Origin: Sphaerolaimus hirsutus
Lineage: Eukaryota; Nematoda; Chromadorea; Monhysterida; Sphaerolaimidae
DNA: 64,000 bases
Reading direction: 5' to 3'
Assembly: GCA_964036195.1 (NCBI GenBank)
Contig: OZ038452.1
Span: forward strand, 12,332,704 to 12,396,703
Shown one piece after another: positions 1 through 64,000 of the stretch. The notes beneath the pieces are model-generated. The model was not told where the DNA came from and ran no database searches. It saw only the letters and a list, made by a program, of their open reading frames with translations. Every line of letters begins with the position of its first letter. Positions within the stretch are counted from its first letter, which is position 1. The position numbers and the translations under genes were made by a program.

Positions 1-1253
1 GGGCATATACTCGAAACCCTCCCACTACTATATACGGGCTGGGGAAGGTCGGCGACCCACCTGAGTGTGGGTCGCCGTATAAATGAATAGTTATTTTGAA
101 AAAATGTTTTGTTTTTTTTGATATAATGGGCTGCCAAACTAAAACTGTTGGGGGGAATTGATCGAAATTTTGAGGAGGTGTACACGACACCCCCCACTAC
201 TTTTCACGGAAGGTTGAGCCCCCTGGCGACCTGAGAGTGGACCACTGGAAAATAAAATGATATTTTTGAGAATTCGCTGTCCAGGTTTAGCACTGGACAG
301 CAAAAATAAAAATTACATTAGAATGTCCCTTGGAGGACAATGTATACCACTGTAAAAAGTGTGTATTCAAAAAGCAAATTCTAAAATGAAAATTTGATCT
401 GGTATGAAAGTGTATTTGATACACAAGTTCCAGATTAAACTTTGATTTAAATCAAATCCTTAATACACACTTTTAAAGCTGGTTTACAATGCCTTCTAGG
501 AGATGATTTAAGGTAAAAATTCGCGTAAACAACATTGCCCCAAAAATCAACCATGTAGGAGATTTGATGGGGTCACTGTAATGATGTCATCGATGACATC
601 ATCCCAGGAACAAAATTCGCCTTGTGGGACAGCTTTTGTGTTGACCCCCATCAAATCTCCTCTATGGTTGATTTTTGGGGTAATGTTGTTTACACGAATT
701 TTTACCTTAAACTATCTCCTAGAAGGCATCATAAACCAGCTTAAAAAGTGTGTATTAAAGATTTAACTTAAATCGAAATTTAATCTGGAACTTGTGTATG
801 TGTGTGAAATACACTTTCGAACCAGATCAAATCTTCATTTTCAAAATTTGCTTTTTGAAAACACACTTTTTACAGTGGTATACATTGTCCTCCAAGGGAC
901 ATTCTAATGTAATTTTTATTTTTGCTGTCCAGTGCCAAACCTGGACAGCGAATTCTCAAAAATATCATATTATTTTCCAGCGGTCCACTCTCAGGGGGGT
1001 CGCCAGGGGGCTCAACCTTCCGTGAAAAGTAGTGGGGGGTGTCGTGTACACCCCCTCAAAATTTATATCAATTCCCCCCAACAGTTTTACTTTGGCAGCC
1101 CGTAATATCAAAAAACAACGGGTGGCGGACCTCGCGTGGACAGCGATTTTTTCAAAAAAAAAACTATTCATTTATACGGCGACCCACACTCAGGTGGGTC
1201 GCCGACCTTCCCCAGCCCGTGTAAAGTAGTGGGTGGGTTTCGAGTATATGCCC
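1..1253. repeat. Large palindromic element (GGGTCGCC family)
   Basis: The first bases (GGGCATATACTCGAAA) recur as the reverse complement at 1238-1253. The two arms of about 590 bp match through GACCCACCTGAGTGTGGGTC, homopolymer A/T stretches and CACACTTTTTACAGTGG, with the centre near 580-640, where the perfect palindrome TGATGTCATCGATGACATCA lies. Small indels separate the arms. The left edge may be cut by the window. Related fragments occur at 1254-1400, 16150-16520 and 48776-48969. No coding content is evident. Confidence 0.8.
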
Positions 1254-1400
1254 TCAAAATTTCGAATAAATCCCACCACTACAACTGGAGATATGGCGTC
1301 CGGCACCGACTCAGAGTTTGGGTGGCGGACCTGGCGTGCACCCTGTTTATATTTGGGAAGTTACGGTTTAATAGTGTGTGTGGCTGCATGGCAGCGCACA
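1254..1400. repeat. Diverged extra unit of the GGGTCGCC family
   Basis: The text CCCTCAAAATTT, a C-rich patch and then GGGTGGCGGACCT repeats in the same order as in the right arm of the preceding palindrome (about 1050-1135). This points to a second, more diverged unit joined to the first. Confidence 0.5.
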
Positions 1401-1440
1401 GCGACACCAGTCCACCTGAAATTCCATTATGCACCCTTTT

Positions 1441-1662
1441 CTTTTCACATGGTTCAGCGTGTTAAATCTGAGTTCAGCGTTCGAGATCATTTCAGCGCAC
1501 CAAATCGTCCGAACTTTTCATCCGCTGAATTGACAAACCACCCAATTTCATTCGTACGGACGATTTGGAGTTCAGCACTTTTGGCGGTTCCGCGTTTTTA
1601 GTTCAGCGGATGTCAAAAAACGTTCGAACGCTGAACCTGAAAAGGCAGTGTGCGGTGCGCCA
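1441..1662. repeat. TTCAGCG-word element, partial
   Basis: The heptamer TTCAGCG or its complement recurs about seven times, interspersed with AAATCGTCCGAA and its reverse complement. The right end GCAGTGTGCGGTGCGCC matches the terminal repeat of the element at 4241-4455. A clean left terminus is not visible. I see no gene between here and 1826. Confidence 0.5.
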
Positions 1663-1826
1663 ATAGATGCGTTTGTAGGCTACAATTTAGAATGACTTCA
1701 AAACTCCGTATCTGGCGCATTTCGTAACGGATTTTCTTGAACGAACACTCAAAATGATCAGAACAACCTGGAGATATCCTTTTCAATATACTAGTATATA
1801 TTGATGTATATATGGGTGATTGCGAC

Positions 1827-2470
1827 TAGGGTTGGCCGATGTTTTTTTTTAAACGTTTTTTTTTTTTTTAAACATGACGTCCGAAATGTTTTTTTTTTTT
1901 TTAAAAACATCGGCCAAAATTTTTAGTACTGAGCACTAGGTATTTTGCAAAATTTTTGCGCGCAAGCGCGCAATTTCACACACAAATTGACATTGGTGGT
2001 TGTTTTCATTGGTTTTGTTGCATTTTTAGTATCAAAACATCCATTTCTATGTGCTACCATGGGTGAATAAGCCGACATATGTTGCTGTAATATATAATAT
2101 TGAGGTAATGTGCTTCCATGTACCTCCACAGTGTGTAACTTCACTCCCAAAGTAACAACCTCCTTTTATAACCTTGTTTGATCACCATTCCGTGCCAAAC
2201 TTTACCTGAAGTCACGAACATTCGACTATAAGGCGATATACGAACGATATGTCGACAAAAAATGGATATTTTTGACACAAATCACCACTTAAAATGCTAT
2301 CCCATGGCTCCACAGCCATTATATGGTCATATTTATCATCACAGAGTATTGCCAGTGTCTGATATACCTATATATGTTGACACTAGGTCATATCTGGGAG
2401 CTTTTAATAAAAAACGTTTGTTTTTTTTTAAAAAACATCGAGTTAAAAAAAACGTTTTTTTCCAACCCTA
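1827..2470. mobile_element. hAT-like MITE, TAGGGTTGG ends, 8-bp TSD
   Basis: The element starts TAGGGTTGG and ends CCAACCCTA. It is flanked on both sides by the direct repeat ATTGCGAC (1819-1826 and 2471-2478). The ends are long T/A runs mixed with AACG and CATCGGCC words. The interior carries TTTGCGCGCAAGCGCGCA and a conserved core about poly-A to poly-T apart. Eight-bp duplications are typical of hAT elements. Related, more damaged copies lie at 5255-6915, 25620-26220 and 61090-61530. No transposase is encoded. Confidence 0.85.
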
Positions 2471-2478
2471 ATTGCGAC

Positions 2479-2828
2479 TAAAGACAATAATATACAGACA
2501 AAAAAATAATATGATTTAAAACACGATATTTCCATGTTGTTGTGATCATTTTTAAGCTGAGAATCAGATGAGAAATGAAGGGGAGTTTTTAAGTCACATG
2601 CATTGCCGTTAGGATCATAGAACCATATTTGGGAAATTTTGAAAAAACGGATTTTTTAAAACTTTTTAAAGGGTTCGTTGAAAAAAGGAAACCGATTTGA
2701 CCTAAAAATGAACTCGCCTAACATTTGTGATTTTTTTCAAATATAAGTGATAAAAATCGGTTCAGAAATCACCAACATATTGGAATGCAAATTTTGCATG
2801 CATTTTCGCAAAGCGGTTCCCGAGTTCT
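2479..2828. other. No gene or repeat recognised
   Basis: AT-rich sequence without a recognisable frame or element. The last 35 bases (ending GAGTTCTG) lie directly before an introner-like copy and could be the tail of an exon, but the reading frame cannot be verified. Confidence 0.4.
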
Positions 2829-3014
2829 GGTGCCAATCCTAGACCCTGTAAAGTACCCTGTAAAATGTCAATTGTCATGCAAAGTGCCTAAAGTCATGTA
2901 AAATGCCCGGTAAAATGGCAAACTTACATTTGCCATTTTACAGGGCATTTTCCATGACTTTAGACACTTTGCATTGCATTAGACATTTTACAGAGCAATT
3001 TATAGAGTGCCCCC
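2829..3014 (+). mobile_element. Introner-family copy N1
   Basis: It begins GGTGCCAATCCTAGACCCTG and ends near GAGTGCCCCCTGG, with the family's internal words TGTAAAATG, GTCATGCAAAGTG and a central hairpin turn. The usual acceptor CCCCCAG is CCCCCTG here. The following sequence (to about 3124) has an open frame, but I cannot connect it to other exons. Confidence 0.7.
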
Positions 3015-3143
3015 TGGGCGGACCCCAGCGACATTGTTGCATAGCGCCACTGCGATTGTTACCGGCCATCGGTCTGCGTATCAGCGGCGATTATATACAC
3101 GGCCAATGGATAACAATGAATTAATTATTCAAACTTAGCTCAT

Positions 3144-3404
3144 TTAGGCACTGGCAACTTGGCTGCGACAACCAGGGGGCACTCCCAGCCCCGGTAAAAA
3201 GACCCGTAAAATGTGAAATGTCATGCATGTGTTACGAGTCATGCAAAATGCCCTGCAAAATGGCAACCGAGTTGCCATTTTGCAGGGCATGTTCTATGAC
3301 TTTTGACATTTTACAGGGTCTGGGAATGGCACCAGCGCATCTGGCCGATTTCTGCAGCCGTCGCAAAGACGCTTCGTTATGTGCCGCCGTCTGATATCTG
3401 TCGG
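3144..3404 (-). CDS. Two-exon 3' end of an unidentified minus-strand gene, split by an introner
   Basis: Read on the minus strand, exon 3404-3333 follows a poly-C tract ending in CAG and encodes DRYQTAAHNEASLRRLQKSA followed by RCA. It ends in phase 1 at a G|GTGCC donor. The intron 3332-3182 is an introner in the same orientation as this gene. Splicing to AG at 3183-3182 restores the frame for a short last exon with a C-terminus of GCRSQVASA and a TAA at 3146-3144. The product is not recognised. Upstream exons should lie at higher coordinates but were not found. The phase agreement and stop are the evidence; the exon is short, so a chance open frame is possible. Confidence 0.4.
3182..3332 (-). 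mobile_element. Introner copy forming a minus-strand intron
   Basis: On the minus strand it runs from GTGCCATTCCCAGACCCTG to GGGCTGGGAG, with the family's hairpin words between. The conserved terminal acceptor has changed from CCCCCAG to CCCCCTG (3179-3173). The nearest AG is nine bases upstream and keeps the frame. Confidence 0.65.
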
Positions 3405-3828
3405 CTGCGGGGGGGGGGGGGTTGTCGTCTAAACGGTGGTGTCCCTCAGTGCATGTAAACCCCCAATGCATCTACACCTCCTACGAAAATGTGCTCTGCG
3501 GCGCGGCTTTCTGAATTAGAAAAGGAAATTGTTCAATGTTCAGATTTCAACTTCCAGAATTACCAAGTTTACAAAATGACTGAAAAATGACAACATGAAA
3601 AAATATAAAAACTAACTTCGATGAATTCGAATCAAGCCAATTGACGGCGGGACATTTACCGGCACGTTATTTAACTTGGCGCACGAAATTTCCGCATCGA
3701 GATTTTATGTAGAATAATGTAGATTTCAGCAACCATGGACCGGAGCATCTGCGTCGAAATGTGGACAGCGATGGGAAGAAATGTCGTTTGAAACGAGACG
3801 GTTTGAAAAACAATTTTTTCGATAAAAC
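3405..3828. other. No gene recognised; poly-C/G tract at start
   Basis: A run of G (3409-3421 on the + strand) acts as a pyrimidine tract for the minus-strand exon. The rest is unassigned AT-rich DNA. Confidence 0.4.
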
Positions 3829-4215
3829 GGCCGCCCCCCCCCCCGTTCCCGGGCCGGACAGAAAAATTTGCCAGAAATGGCACTTTTCTGAGGCGAACTT
3901 GTAGGCACTTTAAAAATTTTTTTTTCGCGCAAGTGCGCAAATCCCCACCCCATTCTTTAATATGTCTTTTCAGGCGTCAAATTGCACTAGAAAAGTGTCC
4001 AACAGTGCCAAAAGCGGACGTAGTACCATATATAGGTATAAATAGATACCTATATGGTAGACGTATGCGCCAACGCCAACGCCAATACTGCCATGGCGCT
4101 GGCGCTTACAAATGGCGCCAGCGCCATGGCTCTATTCCTTTAATATAGGGCAAATTTCGCCGGGCTCCGTATACAATCCGCCACCCCCCGCTCAAAATTC
4201 CTGCGTACGTCCCTG
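3829..4215. mobile_element. Partial CAGGGACGTAGCC-family MITE
   Basis: The right end CCTGCGTACGTCCCTG, the pair TTCCCGGGCCGGAC and CGCGCAAGTGCGCA, and a block of GGCGC/CCATGG words match the complete copies at 10357-10776 and 48970-49413. The left terminus is missing, so no target-site duplication can be scored. Confidence 0.7.
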
Positions 4216-4240
4216 ATTATACCGAACATTTTGTATCCTA

Positions 4241-4455
4241 AGGCGCACCGCACACCGCAAAGTGTAACGATCGGGTCCGGACGTTTTAATTTTCGCCCGG
4301 GCAGAATTACAAAGTCAGTTCGGACGATTTTATTTACGACACATCTAAAAACCTGGGTCGGTTCGGACGATTTCTAATTCCACCCCTCTTTTTAATTCCG
4401 CCCATGCAAAAATCGTCCGAACTTCCCGTTACACTTTGCAGTGTGCGGTGCGCCT
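4241..4455. mobile_element. MITE with AGGCGCACCGCACAC inverted ends
   Basis: The ends are near-perfect inverted repeats: AGGCGCACCGCACACCGCAA on the left and its complement ending GTGCGCCT on the right, continuing into GTTACACTTTG. The interior repeats TCGGACGATTT-type words in both orientations. No convincing target-site duplication is seen. Confidence 0.75.
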
Positions 4456-4469
4456 AAATGTATAAATAA

Positions 4470-4600
4470 CAGGGTTTTTTAAAAACCGTTTATTCAAAAG
4501 CTCCGAGATATGGTTATGAGCCAACACATAAGGGTATATTAGACAAGTGGCAGTTCTTTGTGAATGCCAATGTGATGGCTAATGAATGGGCAAAAAGGTA
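4470..4600. repeat. Fragment of the TAGGGTTGG family
   Basis: The stretch containing GATATGGTTATGAGCCAA and AGTGGCAGTTCTTTG corresponds to about 5358-5420 in the larger copy downstream. Confidence 0.5.
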
Positions 4601-5254
4601 AGAAAATTATTTGGCCAGCTGCCAACATGAATTTTGGCCGGCGGCGAAGTCGAAATAAACTATAAGGCCGTGTCTGGATAAAAAAAAGAGAGAATAAATT
4701 ACACATGAAATATAGCGAAATGTTGTCACCTGCGGAGAACAGATTAGAATTAACGTATTTGTACAGACATATGCGAAACATGCGAAATGGAAATTTTATT
4801 TTTTCGGGGTATTAAAGTTTTGGATATGTAGTAGAGAATGGTGCCAGAGACATACATTTAGGCTCTACGGTTTAGGGTCGGCTGTTCCCTACATTCTGCC
4901 CTAACAAAAATGTGAAACAGTGCCCCAACGGATGAGCATAGCGCCCCTGAGTTGAATCCCAAAGTGCTTATGAAGACATAAAGAGACCCTGATCGTCAAG
5001 ATGGCAAAATGCACTAAAATACATTTCAGAGTGACAATTTCACAGACAACAGATTAAAATTCACAGCGCCGAATATCGGTAGATTTTGATTCGGATCGCA
5101 CGCGTAAATATATTATAACGCAAGGCTAAATTTGTTTGGAGGGAGATTTTGGAGGTTTGAGAGCGATGGACAAGGGTTTAGATCCCGGGCAGGGGGCGAA
5201 AGGCGGCCCAAGTGTCAGTTTGAACATTTTTGTAATGGAAAACGTATGGATGGA
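4601..5254. other. No feature recognised
   Basis: Mixed-composition DNA without open frames of coding character or recognisable repeats. Confidence 0.4.
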
Positions 5255-5602
5255 TAAAAAGAGCCTTTTTTCAACGGCTCCGTTTTTTTCTAAAAAAGCG
5301 CCTGTTTAAAAAACGCGCTTTTTTCAAAAAATGACAAGACATTTCCTAGAAAACTCCCAAATATGGTTTTGAGCCAATATATACAGGTATATCATACAGG
5401 TGGCAGTACTTCTGATGATATATAGCCATAGAATAGCTGTGGAGCCATGGGATAGCAATATAAGTGGGGTTTTATGCCAAAAATTCACGTTTTATGTTGA
5501 CTCGTTGTCGTTATGTAAATTGCTATTTGTCAAATGGTCATGAGTTCAAGTGAAGTTAGGCATGAAATAGTGCATAAATAAGGTTATAATAGAAGGTTAG
5601 AC

Positions 5603-6606
5603 TAGGGTGTCAAAAAATTTTTTTTATGGAAAACGGAAAACGGAAAGGTAAAAATTTTTCACTTTACGGAAAACGGAAAACAAAAAATACAGATTGGAAA
5701 AATAATGGAAAAATGCCAGAAAACTGAAAATCGAGCCATAAAATGAAAAAATGGCCTGGAAAAATGTAGGAAACAGAAAGGTAAAAAATTTTCAGCCGGA
5801 AAACGGAAAAATGGGCCGGAAAAACGGAAATGGAAAGGTAAAAAAAAATTGTCGGCCTGGAAACGGAAAATGAAATGCCGGAAGACAGAAAGCAAAATTT
5901 TCACGGAAACGGAAAAAATAAAGTGAAATTTGCACGGAAATGGACAAATTTGCAGAAGGAAAACCTGCATGCATGTTTGCCTGTTTGGCTTTGATTGTGG
6001 TAGCTGTACATTCTGCAACTATGGATCATGCCAGTAACTCCACTTGTAGTTCAAGCTTAACTGAACCAACAAAAAATCATCAAAAGGTAGCAAAAATACA
6101 CTACAACAACAATAAGAATTTAGCAAAAGTAAACTTTGATGTAACTGAACAGTAAAAAGTATACTCAGCGGACTGCAAAGTATGTGTCCAAAATTACTTG
6201 TGTTTTTTACAGATTTGGATACAGATAAAAATTATGAACAACACAAAAACCTGGTAGTTAAAAACACCATAGTGGTAAAAGAAAAATACAGATTGGAAAA
6301 ATAATGGAAAAATGCCAGAAAACTGAAAATCGAGCCAGAAAATGAAAAAATGGCCTGGAAAAATGGAAACGGAAAGGTAAAAAATTTTCAGCCATAAAAT
6401 GGAAAAATGGGCCGGAAAAACGGAAATGGAAAGGTAAAATATTTCAGCTGCCGGAAAACGGAAAACGGAAAGGTAAAAAAATTTTGGCTGCTGGAAAATG
6501 GAAAGGTAAAAAAATTTCAGCTGCCGGAAAATGGAAAATGGAAAGGTAAAAAATTTTCCTGCGGAAAGGCGGAAACGGAAAACGGAAATGGAAATTTGAC
6601 ACCCTA
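5603..6606. mobile_element. hAT-like MITE with GGAAAACGG word arms, 8-bp TSD
   Basis: The ends TAGGGTGTCAA and TTTGACACCCTA are flanked by the direct repeat GGTTAGAC (5595-5602 and 6607-6614). Both arms are arrays of GGAAAACGGAAA-type words in opposite orientation. The unique centre (about 5936-6290) contains the small open frame listed next. A second copy, with a shorter centre and a different duplication, lies at 58016-58550. Confidence 0.9.
5940..6155 (+). CDS. Hypothetical 71-aa protein with signal-peptide-like start, inside a MITE
   Basis: The frame starts MDKFAEGKPACMFACLAL and continues with a hydrophobic stretch ending AVHSA, which resembles a secretion signal with a cleavage site near residue 26. 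After this comes a polar tail rich in N, K and T. It lies in the unique centre of the GGAAAACGG MITE. The related copy at 58016-58550 has lost most of this centre, which argues against a function essential for transposition. No family is recognised and it could be a chance frame. Confidence 0.2.
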   Translation: MDKFAEGKPACMFACLALIVVAVHSATMDHASNSTCSSSLTEPTKNHQKVAKIHYNNNKNLAKVNFDVTEQ

Positions 6607-6915
6607 GGTTAGACTTATGTTTCGCACTGTACATGGAAGCGCATTGGCTGAATATTGTATACTACACTCACATATCAAGGCTTATTATTACAGGATAGCA
6701 TGCAGGAATGGAAGCAATGACACTAAAAATACACAAAACCATTGAAAACAACCACCAGTGGTAATGTGCATGTGAAATTGCGTGCTTACATACAAAAAAA
6801 TTACAAAACACCTAGTGCATCGGTAGAAAAAATTTTGCCAGCGCTCTTTTTTTAAAAAAGCGCTGGGAGGGACCCTTGCGCTTTTTAAAAAAAAATCGGC
6901 GTTTTTTTATAAAAT

Positions 6916-7279
6916 GTGCTTGAAAACATAAAATCGAGTACTTTTTCCTTGGAAAATGTAAAATAGAGTACTTTTTTATAGAATATGTGAAAGTGGGTAC
7001 TTTTTCATGGGAAATGTAAAAGCTACTACTTTTTTTACACGTGAGAGCGATTTTTACACTGGAAGACCATGGCATTTTTAGTGATAATTTAATATTTTGT
7101 AGTAAAATAATACGATTTCTTCAAGATTTCCTTTTTAGTGACAAAAAATTGCGATTTAAAATTTCATAAAAAATATGTTTTGTACATTCTATACTATTCT
7201 AAAGTACGAGTACAGGTGACTACGGGTACTTTAAAAAAACTATATGCACATGTATTTACAAAGATCTATATATATATAT
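6916..7279. repeat. GAGTACTTTTT-word remnant
   Basis: Imperfect copies of GAGTACTTTTT and GAAAATGTAAAA repeat about every 35 bases to 7060. The rest is AT-rich. Similar words occur at 11340-11600, 41220-41600 and 52259-52783. Confidence 0.45.
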
Positions 7280-7365
7280 GAGTCAGTCCATGAGTCGATG
7301 GCCACTCCAGGAACAAAGCTTGGACACCGGTAAAAAATTGAAAATTGCAAAAAATGGTCTTAAGG

Positions 7366-9400
7366 TACCCCCATCAAAGTTTGTGGATTCTGATAGAGGA
7401 CATTGTGGGCTTCGCAACGGTGTAAAATATAGCTGTTAAGCGGATCTGCATTGTGCTTTCACAGGCGATGCAAACTGCCGTAATCGACCTGAAAGCACGT
7501 TTTGATTTCTTAGGTATAAAGTAGCGACAGGGAACCCCCATCAAAGTTTGTGGATTCTGATAGAGGACATTGTGGGCTTCGCAACGGTGTAAAATATAGC
7601 CGTTACGCGGATCTGCATTGTGCTTTCACAGGCGATGCAAACTGCCGTAATCGACCTGAAAGTACGTTTTGATTTCTTAGGTATAAAGTAGCGATGGGGA
7701 ACCCCCATCAAACTTTGTGGATTCTGGTAGAGGACATTATGGGCTTCGCAATGGTGTAAAATATAGCCGTTACACGGATCTGCATTGTGCTTTCGCAGGT
7801 GATGCAAACTGCCGTAATCGACCTGAAAGCACGTTTTGATGTCTTAGGTATAAAGTAGCGACGGGGAACCCCCATCAAACTTTGTGAATTCTGATAGAGG
7901 ACATTGTGGGCTTCGCAACGGTGTAAAATATAGCCGTTACGTGGATCTGCATTGTGCTTTCGCAGGCGATGCAAACTGCAGGAATTGACCTGAAAGCACG
8001 TTTTGATTTCTTAGGTATAAAGTAGCGATGGGGGGCCCCTTTAAAATTTGTGGATTCTGATAGAGGACATTGTGGGCTTCCCAACAGTGTAAAATATAGC
8101 CGTTACGCGGATCTGCATTGTGCTTTCGCAGGCAATGCAAACTGCCATTATTGACCTGAAAGCACGTTTTGATTTCTTAGGTATAAAGTAGCGATGGGGA
8201 ACCCCCATTAAAGTTTGTGGATTCTGATAGAGGACATTGTGGGCTTTGCAACGATGTAAAATATAGCTGTTACGCGGATCTGCATTGTGCTTTCACAGGC
8301 GATGCAAACTGCGGGAACTTACCTGAAAGCACGTTTTGATTTCTTAGGTATAAAGTAGTGACAGTGAACCCCCTATAAACTTTGTGTATTCTGATAGAGG
8401 ACATTGTGGGCTTCGCAACAGTGCAAAATATAGCCATTACGCGGATCTGCATTGTGCTTTCACAGGCAATGCAAACTGCGGGAATTGACCTGAAAGCACG
8501 TTTTGATTTCTTAGGTATAAAGTAGCGATGGGGAACCCCCATCAAAGTTTGTGGATTCTGATAGAGGACATTGTGGACTTCGCAACAGTGTAAAATATAG
8601 CCGTTACACGGATCTGCATTGTGCTTTCGCACGCGATGCAAACTGCGGGAATTGACCTGAAAGCACGTTTTGATTTCTTAGGTATAAAGTAGCGATGGGG
8701 AACCCCCATTAAAGTTTGTGGATTCTGGTAGAGGACATTGTGGGCTTTGCAATAGGGTTCAAACGGGATCCCGATCCCGATCCCGGATCCCGTGAAATTC
8801 CGGGATTTACCAGTCCCGATCCCGATCCCGAAACCCCAATCCCGATCCCGATCCCGATCCCGAAATCTTAAAAATACCAATCCCGATCCCGATCCTGATC
8901 CCGAAAGTTCTCAAATCCCGATCCCGATCCAGAGAAACTCCCAAGTCCGGGATCCCGATCCCGGAAAAATTAGTGGAAATTATAAAAAGTGAAATAATGA
9001 CGTTTTTGCATGCAAAAAAGTGGATGCAAACCCCCAGCGTCAATTTTATGCCACTTTTCTGGCATCCAACAGTGTTTTGAGACCTTTATGAACAACTGTG
9101 AATGCCAGAAAAATGGCCAAAATCTCTATCCCTAGAACCCAATCCCGATCCCGGAAAAATGCCTATCCCAATCCCGATCCCGATCCCGTGACCCCAATCC
9201 CGGCGAATCCCGATCCCGATCCCGATCCCGAAATCTCAAAAAACCAATCCCGATCCCGATCCCGATCCCGAAACCCCAATCCCGATCCCGATCCCGAAAT
9301 CTCAAAAAGTGAATCCCGATCCCGATCCTGAAAAGTCAATCCCGTTTGAACCCTACTTTGCAACGGTGTAAAATATAGCCGTTACGCACATCTGTGTGTG
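7366..9400. repeat. 167-bp tandem repeat, about 9 units
   Basis: The anchor GTTTGTGGATTCTG or a one-base variant recurs at about 7378, 7545, 7712, 7879, 8047, 8213, 8380, 8547 and 8715, a period of 166-168. Open frames on the minus strand that look alike (HNADPCNGYI and similar) are by-products of the repetition. Confidence 0.95.
8753..9355. mobile_element. hAT-like MITE with CCCGAT word arms, 8-bp TSD
   Basis: The ends TAGGGTTCAAACGGGAT and ATCCCGTTTGAACCCTA are flanked by CTTTGCAA (8745-8752 and 9356-9363). The arms are arrays of CCCGATCCCGATCCCG interleaved with AAATCTCAAAAA. The centre is short and non-coding (about 8960-9110). It is inserted in the last unit of the 167-bp array. Confidence 0.93.
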
Positions 9401-9698
9401 ATTGATCTTGATCACCTGGATCACAAGTGAATTGATCACCTTACATCACCATCCCATGTTAAAATGCTTGATTATGCTATATATAAGAGGAAACTGAAAA
9501 AATGAAATATGATTTTTTTATCAGTGCTATATAGGCAACACTTTTAGAAAATAAATTTTTTTTGGGTGTGTCCAAGTTTTGGCCATCGACTCGTGGACTG
9601 ACTCATATGCATTTTTCGAGTAAATGTGAATACATTTTAACAACTGTGTTGGTTAGCGATTGATCAAATCAAGAAATTGCTCTCAAACCGAAACACAG

Positions 9699-9776
9699 AC
9701 ATCTGGCGTGGGGCAAAACAGCGGCCCAGATGAGGCGACGCCCAGCGAAAATTGGGGCGATCAGGACGTGTACACT
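9699..9776 (+). CDS. Main gene exon 1 in view
   Basis: 26 codons, phase 0 to 0, between AACACAG and a consensus GTGAGT donor. It encodes TSGVGQNSGPDEATPSENWG followed by DQDVYT, a polar linker-like stretch. Short, so moderately supported. Confidence 0.5.
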
Positions 9777-12700
9777 GTGAGTGCCTTATCAATTTTTAGG
9801 CACTCCCAGACCCTGTAAAATGCCCTGTAAAATGTAAAATGTCATGCAAAGTATCAAAAGTCATGTAAAATTCCCTGTAATTGGCAAACTACCGTTTACC
9901 ATTTTACAGTGCATTTTACATGACTTTTGACACTTTGCAAGACATTTTACATTTTACAGGGTCTGGGAGAAGAACCTGGTGACCATCACGCAAGTAGAGA
10001 AGTAAAAAAACGTTTTATTGCAGTGAGAAATAAGAATTTTAGAATTTTTGTAATTAAACTTTTTTAGAAGCGACAAGCTCAAAAACAGTTTGAAATTCAT
10101 TTAGATTTTAACATTTGGCAAGTTAACTGAACAGGTGTGAAGAAAAATGCCAGATGGTATATTCCGCGGACATCACACTTATGGATTAGCGTATGGAAAC
10201 CTACCATAACCCATCCGAATAATAAACCACAAATTATACAGATTTTTCACTGTACAAAACAACAAAAAGATGTGAATACACTGCGTACACATCATGTATT
10301 TATTTGCTGTCGTTGCCGTTGGATAATAATATTCTTATGTATTTTGTATAGTATCCCAGGGCCGTATCCAGGGGGGGGGCGGGGGGGCTGCAGCCCCCCC
10401 CCTCCCGGGGCGAGACCAAAAAGTGACCGGAAAATGCGACTTTTTCAACGTCAGCGTAAAAAATTTTGCGCGCAAGCGCGCATTCTTCGCCAGACATAAG
10501 GTATTATCATCGGATTTGCTCCATGTGGCCACAAATCGTTATAAATGCACTCAACGTTGTTTTTTTGCTGTTTTGTATCTATATTTACATACATATAAAG
10601 CATTCCATGGCGCTGACGTCAACGCCCATGGCGCCATGGCGTGGCACCTACTAATGGCGCCAGCGCCATGGCGCCATTCCGCCACTATGTAGCTAAAATT
10701 TTAGGGGGGCCCCCTCGCCGGCCTCCGTAAACAAGCAGCCCCCCCCCCCCGCTCAAAAATCCTGGATACGTTCCTGTAGTATCCTTTTCATACACATTGG
10801 GAGTTATTCAGGAGGGGGGAGTTATTCAAGGGGGGAGTTATTTTCCCTCACCTCGCCAACAGGGGGGAGTTATTCAAGATGGGAGTTATTCTAGGGGAGT
10901 CTTATTCGAGGATTTGCGGTACTACTGTATTTCATACTAATGGCCCAGGGACAGTCCCGCACCCTGTAAAATGGAAAGTCATGTCATGTAAAATGTCAAT
11001 TGGAAGAAAAGAACACATTTTTAGTGAATTTTTGACAATTTGCGTGACAATTAGCGTACCTATTTGTATAGCATTTTACATGACATTTGACACTTTACTT
11101 TTCAGATTACAGGGCGCGTGATCAGTATAAGGGTATAAGTATAAGTATAAAAAGTACAAAATATGTAGACACTCAGTACTGAAAATTATTTTTAATTTGG
11201 TCAAGTTTTTGAGAAAAACGGTCAGTGCTTGCCTGTTTCCTTTAAAAAAAACTTTCATTAACATGTAAAAACGAGTGAAGCAGAAACGCGAGCAGTATTG
11301 TTGAAATTACTGAACTTCCTTCAAAGCAGTATTTTTTACTCACCCCTGAGTACAGAAAATGTAAAATACTTGTAAATGTAAAATTGTGATGTATAATTGT
11401 AAAATGTAAAATTTGAAATGTATTATTGTAAAATTTAAAATGAAATTTTACCGATACTCATCCATGAGTACACGTGAGTAAAATACTTTTTTCCCGGGAA
11501 AATATCAAATCGAATACTTTCTTCCGCGGAAAATGTAAAAGCAAGTACTTTTAAGTAAGTAAAAGTAAAATATATATGTAAATGTATTTACCCAGTACTC
11601 ACGTGTATGAATTTATCAAGGGTAAATGTAAATAGATTTTCACAACTTTGAACATTTGAAATCGTTAATTTGAACACCAACAGCAACAGTTGCAAAAATC
11701 CAAAAACCATGCAGGAATTTGCGGCCATAAATGCGGCCATAGAAAAGTTCGCCATGTTGGATGGCGAAATCGATCAATTGTTGAATGTGGAACTGCCCAG
11801 CGGAGAGCACATTGGGAGATTGGAGGTCTGGAAAATAAATTTTTTTCTTCAAAATTCTACCTTTTTCTTGGAATAGCCGGTGGACATTAGTTCATGGCCA
11901 CCACCATGAGGTCTACACAGTGACACTTCCCTGACGTTTCCCGGCACTTCACGAAATTTGTTGTGAAGGCACTTCACATCGCAAATACAGTTCATTACTC
12001 AACACATTTGTAACGCCATGTAAAAACTGACGGCAGATACTAGTTGTCACCGGCAGAAATGGCGCGTCATTAGATCATAGGAGTAGAACGGCGTCAAATG
12101 TCATTCTGTCAATCCTTGCCACCTTTACAGGGTCTGGGCAGAATGTTGAATGATATCGAAGGCCAATCTGTGCCAGGAAACGAGGAGTTGCCCGGAAATG
12201 GGACAGTGGCGCTCCAGGTGTCAGTCCCAGACCCTGTAAAAAGCCCTGTAAAAAGCCCTGTAAAATGTCAAATGACATGCGAAGTGTCATAAGTCTTGTA
12301 AAATGCCCTGCAAAATGGCAAACACGTTTTACCGAGCATTTTACATGACTTTTGACACTTTGCATGACATTTTACATTTGACACGGCCTTTTACAGGTTC
12401 CGGGACTGCCCCCAGTTGAACGAAAGCCGCAACAAGTTGAAAAAGGCCACGGACAGCTTTAATGATTCACTGAAATTCATTAAGCTGTTTGACAAGTTTT
12501 GGGGCTTGTGCTTTCGAACGAATGAACTTCTCCATTCGTGCCAAAGGGTGAGTTCACTCGATGTTTTTAAAAGCATTAGGTATTTACTGGTTTTGCGGGT
12601 TATGGCCTATGGGTAACGAGGGGAAAAATTCGAAATTTGAAAGCGTTTTTGAATTTTTTGAACTTTTTGAATTTTTATTTCACCCCTTGAAAAGCACTAA

Positions 12701-15700
12701 AATAATGTTGTTTTCTTAAGCTGTGTTTCCATAATTTTTTAATAAAGTTCCATATCTGCGAGAAAATGCAGTGAAGTATACTCACTAGTTAACTGCACTC
12801 ACATGCCAATTTGCAGATAAATCGTCCATGTCGTTCGAGAGTGACAAGCATTATAAAAATATATCGAAAAAAGCGAACCGACAAGCGAAATATTTTTTGA
12901 AATGCTTATAACTCTGGAACGACCTGGACGATTTATCTGCAAATTGGCATGTGAGTGCACTTAACTAGTGAGTATGCTTCACTGCATTTTCTTGCATATA
13001 TGGAACTTTTCCCATTTTTTAAATTGTCGGCACAAGTCGCAGTGTAAACGCAGCTTAAAGAAATTAGAAAATAAAAAAACGGTTTTTCAAATCGAATTTT
13101 TCTCTCTATATTTTTGGTTGCAAATGCATTTAAAATGCAGAGACACAAACAACACCTCGATTCACATCGGATATATTTGCAGCGTCTGAAAAAAAAGTGC
13201 AGATGTGTTTGCTGTAATCAACGATGGAAAAAACACAGAAATTGAACACAGAAACTCATTGAGTTTCTGTGTTTTTGTTTTACACAGAAACACGGAAACT
13301 CATAAATTTTGAAAAACTCAAAACTCAAATGAGTTTTTTTTTGGAGAACACAGAAACACAGAAACACGGAAACACAGAAAAGTTTTTTGAGTTTTTGTGT
13401 TTTTTTCAGCGAAGCGGTTGAATGCACATTAATTCAGTTAAACTAAACAAGAAAAGATATGCATGTATAGTATGTAAATATGTACATAATTTATTCATAT
13501 TTTATAATGGTACAAAAAAGAAATTAAAGATGGCTCGCACATCTCATGGTGGATTTGATAATTTAAGTTTCAACATTAAAGGATACCTTATTACCTCAAA
13601 TTAACCCCCCTCAAAATGGACTGGTGGAAAAATAAGCCCCCCTCGAAATACCCCTCTCCGGGATGATGTACATCATGTATCCAATGTACATGGTGTATTT
13701 ATTACTGCTAATTTGCATCGCAGCTACACATAGACTGTACTAGGTTGTGTAGCTATCTACATGTTTATTTCAAATATATCCTGTTTGTACGCATTTATAA
13801 CCTGTTTTGGGTACGTAAATGCCTACTATTTTCTATGATCCTTACAAAACTTTCTGACAAAATAATCAACCCCCGTGGAGGTATTTCGAGGTAATATGGT
13901 AGTTGTAGTTCAAATCAATTCTGTAGTCTTCCATACAGTGCACATCCATTGAAGGATTTTGGAGTACTGCGTAAATTGTAGTTTCTGAGCATTTTGTTGC
14001 TGGTGTTGTGATGTTGATGTCCTCATTGTGGGCATTTTTATGGACTTTTTTGACACTTGAATGAATACACAAATGTTATGTGGGGTTAAAACATGTGCAA
14101 AACCAATATTTTATAAGAAAACCACTGTTTCCAGATCGAAATGCTGTAAATCAGAATTTTTTGGGGGAAAAGTCAAATATTTTGGAAAAAAACTCGAGTT
14201 TTTTAGAAAAAAACTCAAAAAACTCGAGTTTTTACAAAAAACACAGAAATAAAAACAGAGTTACTCAAGTTTTTTTTGAGAAAAAAACTCAAAACACAGG
14301 TATTCATTTTTGAAAAACTCAAAACACAGAAAGTGTTTTTTTTTGGAGAACTTACCCATCGTTGGCTGTAATAGCTTGGAAGGCTGCAATATGTAAAGAT
14401 GTATTCAAAATTCTGAAGAATAATTCGAGAATGCAATAATTTAGTGAAAAAATTACAAAAAAGCATTTGAATTTTTTTTTGAAAATTTTAAAACTATTTT
14501 TGGAAGAAAAAAAATTTGAAAAGTAATTTTAGAAGAAAAAAAACGTTTTTCCAGAGGGTTTGACATCATTAGTTATGGGATGATGCCATCGGTCTCAAAG
14601 ATTTTGGCCCTCGCGGGGGCTGGATAGATAGCAAATCGCTCCTCCTGAGGGATAGATAGCTGAAAATTTTTCTGGGGGAGGGGGGGCTGGCGGGCGCACA
14701 ATATATAGGCTTTTTCAAGGTTAAGAAGGCAGAAAGGGGAAAAAATCTATAATAATCAGTTAAAAGTACCCAAAAGTAGGTTTAAAATGGCTAAAAATAG
14801 GTATATAACCATGTAAATAGCCGGAAAGCACGATTTTGAAGGTGAAAAACTATAAAAAGGTGCGAAAATTAGTGATTTTGAGTGAAAATTGGGGCAAAAT
14901 TTCACAAAAACCACTCCAGATAGATAGATAGCTGAGCGATTTGGGGGGGTCTTTGGGGGTAGTAGCCAAAAATTTTGCCTCGGGATAGATAGATAGCTGG
15001 CCGATTTGGGGGGGGGGCCCCCAGCCCGCCCCCCCTAGGAGACCCCTGGACGATGCGTTAGATGCGGTTCGAGCCATTCGAGTGCTCAAAAATGTGCAAC
15101 ACCATGGCGCTGACCTTTTGAATGAATTCGTGGCGCCGATGTCACTGGCGCTCAGCCGAAACACATGACTGGCTTGGTGCAATAATGCTTGGCGCTTTCC
15201 AATCACTAGACTGATTTAGCATACTCCAGTGTCTTTACATCTTGCACAGTGGTTCACGCTGGAAGCGTGCCCACTATATATAGCTATACTCGGCGGTAGT
15301 GATGTAAAAGCGCCATGGCGCTATCGCTAGCACCAAACAAAGAGCGCTATGGTCATTTTGGCGCTTGACGCCTTTCTGGCAGCATACCTACTTACTTGAC
15401 AAAAGCACATGAAAAATACAATCTGGAATAACAATGTTCATTCACTTTGCCGTGCTCATTTACATTGCCCCTCAAAAAGAACTCTATGAATCAATACATT
15501 GATGGTCCATGACATCGAAGAAATACGGCAATCACAGCAAATATTTTTTCATTTTTTAAACAAAACTGCATGCATAAATTATAGTTGGCACGCCTCCAAC
15601 GTGAGACATAAATACATGCTAGTGCAGAGTATCAGGTACGCTGAGTATTTAAACACACAAACGCAGGCCGTCCGCCACGCTGGAGACACTGAGCGGACTG

Positions 15701-16632
15701 AGCTGCGTGTGGACTCGATCGGGAACTGCGACACCTGGCTCAAAGACGACGTTCCCGGTGCCAGTCCCAGACCCTGTAAAATGGCAAATCTCAGCCAAAA
15801 AGTCTAAAGTCATGTAAAATGCCCTGCAAAATACCTGCATGTTCCATCACTTGAGACACTTTGCGTGACATTCGGCAATTTACAGTGCCCGGGACTGCCC
15901 CCAGGGGTTATTTCCAATTTGAAGGCGATCGTCGAAGAGGCCGAGAGTTTCGATCAAGGCTGCCTGCTGAAGGGCGTGTACGCCCGAGAAAAGATCAGAG
16001 CGGCGAGCGAAGCTTTGCAAGAATTGCAGGAGCACAGGCGCGAGGTGGCGCAGAATGTACACAGGTCGGCGTTGCGGGTATCGCTGCATTGTAAACTGCT
16101 TCCGCGTCAAGTTCGGCACCCATTTTTTTATTTTTCGAGTGCCGTAACTCCAGCTGTGCGCGAGATTTGTAGCTGAAACATGGGGGTTATATAGGCATAA
16201 CACTCCCCTTCTATACACCAACAGGGGGGGGGGGCTTCAGCGACTCACTACAGTGTGTGTCGCTGAACATGTAAAAAAATTTTTTCTATTTTTGCTGTCC
16301 GCCACAAGTTCAACACAAAATGGTACCCCCACTGCGGATGCCAAAACTCCAGCTGTGAAGGGTGTAAAATGCTCAAATTTTGGGGTGGTGTAGCCAACGC
16401 CGAACACCTCCCCCTACTATACAACATTGGGTGGGCAGCACTGACCCACTACAGTGTGGGTCGCCAAAGATCAAGGAAACATTTGACACAGTTTTTGTTT
16501 GCATCAAGTTCAGCACTGAAATTTGTCTTACAATTCACATCAAGTTCACATGCATGCATTAGTAGCCGGTAAAAAAATAGTCTGCGGCGATTGCTTAGAG
16601 CATTTGCAAAACAAAGATTTATCGAACACCCA

Positions 16633-16667
<35 letters not shown>

Positions 16668-19600
16668 ATTAAGAGACGCCCACATCTAAAAGTCAAAGCA
16701 AAATTTTGGAAATTGAGTTAAGTACGGAAACTTTGCTTGCTAGAATCGTTTCCGAATTAAGTGTCCATAAGGCATATTTGTCCGATCCGGGTACAAAAAT
16801 CTAGATTTTCACAAAGTAGTCCACTTGCTTACTGCATAGCTGAAAAAAGGCATAGCTTACTGAAAAAAGTTCAGTACTTTTAACAACTCTGCACACCACA
16901 CTGCGCCGCTGTGTTTTACGTATTTCTTTTGACAACTAAATAAGTATGTTTCCATTTCAGAGTGTCGGACTGCATCGAGAAAGTGCAAAAATGCGCGGCG
17001 ACTGTGAGCAGACGGCTGGTAGACATGGAAAAACTACCAGACCAATATGACGTGGAGCTGACCGCGCGCTATGTTGCCTGGCCCAGGTGCCACTCACAGA
17101 CCCTGTAAAGTGCCCTGTAAAATGTCAAATGTCAAGCCAAGGGTTCAAAAGTCATGTAAAATGCACTGCAAATTTGCAACGTACGTTTGCCATTTTGCCG
17201 GGCATTTTACATGATCTTTGACACTTTGCATGACATTTGACATTTTCCAGGGCTTTTTACAGGGCTGGGAGTGCCCCCAGGGCTCAAATCGAAGAGTTTT
17301 TGGAGCATTTGGGCAAATTATTTCGGGAATTAAATGAGATCGATGGGGATTTGGCGAAAGGCATGAAAGATGCCATTTTTCACTGGCAGCACCCCAAATT
17401 GGCCGACTTGTCTGCGAAATCGACCGAACTGCAAGAGCGACTGCATGTTCGTTGCATCTTAAGTTGAATTTTATTGTGCAGTGCGGAATCAAAGTGCCAA
17501 TTTGGCAAGTGGAGAGGTGACGTGAAATGTAATCAGTTATAAGTGGAGTTTTGACTGGTAAGTCAAATGGCAAGTGAGCCTTTATGTGACAACTAAATTT
17601 CTTAACAAATTACTTGCTAGTTACCGTATATCCTTGAATAAGACCCCTCTTGTATAACTCCTCCCCCTTGAATAACTCCTCCCTGTTGAATAACTCATAC
17701 GTGTTGAATAACTCGTCCCTCAAAAACTCTGGCGAAAAAATAAACCCCCATTGAGTAAACCCCCACACATGAATAACTCCCCCCTCTGTGATGAGTGGAA
17801 AAAATGTTGGGTCAAGTTTAAAAAAAACAATCAATGAAGTCAGACGGACAAAATAAGTTAGCCTGGGCTGCAAATGCAGTGCAGTGTGTGAAATGAAAAA
17901 TACAATACAATATTAGCCTACAGCAGCGACGACAGATACATAATCTTATTCTGAGGAAAAAAATCCCCCCCCCCCACTTGAATAACTCCCCCTCCTGACG
18001 AAAATATAACTTCCCGTTGGTCTTATTCGAGTATATACGTTATACGTTTGGGCATCAGTTCGCTTACCGCGCACTTGCCAGGTTTCTTGTTACTATTCCA
18101 CTTGAGGATTTGGCTCCAGTTGTCTCTCACATTGAAATTGAAAGTCGCTATCAATGCGCATACGAAACAACTAGTGATGACAAAGCGCCTTGGCGCAATC
18201 GCCCTCTGGCGCTTGGCGTTTCACCTGGGATATGCGTAGAGATGGAAAAGCGCCAAACAAAATGGTGCCAGGAACCAGATGACCCCAGCCCAGAGTAAAG
18301 GGCGCCAAGCGCCATTGCGTCTGGCGTTTTGTCCATCATTGCGTCAAAAGTGTGGCGCTTTGTCCATCACTAGTAGTAAGAATGGCTGAACGCGCAGTTC
18401 CACACGGCGGAGGCAAATGTGCTCATGTGCATGAACCAATCCGCCACGGTCAGAATTGACTCTGCCCACGAGGCGTTGCAGTCTTCGCAAAAAGTACTGA
18501 CCGATTTGGAAATAGTTATGGAAACAACCGACCGCGACGGTGCCACTCCCAGACCCTGTAAAGTGCCCTGTAAAATGTCAAATGTCATGCAAAGTGTAGA
18601 ATGTCATGTAAAATGCGCTGTAAAATTGCAACCGAGTTGTCATTTTGCAGGGCACTTTACACGACTCTAGACACTTTCCATGACATTTTACATTTTACAG
18701 GGCTCTTTACAGGGTCTGGGAGTACCCCCTGGTGTTGAATACATGATTAATAGGCTACCGGCGATTTTGGACCAGGAAAGTGATAAGTTGAAATTGAGCG
18801 CGTCGCAGTTGAAGGACTCCATCCGCATTTCACAAGACCGACTGGATGGCGAAGTTTTCCAGGTGAATTTAGCTTAACTTTGAATGTTTACATATGCTAC
18901 TTGTGAATTAAATAGTTGGCGCACTTTTTTACACATCGTATTTCGGGTTCATTTTTTCAGAGTGCCAAGTTTGAGGGGGGTTAATTCGAGGGAGGGGGTA
19001 CTTCAAAGGGGGTTTGTTTTTTTTGTCCGAATTTTTTGAACTCGAGTATACTTATACGTAGTTTGTAACGTATGCAGACGTAGAAAGATGCAACAAAAAC
19101 CGACATGTATAAGAATGTATTGACATAAGTACGCAGATGGCCCAGGCCATGTCCTAACATAACTCACTCATTATTTTACTGCTGTTTTTTGGCAATTACA
19201 TTATCTTTATACTGCTTTTCGGCGGTAATAATTACGAGGGGGGTATTTCAGGGGGTTATTTCTAGGGGTAGTATTTCAAGAAAATACGGTAACCATGGTG
19301 TTGGCAGACAAAATTTTAATTATTTGAAAATAAATGAAATTTCGAATGTTCGTCTGAAATGGTCAAATAGTTCAAGACTAGAATTTTTTGATAAACAATT
19401 GAAATCAAATTTTCAAATCTAATCAACTGAGAACTAAAACTTTGAAAAAACTTCCGAACTTTAAATATGCTTTCAATGTTCAGAAAATGCAGAATCTAGA
19501 GTAAAAATAGAAATGTGTGAATTTTTGAATCATTTGTAGTAAATTCGGAAAAAAATGTTTAACTTTTTGGTGAAAATTTCAATATTCGATAAATTCACTT

Positions 19601-22600
19601 TGCAGATAAATTCAAACTCAAACCAAACATGGTTTTAAGAGAATTTCAATCATTAATAAATGCTCGTGTCGCAGAATTTGACCAAATGTCTCGAGAAAAT
19701 CAAACAGAGGCAATTGGAATTGTCTGCCGCCCGCGACGCAGCTAAGAGATACTGCGAAAGTTACCAGGTAAATTATCCTGGGGGCACACCCAAACCCTAT
19801 CAAATGCCCTGTAAAATGTCAAATGTCACACAAAAAGTCAAAAGCCATGAAAAATGCCCTGCAAAATGGCAAAAGTACGTTTGCCATATTGCAATTTGCA
19901 GCGCATTTGACATTTTGCAGGGTCTGGGTCCTGGGAGTGTCACCAGCCGTAGTTCCGAGCTGTTTTCAAATATTTTGTATTTATATTATACATTAAGTTT
20001 ATACGTAATATTAAGTATATTACATATTATCTTTTGAGAATAATTTGGGATTTCCAGATTGTAAAATTTTTTAGAATACCGGAAATCCTCGAATAAGTCC
20101 GCCTTTGAATGACTTCAAATTGAAAGAAAAATTCTTTGATTCATCGGAATCCATTTCACCAGCCCCAAAATGTCACATAATCAAATACTAATCGTATGCA
20201 TTTGTATGCACCATGGCGCTTTTGGCGCTCGGCACTATCTTGTTGTGGCGCCATTGGCGCTTGGCGCTACTGATGCCACAAGCGCCATGACGCTTTTTAC
20301 ATCACTAGTTATAACAGCAATTAATGTATTTTATGAAAAATCTCAAAATTATTCAAGGAGGGAATTATTCAAGGGGGATCATTGTTTCCTACTCAACTAA
20401 CGGGGGGGCTATTCAAGTGGTGCATTATTCCAGGGGGGAGACAATCATTCGAGCAAATTCAAACTACACTACTATTCGAATACACTAATAAAATCTTCAA
20501 TTTTTTTCTGCCAAACATAAACCACGCATGCAAAATGAATGCGAACTATTGCTTGCAGGCGTCTACGGACGTTGAGGCGGCGCAATCGGCCACGGAGCAG
20601 ACGGGCACAACTCAGACCGTTCGTGTGCTGGTTTTTTGACACATTTTAATTTCTTTGAATGAATGTGGGAAATGAATGTGTAAATGGGAATTACCGTATT
20701 TCCTCGAAATACCCCCTCAAAAAGGACACTGAGTTTATAACCCCCCCCCCTCCCCCAAGTAAAGTGTAAATACAACATACACTCCGGGAAAAATGTCTTT
20801 ATGTTCCTGGCCAGGAACAAAAAATCAATGTCTCCCCAATTAACATGCGACCTGTGTCGGGATATACATGGGATGAATTCACGTAGATTAGGGTGCCTTT
20901 ATGCCACATGTCGAATTTTAGCTTTCTAGGGTCTTTGCTGCTCGTTTGACGGTCATCCAAAGTCAAATTTCCGGTAGTAAAAACTTCTCACTGTTTGTGT
21001 GAAAACATTATAACAAAGAAAAAATATGTTAAAATGATGAATAAGACCTGCATGCAACTCCTTTTCATTGATTTAACGTGTTTTTACTTTGTTATAATGT
21101 TTTCACAAAAACGGTGAAAAATTTTTGCTACCGGAAGTTTGACTTTGGATTGCCGTCAAACGAGCAGCAAAGCACCTAGAAAGCTAAAAATCGAAATATG
21201 GCATAAAGGCACCCTAATCCACGAGAATTCATGCCATTTTTTATCCCGACACAGGTCGCACGTTAATTGGGGAGACAATGATTTTTTTTGTTCCTTGCCA
21301 GGAACAGAGACATTTTTCCCGGAGTGTATATGACAAAAGCAGCGGCTTGTTATGTGATCCGGGCAATGCATAACACACGTCAAAAACAATAACTGTGTCA
21401 CGTTAGAACAGAGTTTATACCATCTTCATACATATATAAGGCTATAGACTCTTATTATACATGACCGTTTTTGTTGCATTATTCTACGTTTGTATACGTT
21501 ACAAACAGCAATTTAGTACTACGATTGCAAAAAAAAATTTGCCGCAATAGTAACCCTCCCTCGAAATACCCCCCACGTTTAATCCCCCCTCAAAATTTCC
21601 ACTATGAAAGAATAGAGGTGGGGTATTTCGAGGAAATACGGTAATTGTATTGGTATTGACTTGTTTTTTAGATCAGAAATGGACGACCGTATTTCCTCGA
21701 AAACAGACCCCATGAAACCCCCCCCTCGAAATTAGTGTAAATAGAACGTAATTGCCATGCAAGAGCTGCAGTTTGTGATCCGTGTAATGCGGAACACATG
21801 TTAAAACAATGACTGTGTGACGAACATGCTTATGCCATCTTTACTCATATAAGTCTATAAACTCTTATACATGGTAGTTATTGCTGCATTTAACTACGTC
21901 TGCGTAAGTTACAAACACTGGGTATTCAAGAAAGATCTGTCTAAAAAATCACCCCCCCCCCTCGAAATGTCGTTTAAAAAAAAAATTTACATCATGAAAA
22001 AATTAACCCCCTGGGGGTATTTCGAGGAAATACGGTACATTTATGCGCAGATAATTTTTATATACCCCCGCATCCTGTAAATTAGGAGTCCACTCTATAC
22101 AACTCCAAAATTACGAAAATTGAGATTTGTACGGAAACGTAGACACATTTTCCATGATTTTCCACATTTTTATGGAATGGCCAAATACTCGGGCATAGAC
22201 ATCCAGACGCCCTTGAATCGTTCCCTTAGTTCAAAATCGGATGAAAGAAATCATTATCATGCTGCCAGTAGTGATGTTAAAGGCACCAGGAAAAATGGCA
22301 CCGCACCGCACCGGCACCTTTGCCAACGCATGAAAAGGGCACCTGGCACCCTGGGGCACCGGCCAGAAAATGGCACCGCACCGCACCGGCACCGGTGCCT
22401 TTTGGAAAAAATGGCACCGGCACCGAAGGGCACCGGCGGGTTGCCGGTGCTAGCACCGAAAGGCACCGCACCGGGCTGGAATTTCTGAGGTAAATATCGG
22501 GCAGTTTCTCAGTGGTTCACCTTTGGAAGTGCATATTTCCATGAATTTTCAACCGATTTTGATGGTTGAGCACTTAAAATGATCAGAATGATGTGGCAAT

Positions 22601-25600
22601 CACTTTTATGAAGCAATTACAATGATTACAAATGAAAGATAAAATATTTAATTTACTACAATGTCCATAGCCACTATTGTCTACTGATCGGAGTCGTTGC
22701 TGTACAGAGAATGGAACTATCTCTGTCATAAACTGACAACAAATTTTGAACAAAAAAGTAAGATAAATACAGGGGTGGGCATCTTCAGTTACCGCTGGAA
22801 AAACGCGATAGCTTGAGCTACAGTTGAGCTATCACAATGAAATTTTAACACAATAGAGTAGACTCCATAGGACACCTATGCTGAAGTTTGCAACCCAAAC
22901 GGCCACAGTTTGGAGGAGTTGTGGAACACACAGCAATGGCACCGCACCAGCACCGGTGCTGGTGACCTTCGGTGCCCAGCACCGGGGCACCGGTGCCCCG
23001 GTGCCTTTACATCACTAGCTGCCAGTCCCAGATCCTGTCATATGTCATGCAAAGAGTCAAAAGTCATGTTAAAATGTCCCTGAAAGTGGCAAATGTCGGC
23101 ATATCGCATTAAGGGGGCACTCCCAGACCCTGTAAAATGCCCTGTAAAAGGTCAAATGTCTTTGCCGTTGATGGTTTGGGGTGCACGCACGGTGATTTTT
23201 CACACGCACACAGCATTCCGAATTTTTCAGGATGCCGCTCGGCAGTTGGAAGCGGCTAACTCGAAGTTGGCTCAACTAGCCAGCGAAGTGGATGACACTG
23301 TGAATGTGAGCCGACCATGCTGCGACGAGATTGCGCACCGCATTAGAAGGATCCAGGTTTGTGCCATAATGGCCCCGCACGCGCTAGTTGACATCGACAC
23401 CAAATGTCAACTGGTTCACAGCCGAATTCAAGGCTTGCATTCGAACGTCGTTCGTCGGCTCGTGAGCAAGCTTTATATTGGGATGGGAACCAGTTGACAT
23501 TTGCGGTGTCGATGTCAACTAGCGTGGCCCTATGTGCTCTCTTTTATTTTTGTTAATTTATTTTCGGATTGGAGACTGGAGAGTTGTCCTATTTTTTGGT
23601 AGTTTTAACTGCAATTGCATCGTGTTCAGAGACATAAAGCGATGTTCACTATTCCGATATTTCGGCAGCACATTTTTGAGGTGTCGTGTTCAAGGGGATT
23701 ATTATTTCCACAGAAATTTTATGAAATTCATTTACCTATCTATGCATTATTTGTATTTCCTTTTGTTTTTAGCGTACTCAGATCAGAAGTCCGAAGTAAA
23801 AGAAATCAACAATAGCAGGGATGTATAAGCGCGTTAATTCGGGGTGGGGGGGTTAATTCGATGGAGTTTCTCGAGGAAATACGGTATACAAACGTGCTTG
23901 CCACCTTGCAGGAGCTGCGTGCGCTCGTCCAGGACATCGGGAACAAATGGCCCGCTGCCACCAACTTGGCAATGACCCAGGGCAAATTGGGCCGGGCCCG
24001 GCGTCAACTGGAAAATTCATTACAGTTCGCCGAGGGCTGGGTTCAGTTTGAAAATGACGCCGCCAAGGATAAGGATACCCTGGCCAAAATAGAAGAGCGT
24101 GTCAGTTACTTTTCGTTTTGATTTTTTTCGATCGGTTGCTTATATTTACCGGTTTGCAGTTTTTAAACAATATAGGTAGGGAAACTATAAATCAGGTGCC
24201 AAATCATCCCGTAGGCCTTAAAATGGCGCCAACATGGTCTCAACGTGAAATTTTCCGAAACAGTAAAATAAATAAGTGTAAAGTAAAAAGTGTAAACACT
24301 TTGCTGGGTAAATCTTTACATTTCCTGGGATTCAATTTTCCTGACCCGTTTGCTTTCTATTGTTGAGGCTTGTGATGGAATGTCGCCAGGGTGCTGATGC
24401 GATTTTTATGTGGCACTCTTGGCGCCTGTAGCGCAGTCCCGAAATAGCGCCAGAATGGCGCCAACACGGTATTATGGTGAGGTCATCGAAAAAACTAAAA
24501 CGTAAAGAAATGCACGTCAAAAAATCGTCTTTCGGCTGAAAAATCGCGATATTGTCAATCTGACATAATAATCAGAATCTGCTGTTTTTGACTGTAACCG
24601 TGGCACCATTTTTCTGTGGTGTTGTTTGTCGCGCTTCTGGCGCTTTTCATCACACGTTGAGACTAGGTAGTGACTTTATTTCTCCATAAAAAGCCACAAA
24701 TATGGCATGAATATGACAGTTTTTGTCAACTTCCACCCGCCCAAACGACAGGTGGAGCGCTGCGATGGCGACCTGCCGCAGCGGCTGCAGCGCCTGGAGG
24801 CCATCGTGAGCAGGGCGGAGGGACTTGGCCCACTGCCAGCCGGCCTACGCGCAGCGGACACCTGCGCCAACATGCACGCCGTGGTGGCCGGGCTGAAGGG
24901 AAAGCGCGACCAGCTGGCGAAGAATTTTAGCCTGTTTGTCCCGCTGCCATTTTGGTGGATTTCTGCAAGCCTGGTGTTACTCCAATACACTGTAAAGTGA
25001 CCTGTAGAATGTCAAATGTCATGCGAAGTGCCTAAAGTCATGTAAAATACCCTGCAAAATGGCAAACATGTTTGATTACTCAACGTTTGCATTTTGCATG
25101 ACTTTTCACACGACATTTGACATTTGACACTTGACAGGGTGCGGGACTGCCACCTGCCTACCTTACGTTCTAATTGGGTGTGTATTGTACATGTAAATTT
25201 GCATTTCAGCAAGCTGGGGGCCAGCGATCAGGGTCAGAACGCGGCCGGCCCGGAACCCATGGAAATTGATGAGGGGCCGTCGGGCACGTTGTCGGGCACG
25301 CCCGCCGCCCAGTCCCAATCCCGCCGCCGCAAGCGCCCCACACAGGACACCGCCCAGGACCACATTGAGAAGGTGCCTTTGATGCCTTTTACAAGCGATT
25401 ATTGACATGTATTGGCAAATTAGTTTACCTACCAACTGCCATATTTTCTCGAAATAACCCCTGGAATTACCCCCTTCGAAATACCACCAGGTCTGAACGA
25501 GCTTAGCTAAAAATACCCCCCTCGAAGTACCCCCCGTCTGGAATAAAGGAGCTCTTATATGCAACGTACACGAGTGATAACTTGCTGCCAATTTGCATCG

Positions 25601-28600
25601 CAGCTTTTATAGACACACATAGGGTTGGAAAAAAATTTTTTACGCTTTGATTTAAAAAATGCTGTTTTTTAAATTGATTTTTTTTTCAAAAATTAAAAAA
25701 AATTTTAAATCGTCCAAAATGTGTATATTTAGTGTTAGACAATGTATTGTTATGACTATTGTGGTCATATTATGATTGTGGAGTCATGGGATAGCATTAT
25801 AAGCAGTGATTTCTTTCAAAAATATCCATTTTATGACGACTTGTTGCATATACCGCCTTTTATTGAACGTTTGTGACTTAAAGCGAAGTTCAGCATGGAA
25901 TAGTGCTTAAATAAGGTTGTAAAGAGGAGGCTAATACATTGACAGTGATGTTTCACACCGTAGAAGTATGTGGGAGCACATTGGCTGGATACTATATATT
26001 ACACTTGCATATCACGGCTTATTATTACATGGTAGCATGAAAAAATGGAAGCTTTTACACTAAAAATGCTTCAAAACCCATGAAAATGTATGTATGTGAA
26101 TTTGCACGCTTGCGCGCAAAAAAATTGCAAAATACCTAGTGCATGTCTACCGAAAATTTTGCCTTTTGATTAAAAAAAAATTAAAATCAGTTTCCAGCCT
26201 TTTTTAAAAAATCTGAATTTTATCTCCACCTATACAATTGCGAAAGAACTGCACGCTAAGCATGCTTCAATGCAAAAGATAGGAGGCACAATCACAGGCC
26301 TCATTGTGCCCGATTCGTGTGTGTTTTTGCACACAATGCAGTCACTATTTATTAGTACAAATGCCCTTTACAAACACGATCCACAATCTTGACAAACAGG
26401 GTTAGTAGATGGCAAAGTTGCTTCCCAAGAATGCAATTGCACATGTATAGGGGGTTGACTTGAGTTTTTAGAGGCTGAGTTTACAATTCAGGGTTGAGTT
26501 GCTGGGTGTTGATAAATTAGGGTTGAGTTGACAGAAGTTTAAAGATAAGGGGCTGTTGACACAAGTTTAAAAATTAGAGGCTGAGTTTATGGGAGTTGAG
26601 TTGATGGGTGTTTGCCAAATTAGGGGCTGAGTTTATGGGAGTTAACAATAACATTACCATAATCCTTAAGTGAGGCCCCCGGGGCTAAAAAATATAAATT
26701 GTGATATAATGCATTTGTGGGTTACTGATTACAATGATTTGAAATATGCACTCCATTCTGACAGTACATTACGATAACCCTGAAATTGAACCCAAAATGG
26801 GGCCAAAATTATCAAATTGTGAAATGATGCATTGTGGGTTTCTAATTGCACTGATTTGATATATAATGCACTCCATTTTGACACTACATTACCATAACCC
26901 TGAAAATGAACCACTGGGGCCAAAAACTTTCAATTTGTGAAATGATGCATTTTTGGGTTTCTGGTTGCACTGATTTCAAATTTAGGTTTCTGATTGCACT
27001 GATTTGATATATGCACTCCATTGACACTACATTACCATAACCCGAAAAATGAACCCATGGGGTTAAATACTTTCAATTTGAGAAATGATGCATTTTCGGG
27101 TTTCTGATTGCACTCATCTGAAATATGCACTTCATTTTGACACTACATTACCATAACCCTAAAATGAACCCCCTGGACCAAAAACTTTCAAATCATAAAA
27201 TGATGGATTTGTGAGTTTCTGAGTGTAGTGATTTCAAATATGCCCAGGGCTTAAAAAATTAGAAATTGTGAAATGATTCAATGTGGGTTTCTAATTGCAC
27301 TGATTTGAAATATGCACTCCGTTTTGACACTACATAACCCTGAAAACTACATAACCATAACCCTGAAAATGAACCTCTGGAGCCAAAAACTTTCAATTTG
27401 TGAAATCATTCATTTTTGGGTTTCTGATTGCACTGATTTCAAATTTGGGTCTATGATTGCACCAATTTGATATATGCACTCCATTTTGACACTACATTAC
27501 CATAACCCTAAAAATGAACCCATGGGGCCAAATACTTTCAATTTGAGAAATGATGCATTTTCGGGTTTCTGATAGCACTCATTTGAAATATGCACTTCAT
27601 TTTGACACTACATTACCATAACCCTAAAAATGAACCCCCTGGGCCAAAAACTTTCAATTTGAGAAATGATGCATTTTTGGGTTTCTGATAGCACTCATTT
27701 GAAATATGCACTTCATTTTGACACTACATTACCATAACCCTAAAAATGAACCCCCTGGGCCAAAAACTTTCAAACCATAAAATGATGGATTTGTGGGTTT
27801 CAGAGTGTAGCTATTTCAAATATGCCCAGGGCTTAAAAAATTAGAAATTGTGAAATGATTCGATGTGGGTTTCTAATTGCACTGATTTGAAATATGCAAT
27901 CCATTTTGACACTACATAACCCTGAAAACTACATAACCATAACCCTGAAAATGAACCTCTGGAGCCAAAAACTTTCAATTTGTGAAATCATTCATTTTCA
28001 GGTTTCTGATTGCACTCATTTGAAATATGCACTTCATTTTGACACTACATTACCATAACCATAAAAATGAACCCCCTAAGCCAAAAACTTTCAAATCATA
28101 AAATGATGCATTTGTGGGTTTCTGATTGTAGCGATTTCAAATATGCACTCCATTTTGACACTACATTACTAAATCTCTGAAATTGAACCCCTAGACCCAA
28201 AAATTTCTAATTGTAAAATGATGCATTTTGCAGGTTTCTTATTGCACTGATTTGAAATGACTCAATTTCAACTCTACATTACTGTAAGCCTTAAATTGAA
28301 CCCATGGGGCTAATAAATTAGAAATTGTGAAATGATGCATTTGTGGCTTTTTGATTGCCTTGATTTGAAATATGCACTTCATTTTGACACTACATTACCA
28401 TAACCCTGAAAATGAACCCCCAGGGCCAAAAATTTTCAAATCATAAAATGATGTGTTTGTGGGTTTCTGATTGTAGCGATTTCAAATATGCACTCCATTT
28501 TGACACCATTTGACTAAAACCCTGATAATGAACCCCTGGGCACAAAAACTTTCAATTTGTGAAATGATGCGTTTGTGGGTTTTTTATTGCAGTGATTTGA

Positions 28601-31600
28601 GATGTGCACTCCATTTCTACTCTACATTACCATAACCTTTTAAGTCTAACCCTTGGGGCTAAAAAATTGAAAATTGTGAATTGATGCATTTGTGGATTGA
28701 TGATAGTGATTTTTTGAAATATTCATACCATTTTCACACTACATTACCATAAACCTGAAAATGAGTTTACGGGAGTTTCCAAATAAGGGGCTGAGTTTAT
28801 GGGAGTTTCCAAATTAGGGGCTGATTTTAAGGGAGTTTCCAAATTAGGGGCTGAGTTTATGGGAGTTTCTAAATTAGGGGCTGAGTTTATTGGAGTATCC
28901 AAATTAGGGCTGAGTTTACAGCAGTTTCCAAATTATGGGTTGAGTTTACAGGAGTTTCCAAAATTGGGGGCTGAGTTTATGGGAGTTTTCAAATTAGAGG
29001 CTGAGTTTATGGGAGCTTACAAATAAGTGGCTGAGTTTATGGGAGTTTGCAAGTTAGGGGCTGAGTTTACGAGAGTTTGCAAGTTAGGGGCTGAGTTTAT
29101 AGGAGTTTCCAAATTAGGGGCTGAGTTTACAGGAGTTTTCAAACTAGGGGCTGTGTTTACAGGATTTAGAGGGGGTCCCCATGGGGTGCCATTTTTGGGG
29201 GGTCTCCATGGGGTGCCATTTTCTGTAGGTACATATGGGGGTGCCATTTCAAGGGGGTCCACATAGGGTGCCATTTTTTGGGTGGTCCCCAGGTGTGCCA
29301 TTTTTTGGTGGTCCTCAGGGGGGTGCTATATTTTTTTTGCAGGGGGGTCCTAAGGGGGTGCCATTTTGGGGTGGTCCCCAGGGGGTGCCATTTTTGGAGA
29401 GTTCCCAGGGGGAGCCAACTTTGGGTGGGTCCCCAGAGGTGCCATTTTTGTGGGGGTTCCTAGGGGGTGCCATGTTTGGGGGGTCCCCAGGGGGTGCTAT
29501 TTTGGGGGGTCCCAAGGAGGTGCCATTTTTGGGGGGTCCCTAAGGGGTGCCATTTTTCGGTGGTCCTCAGGGGGTGCCATATTTGTGGGGCCCTAGGGGG
29601 TCTCATTTTTGGGCGGTTCCCAGGGGCTGCCACTTTTGGGGGGTTCCCCGGGGGGTGCCATTTGGAGGGGGGCCCCCATTGGGGTGTCAGTTTTTGCAAG
29701 CCTCTGAGTAGTGGGTACCTATAGCAGGATTCTCTCCAACCTTCAGTTGGGTTTTGTGGTTCTCTACAATTAATACCACAAGGATTTACAAACACAAAAA
29801 GAACAGCAAAGCACAAATGTAACCAATTGAAGATTACAACAAAGTTTGACACCTTGCAAAAACCACACTATCATATCACAAAACCTATACCACACAGAAT
29901 GCACACTGCACACCATCATACCAAATCGCAAACTGTCCACATTTTACTACCGAGTTTCATGCCCAACCATTTTACAGTTAACAGTTTTACATTTTACCAA
30001 CCAAGTTTACAAAAATCCATTCTAAAACATTGCATCTTTGGTATTGGTCTTGTTATTGTTGCTACATTACATACTGCATTTCAAAACACATGCCTAGCAT
30101 GTGGGCAAACTTAACTAAAGTATCATATTTTCTCCAATGGTATTAATTGTAGAGAACCACAAAACCCGACCGAAGGTCGGAGAGAATCCTGCTAGTTTTA
30201 TACAATCAGATAAAAAAATCAAGTGCCAACCCTATATACCTACACATAAATATATCTAAATATACATTGTTTGGTCACGCTTATTACCAGTTTGAGGAAT
30301 GTAAAAGCCCATACTTTACTACGATCATTCATGAAAAGTTCTGGCTAAATAATATCCTCCCTCGAATTACCCCTCCAAATTTGCTGGTGAAATAATAACC
30401 CCCTGGGGGTATTTCGATGAAATACGGTAATAAAATTAGTTCAAGGTCAGGTGACATGTAAAATGCGTCGAGGACAGTCCTGTACATGTTAGGCAGCGTT
30501 TACACGGTTTTCTGTGACGACAAAAAATGCGATTTTTCAACCATTTTTGTGGAATGAACGTGAAAATTTTTTTACATGTGCAATGCCTCGATCGATCATG
30601 ATTGTATGAGCTTCATGAGGCAAAAATCAAGTTCCATAGATTCCGCAATCACGCACACTCGATCACACTTTTTCTGGTTGTCGGCGGTTGTCGCCATATT
30701 TGTTCTACACGGCCTCGCTAACGAGGCCGCGTAGAACAAATCCTCCGACAACCTCCGACAACAACAAAATTTTTTTATGTAGTGTGCGCTTTTACGTAAT
30801 CTATAAAACTTGATTATTGTTTCATGCAGTGAGGCTGATCAAATCATGATCTATCGAGGCGTCTCATCTATCTACTAATAGATTTTCACCAAAAAAAAAA
30901 CGGTTGAAAAATCGAACTTTTTGTCGTCACAAAAAAAACGTGTAAACGCTGCCTTAGCTGTCAATTGCCACGTCATCTAATGTCTGATAATGCTTTTTTG
31001 CATCATCAAAAATGCACATCAAAGATAATGCAGTTTACTAGTAAAATGAAATTTTACAAGACAAGATTTTTCAATTTTGTGACATTTTACGGGGTGCAGG
31101 ACTGGCACGCGGTGCCTTGAATGTGTGTACCGTAAATCACTAAATTAGCTCCAACGGGAGTTAGCACTTAGCACTTTTATTGTCACTTGGTGCGCTTGGT
31201 AAAGTGGCGCCAGTAGCGCAACAGCATGAGGGTAAGCAATTGAAGCGACGCGAACGCAGAGGCGCCACACTTCGTTGGAGGGGGTGGCATCACCGCTGGA
31301 GGCCATGCCTTCGGGCGTCGACTCGCCCCTGCTCACCTCGCCCGTTGTGGACGCGCCGCCGCACCAGCAACAGCACGAGCAACGGCAGCCGCCGCTTGAC
31401 AACGACCAGCGCCGCGACTGGATGCTGGAGCGCTTGCAGCTGGTTGGTGCCCCCCGCGGCCACTTCCACTCCCATACCCTGTAAAATGTCAATTTGAAAA
31501 TGACAAGTAAATAAATAAAGAATTTTTGACATTTTACAGGAAATTTTACATGATTTTTGAGATTCATGCCTTCAATGACATTTGACAGTTGATGGGACAT

Positions 31601-34600
31601 TTTACAGGGCATTTGTAAAGGGTTTCTTCTGACAGCAGAGTTGAGAGTGGGTATTTGAGGAGTTTGATTCCGAAACCCGTTATCTGCACGTTTTTGGGTT
31701 TTTAGAAAATCGCATTTGAAACTTTGACATTGGCCCGCGCGGGCATGCTTCAAGTGACAACGCTTGCCCAAAACTTTTTGAAAAGTTCATGAATTTCTCT
31801 ACATTTTCCATATTTACAACCCTCTGGCCGGGGTATATACCTAGAGTTATGATGATTTGTTTGACCTCACATCAGCATAAATGCACGCAGATAACGGGTT
31901 TCGGGCGCAAACTTTCACCTGAGTGCCAATAGCCACATGTAGATAACGAGTTTCGGGTGCAAACTTTCAACTGAATTTTATGGAGTGGCACTAGGGGCAC
32001 CAAACTTGCGCCATTTGTATAGAGTGGTGCTAGGGGCACCAAAATGGTGCCATTTTTAGGGAGTGGTGCCAGGGGCACCAAAATAGTGCCATTTTTAGGG
32101 AGTGGTGCTAGGGGCACCAAAATAGTGCCATTTGTATTGAGTGGTGCTAGGGGCACCACAATAGTGCCATTTTTATAGAGTGGTGCTAGGGGCACCAAAA
32201 TAGTGCCATTTTTATAGAGTGGTGCTAGGGGCACCAAAATGGTGCCCTTTTTATAGAGTGGTGCTAGGGCGCCAAAATAGTGCCATTTTTAGGGAGTGGT
32301 GCTAGGGGCACCAAAATAGTGCCATTTTTATAGAGTGGTGCTAGGGGCACACAAAATAGTGCCATTTTTATGGAGTGGCATTAGGGGCACCAAAATAGCG
32401 CCATAATCATTGAAATGGTGCTAGGGGCACCACAATAGTGCCATTTTTATAGAGTGGTGCTAGGGGCACCAAAATAGTGCCATTTTTATAGAGTGGTGCT
32501 AGGGGCACCAAAATGGTGCCCTTTTTATAGAGTGGTGCTAGGGCGCCAAAATAGTGCCATTTTTAGGGAGTGGTGCTAGGGGCACCAAAATAGTGCCATT
32601 TGTATTGAGTGGTGCTAGGGGCACCAAAATAGTGCCATTTTTATAGAGTGGTGCTAGGGGCACCAAAATAGTGTCATTTTTATAGAGTGGTGCTAGGGGC
32701 ACCAAAATAGTGCCATTTTTATAGAGTGGTGCTAGAGGCACACAAAATAGTGCCATTTTTATGGAGTGGCATTAGGGGCACCAAAATAGCGCCATAATCA
32801 TTGAAATGGTGCTAGGGGTGACAAAAAAGTGCCATTTTTATGGTGTGGTTAGGGGCACCAAAATAGCGCCATTTCTATGGAGTGGTGCTAGGGGCACCAA
32901 AATAGTGCCATTTTTATGGAATGGTTCTAGGGGCACCAAAATAGTGACATTTTTAATGGAGTGGCATTAGGGGCACCAAAATAGTGCCATTTTTATGGAG
33001 TGGCATTAGGGGTACCAAAATCACGCCATTTTCATGGAATGGTGCTAGGGGCGCCAAAATCACGCCATTTTCATGGAGTGGCATTAGGGGCACCAAAATA
33101 GTGCCATTTTTATGGAGTGGTGCTAGAGGCACCAAAATAGTGCCATTTTTATGGAGTGGCATTAGGGGCACCAAAATAGTGCCATTTTTATGGAGTGGCA
33201 TTGGGGCACCAAAATAGTGCCATTTTTATGTAGTGGTCCAAGGGGCACCAACATAGTGCCATTTTTATGGAGTGGTTCTAGGGTCACCAAAATAGTGCCA
33301 TTTTTATGGAGTGGTGCTAGGGGCACCAGAATAGTGCCATTTTTATGGAGTGGCATTAGGGGCACGAAAATAGTGCCATTTTTATGGAGTGGTCCAAGGG
33401 GCACCAACATAGTGCCATTTTTATGGAGTGGTGCTAGGGGCACCAAAATAGTGCCATTTTTATGGAGTGGTGCTAGGGGCACCAAAATAGTGCCATTTTT
33501 ATGGAGTGGCATTAGGGGCACCAAAATAGTGCCCTTTTTATGGAGTGGCATTAGGGGCACCAAAATAGTGCCATTTTTATGGAGTGGTGCTAGAGGCACC
33601 AAAATAGTGCCATTTTTATGGAGTGGCATTAGGGGCACCAAAATAGTGCCATTTTTATGGAGTGGCATTGGGGCACCAAAATAGTGCCATTTTTATGTAG
33701 TGGTCCAAGGGGCACCAACATAGTGCCATTTTTATGGAGTGGTTCTAGGGGCACCAAAATAGTGCCATTTTTATGGAGTGGTGCTAAGGGCACCAAAATC
33801 ACGCCATTTTCATGGAATGATGCTAGGGGCACCAAAATAGTGCCATTTTTATGTAGTGCAAGGGGCACCAAAATAGTGCCATTTTTATGGAGTGGTGCTA
33901 GGGGCACCAAAATAGTGCCATCTTTATGGAGTGGTGCTAGAGGCACCAAAATAGTGCCATTTTTATGGAGTGGTGCTAGGGGTGCCAAAACAGTGCCATT
34001 TTTATGGAGTGGCATTAGGGGCACCAAAATAGTGCCCTTTTTATGGAGTGGCATTAGGGGCACCAAAATAGTGCCATTTTTATGGAGTGGTGCTAGAGGC
34101 ACCAAAATAGTGCCATTTTTATGGAGTGGCATTAGGGGCACCAAAATAGTGCCATTTTTATGGAGTGGCATTGGGGCACCAAAATAGTGCCATTTTTATG
34201 TAGTGGTCCAAGGGGCACCAACATAGTGCCATTTTTATGGAGTGGTTCTAGGGGCACCAAAATAGTGCCATTTTTATGGAGTGGTGCTAAGGGCACCAAA
34301 ATCACGCCATTTTCATGGAATGATGCTAGGGGCACCAAAATAGTGCCATTTTTATGTAGTGCAAGGGGCACCAAAATAGTGCCATTTTTATGGAGTGGTG
34401 CTAGGGGCACCAAAATAGTGCCATCTTTATGGAGTGGTGCTAGAGGCACCAAAATAGTGCCATTTTTATGGAGTGGTGCTAGGGGTGCCAAAACAGTGCC
34501 ATTTTTATGGAGTGGTGCTAGGGGCACCAAAATAGTGCCCTTTTTATGGAGTGGCATTAGGGGCACCAAAATAGTGCCCTTTTTATGGAGTGGCATTAGG

Positions 34601-37600
34601 GGCACCAAAATAGTGCCATTTTTATGGAGTGGTGCTAGGGGAGCCAAAATAGCACCATTTGTATGGAGTGGTGCTAGGGGCACCAAAATAATGACATTTT
34701 TTATGGAGTGGCATTAGGGGCACCAAACTCACACCATTTTTATTGTGGTGCTAGGGGCACCAAACTCATGCCATTTTCAAGGAGTTCAATGTTGATGCAT
34801 TCAACTTTTAAAATTGTACTTTATGTCAGGTAAGGCTTGCATCACAGTGGGTGAAAAAAGCATAAACGAAACAGAAATCAAAAATGACTCAAAATCACCT
34901 AAAACAGAATGTCTAAACATGAAGAACAAACAACAAACTGTGAGTAATGCAAATGTAATGGAATATACACATCTATGACTACACATTGCAACACACAATG
35001 ATTATTATGATCTGGCAAAATGTCTTTAATCCTTTTTCTACATGCCTTCTTGGATTCGGTCATTTTACATTTTTATTTTATTCTATTTTACTGTTTTTTT
35101 AAATCATTTTTAATGTTCTTTGTGTGATTTTTGTCATTTTACAGAATCTTTTATATTTCTTTTTGACATTTCACAGGGAATTAGTCATTTTACAGTGATT
35201 TTTCTGAGTCTGGAAATGGGATTTTTAACGGGTGACCCCAATGCAAAAATGCAAATTTTGGATCTGGTAAACTTTTAACATTTTAATCACATGTGAACAT
35301 GCAAATGAACAAAAAAACATCGTGGTGCAAATGAAAATTGGCAATTACAGTCTCTATAGCACCATTTCATAAGAATAGCACCATTCCACATGAATGCCAC
35401 AACTTTGGTATCTGTAGCAACATTCTATGACAATAGCACAATTTTCATGCCCCTAATGCCACTCCATAAAGATGGCACTATTTTGGCGCCCCTAGCACCA
35501 TTCCATGAAAATGGCATGATTTTGGTGCCCCTAGCACCACTCCATAAAAATGGCACTATTTTGGCGCCCCTAGCACCATTCCATGAAAATGGCACTATTT
35601 TGGTGCCCCTAATGCCACTCCATAAAAATGGCACTATTTTGGCGCCCCTAGCACCATTCCATCAAAATGGCACTATTTTGGTGCCCCTAGCACCACTCCA
35701 TAAAAATGGCACTATTTTGGCGCCCCTAGCACCATTCCATGAAAATGGCACTATTTTGGTGCCCCTAATGCCACTCCATAAAAATGGCACTATTTTGGCG
35801 CCCCTAGCACCATTCCATCAAAATGGCATGATTTTGGTGCCCCTAGCACCACTCCATGAAAATGGCACTATTTTGGTGCCCCTAGCACCATTCCATGAAA
35901 ATGGCGTGATTTTGGTGCCCCTAGCACCACTCCATGAAAATGGCACTATTTTGGTGCCCCTAGCACCATTCCATGAAAATGGCGTGATTTTGGTGCCCCT
36001 AGCACCACTCCATAAAAATGGCACTATTTTGGCGCCCCTAGCACCATTCCATGAAGATGGCACTATTTTGGTGCCCCTAATGCCACTCCATAAAAATGGC
36101 ACTATTTTGGTGCCCCTAGCACCATTCCATGAAAATGGCGTAATTTTGGTGCCCCTAGCACCACTCCATAAAAATGGCACTATTTTGGCGCCCCTAGCAC
36201 CATTCCATCAAAATGGCATAATTTTGGTGCCCCTAGCACCATTCCATGAAAATGGCACTATTTTGGTGCCCCTAGCACCATTCCATGAAAATGGCATGAT
36301 TTTGGTGCCCCTAGCACCACTCCATGAAAATGGCACTATTTTGGTGCCCCTAGCACCATTCCATGAAAATCGCGTGATTTTGGTGCCCCTAGCACCACTC
36401 CATAAAAATGGCACTATTTTGGCGCCCCTAGCACCATTCCATCAAAATGGCATGATTTTGGTGCCCCTAGCACCACTCCATAAAAATGGCACTATTTTGG
36501 CGCCCCTAGCACCATTCCATGAAAATGGCACTATTTTGGTGCCCCTAATGCCACTCCATAAAAATGGCACTATTTTGGCGCCCCTAGCACCATTCCATCA
36601 AAATGGCATGATTTTGGTGCCCCTAGCACCATTCCATGAAAATGGCACTATTTTGGTGCCCCTAGCACCATTCCATGAAAATGGCACTATTTTGGTGCCC
36701 CTAGCACCACTCCATAAAAATGGCACTATTTTGGCGCCCCTAGCACCATTCCATGAAAATGGCACTATTTTGGTGCCCCTAATGCCACTCCATAAAAATG
36801 GCACTATTTTGGCGCCCCTAGCACCATTCCATCAAAATGGCATGATTTTGGTGCCCCTAGCACCACTCCATGAAAATGGCACTATTTTGGTGCCCCTAGC
36901 ACCATTCCATGAAAATGGCGTGATTTTGGTGCCCCTAGCACCACTCCATGAAAATGGCACTATTTTGGTGCCCCTAGCACCATTCCATGAAAATGGCGTG
37001 ATTTTGGTGCCCCTAGCACCACTCCATAAAAATGGCACTATTTTGGCGCCCCTAGCACCATTCCATGAAAATGGCACTATTTTGGTGCCCCTAGCACCAC
37101 TCCATAAAAATGGCACTATTTTGGCGCCCCTAGCACCATTCCATGAAAATGGCACTATTTTGGTGCCCCTAATGCCACTCCATAAAAATGGCACTATTTT
37201 GGTGCCCCTAGCACCATTCCATCAAAATGGCATGATTTTGGTGCCCCTAGCACCACTCCATGAAAATGGCACTATTTTGGTGCCCCTAGCACCATTCCAT
37301 GAAAATGGCGTGATTTTGGTGCCCCTAGCACCACTCCATAAAAATGGCACTATTTTGGCGCCCCTAGCACCATTCCATCAAAATGGCATGATTTTGGTGC
37401 CCCTAGCACCACTCCATAAAAATGGCACTATTTTGGCGCCCCTAGCACCATTCCATGAAAATGGCACTATTTTGGTGCCCCTAATGCCACTCCATAAAAA
37501 TGGCACTATTTTGGCGCCCCTAGCACCATTCCATCAAAATGGCATGATTTTGGTGCCCCTAGCACCACTCCATGAAAATGGCACTATTTTGGTGCCCCTA

Positions 37601-40600
37601 GCACCATTCCATGAAAATGGCGTGATTTTGGTGCCCCTAGCACCACTCCATGAAAATGGCACTATTTTGGTGCCCCTAGCACCATTCCATGAAAATGGCG
37701 TGATTTTGGTGCCCCTAGCACCACTCCATAAAAATGGCACTATTTTGGCGCCCCTAGCACCATTCCATGAAGATGGCACTATTTTGGTGCCCCTAATGCC
37801 ACTCCATAAAAATGGCACTATTTTGGTGCCCCTAGCACCATTCCATGAAAATGGCGTAATTTTGGTGCCCCTAGCACCACTCCATAAAAATGGCACTATT
37901 TTGGCGCCCCTAGCACCATTCCATCAAAATGGCATGATTTTGGTGCCCCTAGCACCATTCCATGAAAATGGCACTATTTTGGTGCCCCTAGCACCACTCC
38001 ATAAAAATGGCACTATTTTGGCGCCCCTAGCACCATTCCATCAAAATGGCATGATTTTGGTGCCCCTAGCACCACTCCATAAAAATGGCACTATTTTGGC
38101 GCCCCTAGCACCATTCCATGAAAATGGCACTATTTTGGTGCCCCTAATGCCACTCCATAAAAATGGCACTATTTTGGCGCCCCTAGCACCATTCCATCAA
38201 AATGGCATGATTTTGGTGCCCCTAGCACCACTCCATGAAAATGGCACTATTTTGGTGCCCCTAGCACCATTCCATGAAAATGGCGTGATTTTGGTGCCCC
38301 TAGCACCACTCCATGAAAATGGCACTATTTTGGTGCCCCTAGCACCATTCCATGAAAATGGCGTGATTTTGGTGCCCCTAGCACCACTCCATAAAAATGG
38401 CACTATTTTGGCGCCCCTAGCACCATTCCATGAAGATGGCACTATTTTGGTGCCCCTAATGCCACTCCATAAAAATGGCACTATTTTGGTGCCCCTAGCA
38501 CCATTCCATGAAAATGGCGTAATTTTGGTGCCCCTAGCACCACTCCATAAAAATGGCACTATTTTGGCGCCCCTAGCACCATTCCATCAAAATGGCATGA
38601 TTTTGGTGCCCCTAGCACCATTCCATGAAAATGGCACTATTTTGGTGCCCCTAGCACCATTCCATGAAAATGGCATGATTTTGGTGCCCCTAGCACCACT
38701 CCATGAAAATGGCACTATTTTGGTGCCCCTAGCACCATTCCATGAAAATGGCGTGATTTTGGTGCCCCTAGCACCACTCCATAAAAATGGCACTATTTTG
38801 GCGCCCCTAGCACCATTCCATCAAAATGGCATGATTTTGGTGCCCCTAGCACCACTCCATAAAAATGGCACTATTTTGGCGCCCCTAGCACCATTCCATG
38901 AAAATGGCACTATTTTGGTGCCCCTAATGCCACTCCATAAAAATGGCACTATTTTGGCGCCCCTAGCACCATTCCATCAAAATGGCATGATTTTGGTGCC
39001 CCTAGCACCATTCCATGAAAATGGCACTATTTTGGTGCCCCTAGCACCATTCCATGAAAATGGCACTATTTTGGTGCCCCTAGCACCACTCCATAAAAAT
39101 GGCACTATTTTGGCGCCCCTAGCACCATTCCATGAAAATGGCACTATTTTGGTGCCCCTAATGCCACTCCATAAAAATGGCACTATTTTGGCGCCCCTAG
39201 CACCATTCCATCAAAATGGCATGATTTTGGTGCCCCTAGCACCACTCCATGAAAATGGCACTATTTTGGTGCCCCTAGCACCATTCCATGAAAATGGCGT
39301 GATTTTGGTGCCCCTAGCACCACTCCATGAAAATGGCACTATTTTGGTGCCCCTAGCACCATTCCATGAAAATGGCGTGATTTTGGTGCCCCTAGCACCA
39401 CTCCATAAAAATGGCACTATTTTGGCGCCCCTAGCACCATTCCATGAAAATGGCACTATTTTGGTGCCCCTAGCACCACTCCATAAAAATGGCACTATTT
39501 TGGCGCCCCTAGCACCATTCCATGAAAATGGCACTATTTTGGTGCCCCTAATGCCACTCCATAAAAATGGCACTATTTTGGCGCCCCTAGCACCATTCCA
39601 TCAAAATGGCATGATTTTGGTGCCCCTAGCACCACTCCATGAAAATGGCACTATTTTGGTGCCCCTAGCACCATTCCATGAAAATGGCGTGATTTTGGTG
39701 CCCCTAGCACCACTCCATAAAAATGGCACTATTTTGGCGCCCCTAGCACCATTCCATCAAAATGGCATGATTTTGGTGCCCCTAGCACCACTCCATAAAA
39801 ATGGCACTATTTTGGCGCCCCTAGCACCATTCCATGAAAATGGCACTATTTTGGTGCCCCTAATGCCACTCCATAAAAATGGCACTATTTTGGCGCCCCT
39901 AGCACCATTCCATCAAAATGGCATGATTTTGGTGCCCCTAGCACCATTCCATGAAAATGGCCCTATTTTGATGCCCCTAATGTCACTCCATAAAAATGGC
40001 ACTATTTTGGCTCCCCTAGCACCATTCCATCAAAATGGCATGATTTTGGTGCCCCTAGCACCACTCCATGAAAATGGCCCTATTTTGATGCCCCTAGCAC
40101 CACTCCATAAAAATGGCACTATTTTGGTGCCCCTAGCACCATTCCATGAAAATGGCGTGATTTTGGTGCCCCTAGCACCACTCCATAAAAATGGCACTAT
40201 TTTGGTGCGTCTAGCACCATTCCATGAAAATGGCACTATTTTGGTGCCCCTAGCACCATTCCATGAAAATGGCATTATTTTGGTGCCCCTAGCACCATTC
40301 CATGAAAATGGCATGATTTTGGTGCCCCTAGCACCACTCCATAAAAATGGCAATATTTTGGTGCCTCTAGCACCACTCCATGAAAATGGCACTATTTTGG
40401 CGCCCCTAGCACCATTCCATGAAAATGGCATTATTTTGGTGACCCTAGCACCACTCCAACAAAAATGGCACTATTTTGGCACCCCTAGCACCACTCCATG
40501 AAAATGGCTCTATTTTGGCGCCCCTAGCACCATTCCATGAAAATGGCACTATTTTGGTGCCCCTAGCACCATTCCATGAAAATGGCATGATTTTGGTGCC

Positions 40601-42991
40601 CCTAGCACCACTCCATAAAAATGGCAATATTTTGGTGCCCCTAGCACCACTCCATAAAAATGTTCACAAGTGGAGTTATTCAAATAAAAAGTCATGTGGA
40701 GATAACGAGTTTCGGGTGCAAAGTCACCTGCAGATAACGAGTTTCGGGTGCAAAGTCACCTGCAGATAACGAGTTTCGGGTGCAAAGTCACCTGCAGATA
40801 ACGAGTTTCGGATGCAAATTCATAAAAACCAGTACAGATTTCCTTAACGAGTTTCGGATGCAAACTCCATTTTTGTATGGTGATTTTGACACCTCCATAC
40901 TAAATCCTTAACGAGTTTCGGATGCAAACTTTTTTCTCTGCAGATAACGAGTTTCGGGTGCAAAAAATGATAGTTTTTTTTGTAGATAACGGGTTTCGAG
41001 TGCAAACTCGCCTATTATGGGCTGCAGATAACGGGTTTCGGATGCAAACTTGCATTTTTTTCAGAAAACGCTATCTCTGTATCTCGGGAACGGTATGAGA
41101 TATTGAGAAAATTTTTTTTCTATCACGAAGAAATATATATATATACGTCAGATCTGCACTTAACTCAATTTTTTTCACTTTTGCACTTAACGGGTTACGG
41201 AACCAAACTCCTCATTTACGTTTACTCTGAAATATGCGTAAACCTGCATACTGAGTAAATACTCATAGGTAAACCCCTGCTCACCTCTCTTACAACCCTT
41301 CAAATATTTTCAAGAGAATCTAAAAAACTCGTGAATGGGGCAACTTTCATGGCCAATTTTGGTATACAGTTGTAGGGCAAATCATGCCCTACAAGTGTAT
41401 GCCCAACTTAGCCATGAAAGTTGCCCATTCACGAGTTTTTAAGTTTCTCTTGAAAAATTTTGAAGGGTTGTAAGAGAGGTGAGCAGGGGTTTACACTACT
41501 TTATATGTACAAGTACCCATCTGTATGCATACTTTTCATGATTACTGGGTACTTCTGAGTATTTCATAGTTAGGTATGCACTGAAAACATGGGCACATAT
41601 AGGTACATGAAATGCGTCAATACATAGAAATGTACTGGATAAATATTCGATTGTTCTATAATTCTGTAGTTGTATTCAAAACTTCTGGGCTGACATAGTT
41701 TCGCAGAAAACTCGCGAAATACATGCTGCATGTACAAACACAGGCTAATAACGACCTGTTCGCGTCGCTGCCAGCCGCGGCTGCGATCACGCCGGCACAC
41801 ATGGAGCAGCAGTGCGCGCAGTGGAGCGCCAGCGTGCAGCAGCTCCTGCAGCGGTGCCACGTGCCCTGGGCGCAGCTGAGCCGGCACGCCAGCTGGAGCG
41901 CCATTTTGGACGGCGCGCTTTTGGACGGCCTGGCCAATCTGCTCAACGAAGTCGCCATTAAGGTGCTCTTTCAGTAACTGTCTTTCAGAGGCTTTAATCC
42001 TAAATACCGTATTTGCTTGAAAAGTTCCCCCCTTGAATAATTCCCCCCTCGAATAATCACCCCCCCCCCTCTGTAAGACGAGTGAGGAAATAATAATTCC
42101 CCCCTCGAATAATCTCCCCTTTAAAGATTTGCGTAATTTGTTATACCTAATTTGGCACGTTATACCTATTTAAGGCTGGCACATTTTACGTCAATCGCCC
42201 CCCCCCCCCCCACGTGACTGCAGATCGGCGCAAACTGGGCGGCCACTGTGAGGCGCCAAATTTACGACAGATTTGCTGTGGCGCGCGGCTCCAGGCCCCA
42301 GCTGGTGCCACTCACAGACCCTGTAAAGTGCCCTGTAAAATGTAAAATGTCATGCAAAGTGTCTAAAGTCATGCAAAATGTGCTGCAAAATGGCAAACGT
42401 ACGTTTGCCATTTTGCAGGGCATTTTGCATGACTTTAGACACTCTGCATGACATTTTCCATCTTCCAGGGCACTTTACAGGGTCCGGGACTGCCCTCAGG
42501 GCAAAATGGTCAACACGCGTCTGGCCGTGCTGCGCGCGCCCCAGGGGCCGGCAGCCGGCGCACCCGACGAGCCAGCGGCGCAGCCATTGGAAGGGCCCGA
42601 TGCGCAGGTTCTGGTCGCCCAGCTGGCCGAGCCCTTGCCACCGGCGCCGCAGCTGCCGCCGCAAGTGGCTGAGCGGCGAGTGACGCGCCAGTTGGTCAGG
42701 CAGCACCAGGACGACGAGCACATCCAGGTGCTGATCCCGGACCCGGTAAAGAGCCCTGTAAAATGTCAAATGTCATGCAAAGTGTCAAAAGTCATGTAAA
42801 ATGCCTTGCAAAATGGCAAATGTACGTTTGTTATTTCGCAGGGCATTTTCCATGACTTTAGACACTTTGTGTGACATTAGCCATTTTACGGGGCACTTTA
42901 CAGGGTCTGGGACTGCCCCCAGGACTGGTTGCAACTCAGTGTGAACGATATGTGCAGGCAGACGGCCCAGTTGACCTCGCTCAGACGCTAG
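9699..42991 (+). CDS. Main gene: unidentified helical/coiled-coil protein, about 22 exons, 3' end complete
   Basis: Exons, judged by GT-AG sites and phase continuity, are 9699-9776, 9970-9993 (tentative), 11715-11825, 12131-12217, 12416-12547, 15667-15757, 15905-16064, 16961-17086, 17281-17446, 18398-18539, 18723-18862, 19675-19767, 20559-20618, 23231-23356, 23912-24100, 24752-24973, 25214-25372, 31260-31442, 41744-41962, 42224-42304, 42500-42727 and 42923-42991 (TAG). The sum is 2,886 nt, or 961 residues. The first two thirds are charged, heptad-like helices (for example KLFRELNEIDGDLAKG and LQELQEHRREVAQNVHR), reminiscent of spectrin-type or other bundle scaffolds. The last third has an acidic PMEIDEG patch, a basic SRRRKRP patch (possible nuclear signal), Pro/Gln-rich stretches and a helical DWLQLSVNDMCRQ end. 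No catalytic motif or membrane segment is seen. The 5' end and promoter lie outside or were not found. Reality of the gene: high; family: unknown. Confidence 0.8.
9799..9969. mobile_element. Introner-family copy in an intron
   Basis: GGCACTCCCAGACCCTG at the left and GGGTCTGGGAG at the right enclose the family's inverted TGTAAAATG words. It starts 22 bases after the preceding donor and ends exactly where a 24-nt candidate exon begins. Confidence 0.85.
9970..9993 (+). CDS. Candidate 24-nt micro-exon
   Basis: It encodes KNLVTITQ, between the GGGAG end of the introner copy and a GTAGAG donor. It is phase 0 on both sides, so including or skipping it keeps the gene in frame. Read further, the frame hits TAA after three more codons (9994-10002), so it needs the donor to be used. 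Confidence 0.3.
10357..10776. mobile_element. hAT-like MITE, CAGGG(A/C)CGTA ends, 8-bp TSD
   Basis: The ends CAGGGCCGTATCCAGG and CCTGGATACGTTCCTG are flanked by TAGTATCC (10349-10356 and 10777-10784). Inside are G/C homopolymers, TTTTGCGCGCAAGCGCGCA, and a block of GGCGCC/CCATGG words. Same family as 48970-49413 and 3829-4215. Confidence 0.92.
10795..10925. repeat. Right-end fragment of the ACCGTATTTCC family
   Basis: Four copies of a GGGAGTTATTC word precede GAGGATTTGCGGT, the diverged right terminus of this family. The left half is absent. Confidence 0.55.
10946..11121. repeat. Diverged introner-family copy
   Basis: AGTCCCGCACCCTGTAAAAT at the left and ATTTGACACTTTAC plus ATTACAGGGCGCGTG at the right resemble the family ends and words, with much decay. 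Confidence 0.5.
11125..11640. repeat. AGTAC / GTAAAATAC word region
   Basis: GTAAAAT-type and GAGTAC-type words fill 11340-11610 in both orientations. This resembles the arms of the element at 52259-52783. Definite termini are not seen. Confidence 0.45.
11715..11825 (+). CDS. Main gene exon: helical segment
   Basis: 37 codons, phase 0 to 0, acceptor ATGCAG and donor GTCTGG. It encodes EFAAINAAIEKFAMLDGEID and QLLNVELPSGEHIGRLE, an amphipathic helix followed by a turn. Confidence 0.7.
12131..12217 (+). CDS. Main gene exon with introner-like first bases
   Basis: 29 codons, phase 0 to 0. The boundary reads TTTACAG|GGTCTGGG, identical to the inner terminal repeat of the introners, so the first codons (GLG) may be exonised transposon sequence. 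The exon continues RMLNDIEGQSVPGNEELPGN and ends at a donor supplied by the next introner. Confidence 0.7.
12218..12415 (+). mobile_element. Introner forming an entire intron (I1)
   Basis: A 198-nt hairpin starts GTGTCAGTCCCAGACCCTG and ends CGGGACTGCCCCCAG. The flanking codons read VALQ|LNESR without loss or gain, so splicing restores the frame exactly. Confidence 0.9.
12416..12547 (+). CDS. Main gene exon
   Basis: 44 codons, phase 0 to 0: LNESRNKLKKATDSFNDSLK then FIKLFDKFWGLCFRTNELLH and SCQR, followed by a consensus GTGAGT donor. Strongly helical. Confidence 0.8.
12719..13055. mobile_element. Palindromic MITE, PIF/Harbinger-like
   Basis: The ends AGCTGTGTTT and AAACGCAGCT sit next to TTA/TAA. 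Inner inverted arms match well, for example GATAAATCGTCCA with TGGACGATTTATC, and CTCACTAGTTAA with its complement. Three-bp TTA/TAA targets are typical of PIF/Harbinger. A similar end sequence occurs at 30492-30953. Confidence 0.7.
13219..14364. mobile_element. hAT-like MITE with ACACAGAAACTC word arms, 8-bp TSD
   Basis: The ends CAACGATGG and CCCATCGTTG are flanked by GCTGTAAT (13211-13218 and 14365-14372). The left arm is built of ACACAGAAACTCA words and the right arm of AAAACTCAAAAAACTCGAG words. The centre hosts an ACCGTATTTCC-family insertion (13587-13905). Confidence 0.88.
13587..13905. mobile_element. ACCGTATTTCC-family element nested in a MITE
   Basis: It runs from TTATTACCTCAAATTAACCC to GGTATTTCGAGGTAATATGG, with the family's C-rich and G-rich subterminal blocks and a centre containing TGTACATCATGTATCCAATG. 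Confidence 0.65.
14587..15048. mobile_element. hAT-like MITE of the GGTCTC / AGACCCCTG family
   Basis: The left end CATCGGTCTC and right end GGAGACCCCTG are flanked by GATGATGC and GACGATGC (7 of 8 identical). ATAGATAG words occur in the subterminal regions. Copies: 46999-48300 and 54744-56364. Confidence 0.8.
15054..15380. repeat. GGCGC-word repeats with CATCACTA/TAGTGATG motifs
   Basis: GGCGCTTTCCAATCACTAG (about 15192-15210) and TAGTGATGTAAAAGCGCC (about 15298) are ends of the TAGTGATG family seen complete at 22269-23017. The copies here are fragmentary. Confidence 0.5.
15381..15666. other. No feature recognised
   Basis: AT-rich intron sequence leading to the next exon. The acceptor lacks a clear pyrimidine tract. 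Confidence 0.4.
15667..15757 (+). CDS. Main gene exon
   Basis: Phase 0 start after AAACGCAG, phase 1 end at G|GTGCC. It encodes AVRHAGDTERTELRVDSIGN and CDTWLKDDVP. Confidence 0.7.
15758..15904 (+). mobile_element. Introner forming an entire intron (I2)
   Basis: A 147-nt shorter copy from GTGCCAGTCCCAGACCCTG to CGGGACTGCCCCCAG. Splicing joins CCC G|GG GTT in frame (P-G-V). Confidence 0.88.
15905..16064 (+). CDS. Main gene exon: coiled coil
   Basis: It reads VISNLKAIVEEAESFDQGCL, then AREKIRAASEALQELQEH and RREVAQNVH, ending in phase 2 at ACAG|GTCGGC. The long Glu/Ala/Leu/Arg helix is the clearest coiled-coil candidate in the gene. Confidence 0.85.
16150..16520. repeat. GGGTCGCC-family units in an intron
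   Basis: CTCCAGCTGTG occurs twice about 195 bases apart, each time followed by a C-rich block and CACTACAGTGTGGGTCGCC or a variant. This is the same layout as 1-1253 and 48776-48969. Confidence 0.55.
16635..16664. repeat. (AT)n microsatellite
   Basis: About 15 uninterrupted AT units. The rest of 16520-16960 shows nothing recognisable. Confidence 0.95.
16961..17086 (+). CDS. Main gene exon
   Basis: It follows a good TTTCCATTTCAG acceptor. Phase 2 to phase 2: VSDCIEKVQKCAATVSRRLV, then DMEKLPDQYDVELTARYVAW, ending CCCAG|GTGCC. Confidence 0.85.
17087..17280 (+). mobile_element. Introner forming an entire intron (I3)
   Basis: A 194-nt hairpin from GTGCCACTCACAGACCCTG to CTGGGAGTGCCCCCAG. Splicing joins CCC AG|G GCT (P-R-A) in frame. 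Confidence 0.92.
17281..17446 (+). CDS. Main gene exon: coiled coil
   Basis: It encodes AQIEEFLEHLGKLFRELNEI and continues DGDLAKGMKDAIFHWQ to ELQERLH. The end is taken at CAT|GTTCGT (phase 0). Alternative donors within 20 bases cannot be excluded. Confidence 0.75.
17633..18040. mobile_element. ACCGTATTTCC-family element
   Basis: It runs from ACCGTATATCCTTGAATAAG to CTTATTCGAGTATATACGT, with subterminal GAATAACTCC/CCCC words. This family, with a usual end of ACCGTATTTCCTCGAAATAC and C/G-rich subterminal words, is the most frequent in the window. Confidence 0.7.
18172..18372. mobile_element. MITE with TAGTGATG ends and GGCGC words
   Basis: The ends TAGTGATGACAAAGCGCC and GGCGCTTTGTCCATCACTA are inverted. 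The interior alternates GGCGCTTGGCG and GGCGCCAAGCGCC words. It ends 25 bases before the next exon. No target-site duplication is seen. Confidence 0.7.
18398..18539 (+). CDS. Main gene exon
   Basis: Start after GCGCAG (phase 0). Encodes FHTAEANVLMCMNQSATVRI, then DSAHEALQSSQKVLTDLEIV and METTDRD, ending in phase 1 at G|GTGCC. The start could lie 17 bases upstream (AAG, phase 1) if the previous exon is longer. Confidence 0.75.
18540..18722 (+). mobile_element. Introner intron with mutated acceptor (I4)
   Basis: It starts GTGCCACTCCCAGACCCTG. The family acceptor CCCCCAG is CCCCCTG here (18725-18731). The nearest AG is in GGGAG (18721-18722), nine bases upstream. Using it keeps the frame and adds three introner-derived residues, V-P-P. 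Confidence 0.85.
18723..18862 (+). CDS. Main gene exon with introner-derived first codons
   Basis: Phase 1 start. After V-P-P it reads GVEYMINRLPAILDQESDKL, KLSASQLKDSIRISQDRLDG and EVFQ, ending in phase 0 at CAG|GTGAAT. Confidence 0.8.
18965..19292. repeat. ACCGTATTTCC-family remnant
   Basis: GGTTAATTCGAGGGAGGGGG and the right end ATTTCAAGAAAATACGGT are visible. The left terminus is unclear. Confidence 0.5.
19675..19767 (+). CDS. Main gene exon
   Basis: 31 codons, phase 0 to 0: NLTKCLEKIKQRQLELSAAR, then DAAKRYCESYQ. Acceptor TCGCAG, donor GTAAAT. Confidence 0.8.
19777..19947 (-). mobile_element. Introner-family copy, reverse orientation
   Basis: It begins GGGGGCACACCCAAACCC, which is the acceptor-type end, and finishes GGGAGTGTCACCAG. 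It lies ten bases after a donor, inside a longer intron. Confidence 0.75.
20082..20460. mobile_element. ACCGTATTTCC-family copy carrying a GGCGC-word insertion
   Basis: The outer sequence reads CCGGAAATCCTCGAATAAGT on the left and GGGGGGAGACAATCATTCGAG on the right. Within it, about 20208-20307 is a GGCGC/CCATGG-word segment ending TTTTTACATCACTA, the end of the TAGTGATG family. Confidence 0.55.
20559..20618 (+). CDS. Main gene exon
   Basis: Phase 0 start after GCTTGCAG; ASTDVEAAQSATEQTGTTQT. The donor may be GTTCGT at 20619. GTGTGC at 20625 or GTTTTT at 20631 would add V-R or V-R-V-L and stay in frame. Confidence 0.65.
20693..21642. mobile_element. ACCGTATTTCC-family element with nested palindrome
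   Basis: It starts ACCGTATTTCCTCGAAATAC and ends TTTCGAGGAAATACGGT. AATT is present on both sides. The element at 20780-21326 is inserted in its left half. Confidence 0.75.
20780..21326. mobile_element. Long palindromic MITE with TA target
   Basis: CACTCCGGGAAAAATGTC at the left and its reverse complement ending CCCGGAGTG at the right, with TA on each side. The two 260-bp arms match nearly throughout, for example GGGTGCCTTTATGCCA and ATTATAACAAAG with their complements. TA targets suggest Tc1/mariner-like mobilisation. Confidence 0.8.
21686..22036. mobile_element. ACCGTATTTCC-family element
   Basis: It runs from ACCGTATTTCCTCGAAAACA to TTTCGAGGAAATACGGT. Its centre (AACAATGACTGTGTGACG, CTCATATAAG) is the reference used here to recognise interrupted copies elsewhere. 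Confidence 0.75.
22269..23017. mobile_element. hAT-like MITE with GGCACC word arms, 8-bp TSD
   Basis: The ends TAGTGATGTTAAAGGCACC and GGTGCCTTTACATCACTA are flanked by GCTGCCAG (22261-22268 and 23018-23025). The arms are arrays of GGCACCGCACCGGCACC words. The centre (22490-22930) is unique. Confidence 0.93.
23018..23163. repeat. Two truncated introner-family copies
   Basis: CTGCCAGTCCCAGATCCTG starts one, and GGGGGCACTCCCAGACCCTG (from about 23113) starts another. Both break off after about 55-80 bases. The preceding MITE is inserted in the terminal repeat of the first. Confidence 0.7.
23231..23356 (+). CDS. Main gene exon
   Basis: 42 codons, phase 0 to 0. Acceptor TTTTTCAG, donor GTTTGT. 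DAARQLEAANSKLAQLASEV, then DDTVNVSRPCCDEIAHRIRR and IQ. Helical, with a CC pair. Confidence 0.85.
23371..23530. mobile_element. Small inverted-repeat element
   Basis: Arms of about 45 bases: CTAGTTGACATCGACACC and GTGTCGATGTCAACTAG, extending to GGCCC... and GTGGCCC ends. It lies 14 bases after the donor of the preceding exon. Confidence 0.75.
23836..23887. repeat. ACCGTATTTCC-family right-end fragment
   Basis: It ends TTTCTCGAGGAAATACGGT only 24 bases before an exon, so it supplies part of the acceptor-side intron. Confidence 0.65.
23912..24100 (+). CDS. Main gene exon: coiled coil
   Basis: 63 codons, phase 0 to 0. Acceptor CACCTTGCAG, donor GTCAGT. ELRALVQDIGNKWPAATNLA, then GKLGRARRQLENSLQFAEGW and KDKDTLAKIEER. 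Confidence 0.88.
24370..24655. mobile_element. hAT-like MITE, TTGTGATGG ends, near-perfect 8-bp TSD
   Basis: The ends TTGTGATGG and TTCATCACAC are flanked by GTTGAGGC and GTTGAGAC (7 of 8 identical). GGCGC words place it in the TAGTGATG group. Confidence 0.65.
24752..24973 (+). CDS. Main gene exon
   Basis: 74 codons. VERCDGDLPQRLQRLEAIVS, RAEGLGPLPAGLRAADTCAN and MHAVVAGLKGKRDQLAKNFS are clearly coding. The last 14 residues (LFVPLPFWWISASL) are unlike the rest. The chosen donor G|GTGTTACTCC matches the introner start. An alternative donor, G|GTGGAT at 24955, would end in phase 2. Confidence 0.75.
24974..25155 (+). mobile_element. Decayed introner at the start of an intron
   Basis: GTGTTACTCCAATACACTG and GTGCGGGACTGCCACCTG are diverged forms of the two ends, with the family words between. 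The terminal acceptor has been lost (CACCTG). The acceptor now used lies about 55 bases further on. Confidence 0.75.
25214..25372 (+). CDS. Main gene exon: acidic and basic patches
   Basis: Tandem acceptors CAG|CAAG| at 25209 and 25213. The second keeps phase 0. LGASDQGQNAAGPEPMEIDE, GPSGTLSGTPAAQSQSRRRK and RPTQDTAQDHIEK. The SRRRKRP cluster after an acidic stretch could be a nuclear localisation signal (inference). Donor GTGCCT. Confidence 0.82.
25438..25600. repeat. ACCGTATTTCC-family fragment
   Basis: ATATTTTCTCGAAATAACCC, then TTCGAAATACCACC and CTCGAAGTACCCCCC. Left half only. Confidence 0.6.
25620..26220. mobile_element. TAGGGTTGG-family copy
   Basis: It starts TAGGGTTGGAAAAAAA and keeps the core GGAGTCATGGGATAGCA and the decayed CACGCTTGCGCGCAAA motif. 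The right terminus is degraded. Confidence 0.65.
26221..26447. other. No feature recognised
   Basis: Intron sequence without a visible element. Confidence 0.35.
26448..26640. repeat. 30-bp minisatellite, left block
   Basis: GAGTTTATGGGAGTT and TTAGGGGCTGAG-type words in degenerate tandem. The same unit is cleaner at 28770-29165. Confidence 0.7.
26640..28770. repeat. About 117-bp satellite, some 17 units
   Basis: Each unit contains GACACTACATTACCATAACC, then AATGAACCCC, CTTTCAATTTGTGAAATGAT and TTTCTGATTGCACTGATTT. The spacing of the first motif is mostly 114-120. Five further units are at 59790-60330. Confidence 0.92.
28770..29165. repeat. 30-bp minisatellite (GGGCTGAGTTTATGGGAGTT)
   Basis: About 13 units of a 30-base word, so frames stay open and give artefactual repeats such as GVSKLGAEF. 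Confidence 0.92.
29165..29700. repeat. 30-bp G-rich minisatellite
   Basis: Units of GGGGTGCCATTTTTGGGGGG plus TCCCCA recur about 18 times. Strong strand asymmetry in G could favour G-quadruplex folding (inference). The long frames here are by-products. Confidence 0.9.
29721..30195. mobile_element. Segment bounded by two inverted Helitron-like 3' ends
   Basis: The left edge is the reverse complement of the right edge over about 55 bases: GCAGGATTCTCTCC and TTGTGGTTCTCTACAATTAA mirror the CTAG terminus. The left copy has a slightly changed hairpin and reads CTAT instead of CTAG. Confidence 0.7.
30345..30432. repeat. ACCGTATTTCC-family fragment
   Basis: It ends GGTATTTCGATGAAATACGGT. The left part is missing. 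Confidence 0.6.
30492..30953. mobile_element. PIF/Harbinger-like MITE, TTA target
   Basis: The ends GGCAGCGTTTACACGG and CGTGTAAACGCTGCC are flanked by TTA (30489-30491 and 30954-30956). The inner parts are also inverted (TTTTTGTCGTCAC and its complement). A central palindrome, TACACGGCCTCGCTAACGAG, follows. It is inserted within decayed introner-like sequence. Confidence 0.82.
31260..31442 (+). CDS. Main gene exon: Pro/Gln-rich
   Basis: 61 codons, phase 0 to 0, acceptor CGAACGCAG. RRHTSLEGVASPLEAMPSGV, DSPLLTSPVVDAPPHQQQHE, QRQPPLDNDQRRDWMLERLQ and L. Donor GTTGGT. Confidence 0.85.
31464..31622 (+). mobile_element. Decayed introner at the start of a 10.3-kb intron
   Basis: CCACTCCCATACCCTGTAAA and the inverted words to TTTTACAGGGCATTTGTAAA are recognisable 21 bases after the donor. 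The 3' terminus has degenerated. Confidence 0.65.
31980..34775. repeat. 39-bp minisatellite, left arm
   Basis: About 70 units of GGGGCACCAAAATAGTGCCA plus TTTTTATGGAGTGGTGCTA. Blocks of 467 and 503 bp repeat (for example from 33190, 33657 and 34160), showing higher-order duplication. Confidence 0.97.
34776..35365. other. Spacer between inverted minisatellite arms
   Basis: Non-repetitive AT-rich DNA. At 35140-35215 TTTTACAGTGATTTTTCTGA and similar words suggest decayed introner sequence. No gene. Confidence 0.5.
35366..40665. repeat. 39-bp minisatellite, right arm (inverted), with 1,703-codon open frame
   Basis: About 135 units, the reverse complement of the left arm. Because 39 is divisible by three and the unit lacks stops, 35390-40501 is open with a 13-residue repeat NGTILVPLAPLHK. 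The opposite strand is also open over long stretches. A 2,379-bp block (61 units) is duplicated in tandem, for example 35818 onward equals 38197 onward. I judge the frame non-genic. Confidence 0.95.
40685..41060. repeat. GATAACGAGTTTCGGGTGCA short tandem words
   Basis: About eight degenerate units spaced 33-60 bases apart. Inverted counterparts are at 31660-31980. Confidence 0.85.
41275..41500. mobile_element. Palindromic element
   Basis: AACCCCTGCTCACCTCTCTT and its complement at about 41476-41497, plus CAACTTTCATGGC and GCCATGAAAGTTG, form two arms of about 95 bases. It sits inside GTAC/TACTC word sequence (41216-41600). Confidence 0.8.
41744..41962 (+). CDS. Main gene exon
   Basis: 73 codons, phase 0 to 0. 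ANNDLFASLPAAAAITPAHM, then CAQWSASVQQLLQRCHVPWA and ILDGALLDGLANLLNEVAIK. GC-rich and helical with three Trp. Confidence 0.9.
42006..42215. repeat. ACCGTATTTGC-type element fragment
   Basis: ACCGTATTTGCTTGAAAAGT, then CCCCTTGAATAATTCCCCCC words. Its C-runs provide the pyrimidine tract of the next acceptor. Confidence 0.65.
42224..42304 (+). CDS. Main gene exon
   Basis: 27 codons, phase 0 to 0, after CCCCCCCACGTGACTGCAG. IGANWAATVRRQIYDRFAVA then RGSRPQL. The donor is the introner's own GTGCCA. Confidence 0.85.
42305..42499 (+). mobile_element. Introner forming an entire intron (I5)
   Basis: A 195-nt near-perfect hairpin from GTGCCACTCACAGACCCTG to CGGGACTGCCCTCAG, turning at CGTACG. The join is Q-L|G-K in frame. 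Confidence 0.93.
42500..42727 (+). CDS. Main gene exon: Pro/Ala-rich
   Basis: 76 codons, phase 0 to 0. GKMVNTRLAVLRAPQGPAAG, APDEPAAQPLEGPDAQVLVA, LAEPLPPAPQLPPQVAERRV and RQLVRQHQDDEHIQ. Confidence 0.88.
42728..42922 (+). mobile_element. Introner forming an entire intron (I6)
   Basis: 195 nt from GTGCTGATCCCGGACCCGG to CTGGGACTGCCCCCAG. The left end has several substitutions relative to I5 but keeps GT. Confidence 0.92.
42923..42991 (+). CDS. Main gene last exon and stop
   Basis: DWLQLSVNDMCRQTAQLTSL, then RR and TAG at 42989-42991. The frame carries over from the upstream exon without a gap. Confidence 0.88.
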   Translation, partial: DWLQLSVNDMCRQTAQLTSLRR

Positions 42992-44570
42992 GAGGCTTTG
43001 GGGCAGGCGCTCGAACCATTTTGGCAATTTACTGAATTTGGCTTGGCCATTTTGCTCACACACGTTCAGTTGCATTCTTGTATCTTTCAATGCATTTTTA
43101 AAAGGAGATTTTGTCATAAGTGAGCAAAATGGCTTGGGGCCAGCTGCAGTTCGGGAAAAAGAGCACAAGTGTGCAGTCGCTTAAAATGACTTATTCTCAG
43201 CTTTGTTGGAAAGTTGAGATCTGGTTGAGTTGAAATTTGCTTTTGAAATCTTATCCAGGCAAAACTCCAGTGAAGAAGTGATGACTTGTTCACTTCTCAC
43301 CTGCGACAGAGTTTTTGTTCTCAGTCCCAATATATTTGCCTTACGGGCAATTTCTGCACTTATCGACGTTTAGAAGTTGGCGTCCCACATTTTAACACAT
43401 TTCATACTTTTTTCCCACAAAAAGAGTGGACTTTTTGCTGGATACAGCGTGCAGTTATTGTATTCATGCTGAATATTTTTTAGTGTTCCTAATCGTTCCA
43501 AAAAAATTTCAAAATGTGGCACTTTAAAACTGCAAAGTGACGTCAAAAAATTGAAGAATGGTGAAGAATGTGCAGAACTGGTTCTGAATTCTGTTTCTGT
43601 GCTCAACTCAATTTTCAAAATTTTGGAGTTATCGACTTTTAGAAATGGATGCCTCATTTCTTTCAACAATGACAAAAATGATGGATAAACAACCCTCCCC
43701 CAACTTACAAGGATATTTACAAGGACACAATTGAAACTAAATGTTTAGTATCAGCCATCAAGGTTGCTACTAAGTTGCTCCTGTAGGAATAAATAGTTTG
43801 AAAAATTCGATGTTTTAATTGCTTTATAAGGTAGCTGAACATTATGTTCATCATAAATTAAGTGAATTTTGAAACAGTTGTACAACAGCCTGCTTTTTGT
43901 TGCACACTGCAGCAAGATGATAATGCAACAATATTTCAGACGTTATTATCTGATACTTAATTTCAGACAACCTTCTATTTATGCACCTTTCCAGTGGCAT
44001 AAAAAAACAGTTTGGCATCAATGTATTAATTATTCTGATCTCGCCAGGTCATTTCAGGCAACATCTGGAGACCTACTTTGGTATATATTGAACTTGTAAT
44101 TTTATGAATATTGGAATATTGGAATATTTTGATTTGGAAACCCTTTTAGTGCTCCAGGTTCTAGGTTTTTGGGATACTGTGTTGAACACAGTGTGTTCTG
44201 TGTACTTGCTTGAAAAAGTTACTTTTGGCAACCTTCCAAACTATTTTTAACTTTTTGTAATCCAGACTACCGCCAGCAAAATACCCGGATTGGTTCCTTA
44301 GGTTGCGAATTCCACACTGTACTGTTGCTGACTGTTCAGTAACACAACATACTACAACCATCAACCAGCATATTTTCAGATCTCTTGTGGTATTTGCGTA
44401 GGAAATATTAGCCATTCATACTTTCACAATCAATTGAGCATTGTCATAAAAAAATTGCCAAGTCCACAGTGCATTCCAGCCAGATCATATTTACCCACTG
44501 GTTTACTTTTTTAGACATTTAAAATGTTATGGCATTTCACTCAACTGGTTGTCAGAAAAATATATGGAGA
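42992..44570. other. Probable 3' UTR and unassigned DNA
   Basis: No frame of coding character. An AATAAA is at 43788-43793, a possible polyadenylation signal about 0.8 kb after the stop. The phrase around ATCGACTTTTAGAAATGGATGCC resembles 53110-53145, so some of this is repetitive. Confidence 0.35.
43788..43793 (+). promoter_or_regulatory. Possible polyadenylation signal AATAAA
   Basis: First canonical hexamer seen on the + strand after the stop of the main gene. Position and AT-rich context are the only support. Confidence 0.25.
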
Positions 44571-44599
44571 AATGTGAAAATGGAGAAAATGGTATGCAG

Positions 44600-46900
44600 A
44601 GCTGCACCAAGGGAGAGCCATGTGGAAACTGGAAAGGTGTCATATTGGCTATGTGCTAAGTGACTGGGTAGGCACATGTGCAATAGACACACTGCATATG
44701 GATTGATTCTTGGTGCATTGCAGTTGCACTTTGTCCCAGCTAGATGTTTGCATGTACATGTATAGTGATTGCACTGTTTACAAGCCTCACCCAAACCAGT
44801 GCAGAAGCTTGGTTTATGCACTTTCAGCTATAAGTTTCAAGTTTGTGTATTAAAAATGTGGTGATGAAAATGTGAACACATGAGTTGGTATTTTGTGCAG
44901 ATACCAACAAATTATGTGAGAAGATGCATCTGAGTGGGTGCATGAGAGCAGCTGGTGCAACAGCAGAACACTGGGCACAAGCCAAATGGGGATGTTGCAT
45001 TGTCCATGTGTCAGGATCAGTGGGTAGGCACACAGACAATGCAGCACCCCAGTGTGGCTGGACACTTGTGCTGCTGTGTGCAGTCAGCTGGGCTCATGCC
45101 CCTGCCCAGCTACCCAGCACCTGATTGCAACTCTGCCATGTTTGTTGGTGCCATCTCCATGTTAGAGTATTGCATCAGGAATCGTCAGCTGCAGCATATA
45201 ACTAATGGGTTTTTATTTTGTTTACGTGTCATACCAGGTTTACAGAATAGTATAGAAAAATGCAGTGACTAAATTTAGGTGTAGACACAGGTGCACATTT
45301 TGCTGCAAGTCGTTGCACCATTAAAATTTGCTGTTTCAATGGTGCAACTACTTGTTAGTTGGCATTGGTCTGTTGGTAATTCGTGAAGCACTGACTAAAC
45401 ACCAACATATCACATGCACCTATGAGAGTTGATAAACACGCTATGGCACAAGGTGCTTCAGCTGCTGCACCTGCATACCAGCTCTGAGGTCCACTCACAG
45501 TGCTGGGTAGCCCATTGTCTGTGTGTCATGGGTAGGCCACAGTCATGTGATACCCATTCACTGGGATTGGACCACAGTGCATTGCAGCCAGCTGACTGCA
45601 CCTTGTTGTGCTGCCAAGAAAATGTGACAAAGCAGTTCGGGTGTGCAGTTGATGCACAGCAGAACACTGGGCAACAGCCAAATAGGGCACCTGTTGGATT
45701 GTCCAGGTGTGGAAATCCGTGAGTAGGCACACAGACAATGCAACACCCCAGTGGGGCTGGGCCCTTGTGCTCTGTGTGCAGTCGCTGGGCACATGCCCCT
45801 GCCCAACTACCCAGCACCTGCTTGAACACTGATGCACAGTTGGTCAGTGACATATACATATGTAAGCAGTATTGAAGCAGAATTGTTTGTGACAATATAT
45901 AACTAACATCTTACATAATTTGTACAGGTTTTTTTGTTATTGCACAGAAAATATATTGAACTGCACCAGTGCACCTAAAATTGTGAACACTGATGCATAT
46001 ACATGGTAAAATGCATGTCCTGTGTTGCAGTGGCACATGCAAACACATATTAGCTGTTATGGACTTGTGGAATGTGAAAATTGCTTGCCAGAAACTAATG
46101 GAGTTGATGTACATGTCATAGCGCAATGTGATAGCTGCTGCGCACCAGGTCTGAGGTGCACTCCCAGTGCCGGGTAGCACATTGTCTGTGTGTCATGGGT
46201 AGCCCACAGTCATGTGATACCTATCCACTGGAATTGGACCCTCAGAGCATTGCAGCCAGCTGACTGCACACAATCATGCTGCTGTCACACAGTTCACAAG
46301 CGTCTCCTGAGGTAGTGCAGAAGTGCACATCACACGATGTTACATGTGCAGTGGAGTCACGAGTAAGTTTTTCAAAGTTTGTGTAACATATCCACTTTAT
46401 GTGTTTCATAGAAAGAAAGACATAGAAACACTTTATGACTTTAGGCCACATTACAAAATTGTTTTTTTCATCGTCAGCACACTATGAGCAAATGCTGTTG
46501 AATGCAAATTGTTTGGCATAGGTGTTACATGATGATAGCAATAACAACAGTTGCCAATCTGCTAACAAGGAGATCAAATGAAAGTGTCTGAAAATGTGAA
46601 CACACAAGTATGAGTAAACACCAAACACAACCAACTTGTGTGAGAAAATGCAACCATGGTGGTGCAAGTGTGCAGCTGTTGAACACAGCATAACAGTGGG
46701 AAAACCAAAGGCGGCACCTGGTTAATTGACAATGCGTCAAGATCAGTGGGTGGACACGTATGATGAAACAGCCATGTAGGGTTGGACATTGTGCTGTGTG
46801 TGAAGTCTGCTGTGCTGTGTGTGAAGACTGGCTGCCTGGTGCAGACGAACTGTGAAGTGTGATGAAGTACCTTCATGCAAACACACAGCAGCAGTGTGAA
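44600..46900. repeat. Degenerate array with period of about 690 bp
   Basis: The phrase GCAGAACACTGGGCA followed by AGCCAAAT occurs at about 44965 and 45660. The phrase CAGTCATGTGATACC followed by GACTGCAC occurs at about 45540-45600 and 46208-46270. Related but weaker text occurs at 44620-44700 and 46650-46860. Three to four units. The frames it contains (several of 70-145 codons) lie on both strands. Confidence 0.75.
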
Positions 46901-46998
46901 TGCATCCAGATACTTAACATCACTTCATGCCAAGCCATGCAAAGTTTGTAAACATGGTTCAGATGCATGTCGCAACTGTGATCATCATGATGATAGTT

Positions 46999-48300
46999 CA
47001 GAGGTCTCCAACATTTTGGCCCTCGCGGGGGCTGGATAGATAGCAAATCGCTCCTCCGGAGGCATAGATAGCTGAACATTTTTCTGGGGGGGCCGGGGGG
47101 GCTGGCAGGGGGCACAATATATAGGCTTTTCAAGGTTAAGAAGGCAGAAAGGGGGAAAATCGTAAATAATCAGTTCAAAGTAGCCAAAAGTAGGTTTAAA
47201 ATGTCTAAAATAGGTATATAACCATGCATATAGCCGGAAAGCACGATTTTGAAGGTGAAAAATGGGATAAAAAGTGATAAAAAGGTGCGAAAATTAGTGA
47301 TTTTGAGCGAAAATTGGGGCAAAATTTCTCAAAAACCACTCCAGATAGATAGCAGAGTTGCGAAAGCGTATTTACGCTTACCCGAAATACCTGGGTAAAT
47401 GGGTATTTATACTTACGCTTACGCTTACGCTTTCGTAAAATACCCATACGCTTTTTTACGCTTTCCCAGCCGAATTACCCGGGTACTGAAAGCGTAAAAA
47501 ACGTCTCACACGGTCCAGTTTCATGCTTCAAAAAAGTGTAAAACAACAAAAAATGAAATGAACGAAAACGCGTACAAAAAAACTGACTGCGTGTGTGCAG
47601 TATCACACTAAAAACAGCAGCAAATGTACACAATTCTGTTGAAATACAAATGTCTCGTTAAACTTGTCTTGCTTAGCAATATCGTAGCTTCAGATAAGGA
47701 ATTTTGGGGCTGAAAATGGATTGCTAAAACTGTCGCTGAGAGCTTTATTTTGAAACAGTTCACTGAACAAAAACAGACAGAATCTGGGATGCATTACCTT
47801 TGCTGCCACTGTATTTGAGTATATATTCACCTGGTATGCATATTTACTCGATTGTGAATGCATACAGAAACTATGTATAATAAGTATGCAACTGTGTACT
47901 AATTTAATGTGAAAATATGAATGACAATGGTGTATAAATTCATCTAATAGTGAAAGCAAGGGTTTTTCTGACGCAAGAACACTTTCTCAATGAAATTTAC
48001 GCTTACGCTTTATTTTACGCTTTCCTAGGTATTTTAAAAATACCTTACGCTTACAGTATCCATACTCAAAAATGGGAAAGTGTATTTACGCTTACGCTTA
48101 CGCTTTCCAAAAATACCGGTATTTTAACAACTCTGATAGATAGATAGCTGAGCGATTTGGGGGGGGGGGGTCTTTGGGGGTAGAAGCCAAAAATTTTGCC
48201 TCGGGATAGATAGATAGCTGAGCGGCCTCCGGGATAGATAGATAGCTGGCCGATTTGGGGGGGGGCAGCCCCCCCCCCCCACCCCCGTAGGAGACCCCTG
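46999..48300. mobile_element. hAT-like MITE, GGTCTCC family, 8-bp TSD, hosting another MITE
   Basis: The ends CAGAGGTCTCC and GGAGACCCCTG are flanked by TGATAGTT (46991-46998 and 48301-48308). The subterminal arms carry GATAGATAGC and C/G-run words. The element at 47353-48135 is inserted in an ATAGATAG word. Confidence 0.93.
47353..48135. mobile_element. hAT-like MITE with TTACGC word arms, 8-bp TSD
   Basis: The ends CAGAGTTGCGAAAGCG and GGTATTTTAACAACTCTG are flanked by ATAGATAG (47345-47352 and 48136-48143). The arms are TTACGCTTACGC words alternating with GGTATTT. The centre is unique and non-coding. Confidence 0.9.
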
Positions 48301-48775
48301 TGATAGTTGAAGCATGGAAGACACTTCACCAAAACAACTTGTATGGCAAGTGAAAGTGCATGATAAGATAAGCTTCTTCAGATAAGCTGCATCATGTGTC
48401 GATGCGTGTCCATTTTGTCCACACACATCACAAAACAAGTTTTTACAGTGTGTCTATCCTGGACCAACACACCAATCCTGGTCTGGATCCCAGCTTTCCA
48501 AAATTTCAGTGTGGTCCCGGTCCCAGTTAGTTAATGTTGGCTGTAAGACATAAGTGACTGTGCATGCATGGTGCAAAGTGAAGGGGTATACCAGAGATAA
48601 ATAGTAAGTAACTTTCCCCTAGTAACTTTCCACCAGCAATGTGTTTTTATTTAACATTTGAGTGTGAGTTTTCAAGGCAGGAATTCTTTTTATGTCAGTA
48701 ATCTGAATTTCTATCAAATACTTCTATCATTTTAATATGCTAAACTGCTCCTGCATTAAGTTTGGCACCGTTTTT

Positions 48776-49460
48776 ATTTTCTTACAAGTGCCATAGCTCC
48801 AGCTGTGGGAGGAAATAGAGGGTGAAATTTGAGGGCCAAAAGTCATGTGGCCATTTGGGAAAATAGGCCAAACCACCCACTATTATAGACCAGCAGGTGG
48901 CTACAGTGACCCCCTGAATGGGGGTCGCCATAGAAAAAATTTTTTTTTTAGAATTTTCACTGTCGGCCACAAGGACGTAGCCAGGGGGGGCGGGGGGGGC
49001 GGCCGCCCCCCCCCTTCCCGGGCCGGACCAAAAAATGTGCCAGAAATGGCACTTTCAGAAGACGATTTTGTCGACAGTTTGAAAAAATTTTGCGCGCAAG
49101 CGCGCATTTTCCATTCGCAACATATATTTTCGGCTGGCCGGTCTCCGCGGCCTCAAAGCCAGTGAAAATGGACTGAATTCATGTCCATGTCGCTCTTTAT
49201 GCCTGTAAAATAACGACGTATGCTGCTGTTTTGGCGCCAATGCCAACGCCAGTAGCGCTATGGCGTGGCGCCTACGAATGGCGCCAGCGCCATGGCGCCA
49301 TTCCCCTTCTACAGGGGTAAAATTTTAGGGGGGGGGGGGCGCCGCCCCCCCCGTTCGCCGGGCTCCGTATACAATCCGCCCCCCCCCGCTCAAAAATCCT
49401 GGCTACGTCCCTGGTCGGCCACAAGTTTGGCACAAGAAGTGTACCATCTAGTAGAGGCTC
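48776..49460. repeat. GGGTCGCC-family unit split by a MITE
   Basis: CTCCAGCTGTGGGAGG, a C-rich patch and GAATGGGGGTCGCC occur in family order. The text GTCGGCCACAAG resumes after the insertion at 49414. Confidence 0.65.
48970..49413. mobile_element. hAT-like MITE, CA(A/G)GGACGTAGCC ends, 8-bp TSD
   Basis: The ends CAAGGACGTAGCCAGG and CCTGGCTACGTCCCTG are flanked by GTCGGCCA (48962-48969 and 49414-49421). It contains TTTTGCGCGCAAGCGCGCA and GGCGCC words. Confidence 0.93.
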
Positions 49461-49565
49461 TATCTCAGCTCTGGGTGTGGTTGATGTGTGAATAATGGGG
49501 GTAATGTAGTCAACACAATTGGAAGCGTCTTGGGCAATTGATTCAATGCGCTGATACCGATTCAG

Positions 49566-49702
49566 AATGGGCAGTCCCACATGAAAAATGTCGACGCTGC
49601 CGCAGTACCTTTACCCCTGAGCAAACCGGGTGGACTCTAATTGCTCCTATAAACACTTCCCAGACTTCGCAGAAACCCCCCAGAGTGCAGCGACGAGAAA
49701 AC
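49566..49702 (+). CDS. Candidate exon with CxxC motif, unidentified gene
   Basis: Between CCGATTCAG and a consensus GTGAGT donor. The frame reads WAVPHEKCRRCRSTFTPEQT, then GWTLIAPINTSQTSQKPPRV and QRREN. A CxxC plus basic residues could be half of a zinc-binding site. Ends in phase 0, which is compatible with the exon candidate at 53173. No partner exons are certain. Confidence 0.35.
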
Positions 49703-50494
49703 GTGAGTGCACGGCGAAAATTGGCAGGTGAACCTGTTGGGTAATTTTTTGCAAATCTGTTTTTACCCAGAAAAAGGCATTTTACACCGACATGTAGCAA
49801 GAATGGCGTTACATTGAGAGACGCGTTGCAAAATACATACAGTGAATGACTTAACAGTGACTAGGCGATTTTACAGGACCTTGAAGAAATAATAACATAA
49901 GCAATTAAAATAGGCTAGTGTGAACAAGGCAGTACTGCGCGGCGCCAAGTGAAAAGCTACGTAAATACATATATGGAGAGTTTTATTCACCAGTGCATGA
50001 ACGTCTAGTGTAGCACGAATGTAATTTTCTCACCGTTTTGTAGATAGCTAGCTAGGTATATTCAAACTGAATTTTGTACCCAAACGTTCATGAAAAACGA
50101 ACTTTTCGGCACATTTTGAAAGATCCGACCGGAATTATATTTTTTTAAATTCGAGTCTCAATAGTATTTTCAAAAACACTTTCATGATTAGTATGCAAAA
50201 TTTCAGGCGTGCACTCCGATTTTGGAATGAAATTCTACACATGGCCATAGACATAAAATGGTCCAAAATTCTGGCGGTGACAGTGAGTGACAGGTATTTT
50301 TGTGGCGGTGACACCAATATATATATATATATATATGTATAAAGAACATATGCTGTGACTCATATTCATGTATAGTTTTAGCATATTATAGTTTATCCAA
50401 CTAGTTTACAGCTAGCCATCACACACTTGACACAGTACACCCACAAAAATTAACTTGCAAAATTATGGCACTGAATTACATCAGCCAAAAAACC
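49703..50494. other. No gene recognised; (AT)n at 50316-50336
   Basis: Unassigned AT-rich DNA with one AT microsatellite. Confidence 0.4.
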
Positions 50495-52171
50495 CTAATA
50501 CTTTCCGTATTTGGCCATGTGCCCATCAATCCGTCTAACAAAAGCAGTTGCAATCTTATTATTGGGAATATTCATCAGAATATCACTATTCAGATGAAGG
50601 ACAATAGAGGCATCAAGATGCTGGTTTGATATGCGATTTCTTGTGCTTGTTTTCAGTCTCTTCAAGCTCCCCAGTCCACGCTCATTTGTTGCTGTCGTTG
50701 CTGGATATAGCACAAACATATGCACAAGTTTGGCCAGTTGGCTGAATTTTGCGATAGCCATGATGTTGTGGTTTGAGAGAAGGCTGATCAGCCGAGTCAT
50801 CAAATTCTTTTCACCAGCATCTGTGTGCTCATCATAATACCTGATGTGTAAATGGTAAAATTGCTATTTTTGAGAACATTCCACATTGTATATTCTATGT
50901 TGGGAAGCAAATATTCTACATTCTACATTTCATATTCAAAAATACACTTATGAATCTGCCCGAAACAAACCATTTCAGCCGTCCAAGTTCAGATAAAAGT
51001 GCCTTTTCATCAAATTCACAGTCTCCTTTACCATTGCAACACTTCTTTGCAATCTGCAAGAAACATCCATATAATGAATATGATCAATTTGAGGACTGTG
51101 GATTTGAACACGAAATTTGTGAAAAAGATTTGATATTTCAATCAAAAAATTAGTATTGTAGCATGACTTACTTTTTTCAAAGAATCTGCTGAACCCGTAG
51201 AAACTGTTCCAGTCTTCAAAACTTCCTTCAACACAAGTTGCAGTCTCAATGCATAGCCAAGCCCAACTTGACCAAATCGATTCAGCAAAGCCGCACGAAA
51301 CTCAATTAGAGATAATTTGAATCTGTGTAAAATTTATGTAAATATATGAAAATTTACCATTTATAAAATGCATACAAAGAAAAGTTGATGTGTAAACACA
51401 CATCTCTTTATATCTCTTCATTACTCCCTTTGTCAGTTCATGGCTTGGAAATTTTTTGCCATACTTTTCACCCAGTTCCAAGTACCATTGGTCCAGGTAT
51501 TGTTGCTCACTGCAAAGCAAAGCAAGCTGTTTTACAATAAGCATTAAAAAATAAGTGAATTGGACAAAATATAATTATCTAATCTGAGATAATCCTTCAA
51601 AAAATAAAAATAAATTTTTCTTCAAATTATTTTCTGATATTTATAAAAGATAAATCTCCTAAGATGTTTTCAATGCTATTCACAGTTGCACATTTGTATA
51701 TTACCAGTACAAACCCACCTCATTTTCAACAAATTTTTAGCTGTCACATTTGCAGACTCTTTTGCATCAAGCACAGTACAAGATACCCTTTGTACAGCGG
51801 CACTGAGCAAATCAGCCTGCTCCATGATACTGTGCAAAATCTGCATTTGGACAAAGTTTTCCCATGTGCTCAATGCATCTAGAAGCTCTTTCGCTTTAAC
51901 CCTGACATCATTTTTCACATCTGATGCCACTGCCTGGTCAAAAGTGAAGAATTTTCAGAGTATAAATATGTAATTATAAATTAGAAATTTGACACAATCG
52001 ATTACAGCAATCAGAGCTGCACGGTCTTTCTCTTGTTGCTTTGATAACCCAGAAAAGACCTTATCTGCTATTGATTCAGCTTCACCACAAGCAATTCTAG
52101 CATTATTTTCTGCTTCCAAATGGAATGCACTCTTTTCATGGTTGTCAAAAAGCGAGCGTCCAGTATTCCAT
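50495..52171 (-). CDS. hAT-derived protein with C-terminal dimerisation region, six exons
   Basis: Minus-strand exons 52171-52006, 51933-51719, 51509-51402, 51322-51172, 51053-50971 and 50840-50495 all have GT-AG borders, and phases agree at every junction (0, 2, 2, 0, 2), giving about 355 residues and a stop. The first exon (WNTGRSLFDNHEKSAFHLEA) resembles the end of a TTF-type zinc finger as found in ZNF862/ZMYM-like hAT relatives. The last exon carries YPATTATNERGLGSLKRLKT, matching the hAT dimerisation consensus (P.T.AS/TNER..S.LKR.KT..R). The central RNase-H catalytic core of a full hAT transposase is not visible, so this may be a domesticated or internally shortened derivative. Upstream exons are not found. 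The frame is uninterrupted, which argues for recent use. Confidence 0.75.
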
Positions 52172-52258
52172 CTGCAACAAATGCAACAGTACATTGCTTT
52201 TTTAGCTTTATTCTTTAGTTTTTTTCACTTCTCTGCCTTGAAAAATCCTATATAAAAC

Positions 52259-52783
52259 CAGAGTTGTTAAAAGTACCAAACTTTTTTCAAATTTTTACTC
52301 ACCAACTGAGTACAGAAAATGTAAAGTAAAAGTTTTTTACTTTTACTTGTGAGTAAACATGAGTAAAATACTTTTTCCCCCAGAAAACATAAACATGAGT
52401 ATTTTTTAAGGAATTTTGCCCAAATTTTCACCAAAAAAATCACTAATTTTTGTGCCCTTTTCACCATTTTAACTTTTGAATTCACTATTGTATGTGCTAT
52501 TTGCCTATTTTCAGCTATTTTTTGCATTTTTTTCCTATTTTTTGCTTTTGTCTCATCTTTTTACCATCTATGCCTTGAACAAGCCTGTAAACAGTAAACA
52601 GTCTATCTGAAATTCGTAAACAAGCATGTAAACAGGCTATCTGAAATTCGTTTGCAGTACTCAAGTACTTTTAAAAAGTATACATAAAAAGCGAGCACAG
52701 GTACTTTTTTCAAAATCTACGTAAACGTATTTACTCAGTATACGTACTTTTTCAGTAAACGTAAATACGTTTGAACAACTATG
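52259..52783. mobile_element. MITE with GTAAAAGTAC word arms
   Basis: The left end CAGAGTTGTTAAAAGTACC and right end TTTGAACAACTATG are diverged inverted repeats of the CAGAGTTG type also seen at 47353-48135. TATAAAAC and ATAAAAGC flank it, imperfectly. It lies just upstream of the hAT-derived gene. Confidence 0.65.
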
Positions 52784-53172
52784 ATAAAAGCCCATCTGAA
52801 ATATATTTTCTGTACCTAAGAACTTTCAAAAAGTAATGTAAAAGTGAGTACCAGTACTTTTTCTGAGGAAATGTTAAGGTATTTCTCAGTACTCAAATAT
52901 ACATATTTATTGAGTAAGCATAAATACATCTTAACAGTAATGGAAAATACAAACTTGGAGGTGCTTTCTTATGATGGAAAATTGCAAAAAAAAACACACA
53001 ACAACACCACACCTGCTAAAGCCACCTTTAACAAAAACATCTCTGAACCCAGTAGTGGATTGGGATTTTGGGAACTTAAAATTCGATTTACTCAAAATCG
53101 CATTTAGTGGACTTGTCGCCTTTTAGAAGTAGACGCCTCAAATAAATATGTTTTAACAACTACATCTGGGAG
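52784..53172. repeat. Further GTACTTTTT word remnants, no gene
   Basis: CAGTACTTTTTCTGAGG and related words to about 52940. The rest is unassigned. Confidence 0.4.
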
Positions 53173-53283
53173 TGGCAGCTGTTCCGCAACAGCCGCAAGG
53201 ACGTTAACACCAGTGACTGGCCCACGTTTCTCAAACAGATTGCTGCATCCCTGGAGTCTTCTGTCCAGAGTCAAGTCTTACTG
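53173..53283 (+). CDS. Candidate exon of an unidentified gene
   Basis: 37 codons of clearly higher GC than its surroundings: WQLFRNSRKDVNTSDWPTFL, then KQIAASLESSVQSQVLL, followed by a GTGGGT donor. The acceptor (CTGGGAG) is weak. It may belong with 49566-49702, in which case the hAT-derived gene would lie in its intron. Family unknown. Confidence 0.4.
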
Positions 53284-53461
53284 GTGGGTGTTGGGCATCT
53301 TTGTGCTTGGAGACTGAGTGATGGACTTTTGTGTATTTGCTTGGGGTGGTTAGGTTAATGGTTACTGTATTTCCTCGAAATACCCCCCATTTTGAGGGGG
53401 GGTATTTCGAGGGGGGCTTATTATTTCGCCTGAATTTCCAGTACGAAATTTTTGTCTGTAA

Positions 53462-54340
53462 AGCCGGAATTACAGCTCAGAGGCGTTTGACGTGAAATGA
53501 TGACGTCGTAAAATTGATAACATCAAAATAGACAAAGGTACAGCATTGAAATTTCAGAATTAGATAGTTCTAGTAATTGTGTGAAATGTCCCAAAAAATT
53601 TTTATCAACTATCATTATTTAAGTACCGTATTTCCTCGAAATACCCCCGGGGGGTTTATTGTTTCAGAGTGAGAATTTTGAGGGGGGTTAAACGAGGGGG
53701 GGGGGGGTATTTTGAGGGGGGGTTTATTATTTCGCCAGAAATTTTTTCAAATCCCAGTACTAAAATGTCGTCTGAAACGTACGCAGACGTCGAAAAATGC
53801 AACAAAAATCGCCATTTATAAGACTCTAAAGACATTTATAAGTGTGTAGACGTACAAACACTGTTCTCACATAACAGAGTCATCGTTTTTAACGTGTGTT
53901 CTGCATTGTCGGGATGACAAACCGCAGCCTTTGTCATTTACGTTCTCTATACACTAAATTTGGGGGGGGGGGTATTTTGAGGGGGGGGGTTTATAAGTTC
54001 ATAGTGTCCATTTTGAGGGGGGGTATTTCGAGGGGGGGGTATTTCGAGGGGGGGAGGTATTTCGAGGAAATACGGTAGTTATTAATTTAACATCAAAATT
54101 TTTTGGTGACGTAAAATGTTTGACGTGAAATGTTGATGTAGAATGTGTAAATTTTGACGTAAAATTAATAACTTATTTAATAATAATTATTTTATTAATT
54201 TTTTTAGGACATTACACACAATTACTAGAACCATCAAATTCCGAAATTTCAACGCTGTACCTATGTCTATTTTGATGTAGATAATCAATTTTACGACGTC
54301 ATCGTTTCACGTCAAACGCCGCTGAGCTGTAATTCCGGCT
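53462..54340. mobile_element. PIF/Harbinger-like MITE nested in the outer element
   Basis: The ends AGCCGGAATTACAGCTCAG and CTGAGCTGTAATTCCGGCT are flanked by TAA (53459-53461 and 54341-54343). The arms are about 140 bases, with GACGTCGTAAAATTGAT in both. An ACCGTATTTCC element is inserted inside. Confidence 0.85.
53625..54076. mobile_element. ACCGTATTTCC-family element nested inside a MITE inside its own family
   Basis: It starts ACCGTATTTCCTCGAAATAC and ends TTTCGAGGAAATACGGT. AGT is present on both sides. Confidence 0.8.
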
Positions 54341-54416
54341 TAACGTACGCGGACGTCGAAATCAATAAGCACCGTGTATAAGAGTCATTAGACGTACATA
54401 AGATGTAGATGGTAAG

Positions 54417-54713
54417 TAGCATTGAAAAAATAATCAATTTTTGGAAAATATAATCAATATAATCTCAGAAAATCTCTCATGAATAAAATATAATTAAATC
54501 TCTTTAAAAAAAAACCCTGTAAAAAATATAAATAAATATAAATATCAGAATTAAAGAGATTTTCTGATATTTTGAAAAATCTCAGAAAATTTCTTAAAAA
54601 GAAATTATACTTAAATCTCTCCGGAAAATTGCGGAAAAAATATAAATTTCAGAAAATCTTATATTTTGGGAGATTCCTTTAAGATAAACCTGGCAGAGAT
54701 TTTTTCAATGCTT
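54417..54713. mobile_element. AT-rich word MITE, near-perfect 8-bp TSD
   Basis: The ends TAGCATTGAAAAAA and TTTTTTCAATGCTT are flanked by ATGGTAAG and ATGGTAAT. The interior repeats AGAAAATCTCT and AAATATAA words. Confidence 0.7.
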
Positions 54714-55082
54714 ATGGTAATAAGAAACAGGTTCTAATGTAACCAGGGGTTTTGTAGATTTGGACCCCCACGGGGGCCAATATAGATAGCAAATCGCTCC
54801 TCCGGAGGGATAGATAGCTGAAAAAATTTTCTAGGGGGGGGGGGTTTGGGGGGGTTCGCGGCGGTTCAATATATAGGGTTTTCCGAGGTATAGAAGGAAG
54901 AAAAGGGGGAAAAATCGCTAAAAGTAGGTGAAAAATGGCTAAAAATAAGTATATAAGCACATATATAGCCAAAATCGGCGATAATGAACATGAGCTAGCG
55001 ATTTTGGAGGTGAAAAACTATGAAAAGGTACGAACATTAGCGATTTTGAGCAAAAATTTTTCCAAAATCGAACTAGATAGAT

Positions 55083-56222
55083 ACCGTATTACCTTGAAAT
55101 ACCCCCATGGGGGTTTATTATTTCGCCAGCAAAATTTGAGGGGGGGTAATTCGAGGGGGGGGGGGGGTTTATTCGAGGGGGGGGGGTTTATTCGAGGGGG
55201 GTTTATTATTTCGTCAGAACTTTTCATAAAAATCGTAGTAAATAGTAGGCATTTACATACCCAAAACAGGTAATAAATGTGTCCAAACAGGATATATTTG
55301 GACATAAAGACGTAGATAGCTACACAAACTATGTCTATGTGAAGGGTGTGCTTCTAAAAGTACCGATCTACAAAAAATCGATTTTGAGATAATCACGATT
55401 GAAAGTTTGGAGCATGCAATACCTATACATGGGTATTGGGTATGGGAATTTTTGGGTAGGGGTATTTTGGCCATATTGTTGGGTATCCACATGCATGGGT
55501 ATAATCATTGATTATACACATAACATTAGCTATATAAAATTTAGGGAATTGTATTTTTGTAGTACAGTACATTTTAAAGGAACAAATTGGTCATAGCGTG
55601 TAGATTGGTATTTTTAAAAGCACAAAATCAGAAAGCTGTAGATTGGTACTTGCACCATAATAAAAAAGCACAAAATGAGTTTTTGCACAACCGGACGCCG
55701 ATGTGACCTTCGTACTTTTAGAAGCACAAAAAATAATGTGCAGATTAGTACATTTAAAAGAACAATTTTGAAAAAAGTGTGTAGATCGGTACTTTTAAAG
55801 ACACAAAAGCTGAAAAAGCTTGTAGATCGGTACTTAAAAATTTCAAAAACTGTATTTTGCGATTTTTTTGCTTTTTTTGACCCCCCATATCTCAAAATTG
55901 AATTTCGCACCCCCCACATATTATATATATTTTTGAAGCGCATTTTTTTGGGGACCCCAAAAATGGTCCTAACTCAAATTTGAAAAATTTGTAGATCGGT
56001 ACTTTTAGAAGCACACCCTTCATGTGTTGCTGGAATGCAAATTAACAGTAATATACATCATGTACATTGCATACATGACGTATTTATTATGTACATGACG
56101 TACATCATTCCGAAGGGGGGGGGGTATTTCGAGGGGGGTTTATTATTTCCCCAGCTCATTTTGAGGGGGGGTTAATTCGAGGGCGGTTAATTCAAGGGGG
56201 GGATAATTCGAGGTAATACGGT
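55083..56222. mobile_element. ACCGTATTACC-type element nested in the GGTCTCC-family MITE
   Basis: It runs from ACCGTATTACCTTGAAATAC to TTCGAGGTAATACGGT. AGATAGAT and AGATAGCT flank it (7 of 8 identical). Confidence 0.75.
55341..56021. mobile_element. Innermost MITE with GATCGGTACTTTTA word arms
   Basis: The inverted ends are GAAGGGTGTGCTTCTAAAAG and CTTTTAGAAGCACACCCTTC without the final base or two. The arms repeat TAGATCGGTACTTTTAAA and GCACAAAA words. Confidence 0.8.
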
Positions 56223-56688
56223 AGATAGCTGGACGATTTGGGGGGGGGGGGGGTTTAGGGGATAGTAGCCAAAAATTTTGCCTCCGGGATAGATAGATAG
56301 CTGGTGGATTTGGGGGGGGGGGTAACCCCCCCTCCCCCAACCCCCCCCCTCTACTAAACCCCTGAATGTAACACAGTCACTGTTTTTAACGTGTGTTGCG
56401 CATTGCCCGGATCACAAACAGTAGCTTTTGCCGTGTACATTCCCTAACCACTCAATATAAGGGGTATTTCGAGTGGGGGGGGGGGCTTATAATTTCATAG
56501 TGCCCATTTTGAGGGGGGTATTTCGAGACGGGTGGCATTTCGAGACGGGGGTATTTCGAGGAAATTCGGTATACCCTTTAGGAAAAAAGTTTAGATTGGA
56601 AGTATAATTACCTACAAACGGCTTAAAACATCAAAGTTTGATGAAAATGGTTTTTGATTTTACTTGTATTGGTTGAAAGTGTGATAAT

Positions 56689-57260
56689 ACCGTATTTCCT
56701 CGAAATACCCCCCCCCTTAAATATCCCCATCTCCAAATACCCCCTCTCAAAATGGCGACTATGAAATAGTTACCCACCCCCTCGAAATACCCCTCCCCCA
56801 AACGTGTACAGAGAATGTACATGCCAAAACTGCGGTTTGTGATCTACCAATGCGGAATAAACCGTATTTCCTCGAAATACCCCCCGGGGGGTGATTGTTT
56901 CAGAGTGAGAATTTTGAGGGGGGGGTTAAACGAGGGGGGCTTATTATTTAGCCAGAAATTTTTTTAAATTCCAGTACTAAATTGGCGTCTGTAACGGACA
57001 CAGACGTAGAAAAATGCAACAATAACCACTTTTTATAAGAGTCTATTGACTTATATACTGTATTTCTCTGAATTACCTCCTGGGGGGTTTATTTTTTCAG
57101 AGTGAAAATTTTGAGAGAAAAACGTGAAAAATGCAACAATAACCACCAATTATAAGTTTTTACAGCCTTATATAAGGATGTAGATGGTATAAACGATGGG
57201 GGGGGTATTTCGAGGAAATACGGTAAGTGTGTAACACTGTTCTAACGTAACAATCGGGTG
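56689..57260. mobile_element. ACCGTATTTCC-family element split by another member
   Basis: The left half runs 56689-56860. At 56861-57224 a second copy (ACCGTATTTCCTCG to GAGGAAATACGGT) interrupts it. The text TGTGTAACACTGTTCTAACG resumes the first. A third left end (CTGTATTTCTCTGAATTACC, about 57059) lies within the second. Confidence 0.65.
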
Positions 57261-57919
57261 GGCGCGCCAGCGCCATCCCTCGCTGCCGAGGGAGGGCGCA
57301 AGCGACCCACCCATAATATGGGCAGACACGGCAAATGCGGAAATCGCAAAATTGAACGCTAAATAACGTTTGAACGCAATAAGCTATCACAAAACCAATT
57401 ATACCATTCAAAAGCCCGTGTCGAGAAGTACCATCATGCAAATTTTCAGATGAAACGGTGGAGTTCGGAGGAAGTTATTACAGATTTTCTTTTTTAGGTC
57501 GTGTTGTTGTTGTTGTTGTTGGTGTTGTTCTTGTTCTTGTTCTTGTTCTCCCGATAATCTGCAAACTGCAATAACTTCCCTGTAACACAACCAATCTTCA
57601 CACTTAATGGCTCATATGAAAGAGCATATGATGCCATTTATTATTTTCGGAATTTTTTTACACAGGCTCCGCCCACTTTGGGACTGTAGCTGTTTGAAAT
57701 TTTCAAACATCAATAAATTTAAAATATAAATACAAATGGGGCAATAAAAAAATTTGTTGATGTGCGCCATTACTAGAGCTTTCAAATGAGCCCAGTTTTG
57801 ACAATTTTTGTTGAGATTTACAAAAGTTATTCAACTTTGCTTGTTTTGTGTAAAATGCGCACACGTGCCTAAAGTACTGCTTGATGTGATACTGAGCATG
57901 TGACCTTGGAGTCAATGAG
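57261..57919. other. No gene recognised; GTTGTT/CTTGTT simple repeat at 57508-57550
   Basis: A GC-rich inverted pair (GGGTGGGCGCGCC and GCGACCCACCC, 57253-57313) and the simple repeat are the only structures seen. Confidence 0.45.
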
Positions 57920-59180
57920 GTTTCAGGTCATACATTCAGGTCATAAATGTCTAGTGGTGAATGTCAAGTGAAATGTCAAGTGAAATGTCAAGTCAAATGT
58001 CAAGTATGTCAAGTGTAGGGTGTCAACAAAAACTTTTTGGCGGAAAACGGAAACGGAAACAGAAAATTTTTTGCACTTGCCGGAAAACGGAAACGGAAAC
58101 GGAAAAATTTTTGCACTTGCCGGAAAACGGAAAACGGAAAAATGAAAGGCCGGAAAACGGAAACGGAAACGGAAAAATTTGCCAAATATATGCCGGAAAT
58201 GGAAATAATTTGCTGAAATGTTGCCGGAAACGGAAAAAAATTTGCAGAAATTTTGCTAAAAATGGGCAAAATTCACATAATTAAGAGCCTGCATGCATGT
58301 TTACCAGTTTGGCTGAAACAGAAAACAAAAAATTGAGCTGGAAAGTGAAAAAAGCTGGAAAAACAGATAATTAAACCGGAAAACGGAAAAAAGGCGGAAA
58401 AACCAAAAATTTAGCCGGAAAACGGAAAATGAGCCGGAAAAACGGAAACGGAAAAAAAATTTAGCAGCCGGAAAACGGAAACGGAAACGGAAAAAAATTT
58501 GCCTGCGGAAAGTGGAAACAGAAAACGGAAAACGGAAAGTTGACACCCTAGTCAAGTGATAATGTTCAGGTGATTATTGTCATGTAGTTTATGTCAAATC
58601 ATAAATGTCAACTGATGATGTTCAGGTGATAAATGTCAAGTGATAATATTCAGGTGATAAATGTAGAGTGGTTAACATCAAGTCAAATGACAAGGGGAAT
58701 GTCAAGTCAAAGGTCAAGTCATGTCAAGTGATAATGTTTGTGATAAATGTCTAGTGGTGAATATCAAGTGAAATGTCAATTGAAATAAGAAGTCATATGT
58801 CAAGTGATCATGTTTGTGATAAATGTCTTGTTGTGAATGTCAAGTGAAATGTCAAGTCAAATGTCAAGTATGTCAAGTGATAATGTTCAGGTGATTATTG
58901 TCATGTGGTTTATGTCAAATCATAAATGTCAACTGATGATGTTCAGGTGATAAATGTAAAGTGGTTAACATCAAGTCAAATGACAAGGGGGAATGTCTAG
59001 TCAAATGCCAAGTCAAATGTCAGTCAAAAATCAAACGTCAAGTCATATGTCAAGTGACAATTTTCAGGCAATAATTGTCAAGTGGTGGATGTCAAGTAAG
59101 AAATGTCAAGTGATAACTTTTAGGTTCTAAATGTCGAGTTCTTTATGTCAGGTGAAACATCAAGTAGCTACTTTCAGATG
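57920..59180. repeat. GTCAAGTG / AATGTCAAGT tandem words
   Basis: Degenerate short words (AATGTCAAGT, GATAATGTTCAGGTGATAA) fill the region, interrupted only by the MITE at 58016-58550. Confidence 0.9.
58016..58550. mobile_element. Second GGAAAACGG-word MITE, 8-bp TSD
   Basis: The ends TAGGGTGTCAAC and GTTGACACCCTA are flanked by GTCAAGTG (58008-58015 and 58551-58558). Its short centre keeps CCTGCATGCATGTTTACC, shared with 5603-6606. Confidence 0.93.
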
Positions 59181-59254
59181 AACAATTTAAAATAAAAATC
59201 AAGTAGTTATACCAATCCAAACTAAAAATTTGTGAAATTCAAGTTGAAAATCCT

Positions 59255-59461
59255 TTGAATCTTAGTATTTGGTTTCTGTTTGACTACCTATATATTGTAA
59301 TGCTCAGTGACACATTTGGCATTTGCTTGATTTGTGATAACTTGTACATCTTTGAGCCTGTGGCCCCCAAAAAGAAGTATATCCCACAAAAAATGGCTAA
59401 AGCCAACAAAAAGTGGACGCTGCAGCCAAACATGTGTATGCTTTTGAATGCACAAAAGTAA
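59255..59461 (+). other. Open frame of unknown status
   Basis: A 68-codon frame (SIWFLFDYLYIVMLSDTFG...) is overlapped by open frames on the other strand. No family or splice context is visible, so it is not called as a gene. Confidence 0.15.
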
Positions 59462-59654
59462 TATATCATATACCATGCCATTTTCTGATTGAGCTATCAA
59501 AAGATGTATATCAAGGGAAATGTATACAAATCCTAATAATATAGGCTATCAACACAGCAAACTGCATCACAAGAAACAATTTCAACAAGCTTTTGCATAG
59601 CAGCGTGAGCTTTTTGTATCTTTAATGTTTGCAGCACTTTTGCATGGCAGTTGT

Positions 59655-59790
59655 GGGCTGTGTTCATTATATGATATGATTATAATAATTAATAATAATA
59701 CTATAATTAATATTAATTACTAATTCAATAATATAATATTAATTATAACTATAATTCTAATATAAAGAACGGTTATAATAATATTAATTA
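59655..59790. repeat. AT-rich (TAATAAT-type) tract
   Basis: Almost pure A/T with TAATTAATAATA words directly before the satellite units. Confidence 0.85.
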
Positions 59791-60395
59791 ATAATTCACT
59801 CCATCTTGACACTACATTACCATAACCCTGAAAATGAACCCCTGGGGCCAAAAATTTTCAATTTGTTCAATCATTCATTTTTAAGTTTCTGATTGCACTG
59901 ATTTCAAATATACACTCCACTCTGACACTACATTACTGTAACCCTGAAAATGAACCCCTGTGGCCAAAAACTTTCAATTTGTGAAATGATGCATTTGTGC
60001 GTATTTTCATGCACTGATTTCAAATATGCATTCCATTCTGACACTACATCACTGTAACCCTGATAATGAACCCCTAGGGCCAAAAATTTCAAATTGTGAA
60101 ATGATGCATTTTGTAGGTTTCTTATTGCACTGATTTAAAATATGCACTCCATTTTGACTCTACATTACTGTAAGCCTTAAAATAGATCCCCTGGGGCTAA
60201 TAAATAAGAAATTGTGAAATGTTGCATTTGTGGGTTTTTGATTGCCTTGATTTGAAATATGTACTCCGTTGAATATATGCATTACACCTTCCACCCTTAA
60301 ATTAAACACCTGCATCTAACAAATTTGAAATAATGCTTTTTTGTAGGATTAGAACACTACAAAACCCGACCGAAGGTCGGAGAGAATCCTGCTAG
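59790..60395 (+). mobile_element. Second Helitron-like 3' part with 117-bp satellite
   Basis: Five units of the satellite, then the hairpin CCGACC-GAA-GGTCGG (60366-60380) and CTAG (60392-60395) followed by T. The terminus is identical to 30166-30195. Confidence 0.75.
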
Positions 60396-61089
60396 TTTCA
60401 AATAACGTTGAAAAATGCATATCATAGCAGTGAAAATTGTTTTTAGAATTACGGAGTTGTATTTAATGTGGAATAGGAACAAGATCTAGGTAGTGATTTT
60501 GAGCATTTCAATATAACTGAAAACGTATCCCGCTGTAAAAGAATATCCTGCGTGGAGTGGTTTCGCTGTGGAGTGGCTTCTCGTTGCGATTTCGCTGCGG
60601 CCAAAAAAATTTACGTTTGTTGGGACGGGAGCCATTTCTATGCCATTTGGAATGTTTGGTCACCTGCGGTGCAATGACCCTGTGCCGGCTACCATGTAAA
60701 CCCGCTGGCTATTTAGCGTCAAAAGTAGGAATTTTTTACGTTTTTTTGTCAATTTTCTCTTTGAAGTGCTGAACACATGGCTATGAGTGAGGTCAATATG
60801 ATAAGAAATGTTACTTATCATATTTGACTTTATTCCAACATTTTCAGCACTATAAACAGTGAAAAGTGAAATTTACCATTCCGTACGGTTTACCGCAAGG
60901 CCGTACCCGTACCGTCTGCCACCCTATACATGCACCGCGGGTACAATAATGTACATATCCGCCCGCTCTACAAGGCCAGCGGGTTTTTGTGGCCAGACCC
61001 CAGATTTAATTGGGCATGGGCAGACACGCCTGCGCCCGTCCTGACTTACGCGCCCGTCACGCCAGAATTCACATTTTTATAAATTTACA
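60396..61089. repeat. Unassigned, with GTACCG-type words at 60880-61070
   Basis: CCGTACCCGTACCG and CCGCGGGTAC/GCCCG words suggest the remains of another word MITE. A 46-codon frame at about 60540-60680 (CVEWFRCGVASRCDFAAAKK) is too short to call. Confidence 0.35.
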
Positions 61090-61530
61090 TCTATACCAGA
61101 CATGTGGCAGTAATTTGTGATGTTTCATATAGCAAAATAATGGCTATGGAGCCAATTTGACAGACTTATAAGTGGTGATTTTTGCCAAAAAAAATTCATT
61201 TTTATTTTGACTCATCACCATTTTTATTTTGACTCACCATGACTACCATTTGTGATTTCAAGTTAATTTGGGCATGGAATAGTGCTTAAATAAGGTTAAA
61301 GGAGAAGGCTACATTAGTATTTCACACTTTGGAAGTATTCATGTGGGACAGGGGTTCAGTAGGAATGTGGGGGTATCCTTACACACTAAGCATGAACAAA
61401 TAGAGGGTAAAATTTACAGTAATCAAAACACACAACTAATTAAAACAACCACCAATGTCTATCTGTGTGTGAAATTGTACACTAATGCTCAAAAAATTGC
61501 AAAATACCCAGTGAATTAGTAGTAAAAATA
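61090..61530. mobile_element. TAGGGTTGG-family core copy
   Basis: ATGGCTATGGAGCCA and AAATAAGGTTAAAGG, and a decayed form of the GCGCGC region, match the cores at 2030-2340 and 5400-5590. Termini are lost. Confidence 0.6.
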
Positions 61531-61903
61531 AAACCTGTCTTGATGCAAAAAGTCATAAGAAGACTGTAAAATGATGATGAAATTTAAAATGGATGTTTGC
61601 ATTTGTATTCTGTGAGCAGCCTAAAACAATATAACTGTTGCCTATATTTCCCAAAAGTACTCCACATTCACTTGTGATATAGAGACAGTGTTTAGTGAAT
61701 GGGTCTGACTGAAGATACCTGGCGTGAAAAGGAGTAGAGTAGATATTTGCATTGGAAGCTGGTACAATATGCCTACACACACTAGTTTTCACTGTCAATT
61801 CGGTTTTTACAATGTTTTATAGGAATGCTTTTTGGTTACAATGAGGATATCGCTAGTGGTTTCAGAGCTGATTCAGCTTACACAAAGCGATAATAATGAA
61901 TAT

Positions 61904-62172
61904 ACCGTATTTGCTTGAATAATCCCCCTGGGGGATTATTTTTTCGTCAGACATTTTTGAGGGGGGAATATTCAAGGGGGGAATTATTATTTCGTCAAAA
62001 TTTTCAAGCATGTTTCCATCAACTATTTTCACGAAATATGCCTTATAAACACTAAGGCAAACGTGTCATTTTTGTTAAAATTAGGTATACCAAATTAATC
62101 ACATCTTTAAGGGTGGGGGGATTATTCGAGGGGGGAATTATTCAAGGGGGGAACTATTCCAGCAAATACGGT
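61904..62172. mobile_element. ACCGTATTTGC-type element
   Basis: It runs from ACCGTATTTGCTTGAATAAT to ATTCCAGCAAATACGGT, with GGGGGGAATTATT words. A compact and apparently uninterrupted copy. Confidence 0.8.
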
Positions 62173-62214
62173 ACGACACCAAGAACTGTGTGTGCACCAT
62201 AAGAATAGAAATCA

Positions 62215-62393
62215 TTTTGGCGCTGGCGCCATTGGCGCTTGGCGCCGTGGTTAAGAAAAGCGCCATGGCGTTTTGACGCTTGGCACTAAAATGCCCTGGC
62301 GCCATTGGCGCTTGGCGCCGTGGTCCCAAAAGCGCCATGGCGCTTTTAGCGCTTGGCGCGAACATCCTGGCGCTTTTTCCATCACTAGCCAGG
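62215..62393. mobile_element. GGCGC-word element, right part
   Basis: GGCGCCATTGGCGCTTGGCG occurs twice. The right end GGCGCTTTTTCCATCACTA matches the TAGTGATG group. The left terminus is missing. Confidence 0.65.
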
Positions 62394-62470
62394 AGCCTGA
62401 CAGCCTCCGCCCGACCTCCAGGCAGATCGAGATATTATTGCGTGCCGGGCGGCGGCTGTCAGGCGCCTGG
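62389..62470. repeat. GC-rich inverted repeat
   Basis: GCCAGGAGCCTGACAGCC is mirrored by GGCTGTCAGGCGCCTGGC, with CGCCCG and CGGGCG inside. It abuts the right end of the preceding element. Confidence 0.7.
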
Positions 62471-63760
62471 CACGTCGGGCGTGTCTGGCGCAATTTTGCT
62501 CCTGAAAACTAAAAAAAGATAAATGAAAGGTACTCTGTAGGTAATTGGCAGCCGACCAAAATTTCGAAATAACTAAAAATGAAATAGGTAGGTATTTTAC
62601 TGTGCATGTGGACGAAAATAGCAACTATGAAAATGAAAATAGGCAAAATGGAGCAATAATCAGTGATTCTGAGCAAAACTGGGGGAAAATCGCCAATTTA
62701 CTCATTATACAATGGATGTAACAATAAACGGCCACACACCATCCAAATTACCACTTGATCATCCTAATTACAAAAAATGGGTCTAATACATGTACTACTG
62801 CAGGAGTCGGTGTGTCCCGCAGATTTCAAACGTGTTATATCGATGTTAAATGGTGTGTTCCTTATAAAGCACGACTCACTGATTATGGATCTGCTTAGAA
62901 TTCCAAATAACAAAAATTTATGGAAGATGACTTACTAGCGCATGACACTATATTGTCTCATAATATATAATTTTTTTAAATGTTGTGCAATCGCTCTTCA
63001 ATTTGCCATGCGCATTTGAAAACATTTCCTGATATCGCATGCAAAAAATCACATTCCCAGGTCATCTGTGTCAATAGTTATGACACCGGGCTAATTCAAC
63101 TTGTGCACAAGTGGAATAAGAATATCACTTGTGCACAAGTAACTGCATTTGCGGAGACAGCTTTTTTGTTTCGTATACAAAGCAAAATGCACTTGTGCAC
63201 AAATCCACGTGACTACCGGACCGGAGTACCGGAACTGTAATTAAATGAAATTTTCCGGTCCGCCAGTGAAGTGTGTTGCGGAGAGATTAATTGTGGAATG
63301 TATTTAAGCAGATTTGGCCTGATCCGCAAGTGAAGTGTGTTGCGCATCGGCAAACTTAGGGATGTAATTAAAGAGACATTGTGTTGTGCACTAGTAGCTC
63401 ATATCGCGCATCTCAAGTTCGATTTGGCTACTGCTGGCACCAACCCACTTTAATTACTCACTCGATGCATTTATCGATGAATAGATGCAGTCAATTGTAG
63501 GAATGTGAAATTAGCAGATGTAGAGATTGGGGACATTTGGTGCAGAGAATTATTGACTGCATCAAATGCGGATTGTGCAAGTAAAAATTTGTGTTGCAAC
63601 TGGAATGTGTGAAGTGTTTATTGGAAGTACAGGTGACAAATTTCTAATTCAAATAGACATAAAATAAACAAACATTAGAGAATTAATTAGTAGGACATTG
63701 GTGAACGTTTTACACCTTTTTGAAAACATTTTTCATATTTCAAGTCAAAGAGACTTGTGC
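62471..63760. other. No gene recognised; repeated CTTGTGCACAAG palindromes
   Basis: CTTGTGCACAAG or a close variant occurs at about 63099, 63127 and 63190, and again after 63750. An 86-codon frame at 62980-63240 overlaps these and has no recognisable family. Confidence 0.4.
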
Positions 63761-63827
63761 ACAACACATGTTACTAGTGCAGAAGTCAATTTTCCATAAT
63801 CAACATCCGTGCGTCATCAACATCAAT

Positions 63828-64000
63828 CGCTTTGACTTGAAGCAGAGGAGATACGTTTTCGTTCAAATCAATCAAATTAAATCATTTTGTGAACAATTAG
63901 ACGTGTGCACAAGTCACGTGTGTCGTGCACAAGTCGCTTTAACTTGAAGCAGAGGTGATACGTTTTCGTTCAAATCAATCAAATTAAATCATTTTGTGAA
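63828..64000. repeat. 66-bp direct repeat at window edge
   Basis: 63828-63893 and 63935-64000 both read from CGCTTTGACTTGAAGCAGAG (second copy AACTTGAAG) to CATTTTGTGAA, nearly identical. The spacer contains GTGCACAAGTC words. A tandem array probably continues beyond the window. Confidence 0.85.

Follow-up and report, generated by a model that had tools for sequence, protein, structure and literature searches.

A palindromic transposon family with CWG target-site duplications as a probable source of introns in the nematode Sphaerolaimus hirsutus

Introduction

Introners that bring one splice site with them and take the other from a target-site duplication (TSD) have already been described (PMC9860276). 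As presented in the available part of that source, the TSD of the Chrysochromulina example is 4 bp long and terminal inverted repeats (TIRs) are lacking, and in the Symbiodinium example the donor comes from the TSD. NuwaI is a group within the PIF/Harbinger-like (PHIS) superfamily of transposons that has been reported from animals, and its elements are characterized, in the accessible text, by CWG duplications and by TIRs that usually start with GGG (PMC4482050). Intron ends other than GT and AG are known as well. More than 90% of the introns of the tunicate Fritillaria borealis are non-GT/AG, according to the accessible section of the report (PMC13326754). Human TG acceptors, in the portion of the source that is available, are always accompanied by an AG acceptor within 28 nt and are never the sole acceptor (PMC2374985).

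The window considered here is the whole stretch of 64,000 nucleotides from contig OZ038452.1 of Sphaerolaimus hirsutus. A sequence-only reading of the window had proposed that copies of one hairpin element form at least five introns of a single gene and supply both of their splice sites. In the present analysis, the element is followed through the window and the 348-Mb assembly, and its ends, its targets and the genes that carry it are described.

Copies of the element in the window

The six stretches singled out by the sequence-only reading are copies of one palindromic element of ~192 nt. All six were recovered where they had been placed by a model search of the window; the same copies trained the element model, and their own high scores are by construction. 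All six lie on the forward strand. In the copy at 12218..12415, the GT is at 12218, the element extends to 12412, and a duplicated CAG occupies 12413-12415, with CAG also before the copy. CAG likewise stands before and at the end of the copies at 17087..17280 and 42728..42922, while the copy at 42305..42499 is preceded by CTG and closed by CAG. The copy at 15758..15904, shortened to 147 nt, follows CCG and ends in CAG. The last copy had been listed as 18540-18722 with a shifted end; it occupies 18540..18731, has ACG before it and ends CCCCCTG and not CAG, the final three bases being 18729-18731. If the AG at 18721-18722 served as the end instead, the frame would be kept and 3 residues added. 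The proposed start, GTG(C/T)C...TCCC, does not fit copies 17087 and 42305, which start GTGCCACTCAC; copy 42728 starts GTGCT.

Matches outside the training set were obtained with the same model. Copies with an altered right end lie at 2830..3028 on the forward strand (E 2e-48, CTG before) and at 9795..9975 on the reverse strand (8.5e-46), and a forward-strand copy at 24974..25156 has CTG on both sides (7.4e-37). Two further copies are reverse-oriented, namely 3173..3335 (7.3e-35, CTG on both sides) and 19778..19946 (1.6e-29, in its own orientation CTG before and CAG at the end), and weaker matches are also present. Because an open forward-strand frame and a donor-like CAG/GTAAAT site lie immediately upstream of the copy at 19778..19946, it was placed by eye as probably lying in an ordinary intron.

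Removal of the element leaves frames of 101-159 aa across all six junctions, with 240 nt of flank taken on each side, which confirms the earlier observation that removal joins the flanking codons in frame. Downstream of copy 42728, the frame stops after 22 codons. A Pfam search of the assembled exon pieces of the window gave no family above its cut-off, and a protein search with the exons at 12-20 kb gave no homolog at E<=10 among 4,181 candidates. Since the exons of the window have no recognised relatives, the claim of five introns in one gene is not established. The two groups of introner-bearing exons are separated by a long tandem-repeat region at 31700-41000, in which several frames are open (e.g., 1,713 codons at 35360-40498). 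Stretches resembling CCCCTTGAATAACTCCCCC also recur in the window, for example at 17640-17800 and 42010-42120, and apparently represent another repeat family.

The family in the genome

When copy 42305 was used as a query, 3,566 first-look candidates were found in the 348-Mb assembly. Forty of these were scored, and all 40, the query itself aside, match at 85-91% identity; a genome search of this kind had been suggested as a check of the original proposal, and it bears out the family. The family is large: in the assembly, 2,767 places have an exact 26-nt 5′ end next to a preceding CNG, and 1,187 have an exact 26-nt 3′ end closed by CNG, two totals that are not directly comparable because the patterns differ in strictness. 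The reversed control patterns of both ends occur at 0 places. From 34 copies with lengths of 180-200 nt, a palindromic consensus of 192 nt was obtained, which starts GTGCCAATCCCAGACCCTG and ends CAGGGTCTGGGACTGCCCC. Divergence from a leave-one-out consensus is 3.6-11.1% in 32 of the 34 copies, and 37 and 40% in the other two. A 200-kb block picked independently of the element contains, with fragments counted, 40 stretches at E<=1e-5 that do not overlap one another. The genome-wide sample of copies read at the level of letters is small.

Copies are also found outside exons and in reverse orientation, and one copy (L065/L066) has ATGCAAC in place of GTGCCA at its 5′ end. The C1 block (L031-L050) contains related elements in which both ends read GTGCC, e.g., at 133230-133370; their flanks, AAAACACCAG..CTGGTGTT, resemble a longer target motif of Harbinger elements. 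In the same block (L037-L038, ~64.9-72.5 kb), consecutive open frames look like a Polinton/Maverick-type element. Two similar TSP_1 genes ~34 kb apart (L018 and L022, places 3637890 and 3603254) have the element in the same place, and the insertion therefore seems to predate their duplication.

Target-site duplication and element ends

In 54 asymmetric copies, comprising 44 and 10 copies from two sets, the three bases that precede GTG were compared with the three that close the intron; the tandem-duplicated locus L018/L022 is counted twice. Excluded from 106 hits were 58 with more than two mismatches at the ends and 4 that were symmetric or unclassified. The pairs were assigned by hand, allowing length differences of 1-2 nt at the 3′ end, and are distributed as follows: CAG/CAG in 25 copies, CTG/CTG in 9, CTG/CAG in 7, CAG/CTG in 0 and other pairs in 13. 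For the four CWG classes, a Fisher test yields 3.3e-5, and the difference of 7 to 0 between the two mixed classes gives p 0.016; the 13 copies with other pairs count against a simple CWG rule. A separate set of places leads to the same pairing. The 51 nt at the expected 5′ end were read for the first 20 of 447 places with CTG-ended 3′ ends; a GTGCC 5′ end was readable in 10 of them (7 by script, 3 by eye) and in none of the other 10, and CTG precedes it in all 10. Among 27 copies with an exact CWG on both sides, C comes before in 14 and G after in 18, which places the target close to CCWGG.

The element is flanked by a 3-bp CWG target-site duplication. The sequence-only reading had seen no such duplication, and within the six original copies alone it is indeed hard to see: three are CAG/CAG, and the others are CTG/CAG (42305), CCG/CAG (15758) and ACG/CTG (18540). 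The donor GT is formed by the first two bases of the element, and the acceptor AG, where present, lies inside the duplicated CAG. The pairing of the trinucleotides therefore assigns the GT to the element and the AG to the target, and the idea that both splice sites come from the element is not supported. As one copy of the duplication sits in the removed stretch, excision gives back the pre-insertion sequence.

Transposon type and candidate mobiliser

The right end of the element is GGGGCAGTCCC and the left end GTGCCAnTCCC, as compared with the NuwaI TIR starting GGG; the 5′-CWG-3′ duplication of NuwaI is found here as well. The CWG duplication and the GGG-starting end resemble those of a PIF/Harbinger-like (NuwaI-type) transposon, and by this analogy a transposase of that type may have mobilised the family. 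The genome contains at least 163 matches to PF13359 transposases, with 150 of 306 candidates scored. Many of these have almost equal scores, which suggests a recent burst of a PIF/Harbinger-type transposon. The PF13359 match length is 633 nt for 147 model positions, 192 nt more than these account for, and a transposase that itself carries the introner was considered on this ground. This candidate was rejected, as the one copy read (L071, a 691-nt piece) has two ordinary-looking introns and no significant match to the element model.

Conserved genes carrying the element

An open frame that crosses the junction is weak proof of coding, given that both arms reach at least 40 aa in 72% of 25 genome copies vs 54% of 192 GC-rich control CWG positions. 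Alignment to known proteins places the element within conserved coding sequence. After removal of the element, the conceptual products of cytoplasmic dynein heavy chain 1 and of Na/Ca exchanger 1 (NCX1), both with an AG end, align without a gap across the junction over 88 residues each, and that of xanthine dehydrogenase, with a TG end, over 75 residues. Pfam matches over their cut-offs span the junction for DHC_N1, VWA, TSP_1, MoCoBD_2, Peptidase_M13_N and Myb; VWA, TSP_1 and Myb are among those at AG-ended copies. Matches that end at the junction (Ion_trans, Peptidase_S9) or begin there (LRR) were excluded from this count. The TG-ended copy in an M13 peptidase has a Pfam value of 4.9e-11, with a structure alignment that is gapped near the junction, and the TG-ended copy in an NHL repeat has an E of 0.0075, under the curated cut-off of that family. 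Overall, a family at E<=0.01 was found in 7/10 and 5/10 of two sets making up 20 spliced products. ABCD1 (L026) was set aside as only a hint, with its upstream part translated in the wrong frame and a 3′ end of CCCCCG/G. A GT..GG copy (L051/L052) with the 3′ end CGG lies in a frame that looks zinc-finger-like when the motif is read by eye.

These copies, which fit the frame exactly and interrupt conserved genes outside the window, support the introner reading first made in the window, though not the splice-site origin given with it. Introners are recognised as similar introns at many gene positions, with similarity reaching both splice sites, and this is the pattern found here. The sequence evidence supports the family as an introner, i.e., a DNA-transposon-derived intron, whose splicing is predicted.

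Predicted hairpin

Near-complete hairpins had been described for all copies, and this holds for four of the six, with arms of 71-92 nt that are 83-90% complementary; the longest, in copy 42305, are 92 nt and 90% complementary. Copy 17087 forms two shorter arm pairs of 44 and 42 nt, and in the 147-nt copy 15758 no hairpin arms were found. The arms had also been called word-built; internal repeats of 12 and 19 nt do exist, and they are given no separate role. The predicted fold of copy 42305 has an energy of -133.8 kcal/mol (z -21.1), matched by 0 of 200 shuffles. When 43 copies were folded with 40 nt of flank, the 138 internal AGs of the right half had a median unpaired probability of 0.0, with 18% over 0.5; for the terminal dinucleotide the median was 0.4, with 35% of copies over 0.5. 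The predicted fold conceals decoy AGs well, and the true end is only partly exposed in it.

TG-ended copies

The combination GT..TG is frequent among copies in CTG targets, and three TG-ended copies lie in recognisable protein domains. At least 447 TG-ended copies are present, a total that mixes exonic and other copies. The first 100 of the 1,187 3′ ends, in which exonic and other copies are likewise mixed, comprise 62 CAG, 36 CTG, 1 CGG and 1 CCG (62 vs 36, p 0.011). An AG lies 17-21 nt upstream of the end in all 32 full-length copies and, by eye, in 9 of 10 further ends, i.e., in 41 of 42 overall, at ~19 nt; the exception (L063/L064) is TG-ended. The presence of this inner AG near all but one end, together with the pairing of human TG with AG acceptors, is the basis for proposing that the AG ~19 nt upstream may license the use of TG.

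Two readings of the TG-ended copies have to be weighed. The chances are about even that they are not spliced at TG, either because another AG is used at the cost of a changed protein, or because the copies are retained, polymorphic or disabling, so that only CAG-ended copies are introns. In line with this, human TG acceptors are reported, in the available part of the source, only next to an AG acceptor (PMC2374985). Other splice options exist for several copies: in copies L005 and 18540, both TG-ended, a GT..AG alternative 9 nt upstream keeps the frame and adds 3 residues, the NHL gene has an in-frame GT..AG option that removes 5 residues, and options with a GC donor were found for L025, L026 and L028. 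In the M13 gene, the nearest alternatives use GC donors and add residues. The excess of CTG/CAG over CAG/CTG is also as would be expected if selection favoured AG. Against this stands the xanthine dehydrogenase gene, in which no frame-keeping pair of a GT or GC donor within -30..+30 and an AG acceptor within -90..+45 was found. The frequency of TG among the 3′ ends points the same way, as does the median divergence from the consensus, which is 6.4% for TG-ended (n=7) and 6.8% for CAG-ended copies (n=18), so that the former are not simply the newest. The other reading is that CTG insertions give working GT..TG introns, in which the conserved inner AG, mostly paired in the hairpin stem, would license the first step and the hairpin would present the terminal TG for the joining of exons; it is held tentatively and leans slightly towards doubt. 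If it is true, the AG rule has been broken through the target preference of a transposon.

Proposed route and alternative origins

The observations are best accounted for by insertion of a miniature transposon at CWG, an explanation to which a probability of roughly 0.86 is given as a whole, with splicing, TG use and the mobiliser as its presumed parts. The element would be a non-autonomous DNA transposon with TIRs (MITE) of ~192 nt, of the form GTGCCAnTCCC...GGGAnTGCCCC. Its insertion at CWG, often CCWGG, would duplicate 3 bp, turning ..CWG.. into ..CWG/GTGCC...GCCCC CWG/... In the pre-mRNA, the first two bases of the element would serve as the donor GT and the CCCC of the right TIR as the pyrimidine run, and in a CAG target the duplication would furnish the acceptor CAG. 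Removal from GT to WG would restore the pre-insertion coding sequence exactly, whatever the reading phase, while the long palindromic hairpin would bring the intron ends close and pair most internal AGs. In a CTG target, the 3′ copy may have mutated to CAG, or the TG end may remain and be used, licensed by the AG ~19 nt upstream; the inner AG would then act in the first step of splicing, and exons would be joined at the terminal WG. The donor itself could have been created by one base change in a GGG end (GGG to GTG), with the order of events surmised.

Two other origins have been considered. Ordinary old introns might later have been hit by a MITE, and the family does occur in non-coding DNA, probably including an ordinary intron (19778-19946); this origin is nevertheless highly improbable, because in dynein heavy chain 1, NCX1 and xanthine dehydrogenase the whole gap between the aligned protein halves is the element. 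The exact termination of genic copies at splice sites would also suit a spread through RNA and reverse splicing of the kind put forward for the introners of fungi. However, RNA-propagated fungal introners have no TIR, no TSD and a strong restriction to genes, whereas the family here has TIRs and the CWG duplication, includes copies outside exons or reversed, and has relatives with GTGCC at both ends, which leaves very little room for such a spread. Insertion of a MITE at CWG points to a specific path by which a transposon could become an intron, with the GGG-to-GTG donor, the CCCC pyrimidine run and the acceptor from a CAG target. The copies in CTG targets form a natural set of acceptor variants, some of them in conserved genes, by which the AG rule can be tested through RNA.

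Comparison with known systems

Among the titles and abstracts listed in searches of a collection that covers a minority of the subscription journals, none reports a CWG-target or Harbinger-type introner family or TG-ended introners. Within that scope, and as far as it goes, what is new is the family itself, the rule for its targets and the TG-ended class that is predicted. An apparent animal family retains its target site, its ends and its conserved host genes in one assembly.

Like the introners of Chrysochromulina and Symbiodinium, the family is non-autonomous and DNA-transposon-like, takes one site from the TSD and leaves the length of the mRNA unchanged; in contrast to those introners as the available text presents them, it has a 3-bp CWG duplication, a full palindrome and TG-ended copies (PMC9860276). 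With NuwaI it shares 5′-CWG-3′ duplications and an animal host. One of its ends starts with GGG and the other with GTG, and the accessible part of the NuwaI report does not present those elements as introns (PMC4482050). The introner elements of Amoebophrya likewise show inverted repeats able to fold into a hairpin that joins the exon ends, direct repeats of 3-5 nt at the boundaries and non-canonical ends. Amoebophrya is a dinoflagellate, and its inverted repeats are not family-specific in the text available; the present copies belong to a single family whose ends and target are both fixed (PMC7789003). Compared with Fritillaria borealis, a single family is involved here, with GT donors in all readable copies but one and an acceptor with A or T. 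A parallel for the TG ends is provided by human TG acceptors, which also have an AG close by, as do 41 of the 42 copies checked here; unlike the human acceptors, as far as the available source describes them, the TG in xanthine dehydrogenase appears to be the sole frame-restoring end (PMC2374985).
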